64,000 bases of DNA, taken from assembly GCA_958299035.1 (NCBI GenBank), contig CATQJL010000223.1, positions 54,914,302 to 54,978,301 on the forward strand. The letters run 5' to 3'. Position numbers and translations under genes: made by a program. Below the pieces are notes generated by a model. The model worked only from the letters and a program-made list of their open reading frames with translations, had not been told where the DNA came from and ran no database searches. Below are positions 1 through 64,000 of this stretch, piece after piece. The DNA comes from Cylicocyclus nassatus. Its lineage: Eukaryota > Nematoda > Chromadorea > Rhabditida > Strongylidae. Position 1 is the first letter of the stretch, and every line of letters begins with the position of its first letter.

Positions 1-1
1 A

Positions 2-85
2 TTCATTGGGTGGGCAAATGCTCTGAACGATGTGTCCCTGCGCGAAGTGACTATTCCAAATCTGGAACTTGTATTTTCCAAGTGA
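2..85 (+). CDS. possible 3'-terminal exon of an unidentified plus-strand gene (partial)
   Basis: From base 2 the plus strand is open for 27 codons to a TGA at 83-85, ending in the residues TIPNLELVFSK. The codons look protein-like, and an AATAAA lies at 267-272, a plausible poly(A) signal. If real, this gene would converge on the minus-strand gene at 1605-4544. The opposite strand is also open over the same bases, so strand and reality are both uncertain. The family is not recognised and the exon start lies outside the window. Confidence 0.2.
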   Translation, partial: FIGWANALNDVSLREVTIPNLELVFSK

Positions 86-502
86 AGGAAGTTTGTCCAT
101 TTTGTTGGAAACAATTTTTTTTTGCCTCACAACATCTCGCAGCATTCAAGCGTTTATAGTTGGCAGCTGCCCGAGAAAGCTTCATTTTGCAAATTTTTGT
201 ATGACAAAAATTTGAGTTTTATCTTATGTTGGCACCTTTACAGTGTCCAGCCAGAATCATTTTTCAAATAAAATTTTTGTTTTTAGGTTTTCCGTATCAG
301 TTATATGCGCAAGATTTTATGAGAAGATCTTTTTTGGAATCAGCTGTAAGGAGAAAAAATTTATGGAGGTTAAAAACTGGAAAAAGTGGCGAAGTTTGCT
401 CTTTCTTCCATCCGCTATGGTGACAGGCTTCGAACCCACAATCAAGAAAAAAATGGAGAGTTTAAAGTGAATGGAAACTTGCTGCTCCATAATAAAGTTT
501 TA
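86..502. other. AT-rich intergenic stretch
   Basis: No convincing exon, RNA gene or repeat is seen here apart from the AATAAA at 267-272. Short open frames on the plus strand lack splice context and start inside AT-rich sequence. The stretch ends at the TA target site of the mariner-like element. Confidence 0.4.
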
Positions 503-1323
503 GGTTGGTGCAAGAATAATGGCCGATTTTCCGAGCCTTTTTTCAGGGCAATTTTTTCTATCAATACTTTTTCTTTAAAATAAATAGTGTATCATCGAGA
601 AACTGTTTTCATGCTCTATCTAATGTTGTTTGAAAAGGGCTTCCATCCTCATCTGTTATAAAGTTACTGAGCTTCAATTCTAGCCAGAATTCAAGCGCGT
701 ATTAATGGCACTTCTTCAAACATTCAGCTATCATATGTAATGGATGCGTTCTTTGAAGTTATCAAGACTGAGATATGGCGCCTAAACATGTGTAGCTGTT
801 GCGGTCATTTTATGACCCATAATTTCCTTCTGAAGAAGTCAATCGCCGAAGCTTTGCTCAATTCTGTAAGCGTAGAGCTAGCATCATATTAACAGTTTTT
901 GCAAAAATCTAGCTGTTCAGTACGTAGAAAATCGGAGGACTCCGTATTCGGGACTTTGAGGCAACTGAAAAATGCTAAAAAATAGTTTTAAGTTTTAATT
1001 TTATTTCTTCTCGCAAACTTCCTTGTCCGGATTCTTTATATCGTGTTTTGTACTACTGGCTTGCTGCTACAAGATAGCACTCATCCTTACTAACAAACTT
1101 TGAAAGAAGTTATGAATTGTCAACAAGAAGGTTCTAGCAGAAGAACCTTTTTTTCAATCCATACTTTCTGCCCGTTCGTAATTTGAGTATAAGTAAATGT
1201 GCGCTGTATTGCAGAAGGCTGCTGCTTCTGATGATCGTTGCAGCATCCGGAAATGCGGATCTCAAAGAGTTATAGCACGTCAAAGTTAAAGTCCGCAAAA
1301 CGGCCATTATTTTTGCACCAACC
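503..1323. mobile_element. non-autonomous or decayed mariner-like (Tc1/mariner) element
   Basis: The left end reads GGTTGGTGCAAGAATAATGG from 503. The reverse complement of the right end reads GGTTGGTGCAAAAATAATGG from 1323. The inverted repeats share 22 of the first 23 bases and can be followed for about 35 bp with a few differences. Both ends abut a TA (501-502 and 1324-1325), the target duplication used by Tc1/mariner elements. The termini match the well-known mariner pattern GGTTGGTGCAAAA. The 821-bp interior has no open transposase frame on either strand, so the copy is a deletion derivative or a long-dead element. It lies downstream of the minus-strand gene at 1605-4544. Confidence 0.82.
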
Positions 1324-1325
1324 TA

Positions 1326-1604
1326 TTGGATGTCTCATGAAGTTGTGGACGCACAAATTATAAAGAACGGGGGAACTAGAATTTCGAACGTTGCAGGCAA
1401 AAGTCTTCTTGGGCGTCTTTGGTTTTTCCACAGTAAATTTCCCGATTGTGAGTTTTCATGCATAGTCGAGTAGGTTATCATTTTATCAATTACACTAATT
1501 GCACTTTTGTTTACCTAAAATAATATCACATAGCAACTCAATCCTTCTTACAACGAAGAAGAAACAATTTCAAATTGCCAAATTTTATCATTCTTACCCG
1601 AATG
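1326..1604. other. gap between mariner-like element and the minus-strand gene; probable 3' UTR/downstream flank
   Basis: No open exon is seen. Read on the minus strand it follows the inferred stop codon at 1607-1605. A GATAAA hexamer at 1589-1584 (minus strand) is the only nearby candidate poly(A) variant, and it is weak and very close to the stop. Confidence 0.3.
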
Positions 1605-4544
1605 TCATGAACCTGAAATGACAAAGCTATTTTAGTGAATACCAAAGTACGATCTTTTTTTTGGAAGTAAAAACCTTTCAAGGTTAGGTTTCAATTCAAT
1701 AATTATTGAGCAAAATGCTAAATAAACATCTGGTTTGTATCCACTCACTCAAGTCCGGTATTCCAGCAATTACTTGACGATCCTCATCTGCTTCGCGAAC
1801 GACCTGTAAGTAGCCGGAAAGTGAATTGGATGAAAAAAAAAGTTGTATAAGACAAACTTTGTAATTTGGTGTGCTTGGACTTTGCGGAACGCCATATCCA
1901 CTTCCTCCACTTCTTGTACTCTCATCTGTGGTGTCACGCTGAATGAATATCAATGAACGAGGGTAAGTCTGGTTATCCTTTACTTACCAACGTCATTGGT
2001 GGCACGGAATAATTGTTCAATTTGTGTTGTTTTGCTCTTTTCTTCTCATAGTAATTCTGAAGTATGTTGTTGTTCTGAAAATTTTAAAATGAATCTGATT
2101 GCAAAGCATATCCTATTTATTACACTATTACCTATACTATTTATTACAGTTTTATTCTGCAATGTTACTGATACATTTACTTGGTATGTGTTAGACTAAT
2201 CACTTTTTTCTTCTACGGTACCCCTTGAATGCAGTAGATAAATAGGTGAACAAATAAATCAGTAAGCATGTAGCCTTGAAATTTTTTCCCCACAATCTAT
2301 CTGTTTCATATGAGGACAATAATTTGAAGTTCTTTACCTATATATGGGACCCTTTGATTCAATAAGATTGGCGGTTTGAAGGGACCGCTGGCACCCGCGA
2401 CGCAGTCTGCGTCTCTTTCGCGGGCGTGCACTCTGATTATTCTCTGGCCTCAATTAGGTCACGAAGCCCCTCCTTCCAGCCGCCAATCCAGTTAAATCAC
2501 AGAACCCTTCGTTCTGTAGGAGCGATTATTGTAAACTGATACTTGTTATTGTTCTTAATACTTCCAATGACTTGAGTATTCGAAAATCTAAAGGATTTTG
2601 CTAAAACTTCATAAAAATGACTAAACTGTGTTTAATACCATCACCGAACCCTTAGCATCGCAACAACATCAACCTCGTACTTTTTTATTTCGATAGCTAG
2701 TCTTTAACCGAAATTGACTGCTAGCTCAATAGGATAGTCCTACTTGATAAAAAGACACACCTTTATTGGCTTCTGCCTAGCTGGTGAATAGATAGCGTTT
2801 CCCAAATTTGGCGGAGACGGAAAGTCGTCACTGAAAAAGAGGATTTATAACAGTCATTGCCTATTTAGCATTATAATGCGGCATAATACATAAGCATTCT
2901 GAGTGATCTTCGAAGCACTTAATAAGAAATAGAGAGGGTAAGTGTGTGAATTTGCACGACCCTGAATATACAGAATCTCGACACTATCCACAACGAAAGG
3001 TATTTTACAGAACTCTTGTATCAATTTGTGAAAGTGAGGGTGATATACTCTCTGAAAAATTCACAAAGAGATTCATCTTTTGATTTGGTTGGTAATGAAT
3101 ACAAAGAAATATTCCGTGAGATCGCTCACTCTCAAAGGCTGTTGGTAAAAAAAAGAAGTTATTTATCAGTGGAAGGATATTATTGTTCTATTTTGAAATG
3201 GTTGATTTTAGGCAAGATTTCAAGGAATTTGATTTTTAGTCCACAGAATTTCGCATGCAAACAGTTGCTCACAGAAAATTGTGAGCTAAAGGTGAGAACT
3301 TAGTGCGAGATTAGATGTGTGGAAAATTTGATTTTTCTACGCAAGATTTTATTTTTCATAGTTTTTGCTGAAGTATTAATAATTTATAATTAAGTAAACT
3401 GCAAACTTCTGTAAGCAGTTATGGGGGGGGGGTGGAGAAAGGGGGAGGAGGCAAAAATTTTTCATTCAAAGCAAAAAAACAAAGGGTGCCCTCCTCCTCC
3501 CCCCCCCCCCCTCGGTACGCCACTGCTCCGAAGATATAATTTTTCAAAGCTAGAAACAGTAAGTTAGGAGAATCTAAAAATCTTAGCGTATATTACGAGA
3601 ATTATTCTATTTGTGCTATACTTAACGCTTTCCGAATTTTGAAAATGAAATTTTTGAAAATTAGCTCAACTTTGAGCAGGTAAAAATGACCGGTGAGGAA
3701 TTGTGGCAGTATCAAAAAAGGCGTGCAGAAGTGTGGCTAGTAAATGAAACCTTAAGAAAGAGAAGGAAAAGCTGCATCGAATGCATGTCGAAACTCATTC
3801 AGGTCTTTACTGTGCGTGGTTTTATAGAGGTTTGAAAAAACCGACAAAACTTTCGGGACAACCTAATATATTCCAAAGCTGACTTCGATTTCAAAAGTCT
3901 AAAAGAATTTGATCACTTTCGAAAGAAAAAACAAATCATCCAAAGTTTTTTGCTCGGTTTGAAGTTTTCTGATCGAAGATCTACTGAAAATGATACAGTA
4001 TTGAAATCACAAGCAATTTTTGTGTGCAGGAACCACTAGTCTTTTATAGCTATTTTTTTTCAACACGAATAATTACAAAATTCACACAGAAGATTTGAAA
4101 GTTGTTTTCCGTTCTTCTACCAGCAAATATGATGCAAATTTACATGATTAGTGTCTGAAGCAAATTTCCAAACTAACGTAATTCGTAATGTTAGCATCTT
4201 TACTTCAAGAGAATAGTTAGAAAGTTTACTTGCAAAATTCCCGAATATGCTTAATGAAAATAAAAAAAAAGCGTTATGTTGTCTAAACTGAGCTCAAAAT
4301 TTACCTCTGATAGACATTGTCGGATGTGATATCTTCTATCCCTTCGCTGTTACTGGCTTGAGCCGTATTACTAAGCACCAGTAATGGAAAAATCCACCTG
4401 AATCGCAAGAACTCGAGGGTAAGGGAACAAAATTGGGAGTGAGCTGTCTGCACTGCATATGCGCAAACAATAAAATTTTACACTTAAGTCCAGTAAATGT
4501 TATTTCTAACTATGAGATCGATGCACTCACCTTGAGGCGGACAT
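1605..4544 (-). CDS. seven-exon gene for a small, probably secreted, cysteine-free protein of unknown family
   Basis: Gene inferred by hand from splice sites. Minus-strand exons are 4544-4531, 4397-4305, 2830-2761, 2074-1988, 1938-1858, 1803-1749 and 1612-1605 (TGA). Lengths are 14, 93, 70, 87, 81, 55 and 8 nt, total 408, giving 135 residues. All introns are GT-AG: 133, 1474, 686, 49, 54 and 136 bp. Donors include GTGAGT (twice) and GTAAGT; acceptors include TTTTCAG and TTTCAG. Phases agree at every junction, and in exons 2, 3 and 4 I found only the used frame open. Residues 1-19 (MSASRWIFPLLVLSNTAQA) form a textbook signal peptide with an AQA cleavage motif before Ser20. The mature part is polar and probably disordered. 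It has KKR at 70-72, a possible N-glycosylation site at Asn80, a Gly/Ser/Pro-rich stretch near 98-112, and an acidic C-terminal part (EADED). There are no cysteines and no known domain. The KKR could be a prohormone cleavage site, which is inference only. The weakest parts are the tiny last exon and the long intron 2, which could hide another exon. Confidence 0.6.
2364..2489. repeat. GC-rich fold-back element inside intron 3
   Basis: The outer arms GATTGGCGG...GAAGG (from 2366) and its imperfect complement CCTTCCAGCCGCCAATC (ending 2488) enclose a nested hairpin. In it CCCGCGA (2394-2400) faces TCGCGGG (2418-2424) around GACGCA/TGCGTC. The stretch is much richer in G+C than its surroundings. 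It looks like a miniature inverted-repeat transposon or a structured RNA insert. No target duplication is clear. It sits in the 686-bp intron 3 of the minus-strand gene. Confidence 0.55.
2499..2517. other. short perfect hairpin
   Basis: ACAGAAC (2499-2505) and GTTCTGT (2511-2517) can form a 7-bp stem with a 5-nt loop, ten bases beyond the GC-rich fold-back. No function is assigned. Confidence 0.4.
3414..3527. repeat. G-rich mini-element with short inverted ends, in intron 2
   Basis: AGCAGT at 3414-3419 and ACTGCT at 3522-3527 bound a segment that starts with ten consecutive G (3423-3432) plus further G runs and ends with C-rich sequence. Read in reverse, the right end begins CAGTGGCGTACCGAGG, a phrase typical of hAT-like and related MITE ends. 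The two ends can fold on each other. The flanking 8-mers do not match, so no target duplication supports the call. The G runs could form a quadruplex. Confidence 0.4.
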
Positions 4545-4764
4545 GCGACGAGACGAGTAATTGCAGTTTTAAGAATGACCCGTCGGCGCTACTATTATGC
4601 CTCGATCGTGGACGATACTGGGCCGCCAAATCGCCCTGGATTAGCGACAACGTAGCGAATTGTAAGAGACAAGTTCGAGCATGCTGTCATGTGGAATCCA
4701 CAGAAAATTGTTGGGAATCGCTTTCGCTGCGTGTGCGCATAGGTCTAGGTCCCCATATGCGTAG
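4545..4764. other. 5' flank/putative promoter of the minus-strand gene
   Basis: Directly upstream (minus sense) of the inferred ATG at 4544-4542. No TTTCAG trans-splice acceptor and no TATA box are obvious close to the ATG. A plus-strand open frame crosses this stretch, but it overlaps the signal-peptide exon and is not considered coding. Confidence 0.25.
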
Positions 4765-5305
4765 TGGGTTATTTCAAATGTTCTACCCGTTTTTAGAGCT
4801 CACAAGGGAAGCGTCATTAGTCGAAGTGGACTTTACACATGGCACCTATATCACTTTGTAGAGCATTGAACGGTGCTTCCAAATCCGTCTTCCATATCTG
4901 CCAAGCGCCTCTGGAGGCCGAGTTATGGGCATTTTTCAATTCGAAAAACTGAATGCACAACCGAAACAAAATCGTTCAAAACTGCTCAAATGGTCAGGTG
5001 TTCATTATCAGAGCACTTTACTTGATGAATACTTTCTGTCTTAAACCCTTATACTCAACAGTGCTTTATGTGAGTGCAGGAAATATTGTTTGCTGTTTCT
5101 ACATAAATTGTGCGTTCATTTTTTGCTACAAAAACACTCATAACTCGGCGACCAGGGGCGCTTGGCAGATATCGAAAACAGATTTGGAATCAGCGTTCAA
5201 TACTCTTCAAAATATTATAGGATTCCTTTAAAAAGGCCACTTCCACTAAAGACGCTTCGCCTGTCAGCTTCAAGTCAACATAGCACTTTTAGGAAATAAT
5301 CTCAG
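4765..5305. repeat. long imperfect inverted repeat (fold-back or MITE-like)
   Basis: The left arm, about 4765-4985, is complementary to the right arm, about 5085-5305. A well-matched part is ATCTGCCAAGCGCC (4897-4910) against GGCGCTTGGCAGAT (5157-5170). Matching continues outward through AAGCGTC/GACGCTT and GTTATTTC/GAAATAAT, and inward past TGCACAA/TGTGCGT. By eye the arms are roughly three-quarters identical. The central loop is about 100 bp. No target duplication was found. The arms begin about 220 bp upstream of the minus-strand gene's ATG. Confidence 0.6.
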
Positions 5306-5497
5306 AGAGGAGACCAAGTTACCCTTACTTCCATTGCAACGATAAACGAAGATTTCTCAGATTAAGATCGCCTAACATTTTCCTTCTAAACCCATTTTCA
5401 ATAAATAATGGCTCAACCTGTAATGCAGTAAGTCTGAGCAAGTGGATTTTTTCACAAAAAGATTCTGCAAAAACTAAAACGGCAATTATTTTCGTAA
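5306..5497. other. AT-rich intergenic stretch
   Basis: I see no exon pair, RNA gene or repeat here. Confidence 0.3.
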
Positions 5498-5556
5498 CTC
5501 TAAGGTGGCAGAAAGTACAGTTTTTGAATTTTTCATACTTTCCGCCGCCTAGAACT
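5498..5556. repeat. short hairpin-forming inverted repeat
   Basis: AAGGTGGCAGAAAGTA (arm ending about 5516) faces TACTTTCCGCCGCCT (5536-5550), about 15 bp with two mismatches, around an 18-20 nt AT-rich loop. It may be a remnant of a small MITE. Function unknown. Confidence 0.45.
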
Positions 5557-5719
5557 AAGGAAAATCCCTCGCTTTTGGAACATTGAATGTTCTAGGTTCA
5601 TTCCGCTAAGAGCGAAAGATGCGCAACCGCATTGCGCTTTATGACTTCGATGCTACGCATTAGGATTACAGCCACGTTTGAGTTTACATTCCTAAGATCA
5701 AGTTTTATTAAGAATCACA
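5557..5719. other. intergenic stretch
   Basis: No feature recognised. It ends at the 8-bp target site of the hAT element. Confidence 0.3.
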
Positions 5720-5727
5720 TCCCATAA

Positions 5728-6452
5728 CAGGGCTCGGCACGAGCTGGCACCAGGGAAATTTTAAAACGAAGTCCCGTATGATATTGAAAATTTCGTACGA
5801 AGTCCCTTTTGACCTGTTTTGAAAACCCGTCATTATTTTTATATTATGTAAAAAATGTAGCAGTGTTTTCATGCATTTCTGATTTCATGAAAGAACTTTT
5901 CACAGCTTTCTGAGCTTTTTAAGTGGTCGAATCACATCTTGAGAAGCAGAAAAAGCCGATTTTTTAACTGCGGAGCGGACCGAGTGGTTTTCAAATTGCT
6001 ATAAAACGCTGAAAAGAGAACATTATGAAACTGTTTCTTCTCCGTATGTAATCTTTTACAGTGTAGATACATTTTATTAAAAAAGTATGAAAACTTATGT
6101 GAGCAAAGTGTCGGTGCCAGCTCAGCTGGCACCCAGCTGGCACGGTGCCAGCTAATTCAGAAAAAAGTTGGGCACAGCTTTCATTCACATAAGTTTTCAT
6201 AAATTTTTGGCTCATAGTTCCGGTCCACCAACGCGCATGCACACACCAAATTTGGTGTCATACTATTGCGTTTTGGCTGAAAACAACGCCTTTGTTTGTT
6301 GATGGACAGCTTGCCAATGGCATGCCGGTGGCATGCCGGCGGCATTTTTGCGGCAGTTCTCCGCCTCGGCCCCTGTAGAAATGATAACCCCTTTGCTTTC
6401 CGCCCTAAAAACGATATCCAGCTTGACCAGGTGCCAGCTGTGCTGAGCCCTG
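5728..6452. mobile_element. non-autonomous hAT-superfamily element with intact 8-bp target duplication
   Basis: TCCCATAA occurs immediately before the element (5720-5727) and immediately after it (6453-6460), a perfect 8-bp duplication as made by hAT transposases. The left end starts CAGGGCTCGGCACGAGCTGG. The reverse complement of the right end starts CAGGGCTCAGCACAGCTGGC. The two align over about 24 bp with one mismatch and one single-base gap. Inside, at 6114-6153, four copies of the 9-mer AGCTGGCAC alternate in orientation; the same motif is in both termini, so they may be transposase-binding repeats (inference). No transposase frame exists in the 725 bp, so movement would need a helper in trans. 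Confidence 0.88.
6114..6153. repeat. internal cluster of inverted 9-mers in the hAT element
   Basis: GTGCCAGCT (6114-6122), AGCTGGCAC (6124-6132), AGCTGGCAC (6135-6143) and GTGCCAGCT (6145-6153) form two back-to-back palindromes. The motif equals the subterminal part of both element ends. Confidence 0.75.
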
Positions 6453-6460
6453 TCCCATAA

Positions 6461-6922
6461 GCATTTTGCCACAAGTCTCTAGCAAACACTACGCATGTTT
6501 TCGAATAAATCGCTCCTTGCCCGCAGACTCATCAAAGTGAGGTAAGAAAGACAAATTTGTTGTCCATTTTTATGTGCGATAACCACAGAATAAAAAACTT
6601 TTCGCAAACAGAAGCTAGAGAAAGTGGTTTCTGAATGATATAAGTAACGTTCATAAGACTGGCTAGCTTACCCGGATCCGCCAGGCCCTATCGAAACGCT
6701 ATGATGAGGTCCCATCCTTATTCCTGCACTACCTTCCCCTCCACTTCTACATGCCAATTTCCTATTCCCATTTTGTTTTCGTAATCAGCATGCCCACATA
6801 TTCCCCTGTCCCAACTTCCAGCCCCGTAGCTCAAACTTTGCAAGAAATCGATAAAAATCAATAAAAGTAATAGACAATTTCAGAAACAAATATTGCATTC
6901 GTAATCAGTATGCTCGCTTTAC
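6461..6922. other. flank between hAT element and tRNA array
   Basis: No gene is recognised. The stretch is pyrimidine-rich at 6715-6840. A near-identical direct repeat (TTCGTAATCAG, Y, ATGC) starts around 6778 and 6898, the second copy ending just before the array edge. A GAG|GTAAGA donor-like site at about 6542 has no supporting exon. Confidence 0.35.
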
Positions 6923-6948
6923 TTCTCAGCGATGCGAATGCGATCGGT

Positions 6949-7003
6949 GGTCCCGTGGTGTAGCGGTTAGCACTCAGGACTCTGTATCCTGCGCAAGGTC
7001 TCC
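6949..7003 (+). pseudogene. first array copy, truncated tRNA-Gln (base 37 = T)
   Basis: The array starts with a truncated copy. It has the 5' acceptor strand, D arm and anticodon arm (CUG, but T at position 37) and then jumps from TGCG straight to the spacer CAAGGTCTCC. The T-arm, 3' acceptor strand and terminator are missing. Other T37 truncated copies start at 7391, 8615, 12841, 16111, 28026 and 29423. Several of these carry a CATTTTCAG spacer variant whose TTTT could act as a late Pol III stop. Confidence 0.85.
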
Positions 7004-7084
7004 AATACTTCGTCATTTTCAGGAGGGCTTTGCGATGAGGATAGAATGGAAAACCGTTCTCAGCGATGCGAATGCGATCGGTTC

Positions 7085-7156
7085 GGTCTCGTGGTGTAGC
7101 GGTTAGCACTCAGGACTCTGAATCCTGCGACGTGAGTTCAAATCTCACCGGGACCT
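7085..7156 (+). tRNA. tRNA-Gln (CUG), first full-length copy
   Basis: Full cloverleaf, but with T at position 5 (GGTCTCG), giving a U5-G68 wobble. It follows the longer GGTTCGG linker. That linker is otherwise absent from the left third of the array and reappears near 21081. It is probably functional or nearly so. Confidence 0.93.
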
Positions 7157-7524
7157 AGTCTTTTGCGCAAGGTCTTCAATACTTCGTCATCGTCAAGAGG
7201 GCTTTGCGATGAGGATAGAATGGAAAACAGTTCTCAGCGATGCGAATGCGATCGGTGGTCCCGTGGTGTAGCGGTTAGCACTCAGGACTCTGGATCCTGC
7301 GCAAGGTCCTCAATACTTCGTCATCGTCAAGAGGGCTTTGCGATGAGGATAGAATGGAAAACAGTTCTCAGCGATGCGAATGCGATCGGTGGTCCCGTGG
7401 TGTAGCGGTTAGCACTCAGGACTCTGTATCCTGCGCAAGGTCTCCAATACTTCGTCATTTTCAGGAGGGCTTTGCGATGAGGATAGAATGGAAAACCGTT
7501 CTCAGCGATGCGAATGCGATCGGT

Positions 7525-7596
7525 GGTCCCGTGGTGTAGCGGTTAGCACTCAGGACTCTGAATCCTGCGACGTGAGTTCAAATCTCACCGGGACCT
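7525..7596 (+). tRNA. tRNA-Gln (CUG), canonical copy
   Basis: Reference copy. The acceptor stem GGTCCCG/CGGGACC is perfectly paired with T at position 73. The D stem is GTGT/GCAC, and the anticodon stem CAGGA/TCCTG holds loop CTCTGAA (anticodon CUG, A37). The variable loop is CGAC and the T arm is GTGAG-TTCAAAT-CTCAC. There is no intron and no encoded CCA, as usual in eukaryotes. It decodes CAG as glutamine. The sequence closely follows the animal tRNA-Gln pattern (GTGTA...GGTTAGCACT). Most copies in the array share this exact sequence. Confidence 0.98.
7532..7584 (+). promoter_or_regulatory. internal Pol III A and B boxes of the reference copy
   Basis: The A box TGGTGTAGCGG (7532-7542) and B box core GTTCAAATC (7576-7584) match the TFIIIC-bound internal promoter of type 2 Pol III genes. 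All full-length copies have both. The truncated copies keep only the A box. Confidence 0.85.
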
Positions 7597-7600
7597 AGTC

Positions 7601-7604
7601 TTTT
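7601..7604 (+). terminator. Pol III T4 terminator of the reference copy
   Basis: TTTT lies 4 bp after the mature 3' end (CCT-AGTC-TTTT) and recurs after the full-length copies. It overlaps the palindrome TTTGCGCAAA in units of the AAAGTC spacer class, and TTTGCGCAAG in the AAGGTC class. Confidence 0.85.
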
Positions 7605-7696
7605 GCGCAAGGTCTCTAATACTTCGTCATTGTCAGGAGGGCTTTGCGATGAGGTTAGAATGGAAAACCGTTCTCAGCGATGCGAATGCGATCGGT

Positions 7697-7751
7697 GATC
7701 CCGTGGTGTAGCGGTTAGCACTCAGGACTCTGGATCCTGCGCAAGGTCTTC
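7697..7751 (+). pseudogene. truncated tRNA-Gln, common 134-bp unit type (base 37 = G)
   Basis: Representative of the main truncated class, here also with A at position 2. Relative to the full unit, 38 bp are missing between TGCG in tRNA positions 42-45 and TGCG in the downstream TTTTGCG; one TGCG remains at the junction. The B box, T arm, 3' acceptor strand and terminator are lost. Almost all members have G37, which creates a GGATCC (BamHI) site absent from canonical full copies. It cannot make a mature tRNA. Confidence 0.9.
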
Positions 7752-8308
7752 AATACTTCGTCATCGTCAAGAGGGCTTTGCGATGAGGACAGAATGGAAA
7801 ACAGTTCTCAGCGATGCGAATGCGATCGGTGGTCCCGTGGTGTAGCGGTTAGCACTCAGGACTCTGAATCCTGCGACGTGAGTTCAAATCTCACCGGGAC
7901 CTAGTCTTTTGCGCAAGGTCTCTAATACTTCGTCATTGTCAGGAGGGCTTTGCGATGAGGATAGAATGGAAAACAGTTCTCAGCGATGCGAATGCGATCG
8001 GTGGTCCCGTGGTGTAGCGGTTAGCACTCAGGACTCTGGATCCTGCGCAAGGTCTTCAATACTTCGCCATCGTCAAGAGGGCTTTGCGATGAGGATAGAA
8101 TGGAAAACAGTTCTCAGCGATGCGAATGCGATCGGTGGTCCCGTGGTGTAGCGGTTAGCACTCAGGACTCTGAATCCTGCGACGTGAGTTCAAATCTCAC
8201 CGGGACCTAGTCTTTTGCGCAAGGTCTCTAATACTTCGTCATTGTCAGGAGGGCTTTGCGATGAGGTTAGAATGGAAAACCGTTCTCAGCGATGCGAATG
8301 CGATCGGT

Positions 8309-8380
8309 GGCCCCGTGGTGTAGCGGTTAGCACTCAGGACTCTGAATCCTGCGACGTGAGTTCAAATCTCACAGGGACCT
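8309..8380 (+). tRNA. tRNA-Gln (CUG) copy with two acceptor-stem mismatches
   Basis: Starts GGCCCCG (C3 opposite A70) and has A66 opposite G7. Two unpaired positions make it a likely poor substrate. It is the only full copy seen with C3. Confidence 0.85.
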
Positions 8381-11300
8381 AGTCTTTTGCGCAAAGTCTT
8401 CAATACTTCGTCATCGTCAAGAGGGCTTTGCGATGAGGATAGAATGGAAAACCGTTCTCAGCGATGCGAATGCGATCGGTGGTCCCGTGGTGTAGCGGTT
8501 AGCACTCAGGACTCTGGATCCTGCGCAAGGTCCTCAATACTTCGTCATCGTCAAGAGGGCTTTGCGATGAGGATAGAATGGAAAACAGTTCTCAGCGATG
8601 CGAATGCGATCGGTGGTCCCGTGGTGTAGCGGTTAGCACTCAGGACTCTGTATCCTGCGCAAGGTCTCCAATACTTCGTCATTTTCAGGAGGGCTTTGCG
8701 ATGAGGATAGAATGGAAAACCGTTCTCAGCGATGCGAATGCGATCGGTGGTCCCGTGGTGTAGCGGTTAGCACTCAGGACTCTGAATCCTGCGACGTGAG
8801 TTCAAATCTCACCGGGACCTAGTCTTTTGCGCAAGGTCTCTAATACTTCGTCATTGTCAGGAGGGCTTTGCGATGAGGTTAGAATGGAAAACCGTTCTCA
8901 GCGATGCGAATGCGATCGGTGGTCCCGTGGTGTAGCGGTTAGCACTCAGGACTCTGAATCCTGCGACGTGAGTTCAAATCTCACCGGGACCTAGTCTTTT
9001 GCGCAAAGTCTTCAATACTTCGTCATCGTCAAGAGGGCTTTGCGATGAGGATAGAATGGAAAACAGTTCTCAGCGATGCGAATGCGATCGGTGGTCCCGT
9101 GGTGTAGCGGTTAGCACTCAGGACTCTGGATCCTGCGCAAGGTCTCCAATACTTCGTCATTTTCAGGAGGGCTTTGCGATGAGGATAGAATGGAAAACCG
9201 TTCTCAGCGATGCGAATGCGATCGGTGGTCCCGTGGTGTAGCGGTTAGCACTCAGGACTCTGGATCCTGCGCAAGGTCTTCAATACTTCGCCATCGTCAA
9301 GAGGGCTTTGCGATGAGGATAGAATGGAAAACAGTTCTCAGCGATGCGAATGCGATCGGTGGTCCCGTGGTGTAGCGGTTAGCACTCAGGACTCTGAATC
9401 CTGCGACGTGAGTTCAAATCTCACCGGGACCTAGTCTTTTGCGCAAGGTCTCTAATACTTCGTCATTGTCAGGAGGGCTTTGCGATGAGGTTAGAATGGA
9501 AAACCGTTCTCAGCGATGCGAATGCGATCGGTGGTCCCGTGGTGTAGCGGTTAGCACTCAGGACTCTGAATCCTGCGACGTGAGTTCAAATCTCACCGGG
9601 ACCTAGTCTTTTGCGCAAGGTCTCTAATACTTCGTCATTGTCAGGAGGGCTTTGCGATGAGGTTAGAATGGAAAACCGTTCTCAGCGATGCGAATGCGAT
9701 CGGTGGTCCCGTGGTGTAGCGGTTAGCACTCAGGACTCTGAATCCTGCGACGTGAGTTCAAATCTCACCGGGACCTAGTCTTTTGCGCAAAGTCTTCAAT
9801 ACTTCGTCATCGTCAAGAGGGCTTTGCGATGAGGATAGAATGGAAAACAGTTCTCAGCGATGCGAATGCGATCGGTGGTCCCGTGGTGTAGCGGTTAGCA
9901 CTCAGGACTCTGAATCCTGCGACGTGAGTTCAAATCTCACAGGGACCTAGTCTTTTGCGCAAAGTCTTCAATACTTCGTCATCGTCAAGAGGGCTTTGCG
10001 ATGAGGATAGAATGGAAAACCGTTCTCAGCGATGCGAATGCGATCGGTGGTCCCGTGGTGTAGCGGTTAGCACTCAGGACTCTGGATCCTGCGCAAGGTC
10101 TTCAATACTTCGCCATCGTCAAGAGGGCTTTGCGATGAGGATAGAATGGAAAACTGTTCTCAGCGATGCGAATGCGATCGGTGGTCCCGTGGTGTAGCGG
10201 TTAGCACTCAGGACTCTGAATCCTGCGACGTGAGTTCAAATCTCACCGGGACCTAGTCTTTTGCGCAAAGTCTTCAATATTTCGTCATCGTCAAGAGGGC
10301 TTTGCGATGAGGATAGAATGGAAAACAGTTCTCAGCGATGCGAATGCGATCGGTGGTCCCGTGGTGTAGCGGTTAGCACTCAGGACTCTGGATCCTGCGC
10401 AAGGTCTTCAATACTTCGTCATCGTCAAGAGGGCTTTGCGATGAGGACAGAATGGAAAACAGTTCTCAGCGATGCGAATGCGATCGGTGGTCCCGTGGTG
10501 TAGCGGTTAGCACTCAGGACTCTGAATCCTGCGACGTGAGTTCAAATCTCACCGGGACCTAGTCTTTTGCGCAAGGTCTCTAATACTTCGTCATTGTCAG
10601 GAGGGCTTTGCGATGAGGATAGAATGGAAAACAGTTCTCAGCGATGCGAATGCGATCGGTGGTCCCGTGGTGTAGCGGTTAGCACTCAGGACTCTGGATC
10701 CTGCGCAAGGTCTTCAATACTTCGCCATCGTCAAGAGGGCTTTGCGATGAGGATAGAATGGAAAACAGTTCTCAGCGATGCGAATGCGATCGGTGGTCCC
10801 GTGGTGTAGCGGTTAGCACTCAGGACTCTGAATCCTGCGACGTGAGTTCAAATCTCACCGGGACCTAGTCTTTTGCGCAAAGTCTTCAATACTTCGTCAT
10901 CGTCAAGAGGGCTTTGCGATGAGGATAGAATGGAAAACAGTTCTCAGCGATGCGAATGCGATCGGTGGTCCCGTGGTGTAGCGGTTAGCACTCAGGACTC
11001 TGGATCCTGCGCAAGGTCTCCAATACTTCGTCATTTTCAGGAGGGCTTTGCGATGAGGATAGAATGGAAAACCGTTCTCAGCGATGCGAATGCGATCGGT
11101 GGTCCCGTGGTGTAGCGGTTAGCACTCAGGACTCTGGATCCTGCGCAAGGTCTTCAATACTTCGCCATCGTCAAGAGGGCTTTGCGATGAGGATAGAATG
11201 GAAAACAGTTCTCAGCGATGCGAATGCGATCGGTGGTCCCGTGGTGTAGCGGTTAGCACTCAGGACTCTGAATCCTGCGACGTGAGTTCAAATCTCACCG

Positions 11301-14300
11301 GGACCTAGTCTTTTGCGCAAGGTCTCTAATACTTCGTCATTGTCAGGAGGGCTTTGCGATGAGGTTAGAATGGAAAACCGTTCTCAGCGATGCGAATGCG
11401 ATCGGTGGTCCCGTGGTGTAGCGGTTAGCACTCAGGACTCTGAATCCTGCGACGTGAGTTCAAATCTCACCGGGACCTAGTCTTTTGCGCAAGGTCTCTA
11501 ATACTTCGTCATTGTCAGGAGGGCTTTGCGATGAGGTTAGAATGGAAAACCGTTCTCAGCGATGCGAATGCGATCGGTGGTCCCGTGGTGTAGCGGTTAG
11601 CACTCAGGACTCTGAATCCTGCGACGTGAGTTCAAATCTCACCGGGACCTAGTCTTTTGCGCAAAGTCTTCAATACTTCGTCATCGTCAAGAGGGCTTTG
11701 CGATGAGGATAGAATGGAAAACAGTTCTCAGCGATGCGAATGCGATCGGTGGTCCCGTGGTGTAGCGGTTAGCACTCAGGACTCTGAATCCTGCGACGTG
11801 AGTTCAAATCTCACAGGGACCTAGTCTTTTGCGCAAAGTCTTCAATACTTCGTCATCGTCAAGAGGGCTTTGCGATGAGGATAGAATGGAAAACCGTTCT
11901 CAGCGATGCGAATGCGATCGGTGGTCCCGTGGTGTAGCGGTTAGCACTCAGGACTCTGGATCCTGCGCAAGGTCTTCAATACTTCGTCATCGTCAAGAGG
12001 GCTTTGCGATGAGGACAGAATGGAAAACAGTTCTCAGCGATGCGAATGCGATCGGTGGTCCCGTGGTGTAGCGGTTAGCACTCAGGACTCTGAATCCTGC
12101 GACGTGAGTTCAAATCTCACCGGGACCTAGTCTTTTGCGCAAGGTCTCTAATACTTCGTCATTGTCAGGAGGGCTTTGCGATGAGGATAGAATGGAAAAC
12201 AGTTCTCAGCGATGCGAATGCGATCGGTGGTCCCGTGGTGTAGCGGTTAGCACTCAGGACTCTGGATCCTGCGCAAGGTCTTCAATACTTCGCCATCGTC
12301 AAGAGGGCTTTGCGATGAGGATAGAATGGAAAACAGTTCTCAGCGATGCGAATGCGATCGGTGGTCCCGTGGTGTAGCGGTTAGCACTCAGGACTCTGAA
12401 TCCTGCGACGTGAGTTCAAATCTCACCGGGACCTAGTCTTTTGCGCAAGGTCTCTAATACTTCGTCATTGTCAGGAGGGCTTTGCGATGAGGTTAGAATG
12501 GAAAACCGTTCTCAGCGATGCGAATGCGATCGGTGGTCCCGTGGTGTAGCGGTTAGCACTCAGGACTCTGAATCCTGCGACGTGAGTTCAAATCTCACAG
12601 GGACCTAGTCTTTTGCGCAAAGTCTTCAATACTTCGTCATCGTCAAGAGGGCTTTGCGATGAGGATAGAATGGAAAACCGTTCTCAGCGATGCGAATGCG
12701 ATCGGTGGTCCCGTGGTGTAGCGGTTAGCACTCAGGACTCTGGATCCTGCGCAAGGTCCTCAATACTTCGTCATCGTCAAGAGGGCTTTGCGATGAGGAT
12801 AGAATGGAAAACAGTTCTCAGCGATGCGAATGCGATCGGTGGTCCCGTGGTGTAGCGGTTAGCACTCAGGACTCTGTATCCTGCGCAAGGTCTCCAATAC
12901 TTCGTCATTTTCAGGAGGGCTTTGCGATGAGGATAGAATGGAAAACCGTTCTCAGCGATGCGAATGCGATCGGTGGTCCCGTGGTGTAGCGGTTAGCACT
13001 CAGGACTCTGGATCCTGCGCAAAGTCTTCAATACTTCGCCATCGTCAAGAGGGCTTTGCGATCAGGATAAAATGGAAAACAGTTCTCAGCGATGCGAATG
13101 CGATCGGTGGTCCCGTGGTGTAGCGGTTAGCACTCAGGACTCTGAATCCTGCGACGTGAGTTCAAATCTCACCGGGACCTAGTCTTTTGCGCAAAGTCTT
13201 CAATACTTCGTCATCGTCAAGAGGGCTTTGCGATGAGGATAGAATGGAAAACAGTTCTCAGCGATGCGAATGCGATCGGTGGTCCCGTGGTGTAGCGGTT
13301 AGCACTCAGGACTCTGGATCCTGCGCAAGGTCTCCAATACTTCGTCATTTTCAGGAGGGCTTTGCGATGAGGATAGAATGGAAAACCGTTCTCAGCGATG
13401 CGAATGCGATCGGTGGTCCCGTGGTGTAGCGGTTAGCACTCAGGACTCTGAATCCTGCGACGTGAGTTCAAATCTCACCGGGACCTAGTCTTTTGCGCAA
13501 AGTCTTCAATACTTCGTCATCGTCAAGAGGGCTTTGCGATGAGGATAGAATGGAAAACAGTTCTCAGCGATGCGAATGCGATCGGTGGTCCCGTGGTGTA
13601 GCGGTTAGCACTCAGGACTCTGGATCCTGCGCAAGGTCTCCAATACTTCGTCATTTTCAGGAGGGCTTTGCGATGAGGATAGAATGGAAAACCGTTCTCA
13701 GCGATGCGAATGCGATCGGTGGTCCCGTGGTGTAGCGGTTAGCACTCAGGACTCTGGATCCTGCGCAAGGTCTTCAATACTTCGCCATCGTCAAGAGGGC
13801 TTTGCGATGAGGATAGAATGGAAAACAGTTCTCAGCGATGCGAATGCGATCGGTGGTCCCGTGGTGTAGCGGTTAGCACTCAGGACTCTGAATCCTGCGA
13901 CGTGAGTTCAAATCTCACCGGGACCTAGTCTTTTGCGCAAGGTCTCTAATACTTCGTCATTGTCAGGAGGGCTTTGCGATGAGGTTAGAATGGAAAACCG
14001 TTCTCAGCGATGCGAATGCGATCGGTGGTCCCGTGGTGTAGCGGTTAGCACTCAGGACTCTGAATCCTGCGACGTGAGTTCAAATCTCACCGGGACCTAG
14101 TCTTTTGCGCAAAGTCTTCAATACTTCGTCATCGTCAAGAGGGCTTTGCGATGAGGATAGAATGGAAAACAGTTCTCAGCGATGCGAATGCGATCGGTGG
14201 TCCCGTGGTGTAGCGGTTAGCACTCAGGACTCTGAATCCTGCGACGTGAGTTCAAATCTCACCGGGACCTAGTCTTTTGCGCAAGGTCTCTAATACTTCG

Positions 14301-16244
14301 TCATCGTCAAGAGGGCTTTGCGATGAGGATAGAATGGAAAACCGTTCTCAGCGATGCGAATGCGATCGGTGGTCCCGTGGTGTAGCGGTTAGCACTCAGG
14401 ACTCTGGATCCTGCGCAAGGTCTTCAATACTTCGCCATCGTCAAGAGGGCTTTGCGATGAGGATAGAATGGAAAACTGTTCTCAGCGATGCGAATGCGAT
14501 CGGTGGTCCCGTGGTGTAGCGGTTAGCACTCAGGACTCTGAATCCTGCGACGTGAGTTCAAATCTCACCGGGACCTAGTCTTTTGCGCAAGGTCTCTAAT
14601 ACTTCGTCATTGTCAGGAGGGCTTTGCGATGAGGTTAGAATGGAAAACCGTTCTCAGCGATGCGAATGCGATTGGTGGTCCCGTGGTGTAGCGGTTAGCA
14701 CTCAGGACTCTGGATCCTGCGCAAGGTCTTCAATACTTCGCCATCGTCAAGAGGGCTTTGCGATGAGGATAGAATGGAAAACAGTTCTCAGCGATGCGAA
14801 TGCGATCGGTGGTCCCGTGGTGTAGCGGTTAGCACTCAGGACTCTGAATCCTGCGACGTGAGTTCAAATCTCACCGGGACCTAGTCTTTTGCGCAAGGTC
14901 TCTAATACTTCGTCATTGTCAGGAGGGCTTTGCGATGAGGTTAGAATGGAAAACCGTTCTCAGCGATGCGAATGCGATCGGTGGTCCCGTGGTGTAGCGG
15001 TTAGCACTCAGGACTCTGAATCCTGCGACGTGAGTTCAAATCTCACCGGGACCTAGTCTTTTGCGCAAAGTCTTCAATACTTCGTCATCGTCAAGAGGGC
15101 TTTGCGATGAGGATAGAATGGAAAACAGTTCTCAGCGATGCGAATGCGATCGGTGGTCCCGTGGTGTAGCGGTTAGCACTCAGGACTCTGAATCCTGCGA
15201 CGTGAGTTCAAATCTCACAGGGACCTAGTCTTTTGCGCAAAGTCTTCAATACTTCGTCATCGTCAAGAGGGCTTTGCGATGAGGATAGAATGGAAAACAG
15301 TTCTCAGCGATGCGAATGCGATCGGTGGTCCCGTGGTGTAGCGGTTAGCACTCAGGACTCTGAATCCTGCGACGTGAGTTCAAATCTCACAGGGACCTAG
15401 TCTTTTGCGCAAGGTCTCTAATACTTCGTCATCGTCAAGAGGGCTTTGCGATGAGGATAGAATGGAAAACCGTTCTCAGCGATGCGAATGCGATCGGTGG
15501 TCCCGTGGTGTAGCGGTTAGCACTCAGGACTCTGGATCCTGCGCAAGGTCTTCAATACTTCGCCATCGTCAAGAGGGCTTTGCGATGAGGATAGAATGGA
15601 AAACTGTTCTCAGCGATGCGAATGCGATCGGTGGTCCCGTGGTGTAGCGGTTAGCACTCAGGACTCTGAATCCTGCGACGTGAGTTCAAATCTCACAGGG
15701 ACCTAGTCTTTTGCGCAAAGTCTTCAATACTTCGTCATCGTCAAGAGGGCTTTGCGATGAGGATAGAATGGAAAACCGTTCTCAGCGATGCGAATGCGAT
15801 CGGTGGTCCCGTGGTGTAGCGGTTAGCACTCAGGACTCTGAATCCTGCGACGTGAGTTCAAATCTCACCGGGACCTAGTCTTTTGCGCAAAGTCTTTAAT
15901 ACTTCGTCATTGTCAAGAGGGCTTTGCGATGAGGATAGAATGGAAAACAGTTCTCAGCGATGCGAATGCGATCGGTGGTCCCGTGGTGTAGCGGTTAGCA
16001 CTCAGGACTCTGGATCCTGCGCAAGGTCTTCAATACTTCGCCATCGTCAAGAGGGCTTTGCGATGAGGATAGAATGGAAAACAGTTCTCAGCGATGCGAA
16101 TGCGATCGGTGGTCCCGTGGTGTAGCGGTTAGCACTCAGGACTCTGTATCCTGCGCAAGGTCTCCAATACTTCGTCATTTTCAGGAGGGCTTTGCGATGA
16201 GGATAGAATGGAAAACCGTTCTCAGCGATGCGAATGCGATCGGT

Positions 16245-16316
16245 GGTCCCGTGGTGTGGCGGTTAGCACTCAGGACTCTGAATCCTGCGACGTGAGTTCA
16301 AATCTCACCGGGACCT
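16245..16316 (+). tRNA. tRNA-Gln (CUG) copy with A14 replaced by G
   Basis: The D loop reads GTGTGGCGG, so A14 is G. A14 normally pairs with U8 and is an invariant A-box base, so both folding and TFIIIC binding may suffer. The same change is in the copies at 27720, 28160, 29117 and 29557. Confidence 0.85.
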
Positions 16317-16416
16317 AGTCTTTTGCGCAAAGTCTTCAATACTTCGTCATCGTCAAGAGGGCTTTGCGATGAGGATAGAATGGAAAACAGTTCTCAGCGA
16401 TGCGAATGCGATCGGT

Positions 16417-16488
16417 GATCCCGTGGTGTAGCGGTTAGCACTCAGGACTCTGAATCCTGCGACGTGAGTTCAAATCTCACAGGGACCT
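16417..16488 (+). tRNA. tRNA-Gln (CUG) copy with A2 and A66
   Basis: Starts GATCCCG and ends AGGGACC, so A2 faces C71 and A66 faces G7. Two acceptor mismatches make function doubtful. Confidence 0.8.
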
Positions 16489-17850
16489 AGTCTTTTGCGC
16501 AAAGTCTTCAATACTTCGTCATCGTCAAGAGGGCTTTGCGCTGAGGATAGAATGGAAAACCGTTCTCAGCGATGCGAATGCGATCGGTGGTCCCGTGGTG
16601 TAGCGGTTAGCACTCAGGACTCTGAATCCTGCGACGTGAGTTCAAATCTCACAGGGACCTAGTCTTTTGCGCAAAGTCTTCAATACTTCGTCATCGTCAA
16701 GAGGGCTTTGCGATGAGGATAGAATGGAAAACCGTTCTCAGCGATGCGAATGCGATCGGTGGTCCCGTGGTGTAGCGGTTAGCACTCAGGACTCTGGATC
16801 CTGCGCAAGGTCTTCAATACTTCGCCATCGTCAAGAGGGCTTTGCGATGAGGATAGAATGGAAAACTGTTCTCAGCGATGCGAATGCGATCGGTGGTCCC
16901 GTGGTGTAGCGGTTAGCACTCAGGACTCTGAATCCTGCGACGTGAGTTCAAATCTCACCGGGACCTAGTCTTTTGCGCAAAGTCTTCAATATTTCGTCAT
17001 CGTCAAGAGGGCTTTGCGATGAGGATAGAATGGAAAACAGTTCTCAGCGATGCGAATGCGATCGGTGGTCCCGTGGTGTAGCGGTTAGCACTCAGGACTC
17101 TGGATCCTGCGCAAGGTCTTCAATACTACGTCATCGTCAAGAGGGCTTTGCGATGAGGACAGAATGGAAAACAGTTCTCAGCGATGCGAATGCGATCGGT
17201 GGTCCCGTGGTGTAGCGGTTAGCACTCAGGACTCTGAATCCTGCGACGTGAGTTCAAATCTCACAGGGACCTAGTCTTTTGCGCAAAGTCTTCAATACTT
17301 CGTCATCGTCAAGAGGGCTTTGCGATGAGGATAGAATGGAAAACCGTTCTCAGCGATGCGAATGCGATCGGTGGTCCCGTGGTGTAGCGGTTAGCACTCA
17401 GGACTCTGAATCCTGCGACGTGAGTTCAAATCTCACAGGGACCTAGTCTTTTGCGCAAAGTCTTCAATACTTCGTCATCGTCAAGAGGGCTTTGCGATGA
17501 GGATAGAATGGAAAACCGTTCTCAGCGATGCGAATGCGATCGGTGGTCCCGTGGTGTAGCGGTTAGCACTCAGGACTCTGGATCCTGCGCAAGGTCTTCA
17601 ATACTTCGCCATCGTCAAGAGGGCTTTGCGATGAGGATAGAATGGAAAACTGTTCTCAGCGATGCGAATGCGATCGGTGGTCCCGTGGTGTAGCGGTTAG
17701 CACTCAGGACTCTGAATCCTGCGACGTGAGTTCAAATCTCACCGGGACCTAGTCTTTTGCGCAAAGTCTTCAATATTTCGTCATCGTCAAGAGGGCTTTG
17801 CGATGAGGATAGAATGGAAAACAGTTCTCAGCGATGCGAATGCGATCGGT

Positions 17851-17874
17851 GGTCCCGTGGTGTAGCGGTTAGCG
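17851..17874 (+). pseudogene. doubly deleted tRNA-Gln remnant (113-bp unit)
   Basis: Only the 5' acceptor strand and most of the D arm remain (to GGTTAGC), then the spacer GCAAGGTC. It derives from the 38-bp-deleted type by a further 21-bp loss at a GC microhomology, which removes the whole anticodon arm. Nine copies: starts 17851, 19838, 22515, 30379, 31486, 32937, 35788, 37029 and 39229. Confidence 0.9.
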
Positions 17875-18613
17875 CAAGGTCTTCAATACTTCGTCATCGT
17901 CAAGAGGGCTTTGCGATGAGGACAGAATGGAAAACAGTTCTCAGCGATGCGAATGCGATCGGTGGTCCCGTGGTGTAGCGGTTAGCACTCAGGACTCTGA
18001 ATCCTGCGACGTGAGTTCAAATCTCACCGGGACCTAGTCTTTTGCGCAAAGTCTTTAATACTTCGTCATTGTCAAGAGGGCTTTGCGATGAGGATAGAAT
18101 GGAAAACAGTTCTCAGCGATGCGAATGCGATCGGTGGTCCCGTGGTGTAGCGGTTAGCACTCAGGACTCTGAATCCTGCGCAAGGTCTTCAATACTTCGC
18201 CATCGTCAAGAGGGCTTTGCGATGAGGATAGAATGGAAAACAGTTCTCAGCGATGCGAATGCGATCGGTGGTCCCGTGGTGTAGCGGTTAGCACTCAGGA
18301 CTCTGAATCCTGCGACGTGAGTTCAAATCTCACCGGGACCTAGTCTTTTGCGCAAGGTCTCTAATACTTCGTCATTGTCAGGAGGGCTTTGCGATGAGGT
18401 TAGAATGGAAAACCGTTCTCAGCGATGCGAATGCGATCGGTGGTCCCGTGGTGTAGCGGTTAGCACTCAGGACTCTGAATCCTGCGACGTGAGTTCAAAT
18501 CTCACCGGGACCTAGTCTTTTGCGCAAAGTCTTCAATACTTCGTCATCGTCAAGAGGGCTTTGCGATGAGGATAGAATGGAAAACAGTTCTCAGCGATGC
18601 GAATGCGATCGGT

Positions 18614-18685
18614 GGTCCCGTGGTGTATCGGTTAGCACTCAGGACTCTGAATCCTGCGACGTGAGTTCAAATCTCACCGGGACCT
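18614..18685 (+). tRNA. tRNA-Gln (CUG) copy with G15 replaced by T
   Basis: The D loop reads GTGTATCGG. G15 normally makes the Levitt pair with C48, so this copy may fold poorly. It is the only full-length copy noted with this change. Confidence 0.8.
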
Positions 18686-20600
18686 AGTCTTTTGCGCAAG
18701 GTCTCTAATACTTCGTCATTGTCAGGAGGGCTTTGCGATGAGGTTAGAATGGAAAACCGTTCTCAGCGATGCGAATGCGATCGGTGGTCCCGTGGTGTAG
18801 CGGTTAGCACTCAGGACTCTGAATCCTGCGACGTGAGTTCAAATCTCACCGGGACCTAGTCTTTTGCGCAAAGTCTTCAATACTTCGTCATCGTCAAGAG
18901 GGCTTTGCGATGAGGATAGAATGGAAAACAGTTCTCAGCGATGCGAATGCGATCGGTGGTCCCGTGGTGTAGCGGTTAGCACTCAGGACTCTGGATCCTG
19001 CGCAAGGTCTTCAATACTTCGTCATCGTCAAGAGGGCTTTGCGATGAGGATAGAATGGAAAACAGTTCTCAGCGATGCGAATGCGATCGGTGGTCCCGTG
19101 GTGTAGCGGTTAGCACTCAGGACTCTGGATCCTGCGCAAGGTCTTCAATACTTCGCCATCGTCAAGAGGGCTTTGCGATGAGGATAGAATGGAAAACCGT
19201 TCTCAGCGATGCGAATGCGATCGGTGGTCCCGTGGTGTAGCGGTTAGCACTCAGGACTCTGGATCCTGCGCAAGGTCTTCAATACTTCGCCATCGTCAAG
19301 AGGGCTTTGCGATGAGGATAGAATGGAAAACTGTTCTCAGCGATGCGAATGCGATCGGTGGTCCCGTGGTGTAGCGGTTAGCACTCAGGACTCTGAATCC
19401 TGCGACGTGAGTTCAAATCTCACAGGGACCTAGTCTTTTGCGCAAAGTCTTCAATACTTCGTCATCGTCAAGAGGGCTTTGCGATGAGGATAGAATGGAA
19501 AACCGTTCTCAGCGATGCGAATGCGATCGGTGGTCCCGTGGTGTAGCGGTTAGCACTCAGGACTCTGGATCCTGCGCAAGGTCTTCAATACTTCGCCATC
19601 GTCAAGAGGGCTTTGCGATGAGGATAGAATGGAAAACTGTTCTCAGCGATGCGAATGCGATCGGTGGTCCCGTGGTGTAGCGGTTAGCACTCAGGACTCT
19701 GAATCCTGCGACGTGAGTTCAAATCTCACCGGGACCTAGTCTTTTGCGCAAAGTCTTCAATATTTCGTCATCGTCAAGAGGGCTTTGCGATGAGGATAGA
19801 ATGGAAAACAGTTCTCAGCGATGCGAATGCGATCGGTGGTCCCGTGGTGTAGCGGTTAGCGCAAGGTCTTCAATACTTCGTCATCGTCAAGAGGGCTTTG
19901 CGATGAGGACAGAATGGAAAACAGTTCTCAGCGATGCGAATGCGATCGGTGGTCCCGTGGTGTAGCGGTTAGCACTCAGGACTCTGAATCCTGCGACGTG
20001 AGTTCAAATCTCACCGGGACCTAGTCTTTTGCGCAAAGTCTTTAATACTTCGTCATTGTCAAGAGGGCTTTGCGATGAGGATAGAATGGAAAACAGTTCT
20101 CAGCGATGCGAATGCGATCGGTGGTCCCGTGGTGTAGCGGTTAGCACTCAGGACTCTGGATCCTGCGCAAGGTCTTCAATACTTCGCCATCGTCAAGAGG
20201 GCTTTGCGATGAGGATAGAATGGAAAACAGTTCTCAGCGATGCGAATGCGATCGGTGGTCCCGTGGTGTAGCGGTTAGCACTCAGGACTCTGAATCCTGC
20301 GACGTGAGTTCAAATCTCACCGGGACCTAGTCTTTTGCGCAAGGTCTCTAATACTTCGTCATTGTCAGGAGGGCTTTGCGATGAGGTTAGAATGGAAAAC
20401 CGTTCTCAGCGATGCGAATGCGATCGGTGGTCCCGTGGTGTAGCGGTTAGCACTCAGGACTCTGAATCCTGCGACGTGAGTTCAAATCTCACCGGGACCT
20501 AGTCTTTTGCGCAAAGTCTTCAATACTTCGTCATCGTCAAGAGGGCTTTGCGATGAGGATAGAATGGAAAACAGTTCTCAGCGATGCGAATGCGATCGGT

Positions 20601-20672
20601 GGTCCCGTGGTGTAGCGGTTAGCACTCAGGACTCTGAATCCTGCGACCTGAGTTCAAATCTCACCGGGACCT
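20601..20672 (+). tRNA. tRNA-Gln (CUG) copy with C49 (T-stem mismatch)
   Basis: The T stem reads CTGAG/CTCAC, so C49 faces C65. This lone copy is far to the left of the six other C49 copies at 53716, 55424, 57440, 59286, 61302 and 62530, so the change may have arisen twice or been moved by conversion. Confidence 0.85.
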
Positions 20673-21424
20673 AGTCTTTTGCGCAAGGTCTCTAATACTT
20701 CGTCATTGTCAGGAGGGCTTTGCGATGAGGTTAGAATGGAAAACCGTTCTCAGCGATGCGAATGCGATCGGTGGTCCCGTGGTGTAGCGGTTAGCACTCA
20801 GGACTCTGAATCCTGCGACGTGAGTTCAAATCTCACCGGGACCTAGTCTTTTGCGCAAAGTCTTCAATACTTCGTCATCGTCAAGAGGGCTTTGCGATGA
20901 GGATAGAATGGAAAACAGTTCTCAGCGATGCGAATGCGATCGGTGGTCCCGTGGTGTAGCGGTTAGCACTCAGGACTCTGGATCCTGCGCAAGGTCTTCA
21001 ATACTTCGTCATCGTCAAGAGGGCTTTGCGATGAGGATAGAATGGAAAACAGTTCTCAGCGATGCGAATGCGATCGGTTCGGTCCCGTGGTGTAGCGGTT
21101 AGCACTCAGGACTCTGAATCCTGCGACGTGAGTTCAAATCTCACAGGGACCTAGTCTTTTGCGCAAAGTCTTCAATACTTCGTCATCGTCAAGAGGGCTT
21201 TGCGATGAGGATAGAACGGAAAACCGTTCTCAGCGATGCGAATGCGATCGGTGGTCCCGTGGTGTAGCGGTTAGCACTCAGGACTCTGAATCCTGCGACG
21301 TGAGTTCAAATCTCACCGGGACCTAGTCTTTTGCGCAAAGTCTTCAATACTTCGTCATCGTCAAGAGGGCTTTGCGATGAGGATAGAATGGAAAACCGTT
21401 CTCAGCGATGCGAATGCGATCGGT

Positions 21425-21478
21425 GGTCCCGTGGTGTAGCGATAGCACTCAGGACTCTGGATCCTGCGCAAGGTCTTC
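21425..21478 (+). pseudogene. truncated tRNA-Gln with altered D loop
   Basis: The D loop reads TAGCGATAGC instead of TAGCGGTTAGC, a one-base-shorter variant that destroys the GG of the D loop. It occurs only in truncated copies at 21425, 24752, 26188 and 27280, marking recent block duplication. Confidence 0.85.
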
Positions 21479-21729
21479 AATACTTCGCCATCGTCAAGAG
21501 GACTTTGCGATGAGGATAGAATGGAAAACAGTTCTCAGCGATGCGAATGCGATCGGTGGTCCCGTGGTGTAGCGGTTAGCACTCAGGACTCTGAATCCTG
21601 CGACGTGAGTTCAAATCTCACCGGGACCTAGTCTTTTGCGCAAAGTCTTCAATACTTCGTCATCGTCAAGAGGGCTTTGCGATGAGGATAGAATGGAAAA
21701 CAGTTCTCAGCGATGCGAATGCGATCGGT

Positions 21730-21785
21730 GGTCCCGTGGTGTAGCGGTTAGCACTCAGGACCTCTGGATCCTGCGCAAGGTCTTC
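21730..21785 (+). pseudogene. truncated tRNA-Gln with extra C in the anticodon arm
   Basis: Reads CAGGACCTCTGGATCC, one base longer than its relatives. Copies start at 21730, 25057, 26493, 27585, 28810, 38750, 45182 and 47577, always one full unit after an intact copy. A useful marker of shared ancestry. Confidence 0.85.
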
Positions 21786-24407
21786 AATACTTCGTCATCG
21801 TCAAGAGGGCTTTGCGATGAGGACAGAATGGAAAACAGTTCTCAGCGATGCGAATGCGATCGGTGGTCCCGTGGTGTAGCGGTTAGCACTCAGGACTCTG
21901 AATCCTGCGACGTGAGTTCAAATCTCACCGGGACCTAGTCTTTTGCGCAAGGTCTCTAATACTTCGTCATTGTCAGGAGGGCTTTGCGATGAGGTTAGAA
22001 TGGAAAACCGTTCTCAGCGATGCGAATGCGATCGGTGGTCCCGTGGTGTAGCGGTTAGCACTCAGGACTCTGAATCCTGCGACGTGAGTTCAAATCTCAC
22101 AGGGACCTAGTCTTTTGCGCAAAGTCTTCAATACTTCGTCATCGTCAAGAGGGCTTTGCGATGAGGATAGAATGGAAAACCGTTCTCAGCGATGCGAATG
22201 CGATCGGTGGTCCCGTGGTGTAGCGGTTAGCACTCAGGACTCTGGATCCTGCGCAAGGTCTTCAATACTTCGCCATCGTCAAGAGGGCTTTGCGATGAGG
22301 ATAGAATGGAAAACTGTTCTCAGCGATGCGAATGCGATCGGTGGTCCCGTGGTGTAGCGGTTAGCACTCAGGACTCTGAATCCTGCGACGTGAGTTCAAA
22401 TCTCACCGGGACCTAGTCTTTTGCGCAAAGTCTTCAATATTTCGTCATCGTCAAGAGGGCTTTGCGATGAGGATAGAATGGAAAACAGTTCTCAGCGATG
22501 CGAATGCGATCGGTGGTCCCGTGGTGTAGCGGTTAGCGCAAGGTCTTCAATACTTCGTCATCGTCAAGAGGGCTTTGCGATGAGGACAGAATGGAAAACA
22601 GTTCTCAGCGATGCGAATGCGATCGGTGGTCCCGTGGTGTAGCGGTTAGCACTCAGGACTCTGAATCCTGCGACGTGAGTTCAAATCTCACCGGGACCTA
22701 GTCTTTTGCGCAAAGTCTTTAATACTTCGTCATTGTCAAGAGGGCTTTGCGATGAGGATAGAATGGAAAACAGTTCTCAGCGATGCGAATGCGATCGGTG
22801 GTCCCGTGGTGTAGCGGTTAGCACTCAGGACTCTGGATCCTGCGCAAGGTCTTCAATACTTCGCCATCGTCAAGAGGGCTTTGCGATGAGGATAGAATGG
22901 AAAACAGTTCTCAGCGATGCGAATGCGATCGGTGGTCCCGTGGTGTAGCGGTTAGCACTCAGGACTCTGAATCCTGCGACTTGAGTTCAAATCTCACCGG
23001 GACCTAGTCTTTTGCGCAAGGTCTCTAATACTTCGTCATTGTCAGGAGGGCTTTGCGATGAGGTTTGAATGGAAAACCGTTCTCAGCGATGCGAATGCGA
23101 TCGGTGGTCCCGTGGTGTAGCGGTTAGCACTCAGGACTCTGAATCCTGCGACGTGAGTTCAAATCTCACCGGGACCTAGTCTTTTGCGCAAAGTCTTCAA
23201 TACTTCGTCATCGTCAAGAGGGCTTTGCGATGAGGATAGAATGGAAAACAGTTCTCAGCGATGCGAATGCGATCGGTGGTCCCGTGGTGTAGCGGTTAGC
23301 ACTCAGGACTCTGAATCCTGCGACGTGAGTTCAAATCTCACCGGGACCTAGTCTTTTGCGCAAGGTCTCTAATACTTCGTCATTGTCAGGAGGGCTTTGC
23401 GATGAGGTTAGAATGGAAAACCGTTCTCAGCGATGCGAATGCGATCGGTGGTCCCGTGGTGTAGCGGTTAGCACTCAGGACTCTGAATCCTGCGACGTGA
23501 GTTCAAATCTCACCGGGACCTAGTCTTTTGCGCAAAGTCTTCAATACTTCGTCATCGTCAAGAGGGCTTTGCGATGAGGATAGAATGGAAAACAGTTCTC
23601 AGCGATGCGAATGCGATCGGTGGTCCCGTGGTGTAGCGGTTAGCACTCAGGACTCTGGATCCTGCGCAAGGTCTCTAATACTTCGTCATTGTCAGGAGGG
23701 CTTTGCGATGAGGTTAGAATGGAAAACCGTTCTCAGCGATGCGAATGCGATCGGTGGTCCCGTGGTGTAGCGGTTAGCACTCAGGACTCTGAATCCTGCG
23801 ACGTGAGTTCAAATCTCACCGGGACCTAGTCTTTTGCGCAAAGTCTTCAATACTTCGTCATCGTCAAGAGGGCTTTGCGATGAAGATAGAATGGAAAACA
23901 GTTCTCAGCGATGCGAATGCGATCGGTGGTCCCGTGGTGTAGCGGTTAGCACTCAGGACTCTGAATCCTGCGACGTGAGTTCAAATCTCACCGGGACCTA
24001 GTCTTTTGCGCAAGGTCTCTAATACTTCGTCATTGTCAGGAGGGCTTTGCGATGAGGTTAGAATGGAAAACCGTTCTCAGCGATGCGAATGCGATCGGTG
24101 GTCCCGTGGTGTAGCGGTTAGCACTCAGGACTCTGAATCCTGCGACGTGAGTTCAAATCTCACCGGGACCTAGTCTTTTGCGCAAAGTCTTCAATACTTC
24201 GTCATCGTCAAGAGGGCTTTGCGATGAGGATAGAATGGAAAACAGTTCTCAGCGATGCGAATGCGATCGGTGGTCCCGTGGTGTAGCGGTTAGCACTCAG
24301 GACTCTGGATCCTGCGCAAGGTCTTCAATACTTCGTCATCGTCAAGAGGGCTTTGCGATGAGGATAGAATGGAAAACAGTTCTCAGCGATGCGAATGCGA
24401 TCGGTTC

Positions 24408-27400
24408 GGTCCCGTGGTGTAGCGGTTAGCACTCAGGACTCTGAATCCTGCGACGTGAGTTCAAATCTCACAGGGACCTAGTCTTTTGCGCAAAGTCTTC
24501 AATACTTCGTCATCGTCAAGAGGGCTTTGCGATGAGGATAGAACGGAAAACCGTTCTCAGCGATGCGAATGCGATCGGTGGTCCCGTGGTGTAGCGGTTA
24601 GCACTCAGGACTCTGAATCCTGCGACGTGAGTTCAAATCTCACCGGGACCTAGTCTTTTGCGCAAAGTCTTCAATACTTCGTCATCGTCAAGAGGGCTTT
24701 GCGATGAGGATAGAATGGAAAACCGTTCTCAGCGATGCGAATGCGATCGGTGGTCCCGTGGTGTAGCGATAGCACTCAGGACTCTGGATCCTGCGCAAGG
24801 TCTTCAATACTTCGCCATCGTCAAGAGGACTTTGCGATGAGGATAGAATGGAAAACAGTTCTCAGCGATGCGAATGCGATCGGTGGTCCCGTGGTGTAGC
24901 GGTTAGCACTCAGGACTCTGAATCCTGCGACGTGAGTTCAAATCTCACCGGGACCTAGTCTTTTGCGCAAAGTCTTCAATACTTCGTCATCGTCAAGAGG
25001 GCTTTGCGATGAGGATAGAATGGAAAACAGTTCTCAGCGATGCGAATGCGATCGGTGGTCCCGTGGTGTAGCGGTTAGCACTCAGGACCTCTGGATCCTG
25101 CGCAAGGTCTTCAATACTTCGTCATCGTCAAGAGGGCTTTGCGATGAGGACAGAATGGAAAACAGTTCTCAGCGATGCGAATGCGATCGGTGGTCCCGTG
25201 GTGTAGCGGTTAGCACTCAGGACTCTGAATCCTGCGACGTGAGTTCAAATCTCACCGGGACCTAGTCTTTTGCGCAAGGTCTCTAATACTTCGTCATTGT
25301 CAGGAGGGCTTTGCGATGAGGTTAGAATGGAAAACCGTTCTCAGCGATGCGAATGCGATCGGTGGTCCCGTGGTGTAGCGGTTAGCACTCAGGACTCTGA
25401 ATCCTGCGACGTGAGTTCAAATCTCACCGGGACCTAGTCTTTTGCGCAAAGTCTTCAATACTTCGTCATCGTCAAGAGGGCTTTGCGATGAGGATAGAAT
25501 GGAAAACAGTTCTCAGCGATGCGAATGCGATCGGTGGTCCCGTGGTGTAGCGGTTAGCACTCAGGACTCTGAATCCTGCGACGTGAGTTCAAATCTCACC
25601 GGGACCTAGTCTTTTGCGCAAGGTCTCTAATACTTCGTCATTGTCAGGAGGGCTTTGCGATGAGGTTAGAATGGAAAACCGTTCTCAGCGATGCGAATGC
25701 GATCGGTGGTCCCGTGGTGTAGCGGTTAGCACTCAGGACTCTGAATCCTGCGACGTGAGTTCAAATCTCACCGGGACCTAGTCTTTTGCGCAAAGTCTTC
25801 AATACTTCGTCATCGTCAAGAGGGCTTTGCGATGAGGATAGAATGGAAAACAGTTCTCAGCGATGCGAATGCGATCGGTGGTCCCGTGGTGTAGCGGTTA
25901 GCACTCAGGACTCTGGATCCTGCGCAAGGTCTTCAATACTTCGTCATCGTCAAGAGGGCTTTGCGATGAGGATAGAATGGAAAACAGTTCTCAGCGATGC
26001 GAATGCGATCGGTTCGGTCCCGTGGTGTAGCGGTTAGCACTCAGGACTCTGAATCCTGCGACGTGAGTTCAAATCTCACAGGGACCTAGTCTTTTGCGCA
26101 AAGTCTTCAATACTTCGTCATCGTCAAGAGGGCTTTGCGATGAGGATAGAATGGAAAACCGTTCTCAGCGATGCGAATGCGATCGGTGGTCCCGTGGTGT
26201 AGCGATAGCACTCAGGACTCTGGATCCTGCGCAAGGTCTTCAATACTTCGCCATCGTCAAGAGGACTTTGCGATGAGGATAGAATGGAAAACAGTTCTCA
26301 GCGATGCGAATGCGATCGGTGGTCCCGTGGTGTAGCGGTTAGCACTCAGGACTCTGAATCCTGCGACGTGAGTTCAAATCTCACCGGGACCTAGTCTTTT
26401 GCGCAAAGTCTTCAATACTTCGTCATCGTCAAGAGGGCTTTGCGATGAGGATAGAATGGAAAACAGTTCTCAGCGATGCGAATGCGATCGGTGGTCCCGT
26501 GGTGTAGCGGTTAGCACTCAGGACCTCTGGATCCTGCGCAAGGTCTTCAATACTTCGTCATCGTCAAGAGGGCTTTGCGATGAGGACAGAATGGAAAACA
26601 GTTCTCAGCGATGCGAATGCGATCGGTGGTCCCGTGGTGTAGCGGTTAGCACTCAGGACTCTGAATCCTGCGACGTGAGTTCAAATCTCACCGGGACCTA
26701 GTCTTTTGCGCAAGGTCTCTAATACTTCGTCATTGTCAGGAGGGCTTTGCGATGAGGTTAGAATGGAAAACCGTTCTCAGCGATGCGAATGCGATCGGTG
26801 GTCCCGTGGTGTAGCGGTTAGCACTCAGGACTCTGAATCCTGCGACGTGAGTTCAAATCTCACCGGGACCTAGTCTTTTGCGCAAAGTCTTCAATACTTC
26901 GTCATCGTCAAGAGGGCTTTGCGATGAGGATAGAATGGAAAACAGTTCTCAGCGATGCGAATGCGATCGGTGGTCCCGTGGTGTAGCGGTTAGCACTCAG
27001 GACTCTGGATCCTGCGCAAGGTCTTCAATACTTCGTCATCGTCAAGAGGGCTTTGCGATGAGGATAGAATGGAAAACAGTTCTCAGCGATGCGAATGCGA
27101 TCGGTTCGGTCCCGTGGTGTAGCGGTTAGCACTCAGGACTCTGAATCCTGCGACGTGAGTTCAAATCTCACAGGGACCTAGTCTTTTGCGCAAAGTCTTC
27201 AATACTTCGTCATCGTCAAGAGGGCTTTGCGATGAGGATAGAATGGAAAACCGTTCTCAGCGATGCGAATGCGATCGGTGGCCCCGTGGTGTAGCGATAG
27301 CACTCAGGACTCTGGATCCTGCGCAAGGTCTTCAATACTTCGCCATCGTCAAGAGGACTTTGCGATGAGGAAAGAATGGAAAACAGTTCTCAGCGATGCG

Positions 27401-30400
27401 AATGCGATCGGTGGTCCCGTGGTGTAGCGGTTAGCACTCAGGACTCTGAATCCTGCGACGTGAGTTCAAATCTCACCGGGACCTAGTCTTTTGCGCAAAG
27501 TCTTCAATACTTCGTCATCGTCAAGAGGGCTTTGCGATGAGGATAGAATGGAAAACCGTTCTCAGCGATGCGAATGCGATCGGTGGTCCCGTGGTGTAGC
27601 GGTTAGCACTCAGGACCTCTGGATCCTGCGCAAGGTCTTCAATACTTCGTCATCGTCAAGAGGGCTTTGCGATGAGGACAGAATGGAAAACAGTTCTCAG
27701 CGATGCGAATGCGATCGGTGGTCCCGTGGTGTGGCGGTTAGCACTCAGGACTCTGAATCCTGCGACGTGAGTTCAAATCTCACCGGGACCTAGTCTTTTG
27801 CGCAAAGTCTTCAATACTTCGTCATCGTCAAGAGGGCTTTGCGATGAGGATAGAATGGAAAACAGTTCTCAGCGATGCGAATGCGATCGGTGGTCCCGTG
27901 GTGTAGCGGTTAGCACTCAGGACTCTGGATCCTGCGCAAGGTCTTCAATACTTCGCCATCGTCAAGAGGGCTTTGCGATGAGGATAGAATGGAAAACAGT
28001 TCTCAGCGATGCGAATGCGATCGGTGGTCCCGTGGTGTAGCGGTTAGCACTCAGGACTCTGTATCCTGCGCAAGGTCTCCAATACTTCGTCATTGTCAGG
28101 AGGGCTTTGCGATGAGGATAGAATGGAAAACCGTTCTCAGCGATGCGAATGCGATCGGTGGTCCCGTGGTGTGGCGGTTAGCACTCAGGACTCTGAATCC
28201 TGCGACGTGAGTTCAAATCTCACCGGGACCTAGTCTTTTGCGCAAAGTCTTCAATACTTCGTCATCGTCAAGAGGGCTTTGCGATGAGGATAGAATGGAA
28301 AACAGTTCTCAGCGATGCGAATGCGATCGGTGGTCCCGTGGTGTAGCGGTTAGCACTCAGGACTCTGGATCCTGCGCAAGGTCTTCAATACTTCGCCATC
28401 GTCAAGAGGGCTTTGCGATGAGGATAGAATGGAAAACAGTTCTCAGCGATGCGAATGCGATCGGTGGTCCCGTGGTGTAGCGGTTAGCACTCAGGACTCT
28501 GAATCCTGCGACGTGAGTTCAAATCTCACAGGGACCTAGTCTTTTGCGCGAAGTCTTCAATACTTCGTCATCGTCAAGAGGGCTTTGCGATGAGGATAGA
28601 ATGGAAAACCGTTCTCAGCGATGCGAATGCGATCGGTGGTCCCGTGGTGTAGCGGTTAGCACTCAGGACTCTGAATCCTGCGACGTGAGTTCAAATCTCA
28701 CCGGGACCTAGTCTTTTGCGCAAAGTCTTCAATACTTCGTCATCGTCAAGAGGGCTTTGCGATGAGGATAGAATGGAAAACCGTTCTCAGCGATGCGAAT
28801 GCGATCGGTGGTCCCGTGGTGTAGCGGTTAGCACTCAGGACCTCTGGATCCTGCGCAAGGTCTTCAATACTTCGTCATCGTCAAGAGGGCTTTGCGATGA
28901 GGACAGAATGGAAAACAGTTCTCAGCGATGCGAATGCGATCGGTGGTCCCGTGGTGTAGCGGTTAGCACTCAGGACTCTGAATCCTGCGACGTGAGTTCA
29001 AATCTCACCGGGACCTAGTCTTTTGCGCAAGGTCTCTAATACTTCGTCATTGTCAGGAGGGCTTTGCGATGAGGTTAGAATGGAAAACCGTTCTCAGCGA
29101 TGCGAATGCGATCGGTGGTCCCGTGGTGTGGCGGTTAGCACTCAGGACTCTGAATCCTGCGACGTGAGTTCAAATCTCACCGGGACCTAGTCTTTTGCGC
29201 AAAGTCTTCAATACTTCGTCATCGTCAAGAGGGCTTTGCGATGAGGAAAGAATGGAAAACAGTTCTCAGCGATGCGAATGCGATCGGTGGTCCCGTGGTG
29301 TAGCGGTTAGCACTCAGGACTCTGGATCCTGCGCAAGGTCTTCAATACTTCGCCATCGTCAAGAGGGCTTTGCGATGAGGATAGAATGGAAAACAGTTCT
29401 CAGCGATGCGAATGCGATCGGTGGTCCCGTGGTGTAGCGGTTAGCACTCAGGACTCTGTATCCTGCGCAAGGTCTCCAATACTTCGTCATTTTCAGGAGG
29501 GCTTTGCGATGAGGATAGAATGGAAAACCGTTCTCAGCGATGCGAATGCGATCGGTGGTCCCGTGGTGTGGCGGTTAGCACTCAGGACTCTGAATCCTGC
29601 GACGTGAGTTCAAATCTCACCGGGACCTAGTCTTTTGCGCAAAGTCTTCAATACTTCGTCATCGTCAAGAGGGCTTTGCGATGAGGATAGAATGGAAAAC
29701 AGTTCTCAGCGATGCGAATGCGATCGGTGGTCCCGTGGTGTAGCGGTTAGCACTCAGGACTCTGAATCCTGCGACGTGAGTTCAAATCTCACAGGGACCT
29801 AGTCTTTTGCGCGAAGTCTTCAATACTTCGTCATCGTCAAGAGGGCTTTGCGATGAGGATAGAATGGAAAACCGTTCTCAGCGATGCGAATGCGATCGGT
29901 GGTCCCGTGGTGTAGCGGTTAGCACTCAGGACTCTGAATCCTGCGACGTGAGTTCAAATCTCACCGGGACCTAGTCTTTTGCGCAAAGTCTTCAATACTT
30001 CGTCATCGTCAAGAGGGCTTTGCGATGAGGATAGAATGGAAAACAGTTCTCAGCGATGCGAATGCGATCGGTGGTCCCGTGGTGTAGCGGTTAGCACTCA
30101 GGACTCTGGATCCTGCGCAAGGTCTTCAATACTTCGCCATCGTCAAGAGGGCTTTGCGATGAGGATAGAATGGAAAACTGTTCTCAGCGATGCGAATGCG
30201 ATCGGTGGTCCCGTGGTGTAGCGGTTAGCACTCAGGACTCTGAATCCTGCGACGTGAGTTCAAATCTCACCGGGACCTAGTCTTTTGCGCAAAGTCTTCA
30301 ATATTTCGTCATCGTCAAGAGGGCTTTGCGATGAGGATAGAATGGAAAACAGTTCTCAGCGATGCGAATGCGATCGGTGGTCCCGTGGTGTAGCGGTTAG

Positions 30401-33400
30401 CGCAAGGTCTTCAATACTTCGTCATCGTCAAGAGGGCTTTGCGATGAGGACAGAATGGAAAACAGTTCTCAGCGATGCGAATGCGATCGGTGGTCCCGTG
30501 GTGTAGCGGTTAGCACTCAGGACTCTGAATCCTGCGACGTGAGTTCAAATCTCACCGGGACCTAGTCTTTTGCGCAAAGTCTTTAATACTTCGTCATTGT
30601 CAAGAGGGCTTTGCGATGAGGACAGAATGGAAAACAGTTCTCAGCGATGCGAATGCGATCGGTGGTCCCGTGGTGTAGCGGTTAGCACTCAGGACTCTGA
30701 ATCCTGCGACGTGAGTTCAAATCTCACCGGGACCTAGTCTTTTGCGCAAAGTCTTCAATACTTCGTCATCGTCAAGAGGGCTTTGCGATGAGGATAGAAT
30801 GGAAAACAGTTCTCAGCGATGCGAATGCGATCGGTGGTCCCGTGGTGTAGCGGTTAGCACTCAGGACTCTGAATCCTGCGACGTGAGTTCAAATCTCACA
30901 GGGACCTAGTCTTTTGCGCGAAGTCTTCAATACTTCGTCATCGTCAAGAGGGCTTTGCGATGAGGATAGAATGGAAAACCGTTCTCAGCGATGCGAATGC
31001 GATCGGTGGTCCCGTGGTGTAGCGGTTAGCACTCAGGACTCTGAATCCTGCGACGTGAGTTCAAATCTCACCGGGACCTAGTCTTTTGCGCAAAGTCTTC
31101 AATACTTCGTCATCGTCAAGAGGGCTTTGCGATGAGGATAGAATGGAAAACCGTTCTCAGCGATGCGAATGCGATCGGTGGTCCCGTGGTGTAGCGGTTA
31201 GCACTCAGGACTCTGGATCCTGCGCAAGGTCTTCAATACTTCGCCATCGTCAAGAGGGCTTTGCGATGAGGATAGAATGGAAAACTGTTCTCAGCGATGC
31301 GAATGCGATCGGTGGTCCCGTGGTGTAGCGGTTAGCACTCAGGACTCTGAATCCTGCGACGTGAGTTCAAATCTCACCGGGACCTAGTCTTTTGCGCAAA
31401 GTCTTCAATATTTCGTCATCGTCAAGAGGGCTTTGCGATGAGGATAGAATGGAAAACAGTTCTCAGCGATGCGAATGCGATCGGTGGTCCCGTGGTGTAG
31501 CGGTTAGCGCAAGGTCTTCAATACTTCGTCATCGTCAAGAGGGCTTTGCGATGAGGACAGAATGGAAAACAGTTCTCAGCGATGCGAATGCGATCGGTGG
31601 TCCCGTGGTGTAGCGGTTAGCACTCAGGACTCTGAATCCTGCGACGTGAGTTCAAATCTCACCGGGACCTAGTCTTTTGCGCAAAGTCTTTAATACTTCG
31701 TCATTGTCAAGAGGGCTTTGCGATGAGGATAGAATGGAAAACAGTTCTCAGCGATGCGAATGCGATCGGTGGTCCCGTGGTGTAGCGGTTAGCACTCAGG
31801 ACTCTGGATCCTGCGCAAGGTCTTCAATACTTCGCCATCGTCAAGAGGGCTTTGCGATGAGGATAGAATGGAAAACAGTTCTCAGCGATGCGAATGCGAT
31901 CGGTGGTCCCGTGGTGTAGCGGTTAGCACTCAGGACTCTGAATCCTGCGACGTGAGTTCAAATCTCACCGGGACCTAGTCTTTTGCGCAAGGTCTCTAAT
32001 ACTTCGTCATTGTCAGGAGGGCTTTGCGATGAGGTTAGAATGGAAAACCGTTCTCAGCGATGCGAATGCGATCGGTGGTCCCGTGGTGTAGCGGTTAGCA
32101 CTCAGGACTCTGAATCCTGCGACGTGAGTTCAAATCTCACCGGGACCTAGTCTTTTGCGCAAAGTCTTCAATACTTCGTCATCGTCAAGAGGGCTTTGCG
32201 ATGAGGATAGAATGGAAAACAGTTCTCAGCGATGCGAATGCGATCGGTGGTCCCGTGGTGTAGCGGTTAGCACTCAGGACTCTGAATCCTGCGACGTGAG
32301 TTCAAATCTCACAGGGACCTAGTCTTTTGCGCGAAGTCTTCAATACTTCGTCATCGTCAAGAGGGCTTTGCGATGAGGATAGAATGGAAAACCGTTCTCA
32401 GCGATGCGAATGCGATCGGTGGTCCCGTGGTGTAGCGGTTAGCACTCAGGACTCTGAATCCTGCGACGTGAGTTCAAATCTCACCGGGACCTAGTCTTTT
32501 GCGCAAAGTCTTCAATACTTCGTCATCGTCAAGAGGGCTTTGCGATGAGGATAGAATGGAAAACTGTTCTCAGCGATGCGAATGCGATCGGTGGTCCCGT
32601 GGTGTAGCGGTTAGCACTCAGGACTCTGAATCCTGCGACGTGAGTTCAAATCTCACAGGGACCTAGTCTTTTGCGCGAAGTCTTCAATACTTCGTCATCG
32701 TCAAGAGGGCTTTGCGATGAGGATAGAATGGAAAACCGTTCTCAGCGATGCGAATGCGATCGGTGGTCCCGTGGTGTAGCGGTTAGCACTCAGGACTCTG
32801 AATCCTGCGACGTGAGTTCAAATCTCACCGGGACCTAGTCTTTTGCGCAAAGTCTTCAATATTTCGTCATCGTCAAGAGGGCTTTGCGATGAGGATAGAA
32901 TGGAAAACAGTTCTCAGCGATGCGAATGCGATCGGTGGTCCCGTGGTGTAGCGGTTAGCGCAAGGTCTTCAATACTTCGTCATCGTCAAGAGGGCTTTGC
33001 GATGAGGACAGAATGGAAAACAGTTCTCAGCGATGCGAATGCGATCGGTGGTCCCGTGGTGTAGCGGTTAGCACTCAGGACTCTGAATCCTGCGACGTGA
33101 GTTCAAATCTCACCGGGACCTAGTCTTTTGCGCAAAGTCTTTAATACTTCGTCATTGTCAAGAGGGCTTTGCGATGAGGATAGAATGGAAAACAGTTCTC
33201 AGCGATGCGAATGCGATCGGTGGTCCCGTGGTGTAGCGGTTAGCACTCAGGACTCTGGATCCTGCGCAAGGTCTTCAATACTTCGCCATCGTCAAGAGGG
33301 CTTTGCGATGAGGATAGAATGGAAAACAGTTCTCAGCGATGCGAATGCGATCGGTGGTCCCGTGGTGTAGCGGTTAGCACTCAGGACTCTGAATCCTGCG

Positions 33401-33943
33401 ACGTGAGTTCAAATCTCACCGGGACCTAGTCTTTTGCGCAAGGTCTCTAATACTTCGTCATTGTCAGGAGGGCTTTGCGATGAGGTTAGAATGGAAAACC
33501 GTTCTCAGCGATGCGAATGCGATCGGTGGTCCCGTGGTGTAGCGGTTAGCACTCAGGACTCTGAATCCTGCGACGTGAGTTCAAATCTCACCGGGACCTA
33601 GTCTTTTGCGCAAAGTCTTCAATACTTCGTCATCGTCAAGAGGGCTTTGCGATGAGGATAGAATGGAAAACAGTTCTCAGCGATGCGAATGCGATCGGTG
33701 GTCCCGTGGTGTAGCGGTTAGCACTCAGGACTCTGAATCCTGCGACGTGAGTTCAAATCTCACCGGGACCTAGTCTTTTGCGCAAGGTCTCTAATACTTC
33801 GTCATTGTCAGGAGGGCTTTGCGATGAGGTTAGAATGGAAAACCAATCTCAGCGATGCGAATGCGATCGGTGGTCCCGTGGTGTAGCGGTTAGCACTCAG
33901 GACTCTGAATCCTGCGACGTGAGTTCAAATCTCACCGGGACCT
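24408..33943 (+). tRNA. array block 3: 40 full-length tRNA-Gln genes
   Basis: Full-length copies start at 24408, 24580, 24885, 25192, 25364, 25536, 25708, 26016, 26321, 26628, 26800, 27108, 27413, 27720, 28160, 28466, 28638, 28945, 29117, 29557, 29729, 29901, 30207, 30492, 30664, 30836, 31008, 31314, 31599, 31905, 32077, 32249, 32421, 32593, 32765, 33050, 33356, 33528, 33700 and 33872. A66 copies: 24408, 26016, 27108, 28466, 29729, 30836, 32249 and 32593. In several A66 units the following spacer reads GCGCGAAGTC instead of GCGCAAAGTC. The four-copy stretch 32077-32593 has almost no truncated units. Confidence 0.95.
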
Positions 33944-36034
33944 AGTCTTTTGCGCAAAGTCTTCAATACTTCGTCATCGTCAAGAGGGCTTTGCGATGAG
34001 GATAGAATGGAAAACAGTTCTCAGCGATGCGAATGCGATCGGTGGTCCCGTGGTGTAGCGGTTAGCACTCAGGACTCTGGATCCTGCGCAAGGTCTTCAA
34101 TACTTCGTCATCGTCAAGAGGGCTTTGCGATGAGGATAGAATGGAAAACAGTTCTCAGCGATGCGAATGCGATCGGTTCGGTCCCGTGGTGTAGCGGTTA
34201 GCACTCAGGACTCTGAATCCTGCGACGTGAGTTCAAATCTCACAGGGACCTAGTCTTTTGCGCAAAGTCTTCAATACTTCGTCATCGTCAAGAGGGCTTT
34301 GCGATGAGGATAGAATGGAAAACCGTTCTCAGCGATGCGAATGCGATCGGTGGTCCCGTGGTGTAGCGGTTAGCACTCAGGACTCTGAATCCTGCGACGT
34401 GAGTTCAAATCTCACCGGGACCTAGTCTTTTGCGCAAAGTCTTCAATACTTCGTCATCGTCAAGAGGGCTTTGCGATGAGGATAGAATGGAAAACAGTTC
34501 TCAGCGATGCGAATGCGATCGGTGGTCCCGTGGTGTAGCGGTTAGCACTCAGGACTCTGGATCCTGCGCAAGGTCTTCAATACTTCGTCATCGTCAAGAG
34601 GGCTTTGCGATGAGGATAGAATGGAAAACAGTTCTCAGCGATGCGAATGCGATCGGTTCGGTCCCGTGGTGTAGCGGTTAGCACTCAGGACTCTGAATCC
34701 TGCGACGTGAGTTCAAATCTCACAGGGACCTAGTCTTTTGCGCAAAGTCTTCAATACTTCGTCATCGTCAAGAGGGCTTTGCGATGAGGATAGAATGGAA
34801 AACCGTTCTCAGCGATGCGAATGCGATCGGTGGTCCCGTGGTGTAGCGGTTAGCACTCAGGACTCTGAATCCTGCGACGTGAGTTCAAATCTCACCGGGA
34901 CCTAGTCTTTTGCGCAAAGTCTTCAATACTTCGTCATCGTCAAGAGGGCTTTGCGATGAGGATAGAATGGAAAACCGTTCTCAGCGATGCGAATGCGATC
35001 GGTGGTCCCGTGGTGTAGCGGTTAGCACTCAGGACTCTGAATCCTGCGACGTGAGTTCAAATCTCACCGGGACCTAGTCTTTTGCGCAAAGTCTTTAATA
35101 CTTCGTCATTGTCAAGAGGGCTTTGCGATGAGGATAGAATGGAAAACAGTTCTCAGCGATGCGAATGCGATCGTTGGTCCCGTGGTGTAGCGGTTAGCAC
35201 TCAGGACTCTGGATCCTGCGCAAGGTCTTCAATACTTCGTCATCGTCAAGAGGGCTTTGCGATGAGGATAGAATGGAAAACAGTTCTCAGCGATGCGAAT
35301 GCGATCGGTGGTCCCGTGGTGTAGCGGTTAGCACTCAGGACTCTGAATCGTGCGACGTGAGTTCAAATCTCACCGGGACCTAGTCTTTTGCGCAAGGTCT
35401 CTAATACTTCGTCATTGTCAGGAGGGCTTTGCGATGAGGTTAGAATGGAAAACCGTTCTCAGCGATGCGAATGCGATCGGTGGTCCCGTGGTGTAGCGGT
35501 TAGCACTCAGGACTCTGGATCCTGCGCAAGGTCTTCAATACTTCGCCATCGTCAAGAGGGCTTTGCGATGAGGATAGAATGGAAAACTGTTCTCAGCGAT
35601 GCGAATGCGATCGGTGGTCCCGTGGTGTAGCGGTTAGCACTCAGGACTCTGAATCCTGCGACGTGAGTTCAAATCTCACCGGGACCTAGTCTTTTGCGCA
35701 AAGTCTTCAATATTTCGTCATCGTCAAGAGGGCTTTGCGATGAGGATAGAATGGAAAACAGTTCTCAGCGATGCGAATGCGATCGGTGGTCCCGTGGTGT
35801 AGCGGTTAGCGCAAGGTCTTCAATACTTCGTCATCGTCAAGAGGGCTTTGCGATGAGGACAGAATGGAAAACAGTTCTCAGCGATGCGAATGCGATCGGT
35901 GGTCCCGTGGTGTAGCGGTTAGCACTCAGGACTCTGGATCCTGCGCAAGGTCTTCAATACTTCGCCATCGTCAAGAGGGCTTTGCGATGAGGATAGAATG
36001 GAAAACAGTTCTCAGCGATGCGAATGCGATCGGT

Positions 36035-36106
36035 GGTCCCGTGGTGTAGCGGTTAGCACTCAGGACTTTGAATCCTGCGACGTGAGTTCAAATCTCACCG
36101 GGACCT
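36035..36106 (+). tRNA. tRNA-Gln (UUG), anticodon-switched copy
   Basis: The anticodon loop reads CTTTGAA instead of CTCTGAA, so position 34 is T and the anticodon becomes UUG, which reads CAA. The rest of the cloverleaf is fully paired. The base after the gene also differs (CCTACTCTTTT). The amino acid stays glutamine, so glutaminyl-tRNA synthetase would probably still charge it, although the body is that of the CUG isoacceptor. Confidence 0.93.
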
Positions 36107-37275
36107 ACTCTTTTGCGCAAGGTCTCTAATACTTCGTCATTGTCAGGAGGGCTTTGCGATGAGGTTAGAATGGAAAACCGTTCTCAGCGATGCGAATGCG
36201 ATCGGTGGTCCCGTGGTGTAGCGGTTAGCACTCAGGACTCTGAATCCTGCGACGTGAGTTCAAATCTCACCGGGACCTAGTCTTTTGCGCAAAGTCTTCA
36301 ATACTTCGTCATCGTCAAGAGGGCTTTGCGATGAGGATAGAATGGAAAACAGTTCTCAGCGATGAGAATGCGATCGGTGGTCCCGTGGTGTAGCGGTTAG
36401 CACTCAGGACTCTGAATCCTGCGACGTGAGTTCAAATCTCACCGGGACCTAGTCTTTTGCGCAAGGTCTCTAATACTTTGTCATTGTCAGGAGGGCTTTG
36501 CGATGAGGTTAGAATGGAAAACCGTTCTCAGCGATGCGAATGCGATCGGTGGTCCCGTGGTGTAGCGGTTAGCACTCAGGACTCTGAATCGTGCGACGTG
36601 AGTTCAAATCTCACCGGGACCTAGTCTTTTGCGCAAGGTCTCTAATACTTCGTCATTGTCAGGAGGGCTTTGCGATGAGGTTAGAATGGAAAACCGTTCT
36701 CAGCGATGCGAATGCGATCGGTGGTCCCGTGGTGTAGCGGTTAGCACTCAGGACTCTGGATCCTGCGCAAGGTCTTCAATACTTCGCCATCGTCAAGAGG
36801 GCTTTGCGATGAGGATAGAATGGAAAACTGTTCTCAGCGATGCGAATGCGATCGGTGGTCCCGTGGTGTAGCGGTTAGCACTCAGGACTCTGAATCCTGC
36901 GACGTGAGTTCAAATCTCACCGGGACCTAGTCTTTTGCGCAAAGTCTTCAATATTTCGTCATCGTCAAGAGGGCTTTGCGATGAGGATAGAATGGAAAAC
37001 AGTTCTCAGCGATGCGAATGCGATCGGTGGTCCCGTGGTGTAGCGGTTAGCGCAAGGTCTTCAATACTTCGTCATCGTCAAGAGGGCTTTGCGATGAGGA
37101 CAGAATGGAAAACAGTTCTCAGCGATGCGAATGCGATCGGTGGTCCCGTGGTGTAGCGGTTAGCACTCAGGACTCTGGATCCTGCGCAAGGTCTTCAATA
37201 CTTCGCCATCGTCAAGAGGGCTTTGCGATGAGGATAGAATGGAAAACAGTTCTCAGCGATGCGAATGCGATCGGT

Positions 37276-37347
37276 GGTCCCGTGGTGTAGCGGTTAGCAC
37301 TCAGGACTTTGAATCCTGCGACGTGAGTTCAAATCTCACCGGGACCT
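37276..37347 (+). tRNA. tRNA-Gln (UUG), second anticodon-switched copy
   Basis: Same C34-to-T change and same ACTC trailer as the copy 1241 bp upstream. The flanking G41 copies (35310/36551) and 113-bp units (35788/37029) have the same offset, so this is a block duplication and not an independent mutation. Confidence 0.93.
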
Positions 37348-38271
37348 ACTCTTTTGCGCAAGGTCTCTAATACTTCGTCATTGTCAGGAGGGCTTTGCGA
37401 TGAGGTTAGAATGGAAAACCGTTCTCAGCGATGCGAATGCGATCGGTGGTCCCGTGGTGTAGCGGTTAGCACTCAGGACTCTGAATCCTGCGACGTGAGT
37501 TCAAATCTCACCGGGACCTAGTCTTTTGCGCAAAGTCTTCAATACTTCGTCATCGTCAAGAGGGCTTTGCGATGAGGATAGAATGGAAAACAGTTCTCAG
37601 CGATGAGAATGCGATCGGTGGTCCCGTGGTGTAGCGGTTAGCACTCAGGACTCTGAATCCTGCGACGTGAGTTCAAATCTCACCGGGACCTAGTCTTTTG
37701 CGCAAGGTCTCTAATACTTCGTCATTGTCAGGAGGGCTTTGCGATGAGGTTAGAATGGAAAACCGTTCTCAGCGATGCGAATGCGATCGGTGGTCCCGTG
37801 GTGTAGCGGTTAGCACTCAGGACTCTGAATCCTGCGACGTGAGTTCAAATCTCACCGGGACCTAGTCTTTTGCGCAAAGTCTTCAATACTTCGTCATCGT
37901 CAAGAGGGCTTTGCGATGAGGATAGAATGGAAAACAGTTCTCAGCGATGCGAATGCGATCGGTGGTCCCGTGGTGTAGCGGTTAGCACTCAGGACTCTGG
38001 ATCCTGCGCAAGGTCTTCAATACTTCGTCATCGTCAAGAGGGCTTTGCGATGAGGATAGAATGGAAAACAGTTCTCAGCGATGCGAATGCGATCGGTTCG
38101 GTCCCGTGGTGTAGCGGTTAGCACTCAGGACTCTGAATCCTGCGACGTGAGTTCAAATCTCACAGGGACCTAGTCTTTTGCGCAAAGTCTTCAATACTTC
38201 GTCATCGTCATGAGGGCTTTGCGATGAGGATAGAATGGAAAACCGTTCTCAGCGATGCGAATGCGATCGGT

Positions 38272-38343
38272 GGTCCCGTGGTGTAGCGGTTAGCACTCAG
38301 GACTCTGAATCCTGCGACATGAGTTCAAATCTCATCGGGACCT
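38272..38343 (+). tRNA. tRNA-Gln (CUG) with compensated T-stem pair A49-T65
   Basis: The T stem reads ATGAG/CTCAT where all other copies have C65. G49 and C65 are both changed, keeping the pair. Copies at 44704 and 47099 carry A49 alone (A-C mismatch), the expected intermediate. Confidence 0.9.
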
Positions 38344-40297
38344 AGTCTTTTGCGCAAAGTCTTCAATACTTCGTCATCGTCAAGAGGGCTTTGCGATGAG
38401 GATAGAATGGAAAACCGTTCTCAGCGATGCGAATGCGATCGGTGGTCCCGTGGTGTAGCGGTTAGCACTCAGGACTCTGGATCCTGCGCAAGGTCTTCAA
38501 TACTTCGCCATCGTCAAGAGGACTTTGCGATGAGGATAGAATGGAAAACAGTTCTCAGCGATGCGAATGCGATCGGTGGTCCCGTGGTGTAGCGGTTAGC
38601 ACTCAGGACTCTGAATCCTGCGACGTGAGTTCAAATCTCACCGGGACCTAGTCTTTTGCGCAAAGTCTTCAATACTTCGTCATTGTCAAGAGGGCTTTGC
38701 GATGAGGATAGAATGGAAAACAGTTCTCAGCGATGCGAATGCGATCGGTGGTCCCGTGGTGTAGCGGTTAGCACTCAGGACCTCTGGATCCTGCGCAAGG
38801 TCTTCAATACTTCGTCATCGTCAAGAGGGCTTTGCGATGAGGACAGAATGGAAAACAGTTCTCAGCGATGCGAATGCGATCGGTGGTCCCGTGGTGTAGC
38901 GGTTAGCACTCAGGACTCTGAATCCTGCGACGTGAGTTCAAATCTCACCGGGACCTAGTCTTTTGCGCAAGGTCTCTAATACTTCGTCATTGTCAGGAGG
39001 GCTTTGCGATGAGGTTAGAATGGAAAACCGTTCTCAGCGATGCGAATGCGATCGGTGGTCCCGTGGTGTAGCGGTTAGCACTCAGGACTCTGAATCCTGC
39101 GACGTGAGTTCAAATCTCACCGGGACCTAGTCTTTTGCGCAAAGTCTTCAATACTTCGTCATCGTCAAGAGGGCTTTGCGATGAGGATAGAATGGAAAAC
39201 AGTTCTCAGCGATGCGAATGCGATCGGTGGTCCCGTGGTGTAGCGGTTAGCGCAAGGTCTTCAATACTTCGTCATCGTCAAGAGGGCTTTGCGATGAGGA
39301 CAGAATGGAAAACAGTTCTCAGCGATGCGAATGCGATCGGTGGTCCCGTGGTGTAGCGGTTAGCACTCAGGACTCTGAATCCTGCGACGTGAGTTCAAAT
39401 CTCACCGGGACCTAGTCTTTTGCGCAAAGTCTTTAATACTTCGTCATTGTCAAGAGGGCTTTGCGATGAGGATAGAATGGAAAACAGTTCTCAGCGATGC
39501 GAATGCGATCGGTGGTCCCGTGGTGTAGCGGTTAGCACTCAGGACTCTGGATCCTGCGCAAGGTCTTCAATACTTCGCCATCGTCAAGAGGGCTTTGCGA
39601 TGAGGATAGAATGGAAAACAGTTCTCAGCGATGCGAATGCGATCGGTGGTCCCGTGGTGTAGCGGTTAGCACTCAGGACTCTGAATCCTGCGACGTGAGT
39701 TCAAATCTCACCGGGACCTAGTCTTTTGCGCAAGGTCTCTAATACTTCGTCATTGTCAGGAGGGCTTTGCGATGAGGTTAGAATGGAAAACCGTTCTCAG
39801 CGATGCGAATGCGATCGGTGGTCCCGTGGTGTAGCGGTTAGCACTCAGGACTCTGAATCCTGCGACGTGAGTTCAAATCTCACCGGGACCTAGTCTTTTG
39901 CGCAAAGTCTTCAATACTTCGTCATCGTCAAGAGGGCTTTGCGATGAGGATAGAATGGAAAACAGTTCTCAGCGATGCGAATGCGATCGGTGGTCCCGTG
40001 GTGTAGCGGTTAGCACTCAGGACTCTGAATCCTGCGACGTGAGTTCAAATCTCACAGGGACCTAGTCTTTTGCGCGAAGTCTTCAATACTTCGTCATTGT
40101 CAAGAGGGCTTTGCGATGAGGATAGAATGGAAAACAGTTCTCAGCGATGCGAATGCGATCGGTGGTCCCGTGGTGTAGCGGTTAGCACTCAGGACTCTGG
40201 ATCCTGCGCAAGGTCTTCAATACTTCGTCATCGTCAAGAGGGCTTTGCGATGAGGATAGAATGGAAAACAGTTCTCAGCGATGCGAATGCGATCGGT

Positions 40298-40369
40298 GGT
40301 CCCGTGGTGTAGCGGTTAGCACTCAGGACTCTGGATCGTGCGACGTGAGTTCAAATCTCACCGGGACCT
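40298..40369 (+). tRNA. full-length tRNA-Gln hybrid with G37 and G41
   Basis: Has the G37 otherwise typical of truncated copies together with an intact 3' half, plus G41 mismatched with G29. It looks like a recombinant between truncated and full copies. The same combination recurs at 48190. Base 37 and the anticodon stem are both altered, so decoding may be impaired. Confidence 0.85.
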
Positions 40370-43300
40370 AGTCTTTTGCGCAAGGTCTCTAATACTTCGT
40401 CATTGTCAGGAGGGCTTTGCGATGAGGTTAGAATGGAAAACCGTTCTCAGCGATGCGAATGCGATCGGTGGTCCCGTGGTGTAGCGGTTAGCACTCAGGA
40501 CTCTGAATCCTGCGACGTGAGTTCAAATCTCACCGGGACCTAGTCTTTTGCGCAAAGTCTTCAATACTTCGTCATCGTCAAGAGGGCTTTGCGATGAGGA
40601 TAGAATGGAAAACAGTTCTCAGCGATGCGAATGCGATCGGTGGTCCCGTGGTGTAGCGGTTAGCACTCAGGACTCTGGATCCTGCGCAAGGTCTTCAATA
40701 CTTCGTCATCGTCAAGAGGGCTTTGCGATGAGGACAGAATGGAAAACAGTTCTCAGCGATGCGAATGCGATCGGTGGTCCCGTGGTGTAGCGGTTAGCAC
40801 TCAGGACTCTGAATCCTGCGCAAGGTCTTCAATACTTCGCCATCGTCAAGAGGGCTTTGCGATGAGGATAGAATGGAAAACAGTTCTCAGCGATGCGAAT
40901 GCGATCGGTGGTCCCGTGGTGTAGCGGTTAGCACTCAGGACTCTGAATCCTGCGACGTGAGTTCAAATCTCACCGGGACCTAGTCTTTTGCGCAAAGTCT
41001 TCAATACTTCGTCATCGTCAAGAGGGCTTTGCGATGAGGATAGAATGGAAAACAGTTCTCAGCGATGCGAATGCGATCGGTGGTCCCGTGGTGTAGCGGT
41101 TAGCACTCAGGACTCTGGATCCTGCGCAAGGTCTTCAATACTTCGTCATCGTCAAGAGGGCTTTGCGATGAGGATAGAATGGAAAACCGTTCTCAGCGAT
41201 GCGAATGCGATCGGTGGTCCCGTGGTGTAGCGGTTAGCACTCAGGACTCTGAATCCTGCGACGTGAGTTCAAATCTCACCGGGACCTAGTCTTTTGCGCA
41301 AGGTCTCTAATACTTCGTCATTGTCAGGAGGGCTTTGCGATGAGGTTAGAATGGAAAACCGTTCTCAGCGATGCGAATGCGATCGGTGGTCCCGTGGTGT
41401 AGCGGTTAGCACTCAGGACTCTGAATCCTGCGACGTGAGTTCAAATCTCACCGGGACCTAGTCTTTTGCGCAAAGTCTTCAATACTTCGTCATCGTCAAG
41501 AGGGCTTTGCGATGAGGATAGAATGGAAAACAGTTCTCAGCGATGCGAATGCGATCGGTGGTCCCGTGGTGTAGCGGTTAGCACTCAGGACTCTGGATCC
41601 TGCGCAAGGTCTTCAATACTTCGTCATCGTCAAGAGGGCTTTGCGATGAGGACAGAATGGAAAACAGTTCTCAGCGATGCGAATGCGATCGGTGGTCCCG
41701 TGGTGTAGCGGTTAGCACTCAGGACTCTGAATCCTGCGCAAGGTCTTCAATACTTCGCCATCGTCAAGAGGGCTTTGCGATGAGGATAGAATGGAAAACA
41801 GTTCTCAGCGATGCGAATGCGATCGGTGGTCCCGTGGTGTAGCGGTTAGCACTCAGGACTCTGAATCCTGCGACGTGAGTTCAAATCTCACCGGGACCTA
41901 GTCTTTTGCGCAAAGTCTTCAATACTTCGTCATCGTCAAGAGGGCTTTGCGATGAGGATAGAATGGAAAACAGTTCTCAGCGATGCGAATGCGATCGGTG
42001 GTCCCGTGGTGTAGCGGTTAGCACTCAGGACTCTGGATCCTGCGCAAGGTCTTCAATACTTCGTCATCGTCAAGAGGGCTTTGCGATGAGGATAGAATGG
42101 AAAACCGTTCTCAGCGATGCGAATGCGATCGGTGGTCCCGTGGTGTAGCGGTTAGCACTCAGGACTCTGAATCCTGCGACGTGAGTTCAAATCTCACCGG
42201 GACCTAGTCTTTTGCGCAAGGTCTCTAATACTTCGTCATTGTCAGGAGGGCTTTGCGATGAGGTTAGAATGGAAAACCGTTCTCAGCGATGCGAATGCGA
42301 TCGGTGGTCCCGTGGTGTAGCGGTTAGCACTCAGGACTCTGAATCCTGCGACGTGAGTTCAAATCTCACCGGGACCTAGTCTTTTGCGCAAAGTCTTCAA
42401 TACTTCGTCATCGTCAAGAGGGCTTTGCGATGAGGATAGAATGGAAAACAGTTCTCAGCGATGCGAATGCGATCGGTGGTCCCGTGGTGTAGCGGTTAGC
42501 ACTCAGGACTCTGGATCCTGCGCAAGGTCTTCAATACTTCGTCATCGTCAAGAGGGCTTTGCGATGAGGATAGAATGGAAAACAGTTCTCAGCGATGCGA
42601 ATGCGATCGGTTCGGTCCCGTGGTGTAGCGGTTAGCACTCAGGACTCTGGATCCTGCGCAAGGTCTTCAATACTTCGTCATCGTCAAGAGGGCTTTGCGA
42701 TGAGGATAGAATGGAAAACAGTTCTCAGCGATGCGAATGCGATCGGTTCGGTCCCGTGGTGTAGCGGTTAGCACTCAGGACTCTGAATCCTGCGACGTGA
42801 GTTCAAATCTCACAGGGACCTAGTCTTTTGCGCAAAGTCTTCAATACTTCGTCATCGTCAAGAGGGCTTTGCGATGAGGATAGAATGGAAAACCGTTCTC
42901 AGCGATGCGAATGCGATCGGTGGTCCCGTGGTGTAGCGGTTAGCACTCAGGACTCTGAATCCTGCGACGTGAGTTCAAATCTCACCGGGACCTAGTCTTT
43001 TGCGCAAAGTCTTCAATACTTCGTCATCGTCAAGAGGGCTTTGCGATGAGGATAGAATGGAAAACCGTTCTCAGCGATGCGAATGCGATCGGTGGTCCCG
43101 TGGTGTAGCGGTTAGCACTCAGGACTCTGAATCCTGCGACGTGAGTTCAAATCTCACCGGGACCTAGTCTTTTGCGCAAGGTCTCTAATACTTCGTCATT
43201 GTCAGGAGGGCTTTGCGATGAGGTTAGAATGGAAAACCGTTCTCAGCGATGCGAATGCGATCGGTGGTCCCGTGGTGTAGCGGTTAGCACTCAGGACTCT

Positions 43301-43707
43301 GAATCCTGCGACGTGAGTTCAAATCTCACCGGGACCTAGTCTTTTGCGCAAAGTCTTCAATACTTCGTCATCGTCAAGAGGGCTTTGCGATGAGGATAGA
43401 ATGGAAAACAGTTCTCAGCGATGCGAATGCGATCGGTGGTCCCGTGGTGTAGCGGTTAGCACTCAGGACTCTGGATCCTGCGCAAGGTCTCTAATACTTC
43501 GTCATTGTCAGGAGGGCTTTGCGATGAGGTTAGAATGGAAAACCGTTCTCAGCGATGCGAATGCGATCGGTGGTCCCGTGGTGTAGCGGTTAGCACTCAG
43601 GACTCTGGATCCTGCGCAAGGTCTTCAATACTTCGTCATCGTCAAGAGGGCTTTGCGATGAGGATAGAATGGAAAACAGTTCTCAGCGATGCGAATGCGA
43701 TCGGTTC

Positions 43708-46700
43708 GGTCCCGTGGTGTAGCGGTTAGCACTCAGGACTCTGAATCCTGCGACGTGAGTTCAAATCTCACAGGGACCTAGTCTTTTGCGCAAAGTCTTC
43801 AATACTTCGTCATCGTCAAGAGGGCTTTGCGATGAGGATAGAATGGAAAACCGTTCTCAGCGATGCGAATGCGATCGGTGGTCCCGTGGTGTAGCGGTTA
43901 GCACTCAGGACTCTGAATCCTGCGACGTGAGTTCAAATCTCACCGGGACCTAGTCTTTTGCGCAAAGTCTTCAATACTTCGTCATCGTCAAGAGGGCTTT
44001 GCGATGAGGATAGAATGGAAAACCGTTCTCAGCGATGCGAATGCGATCGGTGGTCCCGTGGTGTAGCGGTTAGCACTCAGGACTCTGAATCCTGCGACGT
44101 GAGTTCAAATCTCACCGGGACCTAGTCTTTTGCGCAAGGTCTCTAATACTTCGTCATTGTCAGGAGGGCTTTGCGATGAGGTTAGAATGGAAAACCGTTC
44201 TCAGCGATGCGAATGCGATCGGTGGTCCCGTGGTGTAGCGGTTAGCACTCAGGACTCTGAATCCTGCGACGTGAGTTCAAATCTCACCGGGACCTAGTCT
44301 TTTGCGCAAAGTCTTCAATACTTCGTCATCGTCAAGAGGGCTTTGCGATGAGGATAGAATGGAAAACAGTTCTCAGCGATGCGAATGCGATCGGTGGTCC
44401 CGTGGTGTAGCGGTTAGCACTCAGGACTCTGGATCCTGCGCAAGGTCTTCAATACTTCGTCATCGTCAAGAGGGCTTTGCGATGAGGATAGAATGGAAAA
44501 CAGTTCTCAGCGATGCGAATGCGATCGGTTCGGTCCCGTGGTGTAGCGGTTAGCACTCAGGACTCTGAATCCTGCGACGTGAGTTCAAATCTCACAGGGA
44601 CCTAGTCTTTTGCGCAAAGTCTTCAATACTTCGTCATCGTCAAGAGGGCTTTGCGATGAGGATAGAATGGAAAACCGTTCTCAGCGATGCGAATGCGATC
44701 GGTGGTCCCGTGGTGTAGCGGTTAGCACTCAGGACTCTGAATCCTGCGACATGAGTTCAAATCTCACCGGGACCTAGTCTTTTGCGCAAAGTCTTCAATA
44801 CTTCGTCATCGTCAAGAGGGCTTTGCGATGAGGATAGAATGGAAAACCGTTCTCAGCGATGCGAATGCGATCGGTGGTCCCGTGGTGTAGCGGTTAGCAC
44901 TCAGGACTCTGGATCCTGCGCAAGGTCTTCAATACTTCGCCATCGTCAAGAGGACTTTGCGATGAGGATAGAATGGAAAACAGTTCTCAGCGATGCGAAT
45001 GCGATCGGTGGTCCCGTGGTGTAGCGGTTAGCACTCAGGACTCTGAATCCTGCGACGTGAGTTCAAATCTCACCGGGACCTAGTCTTTTGCGCAAAGTCT
45101 TCAATACTTCGTCATCGTCAAGAGGGCTTTGCGATGAGGATAGAATGGAAAACAGTTCTCAGCGATGCGAATGCGATCGGTGGTCCCGTGGTGTAGCGGT
45201 TAGCACTCAGGACCTCTGGATCCTGCGCAAGGTCTTCAATACTTCGTCATCGTCAAGAGGGCTTTGCGATGAGGACAGAATGGAAAACAGTTCTCAGCGA
45301 TGCGAATGCGATCGGTGGTCCCGTGGTGTAGCGGTTAGCACTCAGGACTCTGAATCCTGCGACGTGAGTTCAAATCTCACCGGGACCTAGTCTTTTGCGC
45401 AAGGTCTCTAATACTTCGTCATTGTCAGGAGGGCTTTGCGATGAGGTTAGAATGGAAAACCGTTCTCAGCGATGCGAATGCGATCGGTGGTCCCGTGGTG
45501 TAGCGGTTAGCACTCAGGACTCTGAATCCTGCGACGTGAGTTCAAATCTCACCGGGACCTAGTCTTTTGCGCAAGGTCTCTAATACTTCGTCATTGTCAG
45601 GAGGGCTTTGCGATGAGGTTAGAATGGAAAACCGTTCTCAGCGATGCGAATGCGATCGGTGGTCCCGTGGTGTAGCGGTTAGCACTCAGGACTCTGAATC
45701 CTGCGACGTGAGTTCAAATCTCACCGGGACCTAGTCTTTTGCGCAAAGTCTTCAATACTTCGTCATCGTCAAGAGGGCTTTGCGATGAGGATAGAATGGA
45801 AAACAGTTCTCAGCGATGCGAATGCGATCGGTGGTCCCGTGGTGTAGCGGTTAGCACTCAGGACTCTGGATCCTGCGCAAGGTCTCTAATACTTCGTCAT
45901 TGTCAGGAGGGCTTTGCGATGAGGTTAGAATGGAAAACCGTTCTCAGCGATGCGAATGCGATCGGTGGTCCCGTGGTGTAGCGGTTAGCACTCAGGACTC
46001 TGGATCCTGCGCAAGGTCTTCAATACTTCGTCATCGTCAAGAGGGCTTTGCGATGAGGATAGAATGGAAAACAGTTCTCAGCGATGCGAATGCGATCGGT
46101 TCGGTCCCGTGGTGTAGCGGTTAGCACTCAGGACTCTGAATCCTGCGACGTGAGTTCAAATCTCACAGGGACCTAGTCTTTTGCGCAAAGTCTTCAATAC
46201 TTCGTCATCGTCAAGAGGGCTTTGCGATGAGGATAGAATGGAAAACCGTTCTCAGCGATGCGAATGCGATCGGTGGTCCCGTGGTGTAGCGGTTAGCACT
46301 CAGGACTCTGAATCCTGCGACGTGAGTTCAAATCTCACCGGGACCTAGTCTTTTGCGCAAAGTCTTCAATACTTCGTCATCGTCAAGAGGGCTTTGCGAT
46401 GAGGATAGAATGGAAAACCGTTCTCAGCGATGCGAATGCGATCGGTGGTCCCGTGGTGTAGCGGTTAGCACTCAGGACTCTGAATCCTGCGACGTGAGTT
46501 CAAATCTCACCGGGACCTAGTCTTTTGCGCAAGGTCTCTAATACTTCGTCATTGTCAGGAGGGCTTTGCGATGAGGTTAGAATGGAAAACCGTTCTCAGC
46601 GATGCGAATGCGATCGGTGGTCCCGTGGTGTAGCGGTTAGCACTCAGGACTCTGAATCCTGCGACGTGAGTTCAAATCTCACCGGGACCTAGTCTTTTGC

Positions 46701-49700
46701 GCAAAGTCTTCAATACTTCGTCATCGTCAAGAGGGCTTTGCGATGAGGATAGAATGGAAAACAGTTCTCAGCGATGCGAATGCGATCGGTGGTCCCGTGG
46801 TGTAGCGGTTAGCACTCAGGACTCTGGATCCTGCGCAAGGTCTTCAATACTTCGTCATCGTCAAGAGGGCTTTGCGATGAGGATAGAATGGAAAACAGTT
46901 CTCAGCGATGCGAATGCGATCGGTTCGGTCCCGTGGTGTAGCGGTTAGCACTCAGGACTCTGAATCCTGCGACGTGAGTTCAAATCTCACAGGGACCTAG
47001 TCTTTTGCGCAAAGTCTTCAATACTTCGTCATCGTCAAGAGGGCTTTGCGATGAGGATAGAATGGAAAACCGTTCTCAGCGATGCGAATGCGATCGGTGG
47101 TCCCGTGGTGTAGCGGTTAGCACTCAGGACTCTGAATCCTGCGACATGAGTTCAAATCTCACCGGGACCTAGTCTTTTGCGCAAAGTCTTCAATACTTCG
47201 TCATCGTCAAGAGGGCTTTGCGATGAGGATAGAATGGAAAACCGTTCTCAGCGATGCGAATGCGATCGGTGGTCCCGTGGTGTAGCGGTTAGCACTCAGG
47301 ACTCTGGATCCTGCGCAAGGTCTTCAATACTTCGCCATCGTCAAGAGGACTTTGCGATGAGGATAGAATGGAAAACAGTTCTCAGCGATGCGAATGCGAT
47401 CGGTGGTCCCGTGGTGTAGCGGTTAGCACTCAGGACTCTGAATCCTGCGACGTGAGTTCAAATCTCACCGGGACCTAGTCTTTTGCGCAAAGTCTTCAAT
47501 ACTTCGTCATCGTCAAGAGGGCTTTGCGATGAGGATAGAATGGAAAACAGTTCTCAGCGATGCGAATGCGATCGGTGGTCCCGTGGTGTAGCGGTTAGCA
47601 CTCAGGACCTCTGGATCCTGCGCAAGGTCTTCAATACTTCGTCATCGTCAAGAGGGCTTTGCGATGAGGACAGAATGGAAAACAGTTCTCAGCGATGCGA
47701 ATGCGATCGGTGGTCCCGTGGTGTAGCGGTTAGCACTCAGGACTCTGAATCCTGCGACGTGAGTTCAAATCTCACCGGGACCTAGTCTTTTGCGCAAGGT
47801 CTCTAATACTTCGTCATTGTCAGGAGGGCTTTGCGATGAGGTTAGAATGGAAAACCGTTCTCAGCGATGCGAATGCGATCGGTGGTCCCGTGGTGTAGCG
47901 GTTAGCACTCAGGACTCTGAATCCTGCGACGTGAGTTCAAATCTCACCGGGACCTAGTCTTTTGCGCAAAGTCTTTAATACTTCGTCATTGTCAAGAGGG
48001 CTTTGCGATGAGGATAGAATGGAAAACAGTTCTCAGCGATGCGAATGCGATCGGTGGTCCCGTGGTGTAGCGGTTAGCACTCAGGACTCTGGATCCTGCG
48101 CAAGGTCTTCAATACTTCGTCATCGTCAAGAGGGCTTTGCGATGAGGATAGAATGGAAAACAGTTCTCAGCGATGCGAATGCGATCGGTGGTCCCGTGGT
48201 GTAGCGGTTAGCACTCAGGACTCTGGATCGTGCGACGTGAGTTCAAATCTCACCGGGACCTAGTCTTTTGCGCAAGGTCTCTAATACTTCGTCATTGTCA
48301 GGAGGGCTTTGCGATGAGGTTAGAATGGAAAACCGTTCTCAGCGATGCGAATGCGATCGGTGGTCCCGTGGTGTAGCGGTTAGCACTCAGGACTCTGAAT
48401 CCTGCGACGTGAGTTCAAATCTCACCGGGACCTAGTCTTTTGCGCAAAGTCTTCAATACTTCGTCATCGTCAAGAGGGCTTTGCGATGAGGATAGAATGG
48501 AAAACAGTTCTCAGCGATGCGAATGCGATCGGTGGTCCCGTGGTGTAGCGGTTAGCACTCAGGACTCTGGATCCTGCGCAAGGTCTTCAATACTTCGTCA
48601 TCGTCAAGAGGGCTTTGCGATGAGGACAGAATGGAAAACAGTTCTCAGCGATGCGAATGCGATCGGTGGTCCCGTGGTGTAGCGGTTAGCACTCAGGACT
48701 CTGAATCCTGCGACGTGAGTTCAAATCTCACCGGGACCTAGTCTTTTGCGCAAAGTCTTTAATACTTCGTCATTGTCAAGAGGGCTTTGCGATGAGGATA
48801 GAATGGAAAACAGTTCTCAGCGATGCGAATGCGATCGGTGGTCCCGTGGTGTAGCGGTTACCACTCAGGACTCTGGATCCTGCGCAAGGTCTTCAATACT
48901 TCGTCATCGTCAAGAGGGCTTTGCGATGAGGATAGAATGGAAAACAGTTCTCAGCGATGCGAATGCGATCGGTTCGGTCCCGTGGTGTAGCGGTTAGCAC
49001 TCAGGACTCTGAATCCTGCGACGTGAGTTCAAATCTCACCGGGACCTAGTCTTTTGCGCAAGGTCTCTAATACTTCGTCATTGTCAGGAGGGCTTTGCGA
49101 TGAGGTTAGAATGGAAAACCGTTCTCAGCGATGCGAATGCGATCGGTGGTCCCGTGGTGTAGCGGTTAGCACTCAGGACTCTGAATCCTGCGACGTGAGT
49201 TCAAATCTCACCGGGACCTAGTCTTTTGCGCAAAGTCTTCAATACTTCGTCATCGTCAAGAGGGCTTTGCGATGAGGATAGAATGGAAAACAGTTCTCAG
49301 CGATGCGAATGCGATCGGTGGTCCCGTGGTGTAGCGGTTAGCACTCAGGACTCTGGATCCTGCGCAAGGTCTTCAATACTTCGTCATCGTCAAGAGGGCT
49401 TTGCGATGAGGACAGAATGGAAAACAGTTCTCAGCGATGCGAATGCGATCGGTGGTCCCGTGGTGTAGCGGTTAGCACTCAGGACTCTGAATCCTGCGCA
49501 AGGTCTTCAATACTTCGCCATCGTCAAGAGGGCTTTGCGATGAGGATAGAATGGAAAACAGTTCTCAGCGATGCGAATGCGATCGGTGGTCCCGTGGTGT
49601 AGCGGTTAGCACTCAGGACTCTGAATCCTGCGACGTGAGTTCAAATCTCACCGGGACCTAGTCTTTTGCGCAAAGTCTTCAATACTTCGTCATCGTCAAG

Positions 49701-52700
49701 AGGGCTTTGCGATGAGGATAGAATGGAAAACAGTTCTCAGCGATGCGAATGCGATCGGTGGTCCCGTGGTGTAGCGGTTAGCACTCAGGACTCTGGATCC
49801 TGCGCAAGGTCTTCAATACTTCGTCATCGTCAAGAGGGCTTTGCGATGAGGATAGAATGGAAAACCGTTCTCAGCGATGCGAATGCGATCGGTTCGGTCC
49901 CGTGGTGTAGCGGTTAGCACTCAGGACTCTGAATCCTGCGACGTGAGTTCAAATCTCACCGGGACCTAGTCTTTTGCGCAAAGTCTTCAATACTTCGTCA
50001 TCGTCAAGAGGGCTTTGCGATGAGGATAGAATGGAAAACAGTTCTCAGCGATGCGAATGCGATCGGTGGTCCCGTGGTGTAGCGGTTAGCACTCAGGACT
50101 CTGGATCCTGCGCAAGGTCTTCAATACTTCGTCATCGTCAAGAGGGCTTTGCGATGAGGATAGAATGGAAAACAGTTCTCAGCGATGCGAATGCGATCGG
50201 TGGTCCCGTGGTGTAGCGGTTAGCACTCAGGACTCTGAATCCTGCGACGTGAGTTCAAATCTCACCGGGACCTAGTCTTTTGCGCAAGGTCTCTAATAAT
50301 TCGTCATTGTCAGGAGGGCTTTGCGATGAGGTTAGAATGGAAAACCGTTCTCAGCGATGCGAATGCGATCGGTTCGGTCCCGTGGTGTAGCGGTTAGCAC
50401 TCAGGACTCTGGATCCTGCGCAAGGTCTTCAATACTTCGCCATCGTCAAGAGGGCTTTGCGATGAGGATAGAATGGAAAACAGTTCTCAGCGATGCGAAT
50501 GCGATCGGTGGTCCCGTGGTGTAGCGGTTAGCACTCAGGACTCTGAATCCTGCGACGTGAGTTCAAATCTCACTGGGACCTAGTCTTTTGCGCAAGGTCT
50601 CTAATACTTCGTCATTGTCAGGAGGGCTTTGCGATGAGGTTAGAATGGAAAACCGTTCTCAGCGATGCGAATGCGATCGGTTCGGTCCCGTGGTGTAGCG
50701 GTTAGCACTCAGGGCTCTGGATCCTGCGCAAGGTCTTCAATACTTCGTCATCGTCAAGAGGGCTTTGCGATGAGGATAGAATGGAAAACCGTTCTCAGCG
50801 ATGCGAATGCGATCGGTGGTCCCGTGGTGTAGCGGTTAGCACTCAGGACTCTGGATCCTGCGCAAGGTCTTCAATACTTCGTCATCGTCAAGAGGGCTTT
50901 GCGATGAGGATAGAATGGAAAACCGTTCTCAGCGATGCGAATGCGATCGGTTCGGTCCCGTGGTGTAGCGGTTAGCACTCAGGACTCTGAATCCTGCGAC
51001 GTGAGTTCAAATCTCACCGGGACCTAGTCTTTTGCGCAAAGTCTTCAATACTTCGTCATCGTCAAGAGGGCTTTGCGATGAGGATAGAATGGAAAACAGT
51101 TCTCAGCGATGCGAATGCGATCGGTGGTCCCGTGGTGTAGCGGTTAGCACTCAGGACTCTGGATCCTGCGCAAGGTCTTCAATACTTCGTCATCGTCAAG
51201 AGGGCTTTGCGATGAGGATAGAATGGAAAACAGTTCTCAGCGATGCGAATGCGATCGGTGGTCCCGTGGTGTAGCGGTTAGCACTCAGGACTCTGAATCC
51301 TGCGACGTGAGTTCAAATCTCACCGGGACCTAGTCTTTTGCGCAAGGTCTCTAATAATTCGTCATTGTCAGGAGGGCTTTGCGATGAGGTTAGAATGGAA
51401 AACCGTTCTCAGCGATGCGAATGCGATCGGTTCGGTCCCGTGGTGTAGCGGTTAGCACTCAGGACTCTGGATCCTGCGCAAGGTCTTCAATACTTCGCCA
51501 TCGTCAAGAGGGCTTTGCGATGAGGATAGAATGGAAAACAGTTCTCAGCGATGCGAATGCGATCGGTGGTCCCGTGGTGTAGCGGTTAGCACTCAGGACT
51601 CTGAATCCTGCGACGTGAGTTCAAATCTCACTGGGACCTAGTCTTTTGCGCAAGGTCTCTAATACTTCGTCATTGTCAGGAGGGCTTTGCGATGAGGTTA
51701 GAATGGAAAACCGTTCTCAGCGATGCGAATGCGATCGGTTCGGTCCCGTGGTGTAGCGGTTAGCACTCAGGGCTCTGGATCCTGCGCAAGGTCTTCAATA
51801 CTTCGTCATCGTCAAGAGGGCTTTGCGATGAGGATAGAATGGAAAACCGTTCTCAGCGATGCGAATGCGATCGGTGGTCCCGTGGTGTAGCGGTTAGCAC
51901 TCAGGACTCTGAATCCTGCGACGTGAGTTCAAATCTCACCGGGACCTAGTCTTTTGCGCAAAGTCTTCAATACTTCGTCATCGTCAAGAGGGCTTTGCGA
52001 TGAGGATAGAATGGAAAACAGTTCTCAGCGATGCGAATGCGATCGGTGGTCCCGTGGTGTAGCGGTTAGCACTCAGGACTCTGGATCCTGCGCAAGGTCT
52101 TCAATACTTCGTCATCGTCAAGAGGGCTTTGCGATGAGGACAGAATGGAAAACAGTTCTCAGCGATGCGAATGCGATCGGTGGTCCCGTGGTGTAGCGGT
52201 TAGCACTCAGGACTCTGAATCCTGCGACGTGAGTTCAAATCTCACCGGGACCTAGTCTTTTGCGCAAGGTCTCTAATACTTCGTCATTGTCAGGAGGGCT
52301 TTGCGATGAGGTTAGAATGGAAAACCGTTCTCAGCGATGCGAATGCGATCGGTGGTCCCGTGGTGTAGCGGTTAGCACTCAGGACTCTGAATCCTGCGAC
52401 GTGAGTTCAAATCTCACCGGGACCTAGTCTTTTGCGCAAAGTCTTCAATACTTCGTCATCGTCAAGAGGGCTTTGCGATGAGGATAGAATGGAAAACAGT
52501 TCTCAGCGATGCGAATGCGATCGGTGGTCCCGTGGTGTAGCGGTTAGCACTCAGGACTCTGGATCCTGCGCAAGGTCTTCAATACTTCGTCATCGTCAAG
52601 AGGGCTTTGCGATGAGGACAGAATGGAAAACAGTTCTCAGCGATGCGAATGCGATCGGTGGTCCCGTGGTGTAGCGGTTAGCACTCAGGACTCTGAATCC

Positions 52701-53171
52701 TGCGCAAGGTCTTCAATACTTCGCCATCGTCAAGAGGGCTTTGCGATGAGGATAGAATGGAAAACAGTTCTCAGCGATGCGAATGCGATCGGTGGTCCCG
52801 TGGTGTAGCGGTTAGCACTCAGGACTCTGAATCCTGCGACGTGAGTTCAAATCTCACCGGGACCTAGTCTTTTGCGCAAAGTCTTCAATACTTCGTCATC
52901 GTCAAGAGGGCTTTGCGATGAGGATAGAATGGAAAACAGTTCTCAGCGATGCGAATGCGATCGGTGGTCCCGTGGTGTAGCGGTTAGCACTCAGGACTCT
53001 GGATCCTGCGCAAGGTCTTCAATACTTCGTCATCGTCAAGAGGGCTTTGCGATGAGGATAGAATGGAAAACAGTTCTCAGCGATGCGAATGCGATCGGTG
53101 GTCCCGTGGTGTAGCGGTTAGCACTCAGGACTCTGAATCCTGCGACGTGAGTTCAAATCTCACCGGGACCT
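43708..53171 (+). tRNA. array block 5: 36 full-length tRNA-Gln genes
   Basis: Full-length copies start at 43708, 43880, 44052, 44224, 44532, 44704, 45010, 45317, 45489, 45661, 46103, 46275, 46447, 46619, 46927, 47099, 47405, 47712, 47884, 48190, 48362, 48668, 48976, 49148, 49588, 49896, 50202, 50510, 50954, 51260, 51568, 51876, 52182, 52354, 52794 and 53100. A66 copies: 43708, 44532, 46103 and 46927, the last in the window. A49 copies: 44704 and 47099. T66 copies (U66-G7 wobble): 50510 and 51568. The 2395-bp block at 43.3-45.4 kb is repeated at 45.7-47.8 kb; 50.2-50.6 recurs at +1058. Confidence 0.95.
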
Positions 53172-53409
53172 AGTCTTTTGCGCAAGGTCTCTAATAATTC
53201 GTCATTGTCAGGAGGGCTTTGCGATGAGGTTAGAATGGAAAACCGTTCTCAGCGATGCGAATGCGATCGGTTCGGTCCCGTGGTGTAGCGGTTAGCACTC
53301 AGGGCTCTGGATCCTGCGCAAGGTCTTCAATACTTCGTCATCGTCAAGAGGGCTTTGCGATGAGGATAGAATGGAAAACCGTTCTCAGCGATGCGAATGC
53401 GATCGGTTC

Positions 53410-56400
53410 GGTCCCGTGGTGTAGCGGTTAGCACTCAGGACTCTGAATCCTGCGACGTGAGTTCAAATCTCACTGGGACCTAGTCTTTTGCGCAAAGTCT
53501 TCAATACTTCGTCATCGTCAAGAGGGCTTTGCGATGAGGATAGAATGGAAAACAGTTCTCAGCGATGCGAATGCGATCGGTGGTCCCGTGGTGTAGCGGT
53601 TAGCACTCAGGACTCTGGATCCTGCGCAAGGTCTTCAATACTTCGTCATCGTCAAGAGGGCTTTGCGATGAGGATAGAATGGAAAACAGTTCTCAGCGAT
53701 GCGAATGCGATCGGTGGTCCCGTGGTGTAGCGGTTAGCACTCAGGACTCTGAATCCTGCGACCTGAGTTCAAATCTCACCGGGACCTAGTCTTTTGCGCA
53801 AAGTCTTCAATACTTCGTCATCGTCAAGAGGGCTTTGCGATGAGGATAGAATGGAAAACAGTTCTCAGCGATGCGAATGCGATCGGTGGTCCCGTGGTGT
53901 AGCGGTTAGCACTCAGGACTCTGGATCCTGCGCAAGGTCTTCAATACTTCGTCATCGTCAAGAGGGCTTTGCGATGAGGATAGAATGGAAAACAGTTCTC
54001 AGCGATGCGAATGCGATCGGTGGTCCCGTGGTGTAGCGGTTAGCACTCAGGACTCTGAATCCTGCGACGTGAGTTCAAATCTCACCGGGACCTAGTCTTT
54101 TGCGCAAGGTCTCTAATACTTCGTCATTGTCAGGAGGGCTTTGCGATGAGGTTAGAATGGAAAACCGTTCTCAGCGATGCGAATGCGATCGGTTCGGTCC
54201 CGTGGTGTAGCGGTTAGCACTCAGGGCTCTGGATCCTGCGCAAGGTCTTCAATACTTCGTCATCGTCAAGAGGGCTTTGCGATGAGGATAGAATGGAAAA
54301 CAGTTCTCAGCGATGCGAATGCGATCGGTGGTGCCGTGGTGTAGCGGTTAGCACTCAGGACTCTGAATCCTGCGACGTGAGTTCAAATCTCACCGGGACC
54401 TAGTCTTTTGCGCAAGGTCTCTAATACTTCGTCATTGTCAGGAGGGCTTTGCGATGAGGATAGAATGGAAAACCGTTCTCAGCGATGCGAATGCGATCGG
54501 TTCGGTCCCGTGGTGTAGCGGTTAGCACTCAGGACTCTGAATCCTGCGACGTGAGTTCAAATCTCACCGGGACCTAGTCTTTTGCGCAAAGTCTTCAATA
54601 CTTCGTCATCGTCAAGAGGGCTTTGCGATGAGGATAGAATGGAAAACAGTTCTCAGCGATGCGAATGCGATCGGTGGTCCCGTGGTGTAGCGGTTAGCAC
54701 TCAGGACTCTGGATCCTGCGCAAGGTCTTCAATACTTCGTCATCGTCAAGAGGGCTTTGCGATGAGGATAGAATGGAAAACAGTTCTCAGCGATGCGAAT
54801 GCGATCGGTTCGGTCCCGTGGTGTAGCGGTTAGCACTCAGGACTCTGAATCCTGCGACGTGAGTTCAAATCTCACCGGGACCTAGTCTTTTGCGCAAAGT
54901 CTTCAATACTTCGTCATCGTCAAGAGGGCTTTGCGATGAGGATAGAATGGAAAACAGTTCTCAGCGATGCGAATGCGATCGGTGGTCCCGTGGTGTAGCG
55001 GTTAGCACTCAGGACTCTGGATCCTGCGCAAGGTCTTCAATACTTCGTCATCGTCAAGAGGGCTTTGCGATGAGGACAGAATGGAAAACAGTTCTCAGCG
55101 ATGAGAATGCGATCGGTGGTCCCGTGGTGTAGCGGTTAGCACTCAGGACTCTGAATCCTGCGACGTGAGTTCAAATCTCACCGGGACCTAGTCTTTTGCG
55201 CAAGGTCTCTAATACTTCGTCATTGTCAGGAGGGCTTTGCGATGAGGTTAGAATGGAAAACCGTTCTCAGCGATGCGAATGCGATCGGTGGTCCCGTGGT
55301 GTAGCGGTTAGCACTCAGGACTCTGGATCCTGCGCAAGGTCTTCAATACTTCGTCATCGTCAAGAGGGCTTTGCGATGAGGATAGAATGGAAAACAGTTC
55401 TCAGCGATGCGAATGCGATCGGTGGTCCCGTGGTGTAGCGGTTAGCACTCAGGACTCTGAATCCTGCGACCTGAGTTCAAATCTCACCGGGACCTAGTCT
55501 TTTGCGCAAAGTCTTCAATACTTCGTCATCGTCAAGAGGGCTTTGCGATGAGGATAGAATGGAAAACAGTTCTCAGCGATGCGAATGCGATCGGTGGTCC
55601 CGTGGTGTAGCGGTTAGCACTCAGGACTCTGGATCCTGCGCAAGGTCTTCAATACTTCGTCATCGTCAAGAGGGCTTTGCGATGAGGATAGAATGGAAAA
55701 CAGTTCTCAGCGATGCGAATGCGATCGGTGGTCCCGTGGTGTAGCGGTTAGCACTCAGGACTCTGAATCCTGCGACGTGAGTTCAAATCTCACCGGGACC
55801 TAGTCTTTTGCGCAAGGTCTCTAATACTTCGTCATTGTCAGGAGGGCTTTGCGATGAGGATAGAATGGAAAACCGTTCTCAGCGATGCGAATGCGATCGG
55901 TTCGGTCCCGTGGTGTAGCGGTTAGCACTCAGGACTCTGAATCCTGCGACGTGAGTTCAAATCTCACCGGGACCTAGTCTTTTGCGCAAAGTCTTCAATA
56001 CTTCGTCATCGTCAAGAGGGCTTTGCGATGAGGATAGAATGGAAAACAGTTCTCAGCGATGCGAATGCGATCGGTGGTCCCGTGGTGTAGCGGTTAGCAC
56101 TCAGGACTCTGGATCCTGCGCAAGGTCTTCAATACTTCGTCATCGTCAAGAGGGCTTTGCGATGAGGATAGAATGGAAAACAGTTCTCAGCGATGCGAAT
56201 GCGATCGGTTCGGTCCCGTGGTGTAGCGGTTAGCACTCAGGACTCTGAATCCTGCGACGTGAGTTCAAATCTCACCGGGACCTAGTCTTTTGCGCAAAGT
56301 CTTCAATACTTCGTCATCGTCAAGAGGGCTTTGCGATGAGGATAGAATGGAAAACAGTTCTCAGCGATGCGAATGCGATCGGTGGTCCCGTGGTGTAGCG

Positions 56401-59400
56401 GTTAGCACTCAGGACTCTGGATCCTGCGCAAGGTCTTCAATACTTCGTCATCGTCAAGAGGGCTTTGCGATGAGGACAGAATGGAAAACAGTTCTCAGCG
56501 ATGAGAATGCGATCGGTGGTCCCGTGGTGTAGCGGTTAGCACTCAGGACTCTGAATCCTGCGACGTGAGTTCAAATCTCACCGGGACCTAGTCTTTTGCG
56601 CAAGGTCTCTAATACTTCGTCATTGTCAGGAGGGCTTTGCGATGAGGTTAGAATGGAAAACCGTTCTCAGCGATGCGAATGCGATCGGTGGTCCCGTGGT
56701 GTAGCGGTTAGCACTCAGGACTCTGAATCCTGCGACGTGAGTTCAAATCTCACCGGGACCTAGTCTTTTGCGCAAAGTCTTTAATACTTCGTCATTGTCA
56801 AGAGGGCTTTGCGATGAGGATAGAATGGAAAACAGTTCTCAGCGATGCGAATGCGATCGGTGGTCCCGTGGTGTAGCGGTTAGCACTCAGGACTCTGGAT
56901 CCTGCGCAAGGTCTTCAATACTTCGCCATCGTCAAGAGGGCTTTGCGATGAGGTTAGAATGGAAAACCGTTCTCAGCGATGCGAATGCGATCGGTTCGGT
57001 CCCGTGGTGTAGCGGTTAGCACTCAGGGCTCTGGATCCTGCGCAAGGTCTTCAATACTTCGTCATCGTCAAGAGGGCTTTGCGATGAGGATAGAATGGAA
57101 AACCGTTCTCAGCGATGCGAATGCGATCGGTTCGGTCCCGTGGTGTAGCGGTTAGCACTCAGGACTCTGAATCCTGCGACGTGAGTTCAAATCTCACCGG
57201 GACCTAGTCTTTTGCGCAAAGTCTTCAATACTTCGTCATCGTCAAGAGGGCTTTGCGATGAGGATAGAATGGAAAACAGTTCTCAGCGATGCGAATGCGA
57301 TCGGTGGTCCCGTGGTGTAGCGGTTAGCACTCAGGACTCTGGATCCTGCGCAAGGTCTTCAATACTTCGTCATCGTCAAGAGGGCTTTGCGATGAGGATA
57401 GAATGGAAAACAGTTCTCAGCGATGCGAATGCGATCGGTGGTCCCGTGGTGTAGCGGTTAGCACTCAGGACTCTGAATCCTGCGACCTGAGTTCAAATCT
57501 CACCGGGACCTAGTCTTTTGCGCAAAGTCTTCAATACTTCGTCATCGTCAAGAGGGCTTTGCGATGAGGATAGAATGGAAAACAGTTCTCAGCGATGCGA
57601 ATGCGATCGGTGGTCCCGTGGTGTAGCGGTTAGCACTCAGGACTCTGGATCCTGCGCAAGGTCTTCAATACTTCGTCATCGTCAAGAGGGCTTTGCGATG
57701 AGGATAGAATGGAAAACAGTTCTCAGCGATGCGAATGCGATCGGTGGTCCCGTGGTGTAGCGGTTAGCACTCAGGACTCTGAATCCTGCGACGTGAGTTC
57801 AAATCTCACCGGGACCTAGTCTTTTGCGCAAGGTCTCTAATACTTCGTCATTGTCAGGAGGGCTTTGCGATGAGGTTAGAATGGAAAACCGTTCTCAGCG
57901 ATGCGAATGCGATCGGTTCGGTCCCGTGGTGTAGCGGTTAGCACTCAGGGCTCTGGATCCTGCGCAAGGTCTTCAATACTTCGTCATCGTCAAGAGGGCT
58001 TTGCGATGAGGATAGAATGGAAAACAGTTCTCAGCGATGCGAATGCGATCGGTGGTGCCGTGGTGTAGCGGTTAGCACTCAGGACTCTGAATCCTGCGAC
58101 GTGAGTTCAAATCTCACCGGGACCTAGTCTTTTGCGCAAGGTCTCTAATACTTCGTCATTGTCAGGAGGGCTTTGCGATGAGGTTAGAATGGAAAACCGT
58201 TCTCAGCGATGCGAATGCGATCGGTTCGGTCCCGTGGTGTAGCGGTTAGCACTCAGGGCTCTGGATCCTGCGCAAGGTCTTCAATACTTCGTCATCGTCA
58301 AGAGGGCTTTGCGATGAGGATAGAATGGAAAACCGTTCTCAGCGATGCGAATGCGATCGGTTCGGTCCCGTGGTGTAGCGGTTAGCACTCAGGACTCTGA
58401 ATCCTGCGACGTGAGTTCAAATCTCACCGGGACCTAGTCTTTTGCGCAAAGTCTTCAATACTTCGTCATCGTCAAGAGGGCTTTGCGATGAGGATAGAAT
58501 GGAAAACAGTTCTCAGCGATGCGAATGCGATCGGTGGTCCCGTGGTGTAGCGGTTAGCACTCAGGACTCTGGATCCTGCGCAAGGTCTTCAATACTTCGT
58601 CATCGTCAAGAGGGCTTTGCGATGAGGATAGAATGGAAAACAGTTCTCAGCGATGCGAATGCGATCGGTGGTCCCGTGGTGTAGCGGTTAGCACTCAGGA
58701 CTCTGAATCCTGCGACGTGAGTTCAAATCTCACTGGGACCTAGTCTTTTGCGCAAGGTCTCTAATACTTCGTCATTGTCAGGAGGGCTTTGCGATGAGGT
58801 TAGAATGGAAAACCGTTCTCAGCGATGCGAATGCGATCGGTTCGGTCCCGTGGTGTAGCGGTTAGCACTCAGGGCTCTGGATCCTGCGCAAGGTCTTCAA
58901 TACTTCGTCATCGTCAAGAGGGCTTTGCGATGAGGATAGAATGGAAAACCGTTCTCAGCGATGCGAATGCGATCGGTTCGGTCCCGTGGTGTAGCGGTTA
59001 GCACTCAGGACTCTGAATCCTGCGACGTGAGTTCAAATCTCACCGGGACCTAGTCTTTTGCGCAAAGTCTTCAATACTTCGTCATCGTCAAGAGGGCTTT
59101 GCGATGAGGATAGAATGGAAAACAGTTCTCAGCGATGCGAATGCGATCGGTGGTCCCGTGGTGTAGCGGTTAGCACTCAGGACTCTGGATCCTGCGCAAG
59201 GTCTTCAATACTTCGTCATCGTCAAGAGGGCTTTGCGATGAGGATAGAATGGAAAACAGTTCTCAGCGATGCGAATGCGATCGGTGGTCCCGTGGTGTAG
59301 CGGTTAGCACTCAGGACTCTGAATCCTGCGACCTGAGTTCAAATCTCACCGGGACCTAGTCTTTTGCGCAAAGTCTTCAATACTTCGTCATCGTCAAGAG

Positions 59401-62400
59401 GGCTTTGCGATGAGGATAGAATGGAAAACAGTTCTCAGCGATGCGAATGCGATCGGTGGTCCCGTGGTGTAGCGGTTAGCACTCAGGACTCTGGATCCTG
59501 CGCAAGGTCTTCAATACTTCGTCATCGTCAAGAGGGCTTTGCGATGAGGATAGAATGGAAAACAGTTCTCAGCGATGCGAATGCGATCGGTGGTCCCGTG
59601 GTGTAGCGGTTAGCACTCAGGACTCTGAATCCTGCGACGTGAGTTCAAATCTCACCGGGACCTAGTCTTTTGCGCAAGGTCTCTAATACTTCGTCATTGT
59701 CAGGAGGGCTTTGCGATGAGGATAGAATGGAAAACCGTTCTCAGCGATGCGAATGCGATCGGTTCGGTCCCGTGGTGTAGCGGTTAGCACTCAGGACTCT
59801 GAATCCTGCGACGTGAGTTCAAATCTCACCGGGACCTAGTCTTTTGCGCAAAGTCTTCAATACTTCGTCATCGTCAAGAGGGCTTTGCGATGAGGATAGA
59901 ATGGAAAACAGTTCTCAGCGATGCGAATGCGATCGGTGGTCCCGTGGTGTAGCGGTTAGCACTCAGGACTCTGGATCCTGCGCAAGGTCTTCAATACTTC
60001 GTCATCGTCAAGAGGGCTTTGCGATGAGGATAGAATGGAAAACAGTTTTCAGCGATGCGAATGCGATCGGTTCGGTCCCGTGGTGTAGCGGTTAGCACTC
60101 AGGACTCTGAATCCTGCGACGTGAGTTCAAATCTCACCGGGACCTAGTCTTTTGCGCAAAGTCTTCAATACTTCGTCATCGTCAAGAGGGCTTTGCGATG
60201 AGGATAGAATGGAAAACAGTTCTCAGCGATGCGAATGCGATCGGTGGTCCCGTGGTGTAGCGGTTAGCACTCAGGACTCTGGATCCTGCGCAAGGTCTTC
60301 AATACTTCGTCATCGTCAAGAGGGCTTTGCGATGAGGACAGAATGGAAAACAGTTCTCAGCGATGAGAATGCGATCGGTGGTCCCGTGGTGTAGCGGTTA
60401 GCACTCAGGACTCTGAATCCTGCGACGTGAGTTCAAATCTCACCGGGACCTAGTCTTTTGCGCAAGGTCTCTAATACTTCGTCATTGTCAGGAGGGCTTT
60501 GCGATGAGGTTAGAATGGAAAACCGTTCTCAGCGATGCGAATGCGATCGGTGGTCCCGTGGTGTAGCGGTTAGCACTCAGGACTCTGAATCCTGCGACGT
60601 GAGTTCAAATCTCACCGGGACCTAGTCTTTTGCGCAAAGTCTTTAATACTTCGTCATTGTCAAGAGGGCTTTGCGATGAGGATAGAATGGAAAACAGTTC
60701 TCAGCGATGCGAATGCGATCGGTGGTCCCGTGGTGTAGCGGTTAGCACTCAGGACTCTGGATCCTGCGCAAGGTCTTCAATACTTCGCCATCGTCAAGAG
60801 GGCTTTGCGATGAGGTTAGAATGGAAAACCGTTCTCAGCGATGCGAATGCGAACGGTTCGGTCCCGTGGTGTAGCGGTTAGCACTCAGGGCTCTGGATCC
60901 TGCGCAAGGTCTTCAATACTTCGTCATCGTCAAGAGGGCTTTGCGATGAGGATAGAATGGAAAACCGTTCTCAGCGATGCGAATGCGATCGGTTCGGTCC
61001 CGTGGTGTAGCGGTTAGCACTCAGGACTCTGAATCCTGCGACGTGAGTTCAAATCTCACCGGGACCTAGTCTTTTGCGCAAAGTCTTCAATACTTCGTCA
61101 TCGTCAAGAGGGCTTTGCGATGAGGATAGAATGGAAAACAGTTCTCAGCGATGCGAATGCGATCGGTGGTCCCGTGGTGTAGCGGTTAGCACTCAGGACT
61201 CTGGATCCTGCGCAAGGTCTTCAATACTTCGTCATCGTCAAGAGGGCTTTGCGATGAGGATAGAATGGAAAACAGTTCTCAGCGATGCGAATGCGATCGG
61301 TGGTCCCGTGGTGTAGCGGTTAGCACTCAGGACTCTGAATCCTGCGACCTGAGTTCAAATCTCACCGGGACCTAGTCTTTTGCGCAAAGTCTTCAATACT
61401 TCGTCATCGTCAAGAGGGCTTTGCGATGAGGATAGAATGGAAAACAGTTCTCAGCGATGCGAATGCGATCGGTGGTCCCGTGGTGTAGCGGTTAGCACTC
61501 AGGACTCTGGATCCTGCGCAAAGTCTTCAATACTTCGTCATCGTCAAGAGGGCTTTGCGATGAGGATAGAATGGAAAACAGTTCTCAGCGATGCGAATGC
61601 GATCGGTGGTCCCGTGGTGTAGCGGTTAGCACTCAGGACTCTGAATCCTGCGACGTGAGTTCAAATCTCACCGGGACCTAGTCTTTTGCGCAAGGTCTCT
61701 AATACTTCGTCATTGTCAGGAGGGCTTTGCGATGAGGTTAGAATGGAAAACCGTTCTCAGCGATGCGAATGCGATCGGTGGTCCCGTGGTGTAGCGGTTA
61801 GCACTCAGGACTCTGAATCCTGCGACGTGAGTTCAAATCTCACCGGGACCTAGTCTTTTGCGCAAAGTCTTTAATACTTCGTCATTGTCAAGAGGGCTTT
61901 GCGATGAGGATAGAATGGAAAACAGTTCTCAGCGATGCGAATGCGATCGGTGGTCCCGTGGTGTAGCGGTTAGCACTCAGGACTCTGGATCCTGCGCAAG
62001 GTCTTCAATACTTCGCCATCGTCAAGAGGGCTTTGCGATGAGGTTAGAATGGAAAACCGTTCTCAGCGATGCGAATGCGATCGGTTCGGTCCCGTGGTGT
62101 AGCGGTTAGCACTCAGGGCTCTGGATCCTGCGCAAGGTCTTCAATACTTCGTCATCGTCAAGAGGGCTTTGCGATGAGGATAGAATGGAAAACCGTTCTC
62201 AGCGATGCGAATGCGATCGGTTCGGTCCCGTGGTGTAGCGGTTAGCACTCAGGACTCTGAATCCTGCGACGTGAGTTCAAATCTCACCGGGACCTAGTCT
62301 TTTGCGCAAAGTCTTCAATACTTCGTCATCGTCAAGAGGGCTTTGCGATGAGGATAGAATGGAAAACAGTTCTCAGCGATGCGAATGCGATCGGTGGTCC

Positions 62401-63832
62401 CGTGGTGTAGCGGTTAGCACTCAGGACTCTGGATCCTGCGCAAGGTCTTCAATACTTCGTCATCGTCAAGAGGGCTTTGCGATGAGGATAGAATGGAAAA
62501 CAGTTCTCAGCGATGCGAATGCGATCGGTGGTCCCGTGGTGTAGCGGTTAGCACTCAGGACTCTGAATCCTGCGACCTGAGTTCAAATCTCACCGGGACC
62601 TAGTCTTTTGCGCAAAGTCTTCAATACTTCGTCATCGTCAAGAGGGCTTTGCGATGAGGATAGAATGGAAAACAGTTCTCAGCGATGCGAATGCGATCGG
62701 TGGTCCCGTGGTGTAGCGGTTAGCACTCAGGACTCTGGATCCTGCGCAAAGTCTTCAATACTTCGTCATCGTCAAGAGGGCTTTGCGATGAGGATAGAAT
62801 GGAAAACAGTTCTCAGCGATGCGAATGCGATCGGTGGTCCTGTGGTGTAGCGGTTAGCACTCAGGACTCTGAATCCTGCGACGTGAGTTCAAATCTCACC
62901 GGGACCTAGTCTTTTGCGCAAGGTCTCTAATACTTCGTCATTGTCAGGAGGGCTTTGCGATGAGGTTAGAATGGAAAACCGTTCTCAGCGATGCGAATGC
63001 GATCGGTTCGGTCCCGTGGTGTAGCGGTTAGCACTCAGGGCTCTGGATCCTGCGCAAGGTCTTCAATACTTCGTCATCGTCAAGAGGGCTTTGCGATGAG
63101 GATAGAATGGAAAACAGTTCTCAGCGATGCGAATGCGATCGGTGGTGCCGTGGTGTAGCGGTTAGCACTCAGGACTCTGAATCCTGCGACGTGAGTTCAA
63201 ATCTCACCGGGACCTAGTCTTTTGCGCAAGGTCTCTAATACTTCGTCATTGTCAGGAGGGCTTTGCGATGAGGTTAGAATGGAAAACCGTTCTCAGCGAT
63301 GCGAATGCGATCGGTTCGGTCCCGTGGTGTAGCGGTTAGCACTCAGGGCTCTGGATCCTGCGCAAGGTCTTCAATACTTCGTCATCGTCAAGAGGGCTTT
63401 GCGATGAGGATAGAATGGAAAACCGTTCTCAGCGATGCGAATGCGATCGGTTCGGTCCCGTGGTGTAGCGGTTAGCACTCAGGACTCTGAATCCTGCGAC
63501 GTGAGTTCAAATCTCACCGGGACCTAGTCTTTTGCGCAAAGTCTTCAATACTTCGTCATCGTCAAGAGGCTTTGCGATGAGGATAGAATGGAAAACAGTT
63601 CTCAGCGATGCGAATGCGATCGGTGGTCCCGTGGTGTAGCGGTTAGCACTCAGGACTCTGGATCCTGCGCAAGGTCTTCAATACTTCGTCATCGTCAAGA
63701 GGGCTTTGCGATGAGGATAGAATGGAAAACAGTTCTCAGCGATGCGAATGCGATCGGTTCGGTCCCGTGGTGTAGCGGTTAGCACTCAGGACTCTGAATC
63801 CTGCGACGTGAGTTCAAATCTCACCGGGACCT
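53410..63832 (+). tRNA. array block 6: 36 full-length tRNA-Gln genes
   Basis: Full-length copies start at 53410, 53716, 54022, 54330, 54504, 54812, 55118, 55424, 55730, 55904, 56212, 56518, 56690, 57134, 57440, 57746, 58054, 58364, 58670, 58980, 59286, 59592, 59766, 60074, 60380, 60552, 60996, 61302, 61608, 61780, 62224, 62530, 62836, 63144, 63454 and 63761. Here full and truncated copies alternate almost one to one, and the TTCGG linker is very common. T66: 53410 and 58670. C49: 53716, 55424, 57440, 59286, 61302 and 62530. G4 (G-G69 mismatch): 54330, 58054 and 63144. The segment 55.2-57.8 kb recurs at +3862. Confidence 0.95.
62836..62907 (+). tRNA. tRNA-Gln (CUG) copy with U6-G67 wobble
   Basis: Starts GGTCCTG; position 6 is T and pairs as a wobble with G67. 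Otherwise canonical. A private change within the 1228-bp repeated block, whose parent at 61608 has C6. Confidence 0.85.
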
Positions 63833-63932
63833 AGTCTTTTGCGCAAAGTCTTCAATACTTCGTCATCGTCAAGAGGGCTTTGCGATGAGGATAGAATGGA
63901 AAACAGTTCTCAGCGATGCGAATGCGATCGGT

Positions 63933-63987
63933 GGTCCCGTGGTGTAGCGGTTAGCACTCAGGACTCTGGATCCTGCGCAAGGTCTTC
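63933..63987 (+). pseudogene. last array copy in the window, truncated tRNA-Gln
   Basis: A G37 truncated copy of the 134-bp type, followed by spacer to base 64000. The array therefore continues past the window. Confidence 0.85.
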
Positions 63988-64000
63988 AATACTTCGTCAT

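Follow-up and report, generated by a model that had tools for sequence, protein, structure and literature searches.

In Phytophthora infestans, all 271 copies of tRNA-Cys(GCA) are reported to lie in one array with a unit of 513 nt. For the monomeric arrays on one chromosome of this species the repeats are described as nearly identical and growth by unequal crossing-over has been proposed; the genome has 1,292 predicted pseudogenes, and this account states no co-amplified truncated class inside the array (PMC9584435). Arrays of ncRNA genes in Hydractinia, tRNAs included, comprise tens or even hundreds of copies each (PMC11067881). The long homogenised tandem tRNA arrays of Entamoeba histolytica are of 25 types, with up to five tRNA genes per unit and intergenic short tandem repeats; many of their copies are suspected to be inactive, and pseudogene copies are, according to the same source, not clearly evidenced (PMC2652664). 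In Arabidopsis, tandem tRNA clusters range from four genes (Cys, with a pseudogene at its edge, PMC10701932) to 27 three-gene units (SYY, PMC12308677). Epigenetic silencing has been reported for these clusters (PMC12308677, PMC10701932), in the case of tRNA-Cys as apparent but incomplete (PMC10701932). Plant clusters in general hold up to 110 tRNA genes (PMC12652284), and a survey from 2010 lists clusters of at least 50 in Nematostella and in teleosts (PMC2888827). Finally, the 5S rDNA of pike is amplified to more than 20,000 copies arranged as higher-order blocks, heavily methylated and for the most part described as potentially functional (PMC5437419).

The locus considered here lies in a window of 64,000 nucleotides, the whole stretch of DNA analysed, from the nematode Cylicocyclus nassatus. 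Like the arrays of P. infestans it is a head-to-tail series of a single tRNA gene present in hundreds of copies; it shares near-identical ncRNA copies with near-identical spacers with another animal genome, that of Hydractinia, the length and homogeneity of the array with Entamoeba, the tandem order of tRNA genes with Arabidopsis, and the heavy amplification of an RNA polymerase III gene with pike. There are also differences. The unit of P. infestans is three times longer, Entamoeba has many array types with several genes per unit, the Arabidopsis clusters are far smaller and the amplified gene of pike is a 5S rRNA. At this locus 150 of the 365 complete units are truncated, in contrast to what is described for Entamoeba.

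An anchor scan tolerating up to three substitutions found 366 unit starts on the plus strand and none on the reverse strand of the window. Their spacings are only 113–174 bp, so nothing is inserted in the array. It begins at position 6923, where it is preceded by sequence of another kind, and reaches position 64000, where its right edge is open, the last unit (63908–64000) being cut by the end of the window. Between 7085 and 63832, ARAGORN predicts 215 tRNA-Gln genes, on the plus strand only, and Rfam model RF00005 also gives 215 tRNA matches, each scoring higher than the gathering threshold of 29 bits (the lowest score among the 79 matches in 41800–64000 was 56.7). The anticodon is CUG in 213 of these genes and UUG, through the change C34T, in the two at 36035–36106 and 37276–37347. 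For all unit statistics the incomplete last unit was set aside. The 365 complete units, which reduce to 77 different sequences in the alignment, are 215 full units of 172, 173 or 174 bp (together 37,039 bp), 141 units of a truncated type T with 133–136 bp and nine of a truncated type S with 113 bp (T and S together 19,945 bp). The exact length of 172 bp occurs in 185 units only; among these, the other 30 full units being left out of all identity figures, the mean pairwise identity is 97.5%. Head-to-tail copies of one gene with near-identical spacers are what defines a tandem array of a single tRNA isoacceptor, and a chance origin of this array is ruled out by the repeat structure itself.

A preliminary description, made from the sequence alone, had reported 215 full-length tRNA-Gln(CUG) copies in the same orientation, repeating every 172 bp, most of them with intact stems and promoter boxes, with no other gene or transposon between them and an array still open at the edge. 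The number of full copies, their orientation, the lack of insertions and the open edge were all recovered here, as was the good state of most full copies (stems in 167 of 215, B box in 215, A box in 209). The single isoacceptor needs a correction for the two UUG copies, and the period of 172 bp applies to 185 units while the rest deviate from it; the headline figure of 215 is right for the full copies and passes over the truncated units.

To the left of the array, short introns with TTTTCAG ends were seen, which would suit a nematode. Predicted exons of this flank were joined into an 81-aa protein, for which no homologue was found, and ten flank ORF stretches (out of 74 ORFs listed) gave one weak Pfam match, under the cut-off. 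With exact matching, which misses diverged relatives, the tRNA pattern had no match in viral_contigs and the spacer pattern none in viral_contigs or in genome_contigs; records of the window's own genome may be left out of these results. On these zero matches, which diverged relatives would escape, a viral or prokaryotic origin was rejected.

A typical full unit is made up of a 72-bp tRNA gene and a 100-bp spacer; in 30 full units a short TC insertion directly precedes the gene. The tRNA is identical to the consensus in 152 of the 215 full copies and every stem pair is unbroken in 167, whereas at least one pair is broken in 48. The commonest change, C65A, opens the pair G7-C65; it occurs in 31 copies, either singly or together with another change. 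RNA polymerase III needs an A box, a B box and a T-run terminator. The B box is unchanged in all 215 full copies, the A box in 209 (altered in six), and a TTTT run follows within 14 bases 3' of the gene in 215 of 215. Cloverleaf, Gln anticodon, both boxes and terminator are thus found together as in a nuclear tRNA-Gln gene. Judged by sequence, the full copies are competent for RNA polymerase III and the T and S copies are not; since A box, B box and terminator are present, some full copies may be transcribed.

The truncated units are of two deletion types. All 141 T units, including the very first unit of the array (134 bp, 6924–7057), have one junction in common, at which 38 bp between two TGCG direct repeats are lost, and with them the T arm, the B box, the 3' acceptor strand and the T-run terminator. 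A single different junction, due to a further deletion, is common to all nine S units, which lack the B box as well; of the 150 truncated units, 10 have a T-run in another place. Outside the deleted segment, the consensus sequences of T and full units differ at two aligned positions only (A37G and one spacer site), so T is either a recent derivative of the full unit or has been homogenised with it. Successive groups of 40 complete units contain 20 to 28 full ones, hence full units are never a minority in such groups.

For an analysis of unit order every distinct unit sequence was numbered and the runs were compared with 200 shuffles. Blocks of 15, 8 and 7 units recur exactly, whereas no run in the shuffles exceeded 5 units. 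The longest one, of 15 units or 2395 bp, is present at 43069–45463 and again, directly adjoining, at 45464–47858, both on the plus strand; among the 25 longest listed there are further block copies of 6 to 8 units at offsets of 0.9 to 13 kb. Both T and S units sit within duplicated blocks. Full and truncated units alternate more often than at random (250 runs versus 177.7 expected, z = 7.8, a value that is descriptive because copied blocks are not independent). Units of 172 bp less than 200 bp apart differ by 3.3%, those 200–500 bp apart by 2.25%; the greater divergence of the nearest units is expected where blocks of unlike units are copied. A single regular higher-order period was not found, the best lag (8 units) giving 10.6% matches versus 4.9% by chance, and the commonest unit words barely exceeded or only equalled the maxima of the shuffles (3-unit words seven times versus a maximum of six, 4-unit words four times versus four). 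Head-to-tail monomers and block duplications of the unequal-exchange kind are features that the array has in common with satellite DNA, whereas the regular higher-order period that marks some satellites, but not all, is absent. From this pattern we infer growth by unequal exchange of blocks of variable size.

Has selection kept the tRNA part of the units? A minimum spanning tree joining the 47 haplotypes of full units gave 21 independent changes over 72 tRNA sites and 30 over 100 spacer sites, a tRNA/spacer rate ratio of 0.97 (95% CI 0.53–1.76). This result is not due to single-copy sequencing errors, because alleles present in at least two copies give 9 tRNA and 13 spacer changes. Had selection halved the tRNA changes, the probability of seeing at least 21 would be 0.004; with a quarter removed it is 0.14, and a constraint of that size may exist. 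Furthermore, when scaled to the spacer of the same units, the stubs of the truncated units (tRNA positions 1–41) show no higher rate of change than the matching part of full copies (8:25 versus 11:30, p = 1.0). Several observations point the other way, as does the share of full units, which never falls to a minority in successive groups of 40. In full units the tRNA shows less diversity per site (0.0080) than the spacer (0.0350), and diversity of the stub is lower in full (0.0047) than in truncated units (0.0099), both being comparisons in which clonal block copying makes the copies non-independent. Variants at a frequency of at least 10% occupy 1 of 72 tRNA sites versus 7 of 100 spacer sites, a contrast that is not significant against the rare variants (12 tRNA and 13 spacer sites, p = 0.11). 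Finally, the B-box region and the terminator are invariant in every full copy, which hints at constraint. We conclude that selection on single copies appears to have been weak or absent over the time scale of the array; constraint that is weak, that dates from earlier or that acts on the summed copies may exist.

On balance we consider it probable, though by no means certain, that the array arose from one tRNA-Gln unit, was enlarged and kept uniform by unequal exchange of blocks in the manner of a satellite, and that its copies are whole through youth and homogenisation and not through selection on each copy. This reading is favoured because units without a B box have been amplified alongside the genes, because duplication acts on multi-unit blocks and because mutation densities in tRNA and spacer are equal; on the same grounds, a selfish satellite fits best among the three roles that the preliminary description had offered. 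The series of events would have begun with a tandem duplication of one tRNA-Gln gene and some 100 bp of adjoining sequence. A deletion between the two TGCG repeats would then have removed B box and terminator from one unit, and this unit could have spread as a passenger inside shared blocks, and a second deletion would have given the 113-bp unit, while block-wise unequal exchange would expand and homogenise the whole. The number of copies likely exceeds the tRNA need of the cell, and most copies are likely redundant or silenced in chromatin. The precedents from the SYY and tRNA-Cys clusters and from Entamoeba likewise point to a silencing of surplus copies. The observed/expected ratio of CpG (array 1.17, flank 0.88) gives no sign of a methylation-driven loss of CpG.

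It appears unlikely that the array is there for dosage, that is, that selection for a high output of tRNA-Gln(CUG), either constitutive or in a special tissue, would keep the copies numerous and tolerate the truncated units as passengers. The intact B boxes and terminators, the 167 copies with every stem pair and the lower diversity of the tRNA would fit such a role, and there is a precedent in the Arabidopsis SYY cluster, which is reported to be active in cells of the root tip and silent in the majority of tissues; deletion of the cluster alters a Ser/Tyr/Pro-rich glycoprotein in the root-tip cells (PMC12308677). However, independent changes are not depleted in the tRNA relative to the spacer, 48 of the 215 full copies contain a broken stem pair, and the B box is missing from 150 of the 365 complete units. 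Unlikely, too, is a more radical form of the satellite interpretation, in which the tRNA gene would have turned into a true satellite monomer and the alternation of units with and without B box in copied blocks would make the array a spaced chromatin domain binding TFIIIC, spreading independently of tRNA production.

The B box is the site of TFIIIC. Its presence in every full copy would also agree with an array maintained as a chromatin element, in which the full copies bind TFIIIC and form a boundary, a condensin-loading or a heterochromatin domain regardless of the tRNA made; a tRNA tandem repeat in the human genome, at 1q23.3, has been proposed as a boundary (PMC4041453). Given the loss of this very site from 150 of 365 complete units, we hold this to be very unlikely. 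That the real array is far shorter and its blocks were multiplied by the assembler is highly improbable: an exact block of 2,395 bp does stand twice side by side, but there are 77 distinct complete unit sequences, the block duplications lie at many different offsets and overlap in part, the longest exact block should be far below current long-read length, and such an error would alter the length of the array and not its existence. Most improbable is a tRNA-Gln-derived SINE found in tandem by chance, for although 2,342 tRNA-Gln-TTG-like copies in S. mansoni were classed as SINE elements (PMC2770079), the units here stand closely spaced, head to tail on one strand, include truncated classes without a B box and share no 14-mer of their consensus with the left flank (1–6900), and on the one-strand tandem order and the missing 14-mers a SINE origin was rejected as the main reading.

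Since known arrays hold hundreds of copies, size alone is not new, and the term exceptional in the preliminary description is overstated as to the kind of array, given the 271 tRNA-Cys copies of P. infestans; what varies here is the compactness of the unit and the large number of truncated copies. No comparable case of truncated tRNA copies amplified together with full ones inside an array was found in the literature searched, with subscription papers mostly outside it. As far as this literature shows, what is new is the combination of a very short unit with truncated units co-amplified within copied blocks.

Arrays of this type can inflate tRNA gene counts that are based on annotation, which should be taken as a warning. 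At the same time, sequence variants such as A14G, C34T, G48C and C65A are natural barcodes by which copies can be distinguished. As intact-looking genes and two deletion derivatives share the same copied blocks, concerted evolution, the spread of passengers and silencing would be measurable at one locus, and this locus may have caught an RNA polymerase III gene on its way to becoming a satellite.

The sequence to the left of the tRNA-Gln tandem array, which starts at 6923, contains two inverted repeats. The longer-armed one has arms of 140 nt each (4797-4936 and 5130-5269), which are 79% complementary, are separated by 193 nt and possibly belong to a non-autonomous transposon. The arms of the other (501-534 and 1292-1325, 34 nt each, 88% complementarity, 757 nt between them) resemble the termini of mariner-type elements. 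In the same flank, reading by eye suggested possible exons on the minus strand at about 1730-2076, in a single frame and with short introns; a search with the 81 aa joined from these found no homologue. Directly left of the array start lies an imperfect direct repeat of 39 nt (6755-6793 and 6875-6913, 74%), which may be the trace of an older local duplication at the array boundary.

Within the array, units carrying the TC insertion, a short insert just before the tRNA gene, grow common toward the right end (44505-64000), among full and truncated units alike. When complete units were counted in successive groups of 40, the last three groups held 7, 10 and 13 such units, whereas the six groups further left held only 0-3 each. 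Thus, the array changes in type along its length.
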